NCBI GenBank assembly: GCA_030248195.1
Contig: JASAND010010818.1
Coordinates: forward strand, 55,362-119,361
Direction of reading: 5' to 3'
Source of the DNA: Trissonchulus latispiculum
Taxonomy: Eukaryota; Nematoda; Enoplea; Enoplida; Ironidae
DNA length: 64,000 nt
How positions within the stretch are numbered: position 1 is the stretch's first letter; each line of letters opens with the position of its first letter. Below are positions 1-64,000 of the stretch, in pieces. A program made the position numbers and the translations under genes. The notes under the pieces are model-generated. The model searched no databases and was not told the origin of the DNA. It saw only the letters and a program-made list of their open reading frames with translations.

Positions 1-633
1 ATTAAATAGCATCTAGTATCCATGGCACATAGGTTTCTTACACGTTAAAACTTAAAAATTTGAAATTGTACAATAATTAAAACTGTACGTACAATTTCAA
101 GTTATATAAAATTTCTTGTACAATTTCAAATTGTACAAAATTAGAAACCGTACATAACATATTAGTGAAATTACGTTTCAGTTGTGTACTTTAAACTCTC
201 TGAATAAATGCTCTCTCCCTCCTTATTCACTTACTCTCACTCACTGTCGTTCCCTTTGTCTAATATTAGTGGGGTCATAAATCAGGCCTTACAATAGATT
301 GGCTCTAACGGCCCTCTACCGTTTTAGTTGTGGAAAGAGATTGAACTACAGAGAAATAGCCTCCGGCATGCATACAAAACTAAGTTGACAAATGACAGTA
401 AACTGAACAGACATTAAGAGAAACGACAGGACAGGCTCCTTAAACGCTACAAATAAAACATTTCTAAGTAATTAATAGACAGACTTTACCACAATTCTTG
501 CTAAGCATTAACAGCTACCGTCCAGTTCGGAGACACTACGATAAAATAATACAGACAGGGACAGAAATTAACGAATAAGCAAGCAAGTGGACATATACAT
601 TGCGAAAGAACAAGCTAAAGACAATAAGTACAA
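1..633. other. Non-coding sequence downstream of gypsy pol, possible LTR
   Basis: No coding potential is visible. Positions 60-170 repeat the motif TGTACAATTT several times in both orientations. On the minus strand this stretch lies just 3' of the gypsy pol stop at about 634, where a polypurine tract and 3' LTR would be expected. The minus-strand sequence beginning near position 290 (TGTAAGGCC) could be an LTR start, but the other end lies outside the window, so this is only a guess. Confidence 0.3.
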
Positions 634-1363
634 GGTTCAACCAGGGCGGTAACGCACTTGGGCATGTCTCTGCCGTGTAGGGTAACGCCGTAAGCAGGTA
701 TCAATAGAAGTATTTTCTCCGTAGGTGTTGTTGATTGATGTAGGTCCTCCTGCAGGATGCAAAGCCTTAGTCCTGCTATTTCTGCTATTGTACAAAGGTC
801 GATTGCCGTCCTCTGCTATAGCTGACAGAAACGGAGTGCGATACGGCTTAAGTCGGTTTACATGAACTATTTGCTTTAGCCCAACTTGTTTTCTATATAC
901 TGGAGTTACGGTAACATTTGGAAACCTGGCATCTACAATTTATGTGCAATACAATCTACGGACCTACCCATGGTAGAGCCAGTTTCCTTCGTTTAGGAAA
1001 ATTTATTAAGACTTTGTCCCCAATACGCCAATCGGGCCAATGAGATCCTCTGTCATAGAGGGTTTTTTGCTTGTCCTGTGCCAGTCTCATCAAATCAGAG
1101 GCAATTCTGCAGACAGCTCTGAGTTGAGACATCAGCGTTGTATTTAAGTTCAGGCAAAAGGCTAACGCTGCATCAGTTGGTAGAAGGGGCGTTCTACCGT
1201 AAACCATTCTGAACGAGGACATTTTCGTGCTTTCGTGTTCAGCGCTGCAATATGCAAACAAAACCAAGGGAAGATATACATCCCAGTCGGTGTGTAACGC
1301 TCCGTGGATCCCTGATGGCTTATGGAACAGACGTAGGGCAACCTCCGAATTCCCGTTCACCAA
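634..1363 (-). pseudogene. Ty3/gypsy retrotransposon pol, integrase C-terminal end (degenerate)
   Basis: The minus strand encodes the end of a Ty3/gypsy polyprotein. The frame from 1363 to 956 reads through the typical end of the integrase core (HTDWDVYLPLVLFAY, then MVYGRTPLLP) and the linker with DPW-type residues (WRIGDKVLINFP). A stop follows at 956, and a shifted frame continues from about 940 down to 634 with VHVNRLKPY and RRYPTRQRH, the basic tail seen in gypsy pol proteins. The frameshift near 945-955 and the absence of the protease, reverse transcriptase and DDE residues upstream show a dead 5'-truncated copy. A second, different gypsy tail lies at 5392-5622. Confidence 0.8.
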
Positions 1364-1409
1364 TGTTTATTATATTATAGCAGAGATTATGGACAATATA
1401 GGCTAATAG

Positions 1410-1530
1410 TTCCCTTAATAGGGAAAGCGGATAATAGAGGATATTTAGTGCTGATGGTTCCCTTAGGAGGGAAAGCTTTGTGTGTACTAGTGCGTCGTTG
1501 GAAAGGGGGAGTGGTTCCTCTAGTGAGGAA
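1410..1530. repeat. Three spaced hairpin repeats with compensating stem changes
   Basis: Three 16-nt inverted repeats lie at 1410-1425, 1458-1473 and 1515-1530, each followed by AGC. The stems are TTCCC/GGGAA, TTCCCT/AGGGAA and TTCCTC/GAGGAA, so the third differs from the second on both sides and still pairs. Spacing is 48 and 57 bp. Confidence 0.6.
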
Positions 1531-1645
1531 AGCGGAGTGCAGAGATGCAGAGATAGAAGAGAGAGAGAAGGTAGCATTGGTGGTTTTAGTTGTTTCAGAA
1601 TAGAAGACTGCCAAACCCTTTGATTTTCAGCCCTTTTTATAGGAG

Positions 1646-1663
1646 CCGATTGACGTCAATCGG
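1646..1663. promoter_or_regulatory. 18-bp perfect palindrome with CRE core
   Basis: CCGATTGACGTCAATCGG is its own reverse complement and is centred on TGACGTCA, the consensus site of CREB/ATF bZIP factors. It sits in probable LTR-like DNA. A regulatory role is inferred from the motif only. Confidence 0.4.
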
Positions 1664-2658
1664 GAGTTTTAAATTGTCATGCCCCAGTTATACTGTTTCA
1701 AAAATGTGGCATAAAAAGTACAAAAGTAATAAAAGTTGTAAAAACAGGCCGTTACCCCAAAGTTAATGAATTGTGAAAACACTTTAAAAATAATGTCAAA
1801 ACAATATCAGATAGTTTGCTACGGTTGAAATTGTCACTGTATATGGCCCATGTTTTACTGGATCGTCACATCTTCCTCCTCCTCGAAAAAAGGACGGACC
1901 TCCGACCCAATAACTTCCGTAGCCTGATAGTGATGGAGGAGGTGCAGTTGACGGTTTCGGTCATAGCCGAACAACAGTCGGTAGGGTCCACAAGAGCCCA
2001 CACAAATGGAACTCAGGGGAAACCGCAGAAACAGTTTGACCTTGGAGGGGGCCAACAGGATTCGCAGACCACCGAGAAAGTCCCCAGAATGGAAACCATG
2101 CCGGGCAAACGCCAAAAGGCAGCAGAAGAAACACCGAAGGGTAACCTCGTTGAACCGGGTAATTTGATGAACCCGGTGTTGAAGGCTACTGTATTCGGCA
2201 GCACCAGGGTCATGAGGGTGGGCCGATCGCAAGAAGGTATAATGGGAAACCGCAGTGGGGACGGTGTACCGGAAGCGACCAGGCGGGACTGGAGACCGTC
2301 CACGAGGGTGATGTACTGCCGTGTGGGCTCAAAATCCAACGAGGAGAGGTCAATTTCAGTTAACCCCTGAATGGCCGGGGATTTCGAATTTTTCTGGAAA
2401 CGGTCCCAGCAAGTGAGAATATTGTCCAGAACCACAAAAATTTCCCGTTCATAGGTACCCTGCAGGAACGTGGCTTGGGCCGTGGGGCAATTGCACAACG
2501 GGACTGGACGAAAACAGCACAACAACGTGCTGCACCGGCAGACACCTTCCCAGATAGAATTGGGACAGCGGGGGCAGTCAACCATCTTCCGTCTGCGGAC
2601 AAGACCAGGGCAATAGGGAGGTTTGAGAATGGCATGGTCCCGCTCGGTGCACCCACAG

Positions 2659-2670
2659 AACCTGCACCGA
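2659..2670. repeat. Target-site duplication, left copy
   Basis: AACCTGCACCGA occurs here and again at 3837-3848, directly flanking the LINE fragment. The exact 12-bp match and the restored reading frame of the interrupted host sequence support a genuine insertion scar. Confidence 0.85.
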
Positions 2671-3836
2671 GATCGCAGCTGGTCATAGCGCCTGGCACTG
2701 AGCGTATCCTCCAAAGCCAGCCATCCTGGCGTGACCTCGGACGGGCCACAGCAGCAGCTGCTGGGTTGGCCAACCACCCGAGGGAATCACTATGTAGCTC
2801 CTCCAGCCTACCGCCACAAGCCAAATCTCTGTCAACAGTGGCATACCCGGATCTACTGTCTCATTCTACTAGGGCAGACTGTGCTGAATCCAGGCGAAGA
2901 GCTGCTCTAGCCACAATCCAGACCCGCCCTGCGCCGACCGTCACCGTCTGGACCGACGGTGCTGCACAAAGTGGCATAGCTAACGGTGGATCTGGGGTAT
3001 TTATCGAATTCTGTTCCGGGCGTGATCCGGTCATCCTAAGCTACCCAGCCGGCGCCTTTTGCTCCAGCTTCAAGGCGGAGCTATACGCAATGTCCAGGGC
3101 GCTTGACTGGCTGGCCAGTGAAGATCTCCAGTCCTGGAGAGACCAGACTATTGCGATATACACAGACTCACAATCTCTGGTCAGGTTGATCAAAAGCGGT
3201 ATCAGAGCCACCTTTAGCCCAACTCTCAACAATATCAGGCAAAGGCTTGGATCAGCTCCGGCCATATGCTAACATCTATATCCAGTGGATCCCAGGCCAT
3301 GCTGGACTAACCGGCAACGAGCAAGCAGACAGTCTGGCCAAGGATGGCTGCAGTCTGTCGCAGGGAGAAGCTCCCATCGCTTATACGGATGCTATGGCTG
3401 CCATCAAGCGTTCCATTAAATCGGAATGGTTATCTGGGGTTACCCACGGAACGACTGTGAAAATCTACGGAACCCACGGACCAGTTCCCCCAGACCTGGA
3501 GGCAGGCATAACCAAAAAGGACAGGGTACTCCTTTCCCAGTTGAGAACTGGAAAATCGCTCCTACTGGCTAAATACAGACATTCCATCAACCCCATCGCC
3601 CAACCCTCGCCCCTCTGCCCGCACTGCGGGGAGGAAGAGGAAGACCTCGAGCATTTGCTAGTCAAATGCCCGAGACATACATCGGCTCGAAGTAGAATAT
3701 TGGGTCAGTCAACTGATCTCTCAGTCCTGAGATTGGCCCCTGGTTTGGTGCTGGACTTTCTGCAGGGAAGTGGCCTGATCTGATCAGGCCGCCGTTTATG
3801 GGCAACCGAAACGACCGCCAATTCAACAACAACAAC
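2671..3836 (+). mobile_element. 5'-truncated non-LTR retrotransposon (LINE with RNase H)
   Basis: This 1166-bp fragment is the 3' end of a LINE. It ends in a (CAA)n tail (about 3822-3838), as seen for LINEs with microsatellite tails, and is flanked by a 12-bp duplication (2659-2670, 3837-3848). It encodes an RNase H domain and a C-terminal Cys/His motif. The 5' truncation removed the reverse transcriptase. It landed head-to-head inside an older minus-strand Cys-rich frame. Confidence 0.85.
2800..3783 (+). pseudogene. LINE RNase H domain and C-terminal zinc-knuckle region, frameshifted
   Basis: The first frame (to 3272) has the RNase HI acidic residues in order: WTDGAA (Asp), FKAELYA (Glu) and YTDSQS (Asp). 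A frameshift at about 3250 moves the rest into the frame 3247-3783, which supplies the last part (IQWIPGHAGLTGNEQADSLA, with the His and the fourth Asp) and then the motif CPHCGEEEEDLEHLLVKCP, typical of the end of LINE proteins of the I and Jockey groups. The product would be the C-terminal part of a retrotransposon ORF2 that removes RNA from RNA-DNA hybrids. The frameshift and missing upstream domains make it non-functional. Confidence 0.85.
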
Positions 3837-3848
3837 AACCTGCACCGA
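3837..3848. repeat. Target-site duplication, right copy
   Basis: Second copy of AACCTGCACCGA, directly after the (CAA)n tail of the LINE. Confidence 0.85.
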
Positions 3849-4038
3849 ATACAAGGGCAGAGGTGAAGTGGCTTATTGCAGTGCGGACAGAGGGCAGGTC
3901 CCGTTGCCCCTACTGAGGCCCTGTCCACCCGCTGGGACAGTGAAAGGGCATCCGCACCAATGGAAAGCTCCAACCCCACAGAAACCGGGGCGTCCTCCGT
4001 TATGGTCTCGGCGGAGGGGGATTCCAGGGTTGACCGAG

Positions 4039-4578
4039 CTAACCTCTTCCGGAGGGTCCCAAGCCGGGAGTTCCTGAAATTCCAACGACGCTTTCCGAGC
4101 TTTGGCTCCCACGACCCAAAAAGGGATCCGCACAGACCAGGAGTCCACTACCACGTGCCGAACTCCCAAAGTGGGAGATGCCTAAGGACCGGGTAGAAGT
4201 GTGGTCCCCTGTACCAAACCCGACCCATTGAGTGAGGTCCAAAGACACCGAATCCTGGTGATCGGAGCCAGTGGGGCTAACCACGCCGTCCGGGACCTTA
4301 CATCTAATAGCCCCTGTTACCACAGTCTCCAAAGGTTGAACCGCTGCAACCACAGGGCGCAACGGGCGGAAACCCATCATACTAGCAGAGGTCTGATCTC
4401 CGTGGGAAACCGGTGGGGCCACTGTAGGATTGTCTAGTCTAGAAGAGATGGGGGGCCAAGGCGCTCGCAGTCCCGGGTACTGAACGGCGGGCATTTGAAG
4501 AAACGGTTGGGGTAATCGCCCGGCAGGAGTGGTAACCTGAGCCACCAAAAGATTACCACAGGTGCATTGGTCGACCAT
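4039..4578 (-). pseudogene. Unrecognised Pro/Gly/Ser-rich reading frame
   Basis: A 179-codon minus-strand frame with many Pro, Gly, Ser and Val and no recognisable domain. It starts MVDQCTCGNLL. It lies between the zinc-finger-like frame (4846-5157) and the Cys-rich frame (3979-2013) on the same strand, and could be a spacer region of one decayed transposon protein. A chance open frame in GC-rich transposon DNA is equally possible. Confidence 0.25.
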
Positions 4579-4845
4579 AGCAATATACTAACTGTTCCTT
4601 GGCGGCTTTGCAGCGTACATTGATCCGTCTGTCTTCCGCACTGTGTACAGTGCTGCTAACGGGGCGTGTGAGAAGAGTTTTGATTAAAACTGTAGTAAAC
4701 TAAGTCACATTAGAAAATGTGGGGAACATTGATTTGCCCGGGGCAACCGACTGCACTGTAGAAAATAGGAACTGCAGAATTTGTGAGTAGTTTTTCATGG
4801 GTGTTTGTCGCAGCAGAAATATGGACATCTGTCATCTGGAGAAAG

Positions 4846-5157
4846 TTATTCACCCAACGCAGTAATCCAGAAACGCACAGAACAGCGAATTTTGCTGTCT
4901 GCTGACAGATGACAACGATTACAAAGGGGACAGGTGGGGACTTTCCAGTTATGACGAAAGGCATAGTGACTAGCCAAAACATTTAATATATCGGTTTCAT
5001 ATGAACAAAATTGACACGATCGAGGGCCATAACTAAGTCGAGTATTAGTACCAATGTGAACGGAGATAATGTGTCGGAGAAGATCCCAAAAATGTTCGTG
5101 TTGATGTACAGTACAAGTTTCAAAAGGGCAGCCGTACTGCTCCATTTTATTACACAC
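4846..5157 (-). pseudogene. C2H2-like zinc-finger reading frame, transposon-associated
   Basis: The 103-codon minus-strand frame contains two C2H2-like fingers: C-x4-C followed by LLRHIISVH, and CQFC followed by LASHYAFRH. A CPLCNRC pair follows near the end. N-terminal fingers of this kind occur in some LINE proteins and in other transposon DNA-binding proteins. The frame stops after RFWITALGE, and 270 bp separate it from the next frame. Its element is not identified. Confidence 0.4.
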
Positions 5158-5391
5158 AGTGATCGTGCTGTCGTTGGCAGCATAAATTGAATAAAATAAA
5201 GGTTACTGAAACTGGTGAATAAATTTTCAGTATAGAGATTAAACGATGTTGTCTGCTGATAAAGTTTCGTTTTCTTGTATAACTAGTGAGGCAGAAAAGC
5301 ATATTTGTGACAGGATACAGATATAGCAGGTTCTATAAATCTATGTAAAGCTGTGTACAGCGTAGTAAAGGAGTCATGGGGATTCTTTCAA

Positions 5392-5622
5392 CTACGGTCT
5401 CCACCTATTGGGTGGATGTCGTTCACGAACAGGATACCGTCGGGGAACTGAGGGGTTGTTGTTAGCTGTAGTTGGTATGTCAGCAGCATCGATGGGCATG
5501 TGATTGGCCGACGGTGTTTCAACAATGGCAGGCAGAAACGGTTGCTGATATGGTTTCAAACGGTTAACGTGCACACGCAGCTGTCGGTCTTGCTTCTTTC
5601 CATATGATCTATAACTTGCCAA
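5392..5622 (-). pseudogene. Ty3/gypsy pol C-terminal tail, second copy
   Basis: The minus-strand frame reads VHVNRLKPYQQPFLPAI and ends with RRYPVRERHPPNRW. It is clearly related to the tail of the gypsy fragment at 634-940 (VHVNRLKPY, RRYPTRQRH) but diverged, so it comes from another element of the same group. Only about 230 bp survive. Confidence 0.65.
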
Positions 5623-6977
5623 AATGTGAATCTTATGTGTAATCTATGTAATATGTGTAATCTGAAATTAGGTAGCGTGTTAATATCTATATGAGGTGTT
5701 TTTGCGTTAGCTCAGCGATTTTGTAGAAATTTTCAAAGTCGGATGAAGTCGGTTTATGCACAGTTCTGACTTACAAAATACCGCAGAATTTCGTCATGCC
5801 CTGAACTAACCATTCATTGCACAAATTTCGCGTGTAGATATTAACACAGTGCACAAATAGAGGTTCAATTTGCATACCCGCAATTCTTGCTGCTGCTTGG
5901 GAATAGATCGCACTTTTGGTTACCGTGTTGGCGCTTTGCCTCAAAATGCGTCATTTTCTGAAATTTTTGAATATAATGGTCCATAAGTCAGGAGAAACCC
6001 GAGGCATTCCAACCAAATTTGATGTGCCAATTTGCATATATGAAAGGAAGATGTCTGCTAAGTTTCACTGTAATTGCTGATGTTGAACTGTGGATGCATG
6101 CCTCAGTTCGATGACTGAGGCCTATAGTCAAAAATGGCAAATTTTCAAATGTTCCAAATATAGCCAAATTTTATATTAAATTAAAGCTCTTGATGTCCTG
6201 AACATTTAGTCTTCTTGCACCAAGTCTCCAAAGTATGAGAAAGTTAGAGCGGCTTAAAGTTTGAAGTAAGTAATAGCCGGATGAGCTTGATCAAATCTTT
6301 CATGCATAGGTACTTGCTAGCTACTTGGCGTATCATTTTCATTTGTACAGCAATAAATAGCCCCAGATCGATGCTTTAATTTGATGTATTGGCTAGGTCC
6401 TAGTTCTTTATCACCCCATGTGTACACGACTTTGAGGCCCTCAGAGAGGTATAGTGAGGTACAGGCACGTCGGAATTTTAGGGGAAAGAAAAAGGAAGAA
6501 AATGGAAAGAATTCTTTAAATAAAAAAAAGATAAAGAAATTCCACTTCAATTTTCTTTAATTTAAAGAAGAAGAGAAAGAAAAGCTGGTTCCTTTTAATT
6601 GATTTCTGCTTTTATTTTGTGATTTCCCAGGTTCATTGCCAGCTTAAATTCCCTAAGACTCAAGTTGAAATTGACAGGTGCTACGTCTCTAACATAGATA
6701 TGTATATCTATGTTAGAGGGCGCATATATTGGGCGCATATATTGAAGCTAGCAGGAGTCTTTAGCAAAAGGTCACTAGGTTGGGCTCCTTGCGCAAGATT
6801 GAATGACAGCTGTCTTTTTTGACCCTTTCTTTTTTAAATAAAGAAAAAAGAAAATTATGTGCAAATTTCTTCTCTTGCAAGAAAAAGAAAAAGAAAAGAA
6901 AGTTTAAAGAAAATTTTCCCCTAAACTAAACGGCGTGGCTGTAAATACTAAATTGCAGGGATTTGTACTGCAATCGC
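5623..6977. other. AT-rich non-coding sequence
   Basis: No gene is visible. Runs of A, T and GAAA are common (6480-6600, 6820-6910). A hairpin with 15-bp perfect arms lies at 6687-6718, followed by a 12-bp direct duplication (GGCGCATATATT). Confidence 0.5.
6687..6718. repeat. Near-perfect palindrome, 15-bp arms, 2-nt loop
   Basis: Arms 6687-6701 and 6704-6718 (CTCTAACATAGATAT and its complement) enclose GT. Confidence 0.7.
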
Positions 6978-7620
6978 CCGATTGCACCAAATCGGACTGA
7001 CTTAGCTCGGTGATAGCTTAACACCGAGTTAACTCGGTGTTAGCTATTCTACAGCTGAGCTCAAACTCAGAGTTAAAGTTAGGCCGTTGCACCAGCCTTG
7101 GTCTTATAAAGAATAACAAACCCTAACCTTCAGCTCAGGGTTATCTTTAACCAATCATATTAGTTTCTTTAGTCGATGTATCCAATCATCGTCTGTCAAG
7201 GTTAGCTGACGACTAAGTTAACCCCAAGGTTAACTCCGAGCTAAGTCTTAGCTCTCCGTAACTCTGAGCTCAAGGCCATTCCTGAAGTAGTGGATCGAAT
7301 CTCGTGAGGAACTTTTAGAACTAAAGTGCAAAATATTTTTGTAAAAAGGAATGGAGCATGCAGAAACAAGTGTTTGTATAGTCCGTGAAGGATTTTCGAA
7401 AAATTAAGGCTGAAATGTTAAAAATAGAGTTAGTCCTCAGTTAATCCTGATAGCACTCAGGATTAAGCTTGTGCCGCTGAAGACTAAGTTAGTTCGGAGT
7501 TAACCTCGAGGTTAACTTAACCTGATTTGGTGCAACGGATTAACTGAGAATTATCAGGTTAACTCCGAGTTAACCTTGAGGTTACTTAACACCGGGTTAA
7601 CCTTCATTGGTGCAATCCGG
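6978..7620. mobile_element. Foldback element FB1 (GATTGCACCAAAT-end family)
   Basis: It begins CCGATTGCACCAAATCGG and ends TTGGTGCAATCCGG. A second inward-facing copy of the motif sits about 100 bp inside each end (CCGTTGCACC at 7082, TTTGGTGCAACGG at 7511). Between them lie many self-complementary GTTAAC/CTCGGTG units, including a perfect 22-bp palindrome at 7020-7041. No protein is encoded. The ends and internal layout match FB2 (42003-42886), although the filler repeats differ. Confidence 0.65.
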
Positions 7621-7994
7621 TGAATATCTCTTAAATGGATTGACCCTGGACTTTAAAAATCTGTCTTGTGTTTGGAGACATATGGGGCATATTATACCCT
7701 AAAATGAGCGAAATGGGTCGCTATAAAATTTGGTAACCGGCGATCCCCCTTAAGCTATTTTCAGTATTTTCTCAATATTCGGCGTTTTTGTCCTCGGTAT
7801 TTCTACTGGTTCCCATTTGAAATACGCATTTGGACATACGTCCAAATCGTCATAGAGTCTGTCTAGAAAACTAGTTCTGGACGGCTGTGTACAAATTTAT
7901 TCTCTCTGCATCTTTGTACAGTAACGAGTTTTCTGTGTGTTTAATTACGAACTGTTCTTAGCTTATCGATTTTTTGAGTTCTACTAACGATTTT
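7621..7994. other. Transposon end and LINE leader
   Basis: The stretch 7660-7753, ending in CCCCCTTAA, matches in inverted orientation the left end of the TTAA-flanked element at 51135 (shared TTTCGCTCATTTT and ATGCCCCATATG). The rest is probably the 5' UTR of the LINE. Confidence 0.45.
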
Positions 7995-8461
7995 ATGATG
8001 CCTCCTAAGAAAGTTACCCCTAAACCCTGCTTCTGTGGTTCCGCTGACCACCGGGCTATGGTGCAATGCTGTAACTGTCGCCGTTTCATTCATTACGAAT
8101 GTACCTTATTCCCTTATTGACTGTGAAAGATTTAAGACTTGCTATAAATGATGCCAATTCAAATTTTGCCTGTAAATTATGTTATCCAACTTTGACGGAG
8201 CAGCAGAAATCTGATTTTGCCGCTGTTGGGAATCAGAATCGTCTGTTTTTCGGTATTGATGACCCTTACTCAAATGGTGATGGTCCAAATGTAAACCCAA
8301 TTGGGTCCGCGTTCAGCCAAGGCCAGTTCAGGGAGCTTATTGCCAGTGTTAGCAAAGCCGCGGTAGAAGCCGCGGTAAAGGCTTCTACTGAACTCGTCCA
8401 GGAACTGTTTGAACGGAAGGGGAAAGCGAATGACTTAGTTTTTGTAGGCCTGCCATTGTAG
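7995..8461 (+). pseudogene. LINE ORF1 with PHD finger, frameshifted
   Basis: Frame 7995-8120 starts MMPPKKVTPKPCFCG and supplies CFC, CCNC and FIHYEC. A frameshift near 8110 leads into the frame ending at 8461, which supplies the last pair (FACKLC). Together they spell the C4HC3 ligand order of a PHD zinc finger. An alpha-helical region follows (LIASVSKAAVEAAVKASTELVQELF). ORF1 proteins bind the element's RNA or chromatin. The frameshift indicates a dead copy. Confidence 0.65.
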
Positions 8462-8491
8462 GCTGTTCGAGTTGGATTTGGTGGGGGAGTT

Positions 8492-8857
8492 ATGATGTTG
8501 GTTCCGAAATCCATGAAGGGAGTAGTTCAAAAGTCTGTTGCAAACCAATTTTATGAACTTTTGGTATTCAACGTTATTATGAAAAGGCAAACCTTCGTAC
8601 AATTTTGGCTCGTTTACAGAACTCCGTCTGCAGTATTGAGGGATTCAGTTCATGCATTTATGCAAGAACTAAACGAATTAAGAGCTGAAAAAGATTATCC
8701 AGTTATTATTCTAGGTGATCTGAATTTACCAGAAATAGACTGGTCAACTGATGCATTACCAACTGAAGAATTGAATTATGAATTTTGTAATAAAATGTTA
8801 GAACTTGGATTTTCCCAGAAAACTCATATCGCAGGAAATCAGCTTGATATTTTGTAA
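8492..8857 (+). pseudogene. LINE endonuclease fragment (APE type)
   Basis: The frame contains WLVYRTPSA followed by VIILGDLNLPEIDW and ends GNQLDIL, the C-terminal half of an apurinic-type endonuclease of LINE ORF2 (GDxN and the start of the final LDxI.. SDH motif; a shifted frame continues with SDH at about 8910). The N-terminal half with the catalytic Glu is missing. Confidence 0.75.
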
Positions 8858-9392
8858 CGATGATGATTTTATATTTAGCATCAATGCTAATGAGCCATTT
8901 TCAAACTCTGATCATTTAAAATTGCTGCTTGGACTGAACTTGGACCTTTTTGGACTGAACATAGTAAAAATGAAATGTCAAATTTTAGAAATTTAAAAAA
9001 GCAAACTGCACTGCTATTTCAAATGCGTTACAATCTGTAAACTGGGCAGACTTGCTTGCAACCTCTGCAGATGTCAATGGCAAATGGGCTACTTTCAAGT
9101 CGAAAATCTTGGAAATTGTTGCACTTTATGTGCCCTTATGTGGTTTAACTTGTCATAAAGCTAAATGGTCTGTATCAACAATATAATCACATAAGCGTCA
9201 GCAAAATTTGCATAAAGTGTATCGCAAAAATCCAACTTTAGCGAACACAAAACAAAGTGGGATGTTGAAGCAAGATACTCACGCAGACTGAAACGTAAAG
9301 ATATCTATAATGTTGAAAATAAGATTTTACAGTCCAAGGATGAAACTAAATTTTGGTCATATGTAAAGTCCAAATTAACACCTAAATCTGAA

Positions 9393-11065
9393 ATTCCAAT
9401 AATTAAAAGTAATGTGCAAGACGTAGTAGTTGATGATTTGGGCAAGGCGAACGCTTTCAATGATTACTTTACTCCTGTTTATGTAGTTGATGATAATAAC
9501 CAAAATGCTCGTATTCCTCAGCGAACGGACGCTATTTTAACTGATTGCGACTTTAGTGTGCCCAACGTATTGAAGCACCTAAAAAACCTAAAGCCCAAAC
9601 TTAGCTATGGACCCGATGGCATTCCGCAATGGTTTTTAGTAAAGTTTGCTGAGGCTGAGTACATAGCATTTCCACTTTCAATAATCTTTCAATGCTCCTT
9701 TGATACATCTGAGCTGCCTGATGAGTGGAAAATAGCAAAATTGGTCCCAGTGTTTAAAAAAGGTGACAAACATGATTTCAAAAATTATCGCCCTATAAGC
9801 TTGTTGTGCTCATGTGCAAAAACAATTGAATCTATAGTGGATGAAAGTTTCATACGATTTATTGACGCTAGTCAACTAATTTCTAGCAATCAACATGCAT
9901 TTAGAGCAAAGCGGTCTACAATAAGTCAACTGTTGCAAACTTTGAATGAATGGACTAAGGCGTTAGATTCAAAAAGTTTGGTAGATGTTTTATACCTGGA
10001 TATCAGGGATGGAAACTGGGTCATGGATCACAGGGTCATGGGTCGTTTGGGTCGCTATTTTTGCTTGGGTCACTGGGTCTTAGGTCACTGCTTTTGTGAA
10101 ACCTTTGGATCAGGGTGGATCTGGGTCAAGCTTCCTGTGGGTCACTTTGGGTCTGGGTCAGCAATTTTTAGTGTGTCGTTTTGGGCCTGGGTCACAGGGT
10201 CTTGCCAAATCTTTAAACTAGCTTCCAATTTCAGTTTTCGTGGTGGAATGTTAGCTAGTTTTAAGGGTAATCACACCGTTTCTAAAATCTTTTCGCGCCT
10301 TCGGCGCGATCACTCCCAATTTAATTAAATTTAGTACTCATTTTGCAGAAACCAGCTGAGTTAGGTATGACTTGTCCTGCCATTCTATTTGAGCGTGTTC
10401 ACACAGTAAAAGCCACGTACCAAAGTGGACACATTTCTATTGAACTTAAACCTTTACATGAATAAAATTAAAAAATTTAAATAAAAACTTGTCTCAGGTT
10501 GCAAATTAAATCAAAGTTGAAAACCGCCGGTTCATGTTTAACTGGTTTTTTGTAAGAAAAACAAACTGCTGACCTAGTTTCATTAAAAGAGAGGAATGTA
10601 CTTGGGTATTCTTGCCTCTTTCCAAAACTTAAGAAAGTTAGAGAGTTTTAAAAACATTGCACAAAGGCGTTTAGGTAATGTCAGTCTGGGTCACGCTATT
10701 CTATTGGGTCATTTGGGTCTGGGTCACGAAAATTCTAGGGTCAATTGGGTCTGGGTCATGAAAACGCTTGGGTCATTTGGGTCTGGGTCACGAAATTTTA
10801 AAATTTCATGGGTCACCTTGGGTCTGGGTCAAATTTGCGTTTGGGTCGAGTGGGTCATGGGTCACAAAAAGTGACCCAGTTTCCATCCCTGCTGGATATA
10901 GCAAAGGCATTTGATTCAGTTGATTGAATACTTGCTTTTCTAGACTTGATGTGCGAAAAAACTTCTTCAGCGTAAGAATAATTAAGTATTGGAACAGCTT
11001 AAGGCCTGAAATTGTACTCAGTCCTTCCCTTACTAGTTTCAAAAAATATATCGGAGATAACATTT
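9393..11065 (+). pseudogene. LINE reverse transcriptase, split and deleted
   Basis: The frame from about 9393 to 10003 holds the fingers region: SYGPDGIP, LPDEWKIAKLVPVFKKGD, NYRPISLLCSCAKTIE and QHAFRAKRST, then LYLDI at the start of motif A. The hAT-type element interrupts at 10004. After it, the frame resumes with LDIAKAFDSVD (catalytic Asp of motif A). The YADD-containing palm is deleted and only the C-terminal segment remains. Confidence 0.8.
10004..10891. mobile_element. Non-autonomous hAT element, TGGGTC-rich, 8-bp TSD
   Basis: Terminal inverted repeats CAGGGATGGAAACTGGGTCA (left) and its complement (right, ending 10891) are flanked by exact 8-bp duplications CTGGATAT (9996-10003 and 10892-10899). 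Ends of the CAGGG type with 8-bp duplications are the hallmark of hAT transposons. The interior is mostly variants of TGGGTC(A/T) and encodes no transposase. The open frame through its left half is a by-product of the repeats. Confidence 0.85.
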
Positions 11066-11260
11066 TTGGTTGAATCTGGTGGTCGGGTAGTAGCAGTCGA
11101 TAATCGGCCCAATTCGACCATCGTCAGTCACTAATATGTTTAAGAATGTACTCGATTTACAAATGTGTGTTGTTTTGCATAGCTAATTAGTTCTGTTATG
11201 ATTAATTTTTCGTGTTTGTTAATTTGTTGACTGGCAATAAATACTAATACTAATACGCAC

Positions 11261-13440
11261 CCTATGCGCGAAAAGGATAAAGTTAATTTTAACTCTTTTA
11301 ACCAGTTTAACCCACTGCACGAAAAGGCTCTGTTTTGAAATTTTGTATATACCTAAGCAAATGTCCACGCACGGAAAATTGTTGGCTGCAGAGCAGGTTT
11401 ATAAATAATTTCCATGTAGCGGGTTTATATATAATAAATTGAACGAAACTCAGCCTTTTGCAGGTAATATTACTTGTTCGATAAATTTCTCTACTAAAGA
11501 CTTATGCCCACAATACTGTATGGTTTCGTTTAACTTTATGCAGTTTACTGGCAACATCAAGAATGTGCATAGAATAGGGCGGCCTGTACTCTGTGCTGTG
11601 GTTTTAAAGTTTGTTTTATTAGACAATTCTTGTTATCTAATGAACAAATATTACACGCCACAGCATATTTACAATATTTCAGGTGAACATCAGATTTCCA
11701 CGAATATTGTTGTTATCAGCTCAGCGTACACGCTGATTCACTCTACCGTCAGTCGTTATTTGAAAGGTTATAGATATTCGGTGTGACACTATCCTTACAT
11801 TGGTGAACTACTAGAGTTTGATAAAGCAATGCTTGTAATGTTATGTTAGGAGCACTATTTAGTTAACCAGTAGGTAGGCATTTTGAGTAGTTTTGCAGCA
11901 TTTTATATTCAAAAATAAAGAAAAACTGTTATTAGCAAGAAAGCTACGTGACCCCTTCTCTAACGCACCAAAATATTTCCCATTATTGGAAAAGATTAAA
12001 TTTTGCTTACGTAAATGGGTTGCTCATAATATACCGACATACTTGTTTACTGTACAGTCTGGTTCTTCGTAGCAAACCACAATCAGAATTTTAATACTGT
12101 CGTAATACAAAATTGTTTAAAATTTGTTATCCTTATATTGGCACCTGAGTAAAAGTTGTTGGGTGGCACTTCCAAGTGTCAAGCTTTGAAGCTCAATTTT
12201 TCATCGCTTTGGAAGCTGAGGAAAAGTTTGAAAAATCGGGCTTGTAACCGATTCAACTTTACTCTATCAAACAGAGGAACGGAGCAACGGAGAAACGGAA
12301 CAGCAAAAGCGGAGAACAAGGTACTTCAAGCGTAACTTTGATAAACTCCCCTTACCCTATTTGCAATATTTTGACCATTTCAGGACAATGCTGCAATAAT
12401 TTTTAATTCCAAATAATTAATCTAAACTTAAATAATTGGCATGGTATTATTTGTTCCACCAGTCAGTAAGGTAGTTGATGAATGAGACCAATTTTTGAAT
12501 CGGGGGTTTTTCATTTTGACATTGACCGTTGCTTCGTTGCTCTGTTGAAACATGAATTTGATCAACATGCTTTTTGGGTCTTTGTAGATATGCTTAGTAA
12601 TGAAGTAGACTGGCTTAATAGTAATAATTTTTAATAAAGCATCAAATTGGTTATCTCGCAGTAATGCTTATTCCTGCTGCGTCACGACGCAGCAGGTCTA
12701 TTATAATCAGTTTGGAAGTGCGTTTAACACATGTGGAATGCTATACATGCACCTTCGTATAAAATACACATGCTCTTAGTAAACTAAGTAGATGTGGATT
12801 TTATGCAAATTAGGTTTCCACAGAAGAGCTTAGCGGTAGGACCAATATATATATATATATAAAATATATATATATATATATATATATATCCATAACAATA
12901 ATGAGTTGTGTGCAAGTGCATGAACAATGGTACATAGATAGGCCAAGTATTCTACATAACATTAGCACTACGATACGTATGTACCATTACGTGCAGTTTG
13001 CACAGTTTTGCAGTTGAACAAAATTACTGCATAGGTTAATTTTATTTTAACCGTTTGTGGTCAAATTTGAAGCCCATTGCAAAATCTCTTCTACAACTTA
13101 TACAATGACCTCACTAAATAATATTCCATTCCCTTCCTTGAATTGTACCGGAACCACCTTACGTCTAAAGGTATGTTTAGCTCGCAGCAGGCCCATTGTT
13201 GTACTTAGGTAACAATTTCGATGCCAGCCTAAATTCTGCACTAACCAAGACTACTTTTGCACACAACTCTTGCTTGTTTTGAATAGGTTTGTGTTTGTTG
13301 ATCCCACAACTTTTTCATTTAATCAGACAATTGGGCACACGGTTTATCAGCCATAAACATTGTTTGCTATTTTTCGCCACTTTACATTGGAAGTGTTCGA
13401 TAACTGATTATTCGAGTTTGCAAGATCAAGTTCGCACAAG
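11261..13440. other. Spacer upstream of gene 1
   Basis: AT-rich non-coding DNA of about 2.2 kb. A (TA)n microsatellite lies at about 12843-12889. The segment 13380-13440 should hold the 5' UTR and core promoter of gene 1. No clear TATA box is seen. Confidence 0.5.
12843..12889. repeat. (TA)n microsatellite
   Basis: Alternating AT interrupted once by AAA. Confidence 0.9.
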
Positions 13441-16400
13441 ATGACTATATTTGGAACTCCGAACAGGACCACCATGAAAGTGTTGGTGTTTGCGGCAATA
13501 CTTGGTGTCATTCTTTTGATCATTATAATGGCATTGGCAGCTGCTACTTTTGCGAACTTAAAAAATGGTATGCAATATCAAGTAGTGCGATGTAGTCTAA
13601 TAGTAATATTAGGATGCTATTAGGATGCTATTAATATTTTATGCCCGCGGCGGCCATTTGGCACATGTGGTGGTTTTCGGATGCTGTTCCAAAGCGCAGA
13701 CACCGGGTGCACGATGTACATAGTTCTGATCACGTGCTCCTTTTTCCCCTCGACATTCCACTACAATTTGGATCAAAAATAGTTAAGAAATGAAGACCCG
13801 GCAGACATTTGTTGGAATGGAGAATTCGACAAATTTTGAACTATTTCTGTATTTATTTTGGACGACTCCAGTGTCGGCTGCAATTTGTCAGGCGACAAAG
13901 CAGTTCCACCAGGTTATAGGGGAGATTACGCAGATTGCAGATTAAATTAACGTGTAGTGGGTTCCGACTCAGAAGCAACTCATGAACTTAGAAATAGTTT
14001 AGCAAAAATTCCTTGCTTCCCCCGATTTTGACGACTCCCAACTTGTTCTGGGTGCATCAATGTTCAATGTTCAATTATAAAATGAAACTCAATCAATTTT
14101 CTATCGATTAGTGGAAGTCCCATCTCGGTACGTGCTTTCAGTAAAAAGTGGTCATTTCAATGGTGGTCAAAAAATTGGTCATTTCAGAGGCTTTCCCGAG
14201 AAGCCTTGGGAAGAAGTGGGTTAAGAAGATGTAAGCGTATAAGCTTCCTTGCCAAAGTGAAAACCATTTTTGCTTTAACCAACACTTAGTGGCAGAAACG
14301 TCTGCCAAACGAGCTGAATTTCTAATTGTTTATGCGAGAGGAACACAAAATTTAAAAATAGGAAAAACGAATTGTTTTGAAAGGTACAAAAATGACAAAA
14401 TTAAGAACAAAGATACCACAGTGTGCTTCCAAAGTGCTGTCCCAGTCTATACACAATTGAAGTGACCAGAACCAGAGCTGATTCGGTAACACGTTGTTTC
14501 GTGATTTTAGCAAGTGGCACTAATTAATCCCTTTATATCATTGGCGCTATACTTCTCACTTCTACTTCTACTTCTACTCACTTGTCACTGGTATTTGTTT
14601 TAGATAAGTCGGAATCCGAAGGTTCTACTTCCACAACAACTATGTCAACGACTACTACAACTGCACGTGAGAACAGTTTGATCTATTCCTAATGTTTTTC
14701 AATCCATCACAAAATGGTTTGGATTTTAGTATATATTTTAAATTTTACTAATGTTTAAATTCGTACTATTGTCACTGTATTTAACAGATTAGGCGAAAGG
14801 TCGAGCGTACCTACTTTTGACTTTTCTGTAGTTTCTATTCACTTGTTTCAGTATCCTACGTAGAAGGGTCTTTTAATGACAATGAAACTGAATGGACTGA
14901 CGATTTTAAGGATCACAGCAGTGCTGCCTACAAAAAAGCGAGAAATAAATTAGCGAGTGAGGTAAGCCTTTCCACCGCTGTTAAATGACAACAAGACGAA
15001 AAGACCAAATAAAGCTCCACCCGGAAGCACAGACGTAAACGGTGCCAATTTGAAATAAACTGGCTCAATACAAACTCAAATGTAGATTTGTCGACTCATT
15101 GGCTATTCGGCCGTGTTTGTTCACTGGAACAGCTTTTCGTGGTTCGCTCCAGGAGTGGCAGGCCGCAGGTATATACTTGTATCGTCGGTAGCTAAAATAC
15201 AAACTGAAGCTTAAATAAATATTTTATATTTTTAACAAGGTCTAATAAGTAATAATATTTTATATATTATATTTTTAATAATAGTTTAATAATAATCGAC
15301 TAATTTACCGATTCTTCATATTCTTTACTGCATAAATCTTACATCTTTTATTTACAAAATTCTATAATAGACATTGTACTGTAATCTGGACATAACTTTA
15401 CGTCCAAATAATTTTTTGATGAAATTCTAAAGACATAGAATGACGTTCACTCGTCGGAAACGTATTATTAAGCTAATATTGTTGATGCTACTATGATTTT
15501 AATTCAGATTACAAGTGTTCTTCGCGATGCAAAACTGCGAGCAAAAGACGTGGACGTGGATGACATCGAGTAAGACGGGATTGGAATATTTATCGACACT
15601 AAAACCTTAGTTGGTGTATAAACATTGAGGTTTTGCTCCTATGAGAATAGTAGATTTGTCTTGTCTATGATTGTCTTGATTTGATTACCTACCTATAAAT
15701 GTGAACTGAAAATTCGTTGATTCTAGTATAAATAAAGAGCTTTTCGGCGTATTATTTGAAAAGATTTCTATTATGTACTTGAAAAGTTCCTAAATTCATA
15801 TATATGTAACTACAAGCAGTCCCAAATTTACGGTGAAAGTTGGGTAAATAGGTGACCATAGGCTAGTACTTAAGATTTTCTGAGTATTTTCAGGAAAGAG
15901 ACGTCAAGGTCCTATTTTGTAAGGAACTACCTCAGTTTGATTCGAATAACAGATGAATATAGCCAGAACTCGTTTTGTTCATGTATAAATGTAAATTTAG
16001 AAAGTATGGTACTAAGCTGCGACAAAGAAGATATATACTTGCCGATGAAGAACAGCCTAAAATAGTGGTCAGCTATTCCGTGATTTTCTTTGGTCAGGCG
16101 CCTAACCCCACAAGAATTGAGGAAGCCCTAAATAATCAAAGAAACTGGTCGGGCGCTTCAGCACACGGTAAACAACCCAAGTTTATGTGAACAGTAAAGG
16201 TTTAGCTAGTTTTTGGTTATGAGAGCTGCGGCTCCAGGTTTTCTGCTACCGGTGCAATCCCATTCACACCCCACTGTTATTTCGCCAAGCAATCGCTTCA
16301 ACTGGAACTAAACCTTCTCTTATCTATCCATCCAGCCTCTGTAGGAGACCATTTTATCTTTGGTGTCCAGTCAACCAGTCAAAGAAAAACAGTGGAGTTA

Positions 16401-17088
16401 GAGTAGCGCTACCGCACTTTGTGTACAGTACTAGAGAAGTGGAGTACATTGTGAGATCTGAGCAGAGCACAGTATTTTCAAGACTTCTGATACTGATACA
16501 ATTCTGATACTAAACTCTACTATATGCTTTAACGACTGCAGTATTTGCCAGCGTGCTGCATCCAAAGACCAAAGCAATTAGGTCTAGTGAGAAGTCCAGT
16601 TAGCTATGGCTTGCAGTCATAGCTTGTCCACAATATACACAATTACAATTGTTGATAATATGTACATTTTTTAGTTGTAACCCCGACACCAGGGACCACA
16701 ACGACAGTTTTTAGTCCAAGTTCGTCAGTATCCACTACTACGACAACGCCAGGTAATATTCTAGAAAAGAGCAAAATTTAAACAATAAAAAATTGATTGA
16801 TATTATTTCACAAATATTAAGAATAATGACTTATTGCTGCATCTAGAATTGCAGAATAATTGTTTGTTCAACATTTTTATAACTTCAGAGAGCAAAACAA
16901 CATCCACAACAACTACAACAACCACAACGACAACACCAACAACCACAACGTCAACAACAACAAAAACAACAAGAACATCGTCTGCATCATCATCATCATC
17001 ATCATCATCATCATTATCATCATCATCATCATCATCCTCATCCTCATCATCCTCATCATCATCATCATCATCATCATCGTCATCATCG

Positions 17089-17121
<33 letters not shown>

Positions 17122-17760
17122 CCGCCATCAACGGTATCAACTTTATCACCAGCTTCACCATCGTCAACACAACCGTCGTATTCATCACCATCAACTATAT
17201 CTTTGTCGCCAAACCCTTCAACACAACAAACATCATCAACGTCGCATACTTCAACGTCAACTATATCAGCAATATCATCCGTATCGCCAAAAATGTCGAC
17301 ATCACCGAAATCATCGCCATCATCATCAACTGCATCACCTTTACCATTAGCATCGTCATCATCGCAAACATCGCCATCATCACCACCAAATTCAACTCCA
17401 ACATCATCTTTAGCATCGTTGTCAACAAGATCGGGTTTGTCCTCAGTATCATCAACAGAAAAATTGGATACAACCGCACCACCATCTCCAAAATCACCTA
17501 TAACACAACAATCATCTTCAACGTCGCCATCATCAACAAACTCGTCACCAGGAACAACACCATCGACCTCCAATTCGTTATCAACATCATCAAAACAAGC
17601 ATCTACCACATCAACATCATTGCCAACATTATCTTCAACACCATTAACCAAATCAGGTACATCATCAACGACGTCGTCATCACTAAAGTTACCATCGGCA
17701 ACGACCCCATTGACAACAACACGATCGAATACAACAATGAATGGAACGTCTTTGACTTAG
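13441..17760 (+). CDS. Gene 1: type II membrane SEA-domain mucin-like protein
   Basis: Seven GT-AG exons join in frame: 13441-13567, 14604-14666, 14852-14961, 15508-15569, 16001-16167, 16675-16752 and 16889-17760 (1479 nt, 492 aa). Residues 1-12 are cytoplasmic and 13-36 form a membrane anchor (KVLVFAAILGVILLIIIMALAAA). A Thr-rich linker follows (43-63), then a SEA-like domain (about 64-176, from YVEGSFNDNETEW to NWSGASAHG). A second Thr-rich linker leads into a 290-residue Ser/Thr/Pro tail with a long Ser run (about 235-282). The tail would be heavily O-glycosylated outside the cell. The usual GS autocleavage motif of SEA domains is absent (PKIVVSYSV). Exons 1-5 match gene 2 in phase and nearly in length, but there is no peptidase. 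Splice sites are predicted by eye. The start could also be Met12. Confidence 0.75.
16983..17124 (+). repeat. Coding TCA/TCG/TCC trinucleotide run (poly-Ser)
   Basis: Nearly uninterrupted TCA codons, with TCC and TCG variants and one TTA (Leu), encode about 45 Ser in gene 1. Strong length polymorphism would be expected. Confidence 0.9.
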
Positions 17761-17901
17761 ACCTAGCTGGAAACTAATTAACTTGGAACCAATTGTTAAT
17801 TTTACTTTTGGGGGTTGGAGTGTCTCGGCTTGCTTATATTATCTGTAATTGCGCTACTTTGGCTACGGTTATTAGATTACGATATCCTTGTTGTTTAGTA
17901 A

Positions 17902-17907
17902 AATAAA
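17902..17907 (+). terminator. Polyadenylation signal of gene 1
   Basis: AATAAA lies 142 bp after the stop codon, with a second overlapping AATAAA just downstream. Confidence 0.55.
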
Positions 17908-18586
17908 TAAAAGCGAAAGCAAGACGTTTCAATATAACATCGGGGACTAGGAATATTCAGTTTACCGTCAGTAAATGTTTAGATAGGTGCTGACAAACTG
18001 AACCAATACTGCTCAATTGAGTCAAGCATAAAATAAGAATTTTTAATACATACTTTTGATACCGCATTGGTACCTTGTACAAAATTGGTTAATTTTTTAA
18101 GAAAGTGGCTCCGAGTTGACGTGTGAGTTTCAGAACACAACTCCAATATAGCTTGAGGCGTCTATGCCCTCGTTGATCAGTTGGCAGCGTCTATTGCTGA
18201 AAAATTTTCGAGGGGGTTTTTACTTCACGAAATAATTCAACCAAAAGTTGCAATAGAATCTACGATTTTCAGAACATAAATTTCAAAGGTTGGCAGATTG
18301 TCACGGAAAATTGAAAACGAAAATATTTTAAAATTCTTGTGTAAAAACTAATTTTGCTAAACTATTTGTCCTTACCCATTGGCCTTTTTCGTTATCTTTT
18401 GTCCCCGGCCGCGGCAGGGCTGGTACTTTGTCCGGACTAAGGGGACTTGGACCCCCAGACCCATGCCGCGTTAACCTATGGTTCTACTGTCACATTTGAA
18501 AAATAGGACATTTTGCTCATTTGGGAACAGCCTTTACAGCAAGTACGGAATAGGAAATGACAAAAGTTGTTACTTGTAGCAAGAGT
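17908..18586. other. Spacer after gene 1
   Basis: Nothing recognisable. Positions 18400-18480 are GC-richer than the surroundings and may be the relic of another repeat. Confidence 0.4.
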
Positions 18587-19180
18587 TGACGATAGGAAGA
18601 GTGTGACACGGGACTCTTCCTATTGTAATTGGCCTGTCAGATGCTCGGCACATTAAGGCCGAAATCTCGGGGGGATCACGGTTAACACAGTTAACCATGT
18701 GTTTATTTGCGTTTGAACTAAAATAAATCTGATTGGCTGATCCCCTTTCCTTATGTCAAAATTATGTGTATAAGGTGGCCCCCCCCGAGATCTCGGGGAG
18801 GGGGCACAGCTTAGCGTTGTTAGGCGTGTGTTTATATGCTTTTGAACTGAAATGCATTTCATTGGCTGCTTAGCTGCTGCTATTGAAATGCACTGGTGGG
18901 GGTTACGGTAGCTAACTAACCAATCAAATGCATTTAGTTCAAACGCATATAAACGCACGCTTAACAACGTTAAGCTGACCCCCCCCCACGAGATCTCGGA
19001 GGGCACCTTATACACGTAATTTTGACATAACTTAGGGATTTTAGTTCAAACGCATATAAACACATTGTTAACTTTATTAACCTTGACCCCCCGAGATTTC
19101 GGCCTTAATGTGCCGAGCATCTGACAGGCTAATTACACTAGGAAGAGTCCCGTGTCATACTCTTCCCATCATCTACTCTC
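18587..19180. mobile_element. Foldback element with about 100-bp inverted arms
   Basis: The left arm (18587-18690) and right arm (about 19075-19180) are near-perfect reverse complements. Shared stretches include GACACGGGACTCTTCCTA and GCACATTAAGGCCGAAATCT. The interior is symmetric too (GAGATCTC blocks, GTTTATATGC and GCATATAAAC, CTGATTGGCTG). No protein is encoded. A diverged partial copy lies at 41669-41785. Confidence 0.7.
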
Positions 19181-19613
19181 CTTGTCGTTAGAGGCATTGT
19201 AAATCTTGTTCACTTAACATTTATGCTAACAGGAATCACGGAACCTACAAAATCTGGGCTAAGTGTAGTCCGATATGTGTTTTGAGGTACCTTCTGTCGT
19301 TTGTCCAAGCCAGCTATTTTTTAAACAGAAACTGGACATTGGTGGCAGCGTCGGCTTCTTTTATCTTCAAGTTGCCCGGCAAATCTCTAATTTGACTTTT
19401 CAGACTAGAACACTGCAAACACCTATTTTATAGAAATTATAGTATCTTGGCTATTGAATGGCGTAACAATTTTGTGTTAAAAATCGGATGTTCGGGCAAC
19501 AAAAGCTTTTGATTTATATTCCTGTGATTCCATGCCCCCGATTAAAGTAAAACAGTCTTGCTTTTACTCTTGCTTTTACTTGAAGCACGCAAGCACAGCA
19601 TTGAAGAGAATAC

Positions 19614-20199
19614 GGGTCTCTTGCGCTTTTCCCCCAGCCATAACTTTTGACTTTTTACCAGTAACTTTGAAATTTGGTATGGGTGCATACTGGAGGTTTA
19701 TGAATTCAAAAATTCAAAAATGTTAAAATTTTAAAAAATTTTAATTTTTCTGTAAGAGGTGACCAAGGGGAACCAAGAGTTTTTGAAAATAATTTTGCTG
19801 AAAACTTGCATAGGGTGTTTTCAGGGACGTTGAGCATTAATCTGAAAACCGTTTTTCGATTCAGCTTTCCGTTAGCTCAGTGTGAGCTAAAGTTGTAAGC
19901 TGAACATGTAAGCTTATACTGAGCTAACGAAAAACTGAATTGAAAAACGGTTTTCAGATTCGTGCTCAGCGCCCCTGGAAACCGCCCTATGCAAGTTTTC
20001 AGCAAATTTTCTTAAAAAAAGTTTTTGATTCTCCTTGATTCCTCCTCACCAAACAAAAATTTGTAAATTTTTTAAAATGTTAAAATTTTTGAATTTTTGA
20101 ATTCATAAGCCTCCAGTATGCACCCATAACAAATTTCAAAGTTATTGGTCAAAAAAACTCAAAAAGTTATGGCTGGGGGGGGGGGAGCGCAAGAGACCC
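19614..20199. mobile_element. hAT-like foldback element, GGGTCTCTTGCGC family, copy 1
   Basis: The ends GGGTCTCTTGCGC and GCGCAAGAGACCC are flanked by 8-bp direct repeats GAGAATAC (19606-19613) and GAGAACAC (20200-20207), a 7/8 match. The arms of about 250 bp are mutually complementary through AGCCATAACTTTT, the ATGGGTGCATACTGGAGG region and ACCGTTTTTCAATTC. No transposase. Copy 2 is at 45922-46244. Confidence 0.75.
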
Positions 20200-20207
20200 G
20201 AGAACAC

Positions 20208-21600
20208 AATTCTACATTGTGTTCTCGAACCAACCAACCGAATAAAAGTTATTTAAACTTAATTTCAAGGTAAATCCAGTAAATGAATAACAGTTAAATT
20301 TTAATTCACTTTTTTGGATTTCTTTAAAGTTAAAGATTACTAAGTAACGATAAATAAGCATTTATTAACGTTAGTACACTGTACTGTAAAATGTGCATCT
20401 GCAATGCAGTGGCGTCAGAAAAATAGGCATTAGGTAATCAGGTTATCATGCGTAATTTCTTTTATCAGTTTGTTTTAGGCTTACGTAAACTCCGAAGGGC
20501 TGTTAAAGACTGCACATTTTATTAAATACTAGTAACCAATAGCAATTATATACATATTACTTATCTTTAAATAAATTTCATTTTACTTGATAGTCGAAGC
20601 TACATGCTGTCCCCAACAAGCTCAGTAGTTCAGTTCACGACTGGGTAGGGAAGGGGTAATGTGGCATAAGAAAATATCTTGACCAAATTATTTGAGTTTA
20701 GTTTATTTATTATTATTTGTTTATTTATTATTTGAGGTCAGGCCGTTTTAAATAAACAATGTCCATACCTGAGACAGGACCCGACTCTATGTTAATGTAT
20801 GCCTGTAATAGTAGTTTTATAAAATATGCCCAGGTGCAAAAAGACCTATACATTTAAAGTTTTAGTAATTAGTATACAAGTGCCACTTTTATGACCAGTA
20901 ATTCAACACTGCCGACTAGGGTGCAAATCCGTGATTATCTCGTAATCCATGGTCTGCGCTTCCAGCTTCGGAACACCACCTCTTTTTTCCCTGTCCTGGA
21001 CACCAGGCGAGCTTCTGGAAATCGTTGACTCGTTCTGTGTTATTAATCTATATTGTGCCTTAGAGAACAGAGGGTCACCAGAGTGGCATGTTGCCCCTTT
21101 GTGAGTTTGATGAGCGTAGAAGAAGAACGGGTATTTTACATCTTGCTTGGTTCTGGACCTGAAATAATTTTGGAACAGATACTAAAGATTACTGAGATAA
21201 CTACACTTTTCGCCGAAGACCAACTCCGTTAGCTTCGAGGTTTAGTTTCAAACGCATGTATTGTTAAACTGTTCAAATAAGTGAAATTTACTTTACAATT
21301 TATTGCTTAATATAGGCATTACGTTCAAGGTCTGGAATGATCTTATCTTCAGCATATGATACTCAAATAGGGGACTAAAACCAGCTACTACAGTTTTAAG
21401 ATACAAATTTTGTAACCTAAAATATAGGTGACACGCTTCAACGCTTTCAGAATTAAATTTTACAAATTTTAATTATTTATTAAGCAAAGAACAAAAATAT
21501 TTTCACGATTTCAGTTAGATTGATGTTGTAATAACGTTATATTTTATGTTAGTTTGTTAGTTCCTTATTTTTAATGCGCTTGCTCAACTTTATTTTAAAG
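20208..21600. other. Spacer between genes 1 and 2
   Basis: AT-rich with no gene or recognisable repeat. The last few hundred bases should hold the gene 2 promoter. Confidence 0.45.
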
Positions 21601-21619
21601 TAGCAGTAGTCCTTAAAAC

Positions 21620-21626
21620 TATAAAT
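21620..21626 (+). promoter_or_regulatory. Possible TATA box of gene 2
   Basis: TATAAAT about 100 bp upstream of the gene 2 start codon. In AT-rich DNA the match is weak evidence. Confidence 0.3.
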
Positions 21627-21720
21627 TTGTACAAAACTGTGCGATGCCGAGTGACACTTCTTTGTTTCGATCGTTCTTTTATTCGTAGTGTTTGAGTTGA
21701 GCGATAAAGCGGATGCCAGG

Positions 21721-24700
21721 ATGTCTAGTTACAAAGTATTACTGATTGCGGCTATAGTTGCCTGTGCCCTATTAATTGTAATTCTGGGTCTGACCGCAGC
21801 TATCTTCGATAAACTCAAACATGGTAAGGTTTGCATCTTATGAAGTGTGCGCGATTTATTACAAATTACAAATTATAAATTATAAAGAGCTCCTTGCGTT
21901 CTGATTATTGTTCTTTGAATTGGATTTGGTTTTGAATTGCGGAGGACTTCTTATAAAACCCCAAACACACCTCGTCGTAGTACTTCCACAGCTACGCTCT
22001 CATTTAATTTAAAAGAAAGAATATTTGGAAATGAATTTTCTTTCTTTCTTTTAGAATGAAATTACTTTCCTTCTTCATGCAATAAGCTAAAGTTATGACA
22101 AAGGTCAAAAGTTTGAATGACAGGTGACACTCTAAGCATTGACATTGTGTGCAACAAACGCACACAGCTCTAGCTGGGAGGGATTAAATTACACTTGACC
22201 TTTACCTTAACTTTCTTTCCTCATTCTTTATTTTGAAAGATTTTTACTTGCCGTGCTTTATCCCGATGCCACGAACTAGCTTCTTACATTCCGACTCTAC
22301 ATCGTGCATCTCAGTAATTTGTATGCCCGCAGTAGCTTATTGACATCTTGCACTGTACGTATAAATGGAGTATATATTTGTAATGAACTGAGTTGGGTTG
22401 AAATAGAAAAACTTGACTAATTTGATTTGATTTCGAGAATGGGGTCGTTTAGGTTAGAAGTTCACTTACACGGAAGGTTAGCGCGTTTGCCTAAATAGAC
22501 AAACTTATGTACCAGATTCCCGAAAGGTGGTTTGCCAAAATCGGGGATCTCTGCAGCCAACCTATTAGGGGTCCTACTGTGAGTTCGTTAGATTAGGGGA
22601 GTCGGCTCTATCCAATCGCACCTGGAGTATGGATAGGAAGGTTCTGACGCAACAGGTCAAAACTAAGATCAGACTGTTAGTCTTTAACTCTGGGTTCAGA
22701 TCCAACTTAGATCTGAACAATTTACCTTTATTATTGGGAGGTTAACTGGGTTGTTTTTGAGCGGGGGATGGAGACTACGATTTAACACAACAAGATTAGT
22801 TTATAATCTAAAAAAAATTATATAATAAAATAAAAGGGAAACGGTTTCAAGACAAGTATTAACTACAATTAGAATTACAATATTCAAAAGGATACAGATT
22901 ACTCGATTTACCAGAGTTGCCAGCCCTTGGTTGGGGTGAGTATTTTGGAAAGGGACTAGAGATTACCTGATTATAGTTTAACTAAATTAAAGTTTGACCG
23001 GTTGATAATTACCTTGAGACTAATTATTAGTCCTCTTCTTCAGGTTCTGTGACTGGGCACGTTAAGTAGTGTTGCGTGTCGTGTGTTTAAACTCAAGTCT
23101 ACTCTCTATTAGTCTTTTACAGAAAACTACAACACAGGTTCAATATAACAGATAATTAACTAAAATTAACAGAGTGTCGGTTTTGCACAGTTCCGGTCTA
23201 GGAGTTTGGGTGATCCCGTCAAGCTACACCTGCAGTTTCACGAGTGGTTGCGGAAGTTTGGGATTACTAAACAATACAGGGGTCGGTCTAGGCGGGGTGG
23301 TACCGGGAGATGGCTACAAATGTTATTATTAAGTAAATTAAACAGTTAATTTAAAATGGTTTCACTATCTTTCTTCTCTGAGCAATCTCTTCTTCTAGTA
23401 TAGCTTGACAGTTGGCCTAAGCCAGAGACAACAAGAAGATGATAACTTCGGCAAAAGTGACAGACAAGCGGGCAAAAGACTGCATTTTCAGATATTTTTT
23501 GATAGTTCGCACAAATGATTCTCGAACAATTAATAACGTTAGGTTTTAAGGATTCCCAAATAGATTAGGTCGTGAACCAGACTGTCTCTGCCTTATACTG
23601 TTGTCAAGTGCTGATAACCGCCAATGTACCTTCAAAGACTGGATCAATAATAACCAATTCTGACTGCGTTCCAAATACTGACTGACGACTTCCGTCTGAC
23701 TGATACTAATACGCTACTGATAATGACTCCGGTTTGATGACCACAGACTAATCATAAACACCGATCCGAGACTCTTGGCAGGCAGCGGCTTCGTCTCTGA
23801 CCTGAATCAAATGGGTTAAAACCCATTAGTTCAGAATATAAGTGCGGGAATCAAACCCAGCAATTATTACTCACTTTTACAGCTTTCAGAGACGAAAATT
23901 AGAACTTTAGTTAATTCTGATTAAGATTTTGTTGAAAACCAGAATTAACACGCTTTGACCGCTTTTGCTGGATGAAATGTGACTAATTAGGCGTTATTGG
24001 CTTGATATAGGTAAAAGTTCGCCGAATATGAGTTTTTGGGCGATTTCCTGCATTGGAATGCCGGAAATCGCCGATTCAACATGTATTCTTCTACAGTTAT
24101 ATTCGGACTGCGCATAACTAGGTTTGAGGCCTAAGGCTTTTCTGCCAGTTAGGGCCTTTGCGACAGGAAAGCACCTGTTTATAGTATAAAGAGTTAGCAA
24201 GAGTAGAAACACTTATTTGCAAGATTATTCTTTTTAAATCTATTAGAAGATGGTTTTGTTGCGATTCTCAATTCCTACGTAATTACACAGTATTAACAAA
24301 TTACTAACTATTATTTATGTGGTTTTAGGTTATTTGATACTTACGTAACAATATTCACCGTGTATGCCATTAGATCCCATAGTTACTCGTTCATTTTGAC
24401 AAACAAATATGATTTGATGCTTATAGCCCAATTTGGCTAGTATTTTCGACGGAAAACGTTTACCCTTTGGAGCAACTGGTTGACATAAAAAGTCTAATTG
24501 TAGAGATAATGTACTTCGTAAAGATACATATTATAACCAAATTAGTTGCCCCGTTAGCGAGAACGAGTGAGGGCAAGAATAACAACTTTGACATAATTCT
24601 TGCAATTTGATTAAAACTAACTTTTGCCTTTTGTGCTAAAGGCTGACAACATGTATGAGTTATTTTGCAATGCACTGCAAGAATTACTAGCTCGAGGTGA

Positions 24701-27700
24701 ATTTACTGGCACAGATCTAGCTAATTAACACATACAATTAATACGAAACAGTGGACAGACTTAACTAATTTATATTACAGATTTTGGGACAAATTTCGGC
24801 TCTAGACAAGTGAAACGGACCAGCACGAAGTCCTTTATCTGCGATTCGTCTACTCCCTTCTTGCGGGCATACCTACGTGGACGAATCGAGGACCACCTAG
24901 TAATATCAGCTTATCCTGGGGGTGCCCGTGACCCTGTTCTAGATTAACTACCTAATTTGCATATTACCTCAATATTGAAATAGGTACTCATTCACACTGT
25001 TTATCACATTCATATCCCTCAGATCCACAAGTATTCAACAACAAACAAACATTTGTACACATTCACACCATTTTCCTGCCTAATACAGGAGTTCTAAGGT
25101 AAATTCGCTGGAATTAGTCTCACGCACCAGGTGAGAAACGGTGAACTGCCATGCATCATGATAATCCGGTTTGGTTGACATTTCGGACTGTTTAAAATCT
25201 TATTAAAATTTAAAATCTTTAATTAATATAGAGTTTAATGCGATTTGCAACTTGACAATTATCGGTAGGGTTTACTACAACTTATTTAAACCTTAGTAAT
25301 CCTGGATTATCCCAATATGACTAGCTACATTCTCAATAACCATCCAATCAACAGACATTCGTACTGATTTGACAATCCTCACAACCCCTATCGTACAAGG
25401 GGAGTTTCCGTGAGTTGCCGCCGCAATTATCCGAAAACATTTATTCCGCATACATGCAAATCAGAACATTCCACAACCATTCAACCAGACACCCTTGAAA
25501 CTTGGTTAGTTTCGGAACCTCACGCTCCATGAGGGGTTTACCCGAATAACCGCCATAGGTACTTTTTTAGGGACACATTCACATCCAAATTTTGTAACAC
25601 ATTTATGCTTCACTCTTACAAAACATTCACACTTCAGATTTGCAGAACATTCACACTTCAGACCAGCAAAACATTCACATTTCAGTTTTACAGAATAGTC
25701 ATATTAATAAATATCTAGCTACTTAACTAATACATAAATTAAACTTAGGCTCATTTGTGTAAGAAGTTTGTAAACTTTGAACTTTGTTGTGCTCCAGTTT
25801 TACGGCTTTTGCAATTCCTTCGAATTGCTTATAAAAGAAATTTTTATGGGAAAAAATTTAAACTTCACAAGTTTGGAAAAGGTTTGACTTGAATTTTAAT
25901 GAAAGCCAGTGAGTAATAATTGCTAAGCAATTATTACTAATAACAAAGAGCAGTCAATTAAACTAGATGCACAATTAATTAAAACTACGAAAAGTGAGGA
26001 AGCCGGCCATTCCCCTTAAGGTGCTGGTATCCTTTTGTGCAGTGCTTTTGTCGTGACTTTTCGAAACGCTATAACTTTCGCAATTTTCGGAGTTGGAAAG
26101 AGCTTTATACATCGTTTTAAAGCTTATAATCTGTACATTAACATGAGCTTAAGAAACTAGCAAAATTGGCAAAACATAGCAAAATATTGCCGACATGCTG
26201 ACATCTGACAGACGGAATATAGACCAAAAATTTTTGAACATCGATTTCTCAAAACTGTAGAATCGGCCAAAATTTCTTCTTGTGCCACGATATGAAGGAC
26301 ATTTGGGCCGAGGGACATTTTTTTGGATTTGGCTCAGCACGTCTCAATACTCCAGAAAATCCGGCAAATGCGCGATGACACGAAATTTCGCAACTTTCTA
26401 TTCAGTTTTCTCACAACTGGAGCTGTTTTAGGTCAAACCAAGAAAAATGTCCCTCCGCAATAGGGCGAATTTTCATTCAGCCAAAAATCACGCGAATCCA
26501 TTGGGTAGTTTTTGAGAAATCAATGTTCAAAACAAAATAATCGCAATTTTGCAAAAATGGTTGTTCGGCGAATTCTCCAGCTCAAAGCAACGCACTCCAG
26601 CGAATAGGTATAGATAAAATGCGCAATTGGACGGTGTATCGATTGAGTATAAATCAGCCAAAATTGTCTGTAAGATTTGGCAGTAATTTTGAAAAAACTG
26701 ATTTCTTCAAAAATGGCCATTTTTCGACCCCAAAACTAGTTTTTGACTTATACTGCCTTAACCACTAGAGGTAGCTCAAAAGTTCTAGAAGTAAAAATGT
26801 TCATTTTGGTGCCCTCTTTCCAGCCATAACAACCAATCCGGTGTAGCGACTATGTACTGAGAGAATAAGGGCGAAAACCACAACTTTCTTATCTTTGCAC
26901 TTAAACATCCGGAACTGGTCCCAGAATGTTAAAGAGCACGAAAATAATGTATTTGGAAAGTTTCATCCACTTTCATGAAGAATTAAAGCGTGTAGGGTCG
27001 AATTTACACAAAGCGTTACCAGCACCTTAAACGACTGCTTAATAATTAATTAAATAAAACGTAGAACGACTCATGTTTTAGAGATTGGCTTTTAAAACAC
27101 CCTATATTTTTAGTGCCTAGTGGTTTTTTACTGCCGACCTGACGCTAAAAATAAAACATAGTACAGGTTGTGTAATTTTTCTTAGATATTACAATGCTTT
27201 TGCGAAAACATGGCCGGCAACTCCTAGTTGCCGGCTGTGGGGAATTCATCCTTCTAACTAGCTTATTAATTTCAGAGCCGTAATTAAGGGGCTCTCTAAC
27301 TCAGAATTAGAGGTTTGGGGTCCCACTCATAAACCCATGAAAACTACAAAAAATAACCCCAAAAGTGACAAATAAAGAGAATATTTGTAGGCCATAAAGG
27401 CCTACTAATTTTAGGCCAAAAGGCCGTGGCTTGGTAAATGAAAAGGAATTAAAACGAGAAAAGTAAAAGAAGAGAAAAGTGGGCACGTCCCAAGACCTCC
27501 ATCGCACAGGAGGGGTTTACACGAGCTGCCCTTACAATTTTGGATTAATTAAATAATAAAATAAAAGGTAAAATAAAACTGGCCCGGAGGCCCAACATGC
27601 TATGGAACTAAAAGTTGACCCAAAGGTCCTACATGCCATGGAAATAAGGAATGGCCTTGGGCCCAAAAAATTGCTATAAAATCGGGGCTCACTGGCTCAA

Positions 27701-30700
27701 AAATTCCATAAAAATTGGCCCTGAAGGCCCAAAAATAGCATAAAAAATAAGGCCCAAAGGCCGAAAAATGCAATATAAAAGGGGCCAAAAGGCCAAAAAG
27801 AAAAATGCCTAATATTTTTTCCTATGTTGCTGATCCTGAGCCGGGCATAAGAAACCCAGATGGCTCCTCAATTTGTAGTGTTCCTGTGCTATTCTCAGCC
27901 CTTTTCTGGCCAGTGTGGGCCAGAAAAGTCCTATTATGCGTCCTATGGGGGAGTGCGTATTACTATATTCTCGTACCACACCTGTGGTCCGTGAAGTAAT
28001 ACGCACTGGGGGAGGGGACTAAAAATCTGACCGCTATCGGTCGCTGCTAAACGAACACTGATGAGTTTAAAATTTTGAGGACCGAGCTGACAGTTTTGCT
28101 GACAGCTCTGTGACAGGTCATTAGCGAACTGGGGGCGGAATTTTCTTTTGAGTTTAGAGTAAAGCTTCTAGAAAGTTCTAGAACTTTCTAGAAGCTTGCT
28201 ACCTTTTGCACAGAGCTCCAGCGGCTGGTTGAGCCAGCTGGGCCATTAAAAGCTGAAATTAATGAGATTTGGGAAATATTGCCCCCAACTGACCCATTTT
28301 TGATGGATATCGGGGTGCTGAAATTCTGCAAAACTTTGCGAAACTTTGGTTAACATGTAAACGTAACCAACCAAAGGGGAAATACTACAAATTTTGGCTT
28401 GTGTTTCCAACTTTTACGCAATCTACGTAAGTTTCAAAGACTTAACATGGGAACCTTGATATTCTACGTATTTGACTAGACATATTTGGTTAATTTCTGC
28501 AATAATTTTAATTAGGGGAAATTAATTAAGCCCCCTCCGAACTTTACCTATGTGTTAAATGTTTGTCTTATTTTCCTCTGGAGAGGCGAACTTTTGTTGT
28601 CCTCCCTCTGTTGGACTAGGCCCAACAAAAGTTCACCTGAGGACAACCCTCAAGTACGTAGGAAAAGAAAAAGGACAGCAGTACACCTGACTGCTATGTA
28701 GTCTGGGAGGTAGACAACCTCCCAGACAAAGAAAGGAGGAAAGAAAGAACGGAGGAAAGTTAGCATAAAGGTTTTTTAGAAGTCCACTTTTAGGACTTTC
28801 CTTTTAAGCAAAGTAAGATTACGAAATTAAGGCTAATCTTACTAAAACATTTTCGTTTATAACTCATTCAATTTTGGGAGTTAAAACGTGGGGATTGCAT
28901 TTTTGGAAATGGGGGAAATTTCTCATTCTTATGAGCCTAAGTTGTGTCATTAAAAATGCATTTCTTACGTAAGAATTAGCTAATTAACATAAAATAAGCC
29001 TAACTAACATTAATTAACATTACCAATAACAGATTAAAGCCTTAGAACATCGTAAAACACGAATTATTGCAAATTTACGCACTTAGGTACTTATTACTTT
29101 TAATTTCTTACGTACTGCATACTTATGTGATTATCTCGTTAAACCATCTTCTAATATATGTTATTAAACAATGAAAAGTGCTTTTAGACACTGCTGACAG
29201 GGATATTAGTGCATTCTTTTCAACTAGAAAGACTGAATTCTTTCCGTGATAATTCTATATTCCAATTTTTATGCCAACACTGGAATTCCTGGATTTTTAT
29301 GATTCTTCTTTGCTTATTAATCTCTGGCAATGGAAAGTGATAGTGACCGCACCCAGGTCACTGTGGGAAAGGACACCTGTCCTTTCAGAAAGGGAGATTT
29401 CGGAATTTATCTTATTATTATTATTATTATTATTATAATCACCTCAAGTATAATAGATCATTATTTTGGGCTAATTAAACCTTACTAAGCATGTAGGTGC
29501 CCTTCTCTAGTGCTAGTAATAGGATAATTTTAAGCTTTTCTTCTCGTAGTGACAATTGGATGCTCAATTAGGACTGGCAACTCTGATTTTAACAATCATA
29601 CAATTACAATTAATTATGGCTTGGACACAATATCAAAACTAAAGCTTAACATAGGCAGGATCTTTAGGTTCCCTTTTCTGTAAGAACTTCTTTTGGGATG
29701 ATGACCAATTAGAAACTGACTTTTTAACCACTTTTGAGCGCAAGATCTAAGTTATTCCATTACATATTTCACTGAACTAGTTGGAGTGTAAGAAATGAAA
29801 TTGTGACTTCAGCGCCTGAGTCCCGAAAAATTTGGGCCTCGGGTGGGGTTCGAACCCCCGACTTCCACTGAAGTCGCATTGAACTAGAAGGAGTTCGTAT
29901 CCAAACTGAAGTGACAATGAATTAATAATGCGGTTTACGACGTGGACAAGACACATGGACATGACCCAGGGCAAAATACACTCTGGTACCCTACATACAA
30001 TGTGACTGTTTGCTGGGAAAACTCTGAAGACATGTGTTGTGCTATGGGTCAGATTAAATGAGAAAACTTTGTATTATTTTAGGCTCCGAAAGCTTGCACT
30101 GGTAAGCACTGGTTTTAGACTGAAAGTTGAAAAAGCTGAAGGAGTACCGGGTCGGTGGCACCCTGTTCTCAGCAACACACTCACTAATTTCAAAGCACTA
30201 ACAGCAGTGCGAACAGACGAGACGACTCGGTCGACTGTTAGATCCTTCGAACTAAGTAGCCTGGTTTTGGTCTACCCAATCTGGGATTTGTCCGCGTTAG
30301 GTCGTGAGTTCGATTCCTGTAGGTTCCGTTTCCGTTCAAGGCCAATACACGTCTAGTTAACAACTGTCGTGTTCCACAGATGCCCACAGATCAGTACCTT
30401 CTGGAATCAGACAGAAGATCAAAACCTCTTGCTCAGTACAACTATCACACTTCCAGGGGAAATATTTAGGCACAAAGTTCTCAGTGCCTGGTATTGCCTC
30501 GTAAGCTCCCTCAACAATCTGGTCTACGTTTCAGGGGCGTAGACAACCGCAAACTACAATAGGATGAACTAAACCAAGGGTCTCTTCGCTCAAGTTATGA
30601 AATGCCTCTAGCGCGAAACTAACAGTCAACTCTGTACCACAATTCTCGCACTCTAACTCGCTGTTTGTTTTGTCACTACCGGCACAAACTCTGCCAGCGT

Positions 30701-33700
30701 GATATAAGCCAAGTCCTAATTAACGTCCTAAGTAAGGCTGAACCGATCCCTAACTAAATCCTAAGATCCTAGCAGAATGGACCACAGAACCTATGGATTT
30801 TAGGATTTAATTTACAACAGTTATGTGCAGACGAAAAGAGATTAAGAGTTACAGACCGTAGGTAATACACGTAAATAGGTACAGCTGAACAATTATTACT
30901 GACTGTGCAAAGCAACACAAATTACCGAGACAATTAGAATAAAGTGCAAAATACAGGCTAATACAAAAGCTGATGCAATCACTTAATCAAACCACAAACA
31001 CACAGTCACGGCACAGATAATTTTTAAGTCCTAAGGCTCGTACCTAGTTATTTGAACCTAACCTTTCAGGAATTAGACCTAGATAATGACGTAAACCTAA
31101 CCAGCAGTCTGATGCACGAATTAATCCCTGAATGAACTTTAACGTAAAAACTTTAACCTACTGCCTTCTAGCTAGAACCCGAAACCTATGAAAATTTCGA
31201 ATGAATTCATTATAGATAGCGAGTCTGGTACAGTTTCCAACAAGACGATCACTATATTCACTTTCCTAGCTAGAAGATATCGAGGGGGTCCGCCTATATG
31301 CTTGAAGTGTCCTATGTGCTTTTATTTTAAATGAAACAATCAATATTGCGCGGATTTCCACACTTTCTCGGGCACTAGATATTAGTCCTGACTACCCGCT
31401 CGGCAGATTACCAGGAGCTAATATCCTACTTCCTGCCTAAGGAAGCGGCCAGAGGTCAATTCGCATGTTTTTTTGGAAGTTTACAAGGATTCTGGATTTC
31501 CCCAAAAGTTTTACGTCAATTTTGACAAGATCTCACGCAAGACAAGCAAAAGCGAAAATAGAGACAAGAACTATAATAATGCATTTTATCAAAAATTCAA
31601 ACAGTTTTAGATCAATCTTCTTGACTAAGTTCCAGGGGTCCCCGACTCCAAACCACAACCGAAAGTTTGATAGCCGTAACGCAGGCTCTCAGGGCCGATA
31701 GGCGGCAGAAACCTTGCAACGGACAGTTGATGATCGTCACGTTGAGGGAGCAAGCCTCAACCAAGGATAGACAACCGTGCACGGCAAAGACAGATTCAGA
31801 AGAGCACAGGGTGTCGGACAAATCACCCTGTAGCAATGAGGATCAAGTAGTGCACGGTGCGCTGCCCAAGGCAGAATGTTTTCCCTATTAATCTACTGAG
31901 AGAGCTGGAGAGAGTCAGTCTCCGAAAATAAGCACCTTACAGTCCTGGTCCAACCGAGGAAGCTGCGCAGAGATCGATTCCGGGGGATCCGTGAAGGAAC
32001 TCACAACGCTGAGATAGAGAAATTCAAGGATCGGGGGAACTGGCAGGCAAGGTCCACAGGCAGAACAGCACCGACTGGCAGGTGGCAGGGGATCTGATCC
32101 AATGGCAGGCAGGCTAGACTTGATCCAAATCCAAGGCACCGGTAAAGGTTGATTCAGACCTGAATCAAATGGGTTAAAACCGTTAGGATCTTTCAGAGAA
32201 AGATCCTAACACGATATTTCCTGGGTCCAGGAATGATCCCCAAGAAGCTGAGACGGAAAGTTTGAAAAGTAATTGTAATTAAGTAACTAAGTAAAAGTAA
32301 CTAGTAATTAAGCGAAAACCACTGATATGGGCAAAACTTGAAAGTAGCATCGTAATCTCCATATGAAGTTTGAAAATGGCTTGCGAAATTAAAACGAACC
32401 ACAGAATATGATGTTTTTCTTTTATAAATCACATGAGCAGGTCTTGATCTATCCAGATATGACAAACTTTGATTGCATTTCGACGTACAGTGAGCGAACA
32501 CTGGCCTTTTTTCCTGAACATGTTGGGTTGTTCTTGCCATAATAGCAGAATCCCTTTAATTAACTTAAATTAATGAGTGAACCGTGCTCTGCACTAATCA
32601 TTGACAGTCGATCTACACCTGCCAATCCGCCTGGGGAGCGGCACCCAACGGGCCTCTACCTAGCTGTCCCGCAACAGCATAATTAGTAAAAGTTAACTGC
32701 CAGCTCGAAACATCCCAACTTAAACTTGAAACTTCATTCCGGTTAATTTTCCGAATTAACTCATGTCTTAACTATGGCAATAGTTAAAGACACAAATAAA
32801 ATGGCAACCAGACACATTCATTCCATAGATTCCATTCCGTTTTCCAGCAGAATCCAAGATCGAAACTCCATAAGAGACCAAAACTGTTCATCACATATTT
32901 AGCCTTTTTAGTTTATTTTGGAGCCGCTTATCATTGTTCAAAGACGTCGTTTTTGGTCATGTCGTGTCCTAAATTGCGTTCACTGGTTGGCACGCCGGCC
33001 GATTTGTATTGAAATACGAATATGATCTTTTATTGAACAAATCCACATGACAAAATATTCATTTTTATTACACATGCTTAGCATAGTTTCACATTCGCGC
33101 ACTCGTGCCCTGCAGTTTCACAAGTTTCACAAGTATCCGTGCCTTAAATTACTGAGTGCACGCTTGTCCGTGCTACAACCTATACAAGTTAAATATGAGC
33201 GTAGCTGTAGAAATTTTTGAATGATCTCGATGACAACACATATTTGCTACGTTGACTGAGCACTCTTATATAGTTATATTTATGTGGGGCTTGTTCAGTT
33301 GTAGATGCTTTTCAACGAAAAGAAGCCAGTTAGCGGAATTATCAGTAGCTGTAGTTAGCTGCAGAAGGGTTCGACTGGATTTGATCCAAATTATTTTCTA
33401 GTCATAAAAACTATTTTTTGGAAAAAACAGAATACTTTAGGACAGCACTCAGATTCAGGACTTTGGTTGACTGGAAATTGCTGTGTAAATAAATGACATC
33501 TTAGCTTATTTTGTATACGCAATTGTTTATTCTCATTAGCCTGCTATTTAAATATTTAGATAACTCAGACACTGATACCTCAACAATAAGGACTACGACA
33601 ACGACGACACCGGTATCAACTACCACCCCTGTTGGTAAGTATTTGAACTACTGTGCTTACTTTTCCACAACAGCCGTCGTATAACGTTACGATAATGTCC

Positions 33701-36700
33701 ACTAAAGTCTGACCAAAAATGTAGGGAGCGAAATTGTTTTGTTTATACTGAATTACCGGTACATTTTTGCTGCAGCAATGTATATATTTTCTGAACCGTC
33801 ATGGCATGAACTTTCTTTTGGTTGAAAAAATTTTTTTAAAAAATTAAAATTCATCAAAAGAAGCCGATTTTTTAAGTTTTGAAAGATCAGTAGCTGCCAG
33901 GAACTAGCCGTTCGGTGGAAAATTAGCCCTTGTCCCAGACATTTTGAATCCCGAATATTAGCTCATTTCGTCAAAAATTGCGATAGTTATTCAATTTTTT
34001 CGATTTTCAAAATCCTTTGATCTTTGCCGCTTTTCCAACTTTGACTGGCCATTACTCGCGACTCACTCAATGCAAAAATTTTTTAATCGGATTTTCAGGA
34101 CCGCTTACGTGTCAGCTTTCATTTGATATATGTGGTTTTTCAAAATTTGAAAATCAATTTTTTCGAAAAATACCACTTTTTGACCCAAAATTTCGACAAT
34201 GCGAATCCAGCAAAAGTGGGTAAAAATAACATTATCATAAGGTTCTGTTGATCATCATAATCATCTGAGTTGAATCCAACGATATAAAGTTTTCGTGGCT
34301 ACGGCTTAAATTGCCCCAGCAACGATTTTTTAAACAATATCCCTTTGCCAGCTGGTTTTTGGCTCCCTTTGATGTTGCCGCCTTGATTTGCCTGAACCAG
34401 TGTAAACTAGCGAAAACCAGCTGAAAAAGGTATATTGTTTAAAAATTCGTTGCTGGGGCAATTTAAGCCGTAGCCACGAAAACTTTATATCGTTGGATTC
34501 AGCTCAGATTAAACTTTATGATAACGTTATTTTTGCCCACTTTTGCTGGATTCGCATTGTCGAAATTTTGGGTCAAAAAGTGGTATTTTTCGAAAAAATC
34601 TATTTTCAAATTTTGAAAAACCACATAATATCACATGAAAGCTGACACGTAAGCAGTCCAGAAAATCCAATTAAAAAAATTTTTGCATTGAGTGAGTCGC
34701 GAGTAATGGCCAGTCAAAGTTGGAAAAGCGGCAAAGATCGAAGGATTTTGAAAATCGAAAAAATAGTAAATATCTCGCATTTTGTGAGGAAATGGGCTAA
34801 TATGGGGGTGGGAATGGCGGGGGCAAGGGGTAATTTTCCCCCGACGGGCTGGTTCCTGGCTTCTACTGGTTTTTTTAAAATTTAAAAATCGGCGCCTTTT
34901 GTTGAATATTATTATTAAAAAAAATTTTTTTTAACCAAAAAAAAGTACTGCCCCGAAGGTTAGAAAATAAATACGGTGGGGAGGCAAAAAGACCGGTAAT
35001 TCAGTATAAACAAAACAATTTCGCTCCCTACATTTTTTGGTCAGACTTTAGTATGTTTCATGTCTTCTACAGTTCAGATAGAATGTTTTAATGAAAATGC
35101 TTTTGAACTTGTAGTATATTAAGACAAGCTTTTGATTACAACGGTGGTAACTTATTTTAACATTCGAATTTCAGTGTCACACGTAGAAGGTTCGTTCAAT
35201 GACAATGGTACAGACTGGAATGATGACTTTAGAAACCACGACAGTGATGCTTATAAACATGCTAGCAGTGATTATGCAGTAGAGGTATTTAGCCAACCAT
35301 AGATATTCACAGTTGGCCGAGCGTTAGCTCGATCTAACCCGCCCAAACCTAGAAATTTTCTGGTCTTTTGCTAATGCGTCTAACCAACATAAGAGTATGA
35401 CAGTTGGCATGTATTATCAGCTTGACACATCCTCTGTACACTGATGATCCTCCCGCAAATTGGACCACAGGGACCCCCCGCAAATTGGTACACAGTCGGA
35501 ATCGCCTTACACTCACTCGCTGTATGCTTGTGTGCTAAAGCTCGAAAACACAAGCACTACGTGCGCGAGTTTTGTTTCTGATTCGAGCTTTAGACACCTG
35601 CATAGCCGTAGTGTTGTCTAGACTGTCTAGACTTGTCGCAGCGGCCGAGAACAGGTGACATGCCGGCCAGTCAAAATTCAGGCCGGCCGGTGACAGTTTC
35701 TGCGGCAGATGCCAGTCTAAACTTGCTACAGTCTGCGTTGAAACCTGTCAATATCATATTTTTACTTGTATTTTGGATAGCCGGTGAAAAGTGGCAGTGA
35801 AAAGAGAGCTGGCCCCAGGACGGCCGGCCGGCCCACGAAAAATTGCGCCGGTGAACAACACTACATAGCGGTGAAATTTTTTGGAGTGAAGGGTCCAATT
35901 TTCGGTGGGGGAGTCAGCCGTTAGCGTGCAGAGGATGTGTCAAGCTGACAATACATGGAGTATGCCTGCTGTCATACTCTTATGCATCTTACACTCTTGG
36001 TCTAACTTAGTTCTCTAAGATAGAGGATGTGCTATCATTGTGATTGTTTTGGCTAAAAAGTGGGCGTTATTATTTCTGCTTTTTAATCCGTTATTACTGA
36101 AATGCGTTTTATATATTCTATTTCAGATAACCACAGTTCTCCGTAAATCAAAGCTTCATGTAAAAGAGGTGGATATTGAAAATTTAGAGTAAGAGATATT
36201 TTGTAGGTTTCTAGTCTTATCCCCATGTTTTCAATATCTGTACCAGGATATCTTCTTTATAATCCTTCTTTATAATATCTTCTTTATAATACCTATGTAG
36301 ATAGTCCGTTTTATAAAAGTTTAACTTTTAGTCAAATCAAAGTTTTGTACAAAATGCCAACTAGTGACAATTTCAGTGCATCAAACACATATAAGCTAAT
36401 ACCTATTTTTGTTTGTATCTTTACGTGTTACATTATGGCACAGTCTAAAAAAATTTTGGGATGGAATGGCGGCCTGGGACCATACATGTGCTTGGGGGGT
36501 TTGGGGGGTTTCACCCAGAGGGGTCCCTCACCCCTCCCCAAGAATCCGGATTTATTTCGGTTTTTTGGGCAAAAAACAGAAAAATCCGGTTCGCCGGATC
36601 ACCCCTCCCCCCCCCGAATTTCCCCTCCTGCACATGCCTGCCTGGGACCTGGAACTAGGTTTAATAGTCTTTCTTCAAAGGAAAAATTTACAGCTGGCTT

Positions 36701-39700
36701 AATCAATTAATAAATGAACGTTTAGAAAGTATGGCTCAAAATACCGACGAAGGTCTATTGAAACCGACAGTGACAGGCCTAAGATTATTGTCACATTTTT
36801 GGCCACTTTCATCAGCCACTCTCCCGACACTTCTGCCGTAGAGGATGCGCTAAATAGCCAAGGGAATTGGACCGGGGCAACCGCTCATGGTAAGAAGTTC
36901 AATTTGCCGTCAAGCTACTAGATTGTTGCATGGGGTTAATTCAGCACTTGTACATGCATTGTGATAGAAAGAAATTTAATAGTACACCGTTGTGGACAAT
37001 TAGCTATTCAAATTTAAACAAGTAGTAGAATTTCCCGCCATGGACAGCTCAAAAATGGTGACTTCCGACGACTCTTTCATTCACCAAGCTGATTTTCGAT
37101 ATGGTTTGCGGAAACCTCGTAAATCAGAGTTCTGATGCGGGGCATTGGTTGTTATGGATCAGCAAGGTGATCGCAATATAGGTACAATAGATACTAAAGA
37201 CATAGACCTGCGGCGGATTAATTTTACTGTGAGGCTTACTAGGATTGAAGCATTCTAAAGAAAAATATGAATGTTATAAAGAGTTAAAACTGAGGAGCGA
37301 CTAAAACAATGCTGGGATCAAGTTTCTCCACCCCACCCCACCCCCCAGCCTGAATTGGGGAGAGTTACGTGATGCTATGCTAACTTTCCCAAGACTTTAC
37401 CAATTTAGCTCTAATGTGTGTGGGTGCATTCCAACATATATTTTGATTGGTCATGAAATTTTAAAAGCTGATTGATGAAATCTTCCCTCTTAATATTGCG
37501 CAAAATTGGTTGGTGAAATCTTGCTGGTCTTGGTGGTCTTGGTGAAAATCTTCAATAGTTTTAATAAATAGGCAAATATTATTTCAATTTCAGTTTTTTT
37601 AAATTTTTTCAAGTTTAGGCTTTTCTTAATTTATTTTCAAATTCGTTGTCGTCACGACAATAGAAAGTTGTCGTGTTACTCATAAAATTATTTGCTTGAG
37701 AAATTTCACTATTGCGGATTTAACAAACTCAAATAGGTATTTAATACCAAATGGAATTAAATTAACATTGGTCAAATTTATTAAAACTTGAAGATTTTTA
37801 CCATGACTCCTGTTCTAGTGCAATATTAAAAGGGAAGGTTTCATCAATCAGTGTTGTTTTAGACGCTCCTCAGTTTTGCCAACGTTAAGGGGGGGGGCTA
37901 CGAATAACACTAAAAGTTCAATGTTGGAAAAGCTAGCTAGTCTTTTGCCACATAATAGTATCAGGTTTAGTGTAAAATAGTTTAAAGTTTGAAAGAATTC
38001 CATGCAGCGTAGCGTCCTGTGGAGCCATCAGAAGTTGGTGCTGTCGGTCCAAAGCTCGACATGACACGTACCCAAACTTCGCCTCGCCCTGATCGCTATG
38101 CGCAAGGTACGGTACCCAAATTTTCCAGAAACAGTTCTGACATATAGTGCTTTGATATCGTGTAAAATAATCCTTAGATAAATGTATACTTTTCTCTGAG
38201 ATACAATCAAAGTGCGAAAAATTGGGTGTTGTAGGTCTATACGGGTGGAGGTTAACTAACGTCTAATGAGCTGTGGTTTACCAAATGAACCCAACTTTGC
38301 TCCAATTAATACTCCAAGTATCTGGCTTAACTTGTGTGAAAATGACGTGATTTCGTTAATCCCTGCGTTCGCAGTGCTAGATTACATTATCGATATTGTC
38401 GCTGTTATTTGGTACCATTTCGAAGATGTGAGTCAATTACTCCAAATTACTGTGGCAGAATCGGCTGAAACTTTGCGCATTATAGGCCAGTGAGTGTACC
38501 AAGATGTGCAGAAAGCTAGATCACTAAACATTGTTCCAAAGCTTAGAAATGCTAGATTGATTTCCCGAAGTATGGATGGCGATCGCTCCAAAAAGCTTTA
38601 AGACAGTTGTAAGAGCATACTGCACGAAGGAAGCGTAATATCGAAAAACGGATTTCATATTCGGATTCAGCAGGTCAAATAACCCCTATAAGCACCTTTT
38701 CGGCAAAATCGGAGACAAAAAAGTTTTGACCCCATTTTTACTGCGCTTAGCTAGCTTTTCAGGCCTAAAAATAAGGGTTATTTCTTAACGAAAACTTTGC
38801 TAGCACACTAACCAGAAAACCAAAACCTTCGAAACTTACCCACAGTTTGCCCCAATTAGAGCCTAATAATTGGTAAAAAGCTGGGCTAGGCTAGGGGCTG
38901 CCAATTTTATTAGATCGAAAACGGCGCACGGTCACCTCGCAACTTTTTGCCAAATTTCAAACTTTGACATGTTATTGCTGAAGAAGGAAGCAACGCTCGA
39001 AAGCCGGAATACTTTTAATATTTAGTACTTGTAACAATAAACATTTGTGGTAAAAAGTGACAAGATCGGTCAAGCCGATAATTCACCAGAGCTGAAAAAA
39101 GCTTTTTGGAAAAACCCATTTTTCGAACTAAAATTTGTACTTTGGCGTCCTGCCAAAAACGGTGTATATGAGATATATTGTTGCCCACCCTAAACTTTTT
39201 TACTTTGATATGTTGGCTAACAATAGGCGAAAAAGTAGCTCTCTCCGACGATGTCGTGCCAACCCGTTCGTAGCCCCCCCCCCCTTAAGTTAGCAAAACT
39301 GACTGAGACGATTACAAGTGCAGTTTTTCCAGTGAAAATTGGCGAAACTTCACATACGCGCTTTCAGGAACAGTTTGTCCAGCCTTCAGCTTCATATTCT
39401 TCGTCCTTCAGCTCATTCCTTCCAGCAGTTTCTTCCCTCATACCTTAGTTTAAAAATTTTTAATAAAATTTTTGCTTCAGAGGTTACTACAACGACTATA
39501 TTATCGTCATCACCATCACCGTCTTCAGCACCATCGTCATCATCAACTACTACTGCCAAGACCAAAACCACTGCCACATCAACTGCAGCCAGTAAATAAA
39601 TAATCTTTAGTTTTTGCAAAGTTTAAGTTTTGTTGATAAAATCCTGATATGTCATGTCATGTCTTATATATAGGTACTTATTGTCATCGAAACAAAGTCG

Positions 39701-42700
39701 AAGTGGTCTATTTCTCGCATAAGTGGAGGGCATTAGGTTATAGAGTTACAAACGGCTCTAGCATATTTCTGTTTTTCCGAAAGGGAGTGGCTGCGTAAGG
39801 GTGGACGCGCTAATTGCTTTCATGACATAGACATAGCCGCCATGGATATTTCTCCGTCAGTATTAAACGCCTTCTTAATTGTGAAGATATACGAGTCAGG
39901 GTGTCTGTACCTCCACCCAGACAAAAGTAAATTCTCGGCATAGCAAACACCATTCCTAACTGATGTAGCACCAAGTGGAACGAGGCGTACCTAAAACTAG
40001 TCTTGTTCTACGCCACGAATGAAGTATCACCTCTAATCTCAGATTGAAAGATTGCAGCATATTTATCAATTCTAGCCACATCAGAAATCATTCAAAGAAA
40101 TCAACGTATTCAAAGAAGCAGGCTATATGCCACTAGGTATACTGCATGATCAATTTAGTCAGTGCAAAGTGCAAGTTGTAATAGTACTACACATAAAGGC
40201 GACTCGCTTGTAATCTTAACCAAATGAACACCTTATAAGAAGAACGTGTACCCAAAATGCAGCTAAAACATAATTATATAATGTGAGACCGAGAAAAACC
40301 AATGTCACGAGGAGCTTAGAGAATTTATGACTCGAGGAGTGCGATGACTTCTCTGGAACCGTTCAGAGATTGCAGTAGATAATTACTATTTTTAGAAATT
40401 TTCCACTTATTTTAGGTACAACCCCACCACCGGACCCTGGTTTTCTGGAAATCAGCAAGTATCTAAAATCTACTGTGGATATTAATGTAGATCCTTGTGA
40501 TGATTTTTACCAGTTTGCATGTGGACAATGGATTGGTAAAACGCCCGCTGAAAAGTCTTTGCCATACTTTGACGATGAAGTTCGTCACATCAGTAAGTAA
40601 ATTATCAATCAGAGCATTTCTGAAAATTCGGTTGCAATATATATGGTATATGGTTATAGCATGTTATAATTAGCTAGCACGTTAGCACCTCACGTTATAA
40701 CGCAGAATATATTCCATCAAATTTACGTTTTAAGCAACAATTTTTCTATTATTAGAAAGAATAAACGCTTCGAAGTTTGCCTTAACCTGATTAGAGCTAT
40801 AACAAAAATAACTAAAATGACGGTTATAAATAAATAAATAAGATAAATCATTTTACCATTTTAGTTGAAAATAACACAGAACAGTTTATTTATGCTCTAA
40901 GAAATCTCAGCATTGAGGATGTGGAGCTGCATGACTACAAATCGAAAGCCAAGTATCTTTTTGACCGTTGCATTGAAGCGGTATCGACTGCACAAAACAT
41001 AACTCAGATGTACATTGGTGCGTGGGAAGCTGTGCCTTTGTTGAAAAAACTACCGATATTTCAGAGTGTCCCAAAATCTTACACGAAGGAAGAGGTACCG
41101 CCAGATTTTTGTTGAATTTTTATTTTTGGTTACTCTGTTATTTATAATATCTCCAGCAACCGTAATTCTCAAGCTCTTCCAACACTAATATAAGCGGCTG
41201 GATTTGCTCTGGAACGAATTTTCCTATTCGCTCGATTCCTTGCATAAGACAATGCGGAGGGGATTTTTTCGTCTCAACCTTGACCATGTGTCAATCCTGA
41301 CCTTCACCTTTCAGGCCAAATGCATCAAAGAATGAAGTTTTAGAGCAATCTTTCTTTGCTATAGGCAGCAACATACATTGGTATGGGCCAGCAACAGCTT
41401 GGTATTGGAAATTCACCCTTTGTGCTTTATCCAACAGGGCGGTCTCTAGCTTTATTGGTAACTCATATTCAGTTCCCAACAAAAGAAGAAGCAATCATTA
41501 AACTTAAACGACTGGCTGAACTCGGTAAACAACTTTCAGTTTGTTGCCTATTTATTTGCCGCATAAAGTGTTATTCCGACATTTAGAGTTTTATTATAAG
41601 GAAAAGTGAGGCACATATTCGTAGTAGATAACGTTACCAGAAGCGAAAAATTGAAAAGCCAGAAATAGAAATCTCGGGAATGGTAACGCTTACCGTTGTT
41701 AACAATGCAGTTTTTGATTTGAACTAAACTGATTGGGCTTATTGGTCTGATGCCAAAATTACATGTATAAGCGTACCACTTTTCCATGATCACAGACGAT
41801 GGGCCTTTGGCGTCGTGCATTTCTATGCTAATTTAAAAAGGATTCGATTGATTACGTCTGCTGTAGTTTGACGTACGTATCTAGCGTTAGCACACCTACT
41901 ACTTGAGTCTGACCTAAAACTGTTGGATTCATGATCCTTAGGAAGAGTACTTCTTGATGCAATACTTATTTTTCTAGATCCGCTGTAGTTTATTTCCTTA
42001 CGGCCGATTGCACCAAATCGGACTAGCTATTCTGAGAATAAAATTATTCCAGAATAGCTATTCCTATTCTCATTTTATTCCGATATTCCGTTGCACCAAA
42101 CAAGAATAGGATTAGCTGAGCTAATACTATTTTACTCTCAGAATAAAATAAGAATAGGTATACCTATTCTTATTTTCGTTCAACCAATTAAACTGTACCT
42201 AACGTCATACTCATCCAATCAGATTGTAGTAGGTTTTGTCACGTTTTTCTGCATTTATTCCTATTCTTATTCTGATGTTGGCCATTTTCTGATTATGATT
42301 TTAAGTTGAGTAAGCAAGGAACTGAAATTTAAAAATGTACACAGTACTAAATAAGGCACTGGGTATGGGTTGCAGGTTTTATTTCGGCAAAAGCAAACTT
42401 TAGGTATGTACGTAAACACAAATAGTCAAGAATTTTACCAGTTCAACTTGATTGCGCTTAGGAAAGTATGGGCATTCGGCGAATTTGATTTGAATCAATA
42501 ATTAATGTTTTAAAATGCAAATATGAAAAATTTGCTTTGCCTAACATGAATAAGCAGACATGAATAAGTCATCTGCAAAGACAGCTCTTGATGTCGCAAA
42601 TTAAGAAAATATATAGATTAAAAGTTCAGGAAATCTTTTAAAATATGGGCTTAACCCTGCTCTTGAGGAAGAATAGGAATAAGAATAAATAAGGGACTTA

Positions 42701-44118
42701 TTCTCATTTTATTCCTATTTTATTCCGGAATAAGTTTGGTGCAATGCTCTTAATCTAATCCTATTCTTATTCTTATTCTGATTTTATTTTTATTTGGTGC
42801 AATGGAATTCTTGCTATTCCAATTTTATTCCTGAATAGAATAGGAATACGCCTATTCTAATCCTATTCTTATTTGGTGCAATCGGCTGTAATTCTCTCTG
42901 TCAAAATTTTCGTGGAATGCAATATTTGATCTAGGATAAATAATGACATTCTAAAAATTATAAAATTTAAAAATCTAAGCTAATTTTTTCGGAACTTTTT
43001 ATTCTAACATCTGCCCATTTTTGATGCAGTTTACGTGGAATCTCATATGTGTAAAAATTCAAATATTAAAATGAATTTTTTATACTTTTTTATAAGAATC
43101 TGCTAACACGTCTAATTCTTAGTAGTTTAGCACAAATTATAATGTAGATGACGTTAGAATATTGTTCTTTTACTTGTATAGGAACCTGTGACACTTTGGT
43201 GAGCGGGCGGACGGAAAGCAAAGTCTTGTATAGATTGAGTAAAAGTTAGGTCAGATTTTCAATTTTTATTTTAAAATTACAATATAAGGAATACTGGTTG
43301 TTTTCGATAAGTGGATCATGAAGACGAATAAATTTGCAAACTTTCCGCACAATATCGTTCCGTGACTGAAAATTGGTGTCCTCCTTCTCCCTCCCACACA
43401 CCACTTTAAAATTGGATATCGGAAATAAATCAGAGCGGATCAAAGAAAAGTAAAGATCAAGAAACCTGCTCTTGGGGAAGAATAGGAATAAGAATAAATG
43501 ACGGATTTATTCGCCTTTTATTCCTATTTTATTCCGAAATAAATTTGGTGCAATGCTTTTAATCAAATCCTACTCTTATTCTTATTCTTATTCTTATTCT
43601 GATTTTATTTTTATTTGGTGCAATGGAATTCTTGCTATTCCGACTTTATTCCGGAATAAAATAAGAATAAGCCTATTCTAATCTTATTCTTATTTGGTGC
43701 CATCGGCTGAGAGAAATCTCGAAATCAGGCTGAGCTAACCAGTATCAATTGGTATCGTTCGAAATGTCTTGTCATTAGGAAGTAGAATTTTTAATTAGGC
43801 TTTACAGCTTTCAGAATATTTCGTCAAAGTTGCTGACCCTCAATTTCAACGTTGCAAAACAATCAAATTTGGCTGTTTTCAAATTTCAAAAATTAGTTAA
43901 AAAATTTTGAAGGCATAAAAATAAAAGTTCTGCTTCCTACAAATCACCCTTCGAGATCGTATTTATAATATAAAGTGGACATTGAACTGCATACTAGGAC
44001 ACAGGCGTACTAACGGTAAGCAGACCTACCACCAGAAATTTTGGAATTGTGACGAGCACGTAGTGAAAATTGTTTACTAGAAAGAGCTGTAGTCTCTTTC
44101 TCGTGTATATTACAAAGC

Positions 44119-44194
<76 letters not shown>

Positions 44195-45072
44195 CGTATA
44201 ATATATATTATTACCAAGAGTGCATAATTGCATTATAGAAGCATTATTAGAAGAAGAGTAAGCCACTAGAGGGCTCCTCTTCTTAGCATTGCATAACGGT
44301 GCTCCGACCACAATACGCGAATGTTCCCCCGTTTGGTGGGGGGTCGACAAGCATACCCCCTCCCCGTTTGGTGGGAGGGGGGGGGGGACGCAAAAACAGG
44401 TCACAGTTTGGTGGGGGGGGCAGGCTGAAGGGTCCCCGTTTGGTGGGGGGTCGCCAAGTCAGGCTAAGATTGGCTGAATCAAATTGGCTATTGACGACCA
44501 CCCCTCCAAACGGGGACCTATTTTGCCTTCCCCCCCCCCCCACCAAACGGGGATTTCTCTTTTCTACCCCCCCCCCCACCAAACGGGGACCTCTCTTTGC
44601 TACCCCCCCACCAAACGGGGACCAATTTCGAATAGAACAAAACTACCGTAATCCTTTGATCAACCCCCCACCAAATGGGGAGGGGGTCTCTGCAATCTGA
44701 TTGGCTGTTGGCTACCCCCCCCCCCCCACCAAACGGGCACCTTTTTTCTGCTACCCCCCCCATCAAACGGAAGGAGGGCTATGCTTTGTCGAAGTGAGCT
44801 ACCCCCCCCCCCCCCACCAAGCGGGGGAACATTCGCGTATTGTGGTCGGAGCACCGTTACGCAATGTCAAGACGAGGAGCCCTCTGGTGGCTTACTCTTC
44901 TTCTTATATATAGTGCAATTATGCACTCTTGTCATTACGTTATTTACTGCTCTGTGGGGACAAAATTCCGATATTTACTGCTCTTTGGGGACGCTGTGGG
45001 GAACTCTGTGGGACTATATGGGGGACGCTGGCACGTTGGAGACTCTGTGGGACTATATCTATATACAATATA

Positions 45073-45117
<45 letters not shown>

Positions 45118-48100
45118 TTATATATATATATATATATATTACTATTACTGTTAGATCGGAGCAGTACCTAGGAACAGCCAAAGATTTTGCAAGACAATGC
45201 TTAAAATCGGTTAATATTAATTATGCAACGTCTTTAAATATTAATGCCCGTTTCAGTGAACAAATCTTCTTTAAACATTAATAACTGTTTTAGGAGAAGT
45301 CACCTTACCATCGTCATTTGACACTGACTTAATCGATGTGTTTGACTTTTACTCAAATCTGAGTTTTCTGCTTCCTACTGAGTCTATCCCTCTTCATGTT
45401 GGAGCTTCAAATTCCATAACCGTGGAGGATTTATTCAAGCAATTTTCGGATTTTGACTTTGAATCATATTTCAAAGCTTATTATCCAGAAGATGTCTTCA
45501 AAGCTTTGCCTTCAACAATGCAGGTTTGTTTGCTTTACGGCCTTAGTCCACTGTGATCGTTTAATAAATACATCAGGCAGTTGAAATGAACAACGCTGTT
45601 TGGTGCCGTTAGTGTTTGTTTCATATACTTTCACTCAGTTAGCGAGTTTGTTCAGAAAACCTACTTCTTTAGCCGAGGACTAAGTATATACTGGCTTCCT
45701 ATTCAAAAATAGGGCTTAGCCCTCAGCACATCCGCAGTTAATCCTAATCTTATTTGGTGCAGCCCAGGGAAAGTCTTATTGATTCCCATTACAAATTTGT
45801 TCTGGTTTCAATTAAGCTTTATTTTTCAGTTTCATATTCTTGCAACTATTTAGCATATAGCATGATATAGTATCTAAAGTCACCAGAAATGGAGGCGCTT
45901 TGGCAAGCCGGTTATAAATATGGGTCTCTTGCGCAATTCGCCCCCCCCCCCACCAGCCATAACTTAAAGCTTATATAAAGCCATAAAGCCATAAAAACGG
46001 ATTTCGGATTCGTGCTCAGCGCCTCTGAAAACCCCTGTATGCACGTTTTCAGCAAAATTTTTTAAAAAAAATTTCGGTTCCCCTTGGTCCCCCCTTACCA
46101 AAATAAAATTTAAAATTTTTTAAAATTTTAAAATTTTTAAATTTTTGAATTCATCAGCCTCTAGTATGCACCCATACAAAATTTCAAAGTTATTCGTCAA
46201 AAAAATCAAAAGTTAGGGCTGGGAGGGAATTGCGCAAGAGACCCATAAATATTTCTTCAGCAACATTCATATGAAGATTTTCATTTCAAAGCGCATCAAT
46301 ATGTGCCTCCAGGTCCAGGAACATTAGCCGTTTTGCAAACGATGTGCATTGCGTATTTTTTGTTATTATTTTAGGTAGACTTATATGATCACGGAAAGCT
46401 GCCTAACATAACACACATTATGGGGGAAACCGATCCCAAGATTGTAATAAATGCCTTTTTGCTTAACTCTCTCTTCGCCCTGCTACCTTTGCCTGAATCA
46501 AATGCAAACCTCCAACTTACAACATCTGGCAAGCCGACAGATCGGGAGATACAGTGTGCAGGAATGTCCAGTAAACTCTACTTTATTGCAGGTAACACAA
46601 AAACTGTATCCTTATGCAAGTTTAGATTACACCTCGAGTGCACAGAATCGAATCATGGTTTGCTGGGGTCCGGAAACCGTCAAGTTTTCTTAGATTTCTT
46701 TGTCTCGACAACCATGTCTCCACTCTTCATGAGTTTTTGCTACAAAGAAAGCTGATACAGTATATTGATATTTTCTGTTTATGTATACATTTGCTAGGGC
46801 GAATATTTGTGGACAGTCTGGTGGAACAGGGTTCAGAAGCAACCCTGAGAACAATGTTAGCCAACTTACTGAACAGCTATCGGGATCACTTCTCAGGCAT
46901 TACTTGGTTAGATGATGAATCACTGGAAAAAATTCTCGCAAAAGTAGACTCAATTGTGGTGAACCTCCTATTACCGCAGTGGACCAAAACGGACACCGCA
47001 CTTAACGCTTACTATGCAGATCTAGTATTGAATGATCTAGAGGATTTCTTCAGTATCAGTCTCAGAGTTCAACAGTTTATGCAGAAGGATATGCAAGGTA
47101 AACAGTGGATATTAGTCATTAGCAGAAGAATGAGCATATGGTGCGCTCCCTTTGATAAGCGTAGTTCTCTGCCATCCGACACATTGATAACTTGTTTTCG
47201 TATTTTGTAATCGAAGTTGACGTTCTCTATAGTGTCAGAATTTAAGAGGTGAATGGGGATCGCTCAATACACTATTAAACTTCGTGGCACAAGTGAGAAT
47301 ACACACATAAGTAGATCGTAAGTAGTTCTACTTGATCGAAGGATGACTTGGCCGTGAACATGAAAGCTAAAATGAGAGGCGGTAGAACTGATAAAATGCT
47401 GTCTGCTTGCGCTTATTTACTAAAACTGTGGAACGTAGGTTTGTTTGAATAGAGTGCGGATTATTCGTACTGGTGTGACTTTTTCAGAAACGATACTGAA
47501 GCCACAATCACGAAATCAGTGGCCTGCAATCCTTGGAATAGATGTTGTTAATGCCTTCTATGTGCCTTCACTCAACTCATTTACAGTTCTTGGTGGAATT
47601 GTGCGTCCTCCCCTAATGAAAAATGAGTATCCCTGGTTCTGGAAATTTGCCACGTTGGGCACTATTATGGGTCATGAAATAGGGCATGGGTAAGGATGTG
47701 TGTGCTATGCATATAATACAATTGTAGCAAATTTTTTCTTGCGAAACAGCTTAAATTAAAATAAATAAAATGATAAATAAATGAATAAAAATAAATAAAA
47801 ACAAGTAAATAAATGTACACTCACAAATGTTAGATACTGAAGTGGCTCAGAATTATTAATGTTTTAAAAAATTAGTAGGTGCCAACGCACGATTTCAATC
47901 ACACAGAATTCACATAAGCCAACACATAAAACAATTGAAAAGCTACCTTTAATCACTTCTATTGGCAAAAATATTAACAAAGTATTTAAATAAAACAAAG
48001 AAAATAACCACCATTATTATCTGTTGTGTCTTTGTCCAAGAACAAAAGACCACCAGGAATTCCAGAATACATCAAGAAAATCTCTATGATTATTTCTCTA

Positions 48101-51100
48101 GGAATTCCAGAATAGTTATAATAAATTCAATGAATACACAGGCAATACTGTAAGTAATAAATGTAAGCAAAATCAGTAATAATGATAAAGTAAATGACCG
48201 TAATAATATGATACAGGGTAATGAAATAATAACACGCTGAGTCACTGCAATAAAAGCTTCTAGAAAGTTCCTCTTACTAGTAGTTTCTGGAATCTTGTAC
48301 TAACAAACAGTTTCTCTGATTATGGTGTAGTAGATTTAGAGTTTGACAGAAGTGTTTGAAAGACTGCTGGTTGGAAGGTCGATCTTTACGCAGTCACAGG
48401 GTTACTTGGGCTCACCATATGCTTTAGTGATGTGGATCGGATCGGCGGATCGGATCGGATCGACCGATCCGGGGTCGGATCGGATCGGATCGGATCGACA
48501 AATTTTCGGATCGGATCGGCCGGATCGGATCGGCTTGATTTTTCCGGATCGCCGATCCGACAAATGATGCAAATTTTTAAAATTTGTACCAATCTTTTAC
48601 AAAATTGCAAAATTTTTTTCGAAGAAATTTTCAAAATCTTTCCGGAATTTTGTTCAAATGTTGAATTTTCTGTAGTTAAAGTCTTATTTTATGTTCTCTC
48701 TCTGGATGTATACATTTTTATATGTATACAAAAAGGAGTCAAATGGAATTGCTCTCTAATATATATTTCCAGCTAATTAATTTTTGGACCGTCTGTTTCG
48801 CTTTTTAAATTCAGTTCCACTGACTGCTGACAGTGACTTTTTTGGTATGATGAAAAGAAAAGTTCTCAACTAATAGGAACGCTGTCTGAAATTGGAAGGA
48901 AAATTTTTCGTCCAAGCGCGTTTGCTCAGAAGGGGGAAGTGTGCAAAATCCACCGGACGCACTTTTGTATATGCTACCCTATTGTACGACCAAAAATGTG
49001 TGTGCAAACTTATTCCTTCAGAGCAAACCCCCAACAATATATATTTTTCTAGATTCGTCCTGAGCTGGAGATTTCGAAGAACCTGCATATCGGGATTGAC
49101 TCACGGAAAATATTATTTAATATTAATTATTTAATTTATTAAAAGCATTTTATTTCTCCAAAATTTTAACAATATTCAAAATTTTGTATCCATGGAGCTA
49201 TTTCAGGTGCATATTTGTGCACTTAAATTTGAATGATACAATTATTTAAGAGCCAATTATGAGCTGGAACCAATACTGAAAATGTACCAATTTCTCGAGT
49301 TCACTATTCATTGATGGAAGATTTTGTGAATTTCGGAAACAGGGCGCATTTCTGGGACCTATTTGTGTTACAAAGGTTGTTCAGCTCGTCAAGACCTTTC
49401 GAGTCAAGACCCATAGCTCCATAACTGTTGGTGATGGAAAACATTTAAATCCGGAAAAAATCTCGTTTTCGTGAATTTGAGAAACGAGTGCATTTTAGGA
49501 AATGATTGTATTATTAAACGTGTTCAGATTGTCAAGGGCTTTTAAGTGATAACCACATCGTGAGCATTAAAATATTTAAATTCCGGAAAATTTGAAAAAC
49601 CGAAAATTCCGAAAATTGGGTGCACTTCGGTTGAAAAGGTTGTAAGTGCAATAATATGAAGCGGAACCAGATCTATTTGATTACGAAAACTAAATATTCA
49701 ATGTACATAAATTTTAGCAAACCTCAGAATGTTTTAGATTTTCTATCCTAAATGAAACCCGGGATTACGGATTTTCCCCGAGTTTCCATGTCGTCTCCAT
49801 TTCCGAGCGATGTTAAAACATATGTATATTGCTTGTTTATAAATACGACCAAAACTTGTACGCACATGTTTTGGTCTTACACCCTAGTTCTTCAATTTTA
49901 TCTTACTTTTGTATAGTTCTCAATTCCTACAGTCTTTTGTGTAGTTCTTTAGATCTCAAACTCCCAAAACAGAACAAATCGTTATTTTCCAAAGGTGACT
50001 ACACATCATTCTGCAGCTGCAGTTTCTGATACAGACTTTCAGAATTATTCAATAAAATTCAGATGCGAAGTTTGATGAAGAGTTTTACAAAATAAGGGGA
50101 AATCGGAAAATATAGCTATTTAAGTGTCTACAATTGAAAATTAAAATTATGGTCGGATCGGATCGGATCGGTCCGATCCGGGGCTGGATCGGATCGGATC
50201 GGATCGGATCGGATCGCCGGCCGTTTGCCGGATCGGATCGGTAGGTGATTTCGGCTGCCGATCCGATCCGATCCACATCACTAATATGCTTGGGCGGGGT
50301 TGCGGCTGCAGCTAGTAGGCTAGCCAGAGTGATTGCATACCTTTGAGCAGAGTATGGTTGCATTGGTAATTTGAATTATCAGGTTGATGAAGCTTACTGG
50401 AATACTTTATCGAGATGACCAGTTTTGTTAAGCACTCACAGAGACCATGTTTTGTTATGTGCTCATAGGGCTATACTTGTACATTTAAAATGGTGGACAA
50501 AATGCGCAAAGATGAAGGTCAATTCCCTGGAACGCAGCGACAAAAGTAGTATCGAGATCACCGGAGTAACAGTGTCGACACAACGTCATGTCATTTTCCG
50601 AGTTGAATAAACATCGAGTTAGGGAGATAGTCGAAGTATCGCGAGATCATTCTTTGAGATATTTAATTAATTAATTAATTATAAGTATTAAAATCTATAT
50701 CAACGATTTCAGGTCATTCCGGAAACGTGAGATTATTCTTCTGTAATCAGCAAATGACAGTAAAATGCTGCGTGCTGGTTTCAAACATATTTAATTAGTG
50801 CCACATACTCTTTGCATAATGTTGGAATCGATTCGCTAATAACTCGTTTCCAATAATTCGGTTAAAATTTAATGTGTGTAGTAACAAACTTTTGTTTGTA
50901 CTTATCTGAGTACGTTTCAATTATGTTAATATAATTTCCATGTGGTTTTGTTCTGATCTTCTCTGAATGAAGTACTTACTCGTTTAGGTTTGATGCGAAC
51001 GGTGTTAATTATCGATGGGATGGACAGTTCGACCCCATTATGACAGCGAAAAGCAAGAGAATTCTTAATTCTCAATTTGACTGTCTGGTGTCTCAGTAAG

Positions 51101-53428
51101 TAATATCAACTTTGATGTATCATTTGTTCGTTAAGGGGGGTCACTGGCCAGAAATCGATCGTCATGGATTTCGCTCATTTTCACACATAATATGCCCCAT
51201 ATGTTCTTTAAAAGAAGACAAAATATTAGTGTTTGAAATCAAACTGTGATAATGTTCAGTTTCAAAGCTGGAAAACTTGAAAATTTCGGTGATGAGCCCT
51301 GCAAGGTCAGCCGGAGACCGAACGCGATCGAGAACAAGGTTGACCGATACACAAAATTCAAGGCTTTACTAAGGTAATAGTTTAGTGCTGAAGCGGCTCA
51401 AGTCTAGCTATCCAGGCGTTCACAATGCATACTTGAGTGATACACTGATCTAACTTTGGAGGACTGCCCTGGATAACTTAACTAATTTTAACTTGCACAC
51501 TGCATTTTAGACCCCTAGTTCTATGAGAAAAAATTGCTCCTCTTTCCATTTTTGGCTACTTTTGGAAAAATATAAAAATTGGCATTTTTCACCTATAAAG
51601 ATCAAGAGTCCCGCCACAGCAGCCATGTGCAATATTGGCGCATTTCTTATGCGGCAGACATGGATATATTAGTCTGCCAAGTTTGGTGGCTTTTTTCCAC
51701 ATTATGCATGAGAAATTAACAAAAGTTTGAAAAACGGTTATTTTTAGCAAATTTTTCTGTTTTTGTGGCGCATTTTTTGAACTTAGGAAAAACAGATGGT
51801 AAAAAATTGGGACTGCTTTCACATGATGTCTTTTTATGCGCAGAGTGCTGTCTATGTATCTATTTGCCATTTCCGTAGCTTTTGTCAATCTTTCAGGAGA
51901 AGTGAAAGCGTACGATAGGTACTGTTTTTGGTCCAAATGGTCCAAAAACGCCTGATTTTCCAAACTTCTGACTATGAAATTTCGCCAAAAATCTATCACA
52001 AGAGTCCATGATTTTCTTCTATACAGTAGAGGGCTCCTCTTCTTGGCATTACGTAACGGTGCTCCGACAATAATAGGCGAATGTTCCCCCGTTCGGGGGG
52101 TCGACCAAATCGACATAGCCTACCCCTCCTCTCCGTTTGGTGGGGGGGATACCCAAACAGAGGTCCCCGTTTGGTGGGGGAATAGCCAACAGATAATCAG
52201 ATTGCAGAAACCGCCTCCGTCTGGGGGTATCTTGCAATGGATTGCGGTTAAAAGAGTCCCCGTTTGGTGGGGAGGGTCGAGAACAGCCAATCAGATTCAG
52301 CCAATCTTAGCCTGACTTGGCAGCCAATCCCAAACGGGGACCCTTTTTGGAAATGAGCTGTAAGTACCGTAATCATTTGCTAGACCCCCCCAAACTGAAG
52401 GGTTGGTTCTGCAAACTGATCGGCTGTGGGCTACCCCCCCCCCCCAAAGGGGGAGCGGGATGTTGTGGTCAGAGCACCGTTACGCAATGCCAAAAAGAGA
52501 AGACTGCACGATAATAGTCAAGAAAGAAGGATGTCATTGCAGCACCTCCGACCCGAAAAATTCGGGCCTGAGGTGGGGATCGAACCCACAATCTTTGGCT
52601 AACTAGGCCTCTAGTGGCCTACTCTTCTTTTTCATAATGGTGCAATTATGCACTCATGCCGTCACTCAACAGAATTGCAACAAAGTAGATAGCTGCACTC
52701 TACTATATGTTTGTAACATGTGTGCAAACCTGTAGCGCTGTATCTTGTTTTAAAATTTTTCTGCCACAAGCTTATTAACCTTACCCTTTCATTTTTCTAT
52801 ATTTAACACATGTCAGGGTCACATTTGAAGGGCTCTGCAGAACTATAGAAGCAATATTACGCAAAACGATCTTGTCTTGTTTGGAGGACCCATGGGGACT
52901 GCAAAATATGAGGAAAATCGGAGATGGTCAAAAATCGGCGGAAAAGTGACCCCTTAATTGCTTCAACTTTACTTATGCTTTTAAATTGTGTTATTTGCAT
53001 GTCTTCGATGACATTGTGTTTTCAGATTTGATCAATACTGCTACGACTACGGAAACGAAACAGGCAAAAGAGAATACTGTATAGACGGATCTCACACAAT
53101 AACAGAAAATGGTGCTGACAATCTAGGAATTCACATTGCCTACGAAGCCTACAGAGCCTTTGTAAAACTTCATGGACCAGAATCCAAATTGCCGGGATGG
53201 GAGAAGTTCACGAATGACCAACTATTTTTCATGAGCTCCGCACAGCCCTATTGCTCTGCATACAACGAAGAAGGCATCCAGATACAATTAATGGACACTC
53301 ACTCGCCCGACAACTACAGGGTTATTGGAATGATGAGAAATCTGCCAGCTTTTGGTGAAGCCTTCAGCTGTAAACTAGGACAATACATGTATCCACTGGC
53401 GAATGAGACATGTACTGTTTGGGCATAA
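21721..53428 (+). CDS. Gene 2: SEA-domain M13 zinc metallopeptidase (neprilysin family)
   Basis: Fifteen in-frame GT-AG exons: 21721-21823, 33560-33634, 35175-35284, 36127-36188, 36726-36889, 39481-39591, 40416-40592, 40865-41094, 41365-41524, 45294-45523, 46375-46591, 46798-47097, 47488-47689, 50988-51095 and 53026-53428 (2652 nt, 883 aa). A type II anchor (about 5-28) and Thr-rich linker precede a SEA-like domain (60-171) and a Ser/Thr linker (172-216). The full M13 domain (217-883) opens with DPCDDFYQFACGQW (234-247). Catalytic residues: substrate-binding NAFY (668-671), HEIGH (709-713: zinc His709 and His713, base Glu710), ENGAD (zinc Glu777, Asp781), DTHSP (His842) and Arg848. It ends CTVW-A. 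Spacings match human neprilysin (N542 to H583, E646 to H711 to R717). It should be an ectoenzyme cleaving extracellular peptides. The SEA/mucin stalk on an M13 enzyme is unusual. Confidence 0.88.
23801..23832. repeat. Shared hairpin motif, copy A
   Basis: GACCTGAATCAAATGGGTTA occurs here and at 32158-32177. Here it forms an 18-nt hairpin (AATGGGTT-AA-AACCCATT). The repeat suggests two parts of one element or element family about 8.3 kb apart. Confidence 0.55.
25618..25689. repeat. 24-bp tandem repeat, three units
   Basis: Three units of consensus (A/G)CAAAACATTCACACTTCAG plus five variable bases. Scattered single ACATTCACA motifs lie upstream to about 25020. Confidence 0.75.
25912..25938. 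repeat. Hairpin, 12-bp perfect arms
   Basis: AGTAATAATTGC, loop TAA, then the complement. The same GCAATTATTACTCAC string occurs in direct form at about 23870. Confidence 0.7.
26020..27026. mobile_element. TTAA-flanked inverted-repeat element, GGTGCTGGTA ends
   Basis: The ends GGTGCTGGTA and TACCAGCACC (outer 10 bp perfect, about 16/20 over 20) are flanked by TTAA at 26016-26019 and 27027-27030. TTAA is the piggyBac target. The 1007-bp interior has no transposase, so it would be a non-autonomous (MITE-type) copy. Confidence 0.7.
27380..27800. repeat. Array of GGCC-AAA-GGCC mini-hairpins
   Basis: At least ten variants of GGCC(C)AAAGGCC or GGCCNTAAAGGCC occur in 420 bp, often spaced by AAAAATNGCATAAAA-type filler. 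It looks like a degenerate tandem repeat of about 30-45 bp. Confidence 0.55.
27901..28007. repeat. Two adjacent strong hairpins
   Basis: Arms 27901-27911 and 27918-27928 (CTTTTCTGGCC, 6-nt loop), then arms 27952-27964 and 27995-28007 (AGTGCGTATTACT, 30-nt loop that itself holds CCACA-CC-TGTGG). All arms are perfect. Confidence 0.8.
28162..28197. promoter_or_regulatory. Perfect 36-bp palindrome forming a six-unit heat-shock element
   Basis: The sequence equals its own reverse complement. From 28166 to 28193 it reads TTC-TA-GAA-AG-TTC-TA-GAA-CT-TTC-TA-GAA: six alternating 5-bp units, the ideal binding array for trimeric heat-shock factor. It lies in gene 2 intron 1 within hairpin-rich repeat DNA, so it may be carried by a transposon. 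Activity is inferred from the motif. Confidence 0.65.
28588..28727. repeat. Further strong hairpins of the same region
   Basis: Arms 28588-28599 and 28623-28634 (GAACTTTTGTTG), and arms 28701-28711 and 28717-28727 (GTCTGGGAGGT, 5-nt loop). All are perfect. Confidence 0.75.
29411..29440. repeat. (ATT)n microsatellite
   Basis: Eight or nine consecutive ATT units. Confidence 0.85.
29800..29870 (-). mobile_element. tRNA-derived SINE fragment, copy 1
   Basis: On the minus strand a T-arm-like hairpin with a good B box (GGGGGTTCGAACCCC) is followed by GGCCCAAATTTTTCGGGA. The same arrangement occurs at 52535-52600. A B box plus a conserved non-tRNA tail in two places indicates a SINE rather than a tRNA gene. 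No convincing A box or cloverleaf was found. Confidence 0.5.
32158..32210. repeat. Shared hairpin motif, copy B, with second hairpin
   Basis: It repeats GACCTGAATCAAATGGGTTA of 23801. A perfect hairpin follows directly, with 13-bp arms at 32182-32194 and 32198-32210 (GTTAGGATCTTTC) and loop AGA. Confidence 0.65.
33701..35052. mobile_element. Long foldback element with about 600-bp arms, TA-flanked
   Basis: Almost the whole 1.35 kb is one inverted repeat around a centre near 34390. The ends read TA-AAGTCTGACCAAAAA and TTTTTTGGTCAGACTT-TA. Inner matches include AGGGAGCGAAATTGTTTTG, CAATGCGAATCCAGCAAAAG and AACTTTATATCGTTGGATTC. The TA duplication suggests Tc1/mariner-type mobilisation. No protein. 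It lies in gene 2 intron 2. Confidence 0.75.
35391..35981. mobile_element. Inverted-repeat element with about 50-bp ends
   Basis: The left end AAGAGTATGACAG with inner CAGCTTGACACATCCTCTG is matched in reverse complement at 35925-35981, with a small insertion in one arm. The interior (591 bp in all) is non-coding. It lies in gene 2 intron 3. Confidence 0.7.
36440..36660. other. GC-rich repeat-like patch in gene 2 intron 4
   Basis: G-run and C-run rich (TTGGGGGGTTTGGGGGGTTT, then CCCCTCCCCCCCCC) with inverted ATCCGG motifs. It is open in several frames only because it lacks AT. Probably a transposon relic. Confidence 0.4.
37286..37877. mobile_element. Inverted-repeat element, AAAACTGAGGAGCG ends
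   Basis: AAAACTGAGGAGCGACTAAA at 37286 is matched by its complement ending at 37877 (one mismatch near position 15). It is 592 bp, non-coding, in gene 2 intron 5, directly beside the next element. Confidence 0.65.
37889..39284. mobile_element. TTAA-flanked inverted-repeat element with G-run ends
   Basis: TTAA at 37885-37888 is followed by nine G and CTACGAA. The mirror image TTCGTAG, a run of 11-12 C and TTAA (39285-39288) closes it. The flanks are themselves inverted copies (CAGTTTTGC and GCAAAACTG), so the insertion may lie in the centre of an older palindrome. 1396 bp, no transposase. Confidence 0.65.
41669..41785. repeat. Diverged fragment of the 18.6-kb foldback family
   Basis: Shares GAAATCTCGG, TTTGAACTAAA, CTGATTGG, CAAAATTA and TGTATAAG in the same order as 18660-18780. 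In gene 2 intron 9. Confidence 0.55.
42003..42886. mobile_element. Foldback element FB2 (GCCGATTGCACCAAAT ends)
   Basis: Perfect 16-bp terminal inverted repeats lie at 42003-42018 and 42871-42886. A second inward motif sits about 80 bp inside each end (CCGTTGCACCAAAC, TTTGGTGCAATGG). The arms are filled with AATAGGAATAAGAATA-type repeats where FB1 has GTTAAC repeats. The unique middle (about 42310-42650) is non-coding. FB1 and FB2 also share CCAATCA-centred blocks at the same relative place. Confidence 0.75.
43465..43707. mobile_element. FB3, partial copy of FB2
   Basis: About 240 bp nearly identical to the right end of FB2 (42655-42886), from CCTGCTCTTG to TTTGGTGCCATCGGC. It carries an expanded TCTTAT run. 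Only 600 bp separate it from FB2, so it may be a local duplication. Confidence 0.75.
44110..44210. repeat. (TA)n microsatellite
   Basis: About 80 bp of nearly pure alternating AT, directly left of the next foldback element. Confidence 0.9.
44216..44930. mobile_element. Foldback element with CCCCGTTTGGTGGGG arrays, copy 1
   Basis: The perfect 17-bp ends AAGAGTGCATAATTGCA and complement (44216-44232, 44914-44930) enclose long inverted arms (for example GCTCCGACCACAATACGCGA near 44300 and its complement near 44840). Inside, about four units of CCCCGTTTGGTGGGG in the left half face about eight reverse-complement units in the right half. No transposase. It lies in gene 2 intron 9. Confidence 0.75.
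45058..45141. repeat. (TA)n microsatellite
   Basis: Alternating AT with one GTGTT interruption. Confidence 0.9.
45922..46244. mobile_element. hAT-like element, GGGTCTCTTGCGC family, copy 2
   Basis: Same ends as copy 1 (19614-20199) with a perfect 8-bp duplication ATAAATAT at 45914-45921 and 46245-46252. It is 323 bp and keeps the right half of copy 1 with most of the left arm lost. In gene 2 intron 10. Confidence 0.85.
48258..48299. promoter_or_regulatory. Partial heat-shock-element-like cluster
   Basis: TTC-TA-GAA-AG-TTC (three units, 48258-48270) is followed after about 16 bp by TTC-TG-GAA. In gene 2 intron 13. Weaker than the array at 28162. Confidence 0.35.
48425..50283. mobile_element. 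Non-autonomous hAT element with GGATC arrays
   Basis: The ends TAGTGATGTGGATCGGATCGG (left) and its complement (right) are flanked by a perfect 8-bp duplication ATATGCTT at 48417-48424 and 50284-50291. Within 120 bp of each end are arrays of the pentamer GGATC in opposite orientation (48436-48560, 50155-50275). The 1859-bp interior codes for nothing recognisable. It lies in gene 2 intron 13, between the HEIGH exon and the next. Confidence 0.85.
52000..52657. mobile_element. Foldback element with CCCCGTTTGGTGGGG arrays, copy 2
   Basis: Matches copy 1 (44216-44930) at both ends (AGAGGGCTCCTCTTCTTGGCA left; GAGCACCGTTACGCAATGC and TGCAATTATGCACT right) and in its array units. The right arm is broken by a SINE fragment (52535-52600). 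Confidence 0.75.
52535..52600 (-). mobile_element. tRNA-derived SINE fragment, copy 2
   Basis: Minus-strand T-arm-like GTGGGTTCGATCCCCAC plus tail GGCCCGAATTTTTCGGGT, matching copy 1 at 29800-29870. Confidence 0.5.
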
Positions 53429-53787
53429 CTTGTAACAAAATTGGCTAGCTCTATCTATATGCAAAAGTAGAATGAATTGAAGAATTCAAGTTAGCTAAGT
53501 TAGTTAGCATTAGCACGCAAAGTCTTAGCAGTTCTTTGTGAAATTGTTAGGTACGAGTTTTATCCGTAGATGTGGGTAGACACAGCCGAAAAGCCGACAG
53601 TTTCGGGCATCAGGGACCTACGTTGGAACTTTGATATGCTGAATTTTCCAAAAGACCGTATAAAATTGGATTTTCAGAATAAATTTACGGTAAAGGTTTA
53701 TAAAGTTTTTGAATTGCATTTACTCTTTGTAACTTTCAGGCCAATGGCTCTATACTATTTGCAATAGCTGTTCCAACTTTGGTTAAG

Positions 53788-53793
53788 AATAAA
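53788..53793 (+). terminator. Polyadenylation signal of gene 2
   Basis: AATAAA 360 bp after the stop codon. Another AATAAA lies nearer at 53678-53683, so either could be used. Confidence 0.5.
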
Positions 53794-55052
53794 GTAGTTT
53801 ATAGAGTAAACAGGAAAATTTGCGGAAGGCAAACACTTGATACCTTAGTTTTGTTCTATTTTTTAACCTCCATGCTGGACATAACCGGAACCTCTGTTCT
53901 GTAAGGCACCCTTGGCGGGAACCATGGCAGACCAAAAGTCATATTTGCCCATTTTCACCGGGAAAAACTTATTTAGGGGGTTTTCGATGTTGAGAATTTA
54001 ATGCTAATTCCCTCCTAATCTAGGCTAATTCCATATTCATCAATGTTTGTGTCTTACGTATATACGTTTCATTCTATATTTATCAATAATTTCCATTTTA
54101 TCCATATATCCATGTTCCGTTGTTTCCATGATTCCTACTTATTGTCTTGTCTGAATTTAAGTACGTAGACTTCAAAAATTGCACTAGATTTTAGCCCTTG
54201 CCTACGAATAATACTATACCTTATAATTAATTTAGCTACTTAAAATTATAATTGTGGCCACGCTGTTGAATTTGTATGTGCAGAATAGTTCTATTAGGGG
54301 GAACTTGACCACGTCGAATTCAAAATGATGTTAGATTTTGACCGTGACGTAGGGATAATGCAGTACACACTAATTTCAGATGATTATTAAAGCCTCAGCT
54401 TTTGCTTTCCTGTTGACTATTTGGCTATAAAAACGTTCCACTAGGGATAATTGCACGTAAAATTTTTAAATGATCCTAGATTTTAGCTGTTAGGTAGAGG
54501 CAATACCACATAATTTCCATAGTTACTCATGGCTTTACTTTCTTACGTTGGCAGGAGTTTTCGGAGTCGTAGAATCAGAATATGGAAAGCTTTTCTTTTC
54601 TTCTAGCTGAAATAAAAAGATAGGCAACAAATGTCATACAAACTACGACAATTTAGCAAAACATTCATTTGTTAGTGACATTTATTTGTCACATTGTCTG
54701 TCCCTTGACAGACATGATATTTTGATTCTTTAATCTTAGACAAGTTGTAGACAAGTTTACACTTTCCAATTTTGGTTTTCTAATTTTGGTGACGTCGACT
54801 GTCGACAGTTTTTCAAGAATTCTTGTTTTCTTGCACGTCTTTTTGTCTGGGACTAAGTTTTTGAATTTTATGCGCGTGGCTCCCCCTGTTTTTACTAATG
54901 ATGTTTTTACCGAAAATGGACTCGAACGTCTAGCCTAAAGGTAAGAAACGTTTAGTAACGGATTTTAGTTTAGTTTGAATTATTAGCTGTAATTTCCACT
55001 TTGTATTTTGCCTTATTTTGCAATTTTAGAGAATATTACAAACAGTTTTATC
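53794..55052. other. Spacer after gene 2
   Basis: AT-rich, no gene or repeat recognised. Confidence 0.45.
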
Positions 55053-55056
55053 TTAA

Positions 55057-56026
55057 GGTCGCACTTCCCTTACATTCAGTCCACTTTGGAAAGCTATGAC
55101 TTACTCAATATTGAGAGCTATGAATTGAGGGACATATCAAAATATAGCTCTACATCGTCTGCGTCGTTTGGTATCATTGAAACGTGTCTACCTAGTTTGG
55201 ATTTTTCGCAAACTTACCAAACGCGGCCACAATTTTTGACAAAAAAATTTTAAGCAACAAGAGAATGGCCGTATCCAATGTGTTTATGAGATAATTTGCC
55301 AGGGACGGTTTTTGATTTTGTCAAAATATCATTTCAGTATGCAGAAACTGAGCATTTTCTGAAAATTTGGCATTTTGGCCAACTTTGAAAAATCATTGCT
55401 CTTGATTGGAGGTTGATAAAGAGAAAAACAAAAAACCGCCCCGGGCAAATTGTCCAAATATACTGTGTGCAAAATATCTTTTAGATCCACCCATTGGTTG
55501 TGGAGCAATCTTTGGTCAAAAAATTTTGGCCGCAATTTGACGAAATCAGTTATTCGACCAGAATTGCAGACTCATTCAGTGTACAGGGTTCTAATTAACC
55601 TAATTTGTGCCCCTTTCGAAGCTCTTTCATTTGAGTATAAACTTGTCTACGCTTGTAGTGTACACTGGCTCCAATTCGACAAAACCTGTTTTCAGCAAGA
55701 TCGTGTCAAAAATAACCAATTTTCGAGCAAAAATTGATCAAAAATTCACTGCTCAAAAACGATAAGAGCTAGAGACTTATGGCTAGAAGCAAAGTTGTAG
55801 AGCACATAACAAGCTTTAAAATGATTATAGTAGCTGGGTATAATTTTCTATATATAGTTCTAGAACTTCAAATTACTGTTTCTCACAGTACATGAATGTT
55901 ATGAAGCTGGCGTTTTTGCAGGACGTTTATTATCTAGGACGTTTATGTATTTTCTAAATATTTGAATGAAATCGGGCAATAATTGCACTTTCTGCAACTA
56001 TATCTGCACGTAAGGGGAGCACGACC
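55057..56026. mobile_element. TTAA-flanked inverted-repeat element, GGTCGCACTTCCC ends
   Basis: TTAA at 55053-55056 and 56027-56030 flank inverted ends GGTCGCACTTCCCTTAC and GTAAGGGGAGCACGACC (15/17). It is 970 bp and has no transposase; its short open frames are chance. Confidence 0.75.
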
Positions 56027-56576
56027 TTAAGTTTTATTCTGTAAAATCAAGGCGCAATTTTGCGCTTGGGAATTGCAACATTCAATTTTGCATTTTACAC
56101 GGGTCTGGTCGGTCGTTTTAAACCGCCAGACCCAAACATTTACTGCAATTCTGTGCGTTTTGCACATATGTTTTCTAATTTCAGACTATCCTGCTTTTAC
56201 CAGGGTTTCTCTTATGGGTGGGGTTGAGCAATGCTTGACTTGGGGTGGGGCAATAGTCCTCCGAGCGTGAATTCCTGGGGAGGGGGACTAAAAATATGCT
56301 AAAACAGCACCATTTTCTAGTAAAGACTTTAAAAACTGAGTATTATCGTAAAAATAGGCAGATTTAATAATCAAAAAGATAACAATTCAGTAAATATCGC
56401 CGGCAATGCCTGAAATTTCTTGAAAGTTTCACCTTCTTCCAAATTATTCAGAACAAGACCAAAAGGGAGCTTGGGGTCATTTTGGAGGTCGCCTGCCCCC
56501 CCCCTCTCCAGAACAAGCACAGCTGCCATAAAAACATACTGGTAAAGTGACACTCAGTGTCACTATAAAAACTATG

Positions 56577-56735
56577 TGCTTTAATGTTGGCGGGTTCTAA
56601 TCCCCAACTAAAAAATTAACGGGTATGAGTGGGACTTAGTCTCACCCTAAAAATTGGAACCGTTAATGTTGGCGGGTTCTAATCCCCCACTAAATATACC
56701 GCTACGAGTAGGACTCGATCTCTCTATAAAAATGT
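56577..56735. repeat. Two 82-bp tandem units with T-arm-like hairpin
   Basis: GTTAATGTTGGCGGGTTCTA occurs at period 82, each unit ending with a CTATAAAAA-like or CCTAAAAAT stretch. GTTGG-CGGGTTCTAATCCCC-AAC resembles a tRNA T-arm (GGTTCTAATCC against GGTTCGAATCC). Confidence 0.55.
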
Positions 56736-56773
56736 TGTTTAGTATGTATTATTGATGTGTGTGATTGTTTTAG

Positions 56774-57095
56774 ATGAATAACGGTGCAAATCCCCAGGAA
56801 AGGCCCCAACAGGTGGCGACTGACCTCCGTCGCATGGCGGTCGAAGTGGGAGATGTTTTCTCTCCCACTTCGAACAGTGGACCTACGAAACCCGGGGTCA
56901 ACTGGCCACCCTGATGGAGGCAATGGAAACCAGTGCCAGGCTCTTGGAACCCATCAGGGTGGCAGCTGCTGTGGCGGAGGACCCTCGGGACCACGATGAA
57001 GACGGGGTCCTGAGGGTGAGGACTCTCGGGACCCTAAGGATGCCGGGGATGGGGGTATGGTGGTGGCGACGACTGATCCAATGGATCATGATGCG
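56774..57095 (+). pseudogene. Exon-like coding fragment of unknown origin
   Basis: A stretch between a good acceptor (TTGTTTTAG) and a perfect donor (GGGTAAGT) is far GC-richer than its surroundings. One frame starts MNNGANPQERPQQVATDLRR. After a frameshift near 56870 another continues with EQWTYETRGQLATLMEAMET and ARLLEPIRVAAAVAEDP. A hairpin with 13-bp arms (TCGAAGTGGGAGA) sits at the shift. It could be a gag-like fragment of a retroelement or a decayed host exon. Not recognised. Confidence 0.3.
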
Positions 57096-57139
57096 GGTAA
57101 GTACACACAAATATTTTGAATTTTTGTAGTCTTTCATTA

Positions 57140-58345
57140 ATGTGGGAAGGAGGGTGAAAAATTTAGTTTAACCATAGGAAACGTTCTGTCTAGTTCGAAG
57201 AGCTTTCTCAATAGTGTCGATATGGTTTAGCAAGGGAGTCAAGCTAAATGCATTGATTTAATCGTGCCATTGACCTGTAATTCCCATCGTATGCTATAAG
57301 TTAGGCTTAAGCCACTTCGGATAGGAGTTTATTTAACCTGAAATTTGATCAGGGCCGCCCGGGCCGGAAACGTCGGCCGCTGATCTCAGCTCTACTAGAG
57401 GGTGTGGTAGCAAAGTTACGTTTGTAAATGTTAAGGGTTTGCCTCTGTTCCTTCCCAGGTAGCGGTAAACTAATAAACTACTAATTATTTCATAGAACAA
57501 GAATGCATATCAAGTGTTAGTTTACTATACTTAATTGAATGTACATTCGCAGCAGCGGTTTTTAATTCAGTACATTGTGAGCAAATGGTAATAACTTTAG
57601 AAACGAAATTTTACCAAATGTCAATATTTTTCAGAACAGGTGAAACAATATTAGTCAGCAGCCACCACTAAAACCGTAGATTGCAACTGAATGTTGATAA
57701 CAGAATTGTTTCTACGGCAGCGCGGGACGCCTCATCCATTCAGGTACTTTAGACATAGGAATTTTAGTGCTTAATTCAAATGACTGATGGAGTACAGGCA
57801 CCTACACTGACTGCCATTAAGGTCACATATTTCTAATTTGTATTTAACATCACGTTGAGCAAGAGTCGATAATTCTATTGCCAAAGAAATGTAAGCGGCT
57901 AGGATAACTTTTATAATTGTATAATGGTCTCTGTCCACAGACAAATGTTCACCCATTCAGCCAACACCCAGTCATATGATATAGCGAAAATTATATCCCC
58001 AAATTGAAAGTAGACGAAGGCAAGCTATTGAGGTAATCTGTAAACCAACGACCAACAGCTAACGGCAAACTGGCTGAGATTTTGCTGGCCAAATGGCAAC
58101 ACAGACCCACACATCACGTTTTAATATAAATGACTCATTGTTAAGTGCACAAACGCACTAGTAAATTGCAGCTAAGCACAGTTGGAAAAGGGATAAACAG
58201 CAGCTGTTGGCATACGGCTAGCCAACAGCCAACACCAACTAACGGCCAACGTAAGACGTCCGCTTGGCTGACCAAGCTCAAATTCCGGCCAAGCCAGCGA
58301 TAGCCAAGCCAAACTGGCTAATTGAAGAGAGTTGCGTCTGGTACA
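57140..58345. other. Spacer upstream of gene 3
   Basis: Non-coding. Positions 58030-58330 are dense in GGCCAA, AGCCAAC and TTGGCT words in both orientations and look like a decayed inverted repeat. Confidence 0.4.
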
Positions 58346-58349
58346 ATCA

Positions 58350-58485
58350 CCCCACTAAAAATGGCGGAGAACATGCCCGTATTTTGGTTGGAAAAACAAT
58401 ACGCTATTATGACAACAGAAGACGGAATGTGGCATGGTGGCTTGCTCTTCTTAATATAATAATACAACTTTTAGTCTTGCATCAA
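58350..58485. repeat. Third, half copy of the CCCCGTTTGGTGGGG foldback family
   Basis: Aligns with the right end of copy 1 (44815-44930): GAACATNCCCGTATTTTGGT, AATACGCTAT, GGTGGCTTGCTCTTCTTAAT and a diverged terminal repeat. The open frame across it is transposon-derived. Confidence 0.55.
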
Positions 58486-59000
58486 GTTTTATCATACGTC
58501 CAATATCATCAATACGTTTATAACTGCATTATTTTAAATATTACAAATTTATAATCCCCATGTCGTTGATATATAGTCGCCATGGTTTCTACGCCACAAA
58601 CAATGAAATTTACCACATTGTTTCTGAAATAAATAAACACTATTATTGGGCTGCCGCGGTACAGTACACAAATAATATTGAGCCAACATCTGCTTGAAAA
58701 CTGTGATCTGAAACAAAAATTACGAAAATACCCTTTTTACCCAACTTTTAGCTAAGTGGAGGCTGCTGCCAAACATCATATATACCTGCGATGCGATTTT
58801 TTCACTTTCGCTTCAAACATATTCCGCATTACGGCCGATCGGTATTGTAAAGCGTAAGATTGTATCAGCAATGATTTGCTTTCCAATAAACTGGATTTCC
58901 AACACCAAACATATTAGTACAACTGCCCGTGGACCTCAAAATATTTAGATGAAAACATACTGTAACTTATCCTACATTCAAGCACATGTTCCTTTTTCAG

Positions 59001-62000
59001 CTGGAGCTACAGCAATGGCCAATACTACTCCAACGGCAACTAAGGTGTTGCTTTGCCTGGTTGCAACTATAGCCTGCACATTAGTTGGAATCCTTATTTT
59101 TAGTGGAGGATTGTTTGGTATTCTTCTGTTTCAAGGTATGTGGTTGGCTGTTCCTCATATGTTTAATTTACAACGTAGACGAAACTCTGTGGTTTTTAGG
59201 AAGATTGAATCGGTAATATCTTGTTCCCACCTACAGACACATAAACAACAATGTTAATTATTCCGATTTTTCGAGTTTCTTTTCTTTATTCTTTTCTCTA
59301 AATTCGCCCGTCGACGTCACTTTAAAATGCTATCAACTTCAAGTTTAATGCAGTATTGCAATTAAGTCCTGCAATTTCCGATTCCCACATGCTGCAATTT
59401 ACCTTCTACTTTTGTTCTTTATGTTCTCTTATGTGGTCATCTAGAAGGCACTATAAAATGTGTTCGGTTAAAGTCAGCTCATACGAAGAACCTAATCGAA
59501 TGGGGTATTAATTGACTACAGTAGCTACTTTCTACTCTTGAATATTTAGCATTTGCTAAATTCAGTTTGCAGGGGGAAAATGTTAAGTACCAGTTATTTT
59601 GTGACTTTCCACTTTGGTAAATCTTGTATTTTCGTTGCTTTCATGTATAGCAATTGGCATGAAAGAAGTCAGGTATACAAGCTGATGCAAATCCGGAAGT
59701 TGTCACTTGTTGTAGTTTTCTCTCGTGCGCGCTTAGGTTTATTATATTTTTATGGTATGCCATTATTCTGTTGCTGCCCAATACCAGCTATTTTTGATCA
59801 GGAATTGTAAATTCCTTGGTGTGAAGTTTGATGGTAGTTTAAGATTTCGACTTATTATTTTTAACTAGGTAGTGAAATTAGCGAAAATTCCATGAATTTT
59901 AGACATGCAATCGGAGCCTCTCGATTTCTAGAATATCAATCGGACAATAGGCTTGGAAACAATACTTGTATAATATGTAATTCAGCAGTTTCAGATTGAT
60001 AAATATACCATTCGGCATAGTTCATGAACCAGTTGAAAGAAGTACTACTAAACATCTAACCGTTTTAGTCTATGTATATTGGATTATATTTTGTATTTAA
60101 ATTTTACTGCGGCGCATTTATAGTTGTAGTTATATTTTGCTGCAGCGAAACCATGGGATTCAACTTCGAACGCATCGCTCCCCATGGATCCAGGAACTTA
60201 CGGTGATTTAAGTCTTGATGAATTTATTTGTTTCCTTATCTCTTATTTCTACTCTTCGAAACAATTACTACCAAAAACAGAGATGGAAGTTGCTGTTGGG
60301 TTTAAAACTGTCTTCAAAAAAACAAAGCTAATATTTCCATTGTTGAAATTTTTTTGGCTGATTTTTATATCCACTAAATATTCCCAGTTTTGAAGACGTA
60401 ATTTTTGTTTGTGTAAGCAATGAATCAAAGACTGCTGAAACTAAACTAAGCTATAGCCAGCGAAATCGCGTGCGTTCATTACCCAGAATGGCTTAATCGA
60501 GAATTGCTTATGCGAGAAATTGTGCAGCCGTTAATTCAAAATTTTGCTTAACCGAGAAAAGCCAAATATACGCTTTTTGCTTAACCGAGAAAGTGCATAA
60601 CCGAGAATTGCTTAACTGAGAAAAGTACATTGACAGCCATGGAATAATTAATGAATAGCTGAATGTAATATAATAATTGCCATAATACGTTACTTTAACA
60701 GCTTATAGTGCTGTGCTTCTGTTTCCTTCAGTTTAAATATTCCATTAATATATATAATTTAAAACCGATTTTACCATTTTCCTCGTCTTTCCAGTGAGTC
60801 AAATTTAAATAACAACGGCGTTATTAAATACTCTGTCATATGCATGTTTTTTGCTCTTACAAGCTTTTCACGAAAATGCACCAAATTTCCTGAAGTCCGG
60901 ATTTTCTACATTCCTGACTTTTAAACATTTTTTCCAATTCCGACAAGATGGGTACCATTCGAAAGCTCTTCACGAGCTGAACAACTTTTGTAATAGAACC
61001 AATGTCTGAAAACGCAACAACTTCCCGTAATTCACGAAAACCGTGCTAGCTAGTGTTAGACCCGGTTTTCGTGAGTTACGGCAAATTGCTGCATTTCAGA
61101 TATTGGTTCTATTACAAAAGTTATTCTGCTCTTCGAGAGCTTTCAAATGTTACCCATATCGTGGGGTATTGGAGAAAATTTTTAAAATCCGGAAAATCCG
61201 GTTTTCTTGAATTCCGGAAATTGAGTACATTTTCAAGAGTTCATTCTATTGTAAAAGTTGTTCACCTCGTTGAGAGCTTTCGAATTATAAACATTGAAAG
61301 AATTTTAAAATTCGGGAATGTTGAAAACCCGGACTTCAGGAAATTTGGTGCATTTTCGTGAAAAGCTTGTAAGACCAAAAATATGCAGATGACAGAGTAT
61401 TTAATTACACATTTTTTTCCTAATTTTTTTCATTCAATCTTATTTTTAATGCTCCTAGTATTGCAATTTTAATCTAATCCTTCTTCATTATTCACGCTTT
61501 GAATTAATAAATGAACGAGCTAATTTTAATTCGACATGCTTAGTCGCTGTTTCTTTAAGGATTAATTTTAATCCGTTTAATGCGTTTCTGCATTTCCAAT
61601 TAGTTTTTAATCCTCGTGCCGCTGCGAAGATTAAACTACTTAAAATTAACTCAATTAATCCTAGAATTAAAAATTGTTTTAAGAGATAATCCCAGTCTGT
61701 TTAGTCCATTTAATCCATCATTAATGAAATAGCTTGGATTTCTAACTTTATGCCCCCAACAAAAGTTGGTCAACTGCAAGGGCATATTGCAAGAGATCAA
61801 CAGAACTTTAAAGCTAGATTTATACATCATTGGAATGCTCGGCTCTATGTTTTGGTGTAACGCAGTTTCTTGTGACTTGCTGCAACAAAAAGTTAAGCTT
61901 AACAAACTATCAAAGTTACCGCTTTTTGAATTTTTTTGTAGTCTTTCAAGCTTAACTTTTTATAGCAGCAAGCTACAGCAAACTGCTTTACACCATTAAA

Positions 62001-62722
62001 TAGAGCACATCTCGACCATTCCAGCGATGTATAAATCATGCTCTAAAGTTCTGCAAACTCTAAACTGCTAAACTCTTGCAATAAGCCTTTGAAGTTGACC
62101 AACTTTTGTTGGGGGATAAAGTTAAAGAGATCCAGTAGCGATTTCAAATTTTATTTATCAAAAATTTTAATCAGGCTGATTTCTAATTAGTTTTATCCAA
62201 TCATTTTAATCTTTAAATAAATAGACTCTTAACTTGGCTTACATATTAATAACGTTTATATTTCTAAATTATTTAAATTCAAAATTAAAACGCAACTTGT
62301 TACGGATTTTTATAATGCCGGAAACAAACCTTGCCATGTAACATGTTTTACGCTATCCGTATGTGTGCAGTTTAAACATTTGCTCGGTTAAGCAATTCTC
62401 GGTAATGAATGTAACATGTTAAAAGGTTTCGTCGATTTTTTTCAAACAGTGGGCTAATTATCAACTCAACAGTTTATATTTGTTAAACAAACTGTAATAG
62501 AAACTGCTTAAATACTATTTAAATTTTCTCTATTAACAAAATTTGTTCTTTGCGATATTGTATCATTGGGATAATTTGTATTGTGTTATTTTTATTTATA
62601 ATCTTTATTCAGTGCTCACCGTGCGTCTACAGTTCACTGACTTGTCGCAGCAATGGGACGAAGCTCTAAGGAATACTAATTCTCTGACATTCAACATTGC
62701 CGCAACAGAATACACTAAGACT
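59001..62722 (+). CDS. Gene 3 (partial): third membrane SEA-domain paralogue
   Basis: Exon 1 follows an acceptor (CTTTTTCAG, 58999-59000) and codes from Met at 59015 to 59135: MANTTPTATK, then a 25-residue membrane segment (VLLCLVATIACTLVGILIFSGGLFG), ending in phase 1 as in genes 1 and 2. A possible linker exon is 60146-60202 (symmetric phase 1, KPWDSTSNASLPMDPGTY). The SEA exon 62613-62722 is exactly 110 nt, as in the paralogues (LQFTDLSQQWDEALRNTNSL and the rest), but is strongly diverged. Later exons lie beyond the window, so it is unknown whether it carries a peptidase. The acceptor before the start codon means either a 5' UTR exon or a trans-spliced leader. Confidence 0.55.
60824..61404. 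mobile_element. Foldback element, TTAAATACTCTGTCA ends
   Basis: Inverted arms cover most of 581 bp. Examples are TTAAATACTCTGTCAT, CTTACAAGCTTTTCACGAAAA, AAATTTCCTGAAGTCCGG and TTGGTTCTATTACAAAAGTT with their complements. Related words (GTTGTTCAGCTCGTCAAGA) appear inside the hAT element at 49380. Confidence 0.65.
61744..62123. mobile_element. Foldback element, AACTTTATGCCCCCAAC ends
   Basis: The arms AACTTTATGCCCCCAACAAA and GTTGACCAACTTTTGTTGGG are complementary. The centre holds GTTAAGCTTAAC and a matching CAAGCTTAACTTTTT. 380 bp, non-coding. Confidence 0.65.
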
Positions 62723-62886
62723 GTAAGATATCTCAATTCGAACATTGTTTATTCCTAAAATCTCTAGCCCCAGTTTCTCTAAGACGAGGAGAACAACAAC
62801 AGAAAACATTTAAATTAAAGTCACCTGGTTAGCACAATTCAAAAAATAAACAAAGTATTTATAATATTTCTATATAATATCTATAC

Positions 62887-63025
62887 CTGCCAAGCCACCC
62901 TGGGTGACGACAGTTTCGAAGGTCTCAGTCGAAGTGTCACATTCATCGCTAGAAATTCTCTCATCGTCAGCCGATACGTACTCTTCATTACTATTAGAAT
63001 ACAGAAAGAAATACCGACAGCCTAT
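62887..63025 (-). CDS. Possible minus-strand exon, acidic Ser/Thr-rich
   Basis: On the minus strand a good acceptor (TTTATATTTAG, before 63025) and donor (GCAG-GTATAG, after 62887) enclose 139 nt with only one open frame: GCRYFFLYSNSNEEYVSADD, then ISSDECDTSTETFETVVTQ. The product is acidic and Ser/Thr-rich, like a disordered tail. It may be an internal exon of a fourth gene on the opposite strand, with the rest outside the window. Chance remains quite possible. Confidence 0.3.
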
Positions 63026-64000
63026 CTAAATATAAATAAAAGAAAAGATTAAGAACATTCATATAACACTCAATTCATTAAACTACATAAAGAGTGCTAG
63101 GCAGTGAAATATAATTTACGGTTGCAGTATTGAAGTACTGACTGCAAACGCTTTGCTGGTATGCAAGTGATTGATAATTTGTCTCAGGCTACAATGGTAT
63201 GGCGATGTGAGTTAACTTTAAAGTGATTTACTTTATTATTATATAAAATGTTTGGACAATTTGGACAATATCGTCCAAGAAGCGTCCAAAATCATGAACT
63301 CCAGTCTCCACAGCCAACAAATATATACTCTTTATTGTTTCTGATCTGATTCTGATTCTGATCCGTTTCTAACAAAAAAGTGTACGTGGTGTAGTACAGG
63401 ACCGCCTCAAATTTGGTAAAAAGCGCCTGAAAATCAGGAAAACCACAGCAGATAACCCGTAGAAGGTCACATCCAAGCTATTGTTGTAGCTAGTAAAGCC
63501 AACATGGAAGAGTCGTTACTCTTCCTGATTCAGAAATAGGACCTTCTCCTTTCCACTATTGAATTATGGAAGAATCGTTACTCTTCACTGGTCTCAATTT
63601 GGACCTCCCCTCATTCCCCCTTTAATGAAAACGTTTCTTGAAGTTCCGTAGTCATGAGTTAATACGATACTAAAAGCTATTTAAGGAAGAGAAATTATGC
63701 AATTATGCAAGAAGCTATAATTATAAAAGCAAATATTTTCATGCTTATATACTCAGCTGAAATATACGTACATTAGAAGACGGTTCACTGTTATTTGTGA
63801 GGTAAGGTACGTTAACAGTAATATTCGGTGAAAAGTGGTGTTGGTTAGGTTTAATTAATAGCAATTATGCAATTATGCAGTAATGAGATAATTTGTAGAA
63901 TTTAAAATGAAAATATTGCTTAAATCCGTCTGAAAGGCAATTCTCTCCCTATCCCAAAAATTCAAACCCGGATGAGCAATACGTAACTGAACGAAGTATA
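63026..64000. other. AT-rich right edge
   Basis: No gene recognised. GGAAGAGTCGTTACTCTTCC (63508-63527) is an 8-bp-arm hairpin, echoed 63 bp later by GGAAGAATCGTTACTCTTC. It may contain intron sequence of gene 3. Confidence 0.4.

What the first reader, a model, noticed from the sequence alone, without database searches (positions are those of the whole stretch)
21721..53428. An M13 peptidase carried on a SEA-domain and mucin stalk
Neprilysin-family enzymes normally join the membrane anchor to the catalytic domain by a short stalk. Here 15 phase-compatible exons give anchor, Thr-rich linker, SEA-like domain (60-171), Ser/Thr linker and a complete M13 domain. I know of no standard M13 enzyme with this layout. 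The stalk would lift the enzyme above the glycocalyx.
Basis: partly seen in the sequence, partly recalled or inferred. Interest (0 to 1): 0.75.

Follow-up and report, generated by a model that had tools for sequence, protein, structure and literature searches.

The report
Neprilysin-type peptidase on a SEA-like stalk
An apparently animal gene seems to encode a neprilysin-family peptide-cutting enzyme set on a stalk with a SEA-like module and probably sugar-coated linkers, and a duplicate next door has the same stalk without the enzyme, which hints that a membrane mucin and an enzyme were mixed and matched in evolution.

Summary
The gene is there, at the stated ends (21721-53428, +). Excised, the module scores 18.6 bits (E 0.0022) against a cut-off of 26.4; within the full protein E is 0.11; only the profile's first half matches. 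The best support lies outside the stated span: a tandem paralogue at 13441-17760 has the same exon order and phases, its own sub-threshold SEA match (E 0.00023) and strong third-position bias, but ends in a mucin exon with no peptidase found. All stalk units are symmetric phase 1-1 cassettes, fitting exon shuffling. None of 64 M13 database rows carried SEA, and three paper searches for the combination found none. I call it a new variant of a known kind: an M13 ectopeptidase whose plan resembles SEA-bearing type II serine proteases. There is no transcript evidence.

The parts
21721..21823 (+). Gene B exon 1: 4-residue tail plus hydrophobic anchor, ends in phase 1
   Evidence: best 19-residue Kyte-Doolittle mean 3.3; found by the first-exon scan
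33560..33634 (+). Gene B exon 2: Thr-rich linker, symmetric phase 1-1, 60% S+T
35175..35284 (+). Gene B exon 3: N-terminal part of the SEA-like module
   Evidence: 59% identical to 14851-14967 in the self comparison
36127..36188 (+). Gene B exon 4: middle of the SEA-like module (phases 0 to 2)
   Evidence: same length (62 nt) and phases in the paralogue
36726..36889 (+). Gene B exon 5: C-terminal part of the SEA-like module; no GSxxV motif seen
   Evidence: motif from passages
39481..39591 (+). Gene B exon 6: Ser/Thr-rich linker, symmetric phase 1-1
40416..40592 (+). Gene B exon 7: start of M13 (DPCDDFYQFACGQW)
40865..41094 (+). Gene B exon 8: M13 N-lobe
41195..41287 (+). Gene B exon 9: M13 N-lobe, probable; weak splice sites, the frame is open without it
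41365..41524 (+). Gene B exon 10: M13 N-lobe
45294..45523 (+). Gene B exon 11: M13 N-lobe
46375..46591 (+). Gene B exon 12: M13
46798..47097 (+). Gene B exon 13: M13
47488..47689 (+). Gene B exon 14: VNAFY and HEIGH active-site motifs
50988..51095 (+). Gene B exon 15: M13
53026..53428 (+). Gene B exon 16: ENGAD zinc ligand, C-terminal H/R and CTVW end, stop codon
13441..13567 (+). Paralogous gene A exon 1: hydrophobic anchor, phase 1
14604..14666 (+). Gene A exon 2: Thr-rich linker
14852..14961 (+). Gene A exon 3: SEA-like module, N part
15508..15569 (+). Gene A exon 4: SEA-like module, middle
16001..16167 (+). Gene A exon 5: SEA-like module, C part
16675..16752 (+). Gene A exon 6: Ser/Thr linker
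16889..17760 (+). Gene A exon 7: mucin-type S/T-rich terminal exon with stop; AATAAA at 17902

Best explanation
Gene B encodes a single-pass (type II) cell-surface M13 zinc ectopeptidase whose catalytic domain is carried on a shuffled stalk: a Thr-rich linker, a probably non-cleaving SEA-like module and a Ser/Thr linker that is probably O-glycosylated. Shown here by sequence: the phase-consistent exon chain, the intact catalytic motifs, the three symmetric 1-1 stalk units, and a tandem paralogue with the same anchor and SEA-like exons that ends in a mucin exon instead of a peptidase. Inferred: that stalk and peptidase are in one mature transcript, that the enzyme is active on extracellular peptides, and that the glycosylated stalk holds the active site out in the glycocalyx. 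Also inferred: that the architecture arose by exon shuffling between a type II SEA mucin and an M13 gene in a tandem array, or by loss of the peptidase from the mucin copy.
For: The 16-exon model is open from ATG to stop with AG/GT borders. M13_N and M13 Pfam matches are essentially full length, E 1.9e-25 and 2.5e-52; solved neprilysin is the closest structure by sequence, E 2.7e-51, mainly over residues 556-913. N699, A700, H740, E741, H744, E808, D812, H873, R879 and eight cysteines are invariant in a 4-row alignment; six of those cysteines are invariant in the 8-row one. The paralogue has the same exon order and phases and its SEA-like part is 52% identical. Differences at first, second and third codon positions are 31, 23 and 72 of 112, pS 0.785 (saturated), pN 0.264: purifying selection on protein. 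In the DNA comparison of the two regions 7 of 8 rows fall on stalk exons or their borders and the eighth has E 0.99. SEA is the top Pfam family for the excised module of both copies. No hydrophobic phase-1 ATG first exon was found between 36890 and 40416, and exon 7 has no in-frame ATG before its conserved motif.
Against: No RNA evidence. SEA is below Pfam's cut-off in both copies, E 0.11 in the context of the full-length B protein, and its second half does not match. With its anchor and linker included, the top Pfam row for A is another low-scoring family, New_glue (E 3.4e-05, below its cut-off), ahead of SEA (E 0.00039). Sequence searches of solved structures find no SEA domain. Every stalk unit is a symmetric cassette that could be skipped in frame, so the stalk could be optional. 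Just past the exon 6 donor an in-frame stop and an AATAAA (39595) would allow the stalk to end there. Intron 1 spans 11.7 kb, so joining of exon 1 rests on phase and on the paralogue. Weaker or low-complexity first-exon candidates exist at 29330 and 35660.
Confidence: 0.7

Rival explanations
1. Two genes: a short SEA-like stalk protein ending near 39600 and an independent M13 gene starting downstream of it or from another first exon.
For: Paralogue A is such a peptidase-free SEA-mucin. Reading through the exon 6 donor meets a stop within 9 bases and an AATAAA at 39595. The first-exon scan looked only for hydrophobic exons with five donor types, and it lists weak candidates upstream at 29330 and 35660.
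Against: No candidate between 36890 and 40416 in that scan, and the exon 7 frame has no in-frame ATG before DPCDDFYQF. The exon 6 to exon 7 junction is phase-matched with AG/GT sites. AATAAA occurs about 1.3 times per kb on this strand, so one near a stop means little.
Confidence: 0.14
2. The stalk is a skippable cassette: exon 1 also splices directly to exon 7, giving an ordinary short-stalk M13, and the SEA form is a minor isoform.
For: The junctions of exon 1, the T-rich exon, the SEA trio, the S/T exon and exon 7 are all phase 1, so any subset of these units leaves the frame intact.
Against: No transcript data either way. Purifying selection on the SEA-like part between the two copies argues that it is used, at least in one of them.
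Confidence: 0.25
3. The N-terminus is a cleaved signal peptide, so the product is a secreted SEA-mucin-M13 enzyme rather than a membrane protein.
For: The n-region of B is short, and small residues (TAA in B, ALAA in A) lie towards the end of the hydrophobic run. Soluble M13 enzymes exist (PMC2259306, passage seen).
Against: About 24 uncharged residues with a best 19-residue Kyte-Doolittle mean of 3.30 in B and 3.36 in A, more like an anchor; no dedicated predictor was available.
Confidence: 0.2
4. The 60-171 module is not a SEA domain but another small, lineage-specific fold.
For: Sub-threshold score, only the N-terminal half matched, E 0.11 in full-length context; no SEA structure found by sequence; no relative at E 10 or better among 41 candidates.
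Against: SEA is the top Pfam family for the excised module of both copies, E 0.0022 and 0.00023 at library level. A position between S/T linkers near a membrane anchor is typical of SEA modules (recalled).
Confidence: 0.24

Closest known systems
Neprilysin / endothelin-converting enzyme family (M13)
   Same: Complete N-lobe and catalytic lobe, HExxH, ExxxD, VNAFY, eight shared cysteines; probable type II topology.
   Different: A SEA-like module and two S/T-rich linkers between anchor and enzyme; the cysteine pair at the start of the ectodomain, present in 4 of 7 aligned homologues, is absent; a 4-residue tail; the WW about 15 residues after HEITHGFD, present in 5 of 7, is replaced.
HAT/DESC type II transmembrane serine proteases
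   Same: Anchor, one SEA domain, then protease, in a gene cluster (PMC3154331, passages seen).
   Different: S1 serine protease instead of an M13 metallopeptidase. This is what the gene works like in plan, not what it belongs to.
Transmembrane SEA mucins such as MUC1 and MUC16 (recalled)
   Same: S/T-rich stretches next to a SEA-like module, clearest in paralogue A.
   Different: Opposite topology expected here (N-terminus inside, mucin at the C-terminal end); no GSxxV self-cleavage motif seen.

Membership tests
M13 peptidase | Pfam Peptidase_M13_N and Peptidase_M13 above curated cut-offs, near full length | tested here: met
   90.5 bits (cut-off 32) and 177.9 bits (cut-off 24.5), profiles covered 1-378/381 and 1-202/205
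M13 peptidase | Zinc site HExxH plus ExxxD, and substrate-binding VNAFY | tested here: met
   HEIGH at 740, ENGAD at 808, VNAFY at 698; roles from PMC2259306 section 10, read
M13 peptidase | Structural cysteines | tested here: met
   C236, 244, 303, 566, 777, 857, 896, 910 invariant in the 4-row alignment; the 233-241 pair is said to occur only in mammalian neprilysins; the N-terminal pair is absent
M13 peptidase | Catalytic activity | not testable with these tools
   needs expressed protein
M13 peptidase | Type II membrane anchor (typical, not universal) | tested here: inconclusive
   one strong hydrophobic N-terminal segment, 19-residue mean 3.3; signal peptide not excluded
SEA domain | Pfam SEA above the curated cut-off of 26.4 bits | tested here: not met
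   B: 18.6 bits excised, 13.0 in full length; A: 21.7 bits excised, 21.0-21.4 in longer pieces
SEA domain | Match over the whole family profile | tested here: not met
   only profile positions 4-55 (B) and 2-47 (A) of 106, though with E 0.0022 and 0.00023
SEA domain | GSxxV self-cleavage motif (only in cleaving members) | tested here: not met
   DRPKIIV and EEQPKIVV at the corresponding strand, by eye; motif and the existence of non-cleaving SEA domains from PMC9478142, passages seen
SEA domain | SEA fold | not tested
   the folding tool admits only contiguous translations, and the module is split over three exons
Type II transmembrane serine protease | S1 protease domain | tested here: not met
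   no trypsin family among the 8 Pfam rows of the full protein

The most novel reading that the evidence does not exclude
The window holds a tandem cluster in which one stalk cassette (anchor, linker, SEA-like module, mucin linker) serves both a barrier mucin and an ectopeptidase. Because the junctions of these units are all phase 1, the peptidase could also be spliced onto the neighbouring gene's anchor and S/T linker, so that one locus would build enzyme-bearing and enzyme-free glycocalyx proteins of different heights.
Probability: 0.15. Interest if true: 0.75.

Novelty: new variant of a known kind. Interest (0 to 1): 0.5.

Why it matters
M13 enzymes process signalling peptides outside cells and are usually described as an anchor plus a catalytic domain. 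A SEA-like and mucin-like stalk would make reach into the glycocalyx a variable, evolvable property of a peptidase, and would show that the anchor-SEA-protease plan known from serine proteases arose again with an unrelated protease. The peptidase-free twin in the same stretch gives a natural pair for testing how the fusion arose.

Tried and rejected
Searching the whole genome for further copies: the genome search gave no answer in nine identical tries, so the stretch beyond the window and the organism remain unknown.

Relatives of the SEA-like part: 41 candidates shared words, none at E 10 or better. A second M13 search, with a profile, gave 13 rows, none with SEA. Of the 64 rows together, 63 carry both M13 families and 1 only the N-terminal one. 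These searches score only proteins that share exact words and fall in a length range (7049 and 7990 candidates), so they do not prove absence.

A model joining exon 3 directly to exon 5 fails in frame; the 62-nt exon 36127-36188 solves it and recurs in the paralogue. A first script with a wrong guess for this exon stopped with an error. RhoGDI rows for the SEA-like module (E 0.26 to 0.9) and four weaker rows (E 1.2 to 2.2) were judged chance. A hydrophobic ATG exon at 59015-59135 resembles exon 1 in type, but its match to gene A's anchor exon is not significant (E 0.76).

The first-exon scan gave 17 rows on the + strand. I set aside those at 29330, 45018 and 45112 (low complexity), 35660 (weak, 2.05) and 46420 (inside an M13 exon); the rest lie at 13441/13474, 21721 and 58949/59015.

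Other paper searches gave nothing on the combination in what was listed: 0 papers, 3 papers, 8 listed of 81, seen as listings only. No tRNA and no Rfam match in the window.

Full report
Observation. I re-derived the gene from the raw window. Open frames with AG/GT borders and matching phases give 16 exons from ATG 21721 to a stop ending at 53428, a protein of 914 residues. Its splice sites are weak and the frame is open without it, but by eye it fits a conserved stretch of the M13 N-lobe, and with it the M13_N score rises from 88.8 to 90.5 bits. I regard it as likely, not certain.

Peptidase. Pfam finds Peptidase_M13_N (E 1.9e-25) and Peptidase_M13 (E 2.5e-52), both nearly full length. Neprilysin structures are the closest by sequence, E 2.7e-51, with the best stretch over residues 556-913. 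HEIGH, ENGAD and VNAFY are present. The zinc ligands, the general base, the C-terminal His and Arg and eight cysteines are invariant in an alignment with three other M13 proteins. Roles of the zinc-site and VNAFY residues are from PMC2259306, section 10, read; the role of the C-terminal His and Arg is recalled. The protein is a divergent M13: 22-24% identity to seven aligned homologues, and it lacks the WW seen in 5 of the 7 after the zinc site.

Stalk. Residues 35-59 and 173-217 are 60% and 58% Ser+Thr. Residues 60-171 match Pfam SEA at 18.6 bits, E 0.0022, when excised, and at 13.0 bits, E 0.11, in the full-length protein; the cut-off is 26.4, and only the first half of the profile aligns. 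Two sequence searches of solved structures give no SEA domain. On gene B alone I would call the module only possibly SEA.

Paralogue. Comparing the protein with the whole window revealed a second series upstream: anchor 13441-13567, Thr-rich 14604-14666, SEA-like 14852-14961, 15508-15569 and 16001-16167, S/T 16675-16752, and an 872-nt S/T-rich exon ending in a stop at 17760, with AATAAA at 17902. Exon order and phases agree with gene B, and the exon lengths inside the module are 110, 62 and 167 nt against 110, 62 and 164. The SEA-like parts are 52% identical. They differ at 31, 23 and 72 of 112 first, second and third codon positions, with pS 0.785 (saturated) and pN 0.264, so they are constrained as protein. 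The excised A module matches Pfam SEA at 21.7 bits, E 0.00023, again below the cut-off and only over the first half; with anchor and linker added, a different sub-threshold family ranks first. Two tblastn runs show no M13 row between 17760 and 21720. Gene A thus looks like a peptidase-free membrane mucin with the same stalk.

One gene or two. Exon 7, the first M13 exon, has no ATG in its open frame before the conserved DPCDDFY motif. A scan for hydrophobic ATG exons ending in phase 1 with common donors found none between 36890 and 40416. Over the + strand it gave 17 rows; after setting aside low-complexity, weak and within-M13 rows (29330, 35660, 45018, 45112, 46420) those at 13441, 21721 and 59015 remain. 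The simplest reading is that the M13 exons use the anchor at 21721. Against this, the exon 6 donor is followed by an in-frame stop and an AATAAA (39595), so an early-ending form is conceivable, and the scan did not cover non-hydrophobic first exons.

Mechanism. Most likely this is a type II surface ectopeptidase on a glycosylated stalk. The strongly hydrophobic N-terminus (best 19-residue Kyte-Doolittle mean 3.30 in B, 3.36 in A) and positive residues on its N-terminal side favour an anchor, but a signal peptide cannot be excluded. The GSxxV motif of self-cleaving SEA domains (PMC9478142, passages seen) is absent in both copies by eye, so I expect no self-cleavage. Lifting the enzyme through the glycocalyx is inference.

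Origin. The T-rich exon, the SEA trio, the S/T exon and exon 7 all begin in phase 1, the usual signature of shuffled modules (recalled). Either a type II SEA-mucin duplicated beside an M13 gene and fused with it, or the mucin copy lost its peptidase; these data do not decide.

Comparison. M13 enzymes are typically type II membrane proteins, with some soluble members (PMC2259306, passages seen). HAT/DESC serine proteases have an anchor, a single SEA domain and a protease, and lie in a gene cluster (PMC3154331, passages seen). The present gene resembles those in plan but belongs to M13.

Novelty. None of 64 database rows for M13 relatives carries SEA (51, 13); these are word-sharing, length-limited samples. 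Paper searches for 'SEA domain' together with 'Peptidase_M13', 'neprilysin' or 'endothelin-converting enzyme' gave 0 papers each, in an open-licence library only. The architecture is unreported as far as these searches go.

Limits. 

Noticed in passing
13441-17760 (+): Tandem paralogue with the same anchor and SEA-like exons that ends in a Ser/Thr-rich mucin exon of about 290 residues; no peptidase found.
   Followed up: yes
59015-59135 (+): Possible first exon of a third gene: short tail, hydrophobic segment beginning KVLL, phase-1 donor. Similarity to gene A's anchor is not significant (E 0.76), and the scans showed no S/T-rich linker or SEA-like exon after it within the window.
   Followed up: partly
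2364-3783 (+) and 9216-10328 (+): Retrotransposon-like open frames (RNase H-like and reverse-transcriptase-like by eye), not searched.
   Followed up: no
44283-44700 and 51956-52500: GC-rich repeats of the type CCCCACCAAACGGGGACC in two introns of gene B, related by eye; also GGATC-type tandem repeats at 48434-48533 and 50153-50216.
   Followed up: no
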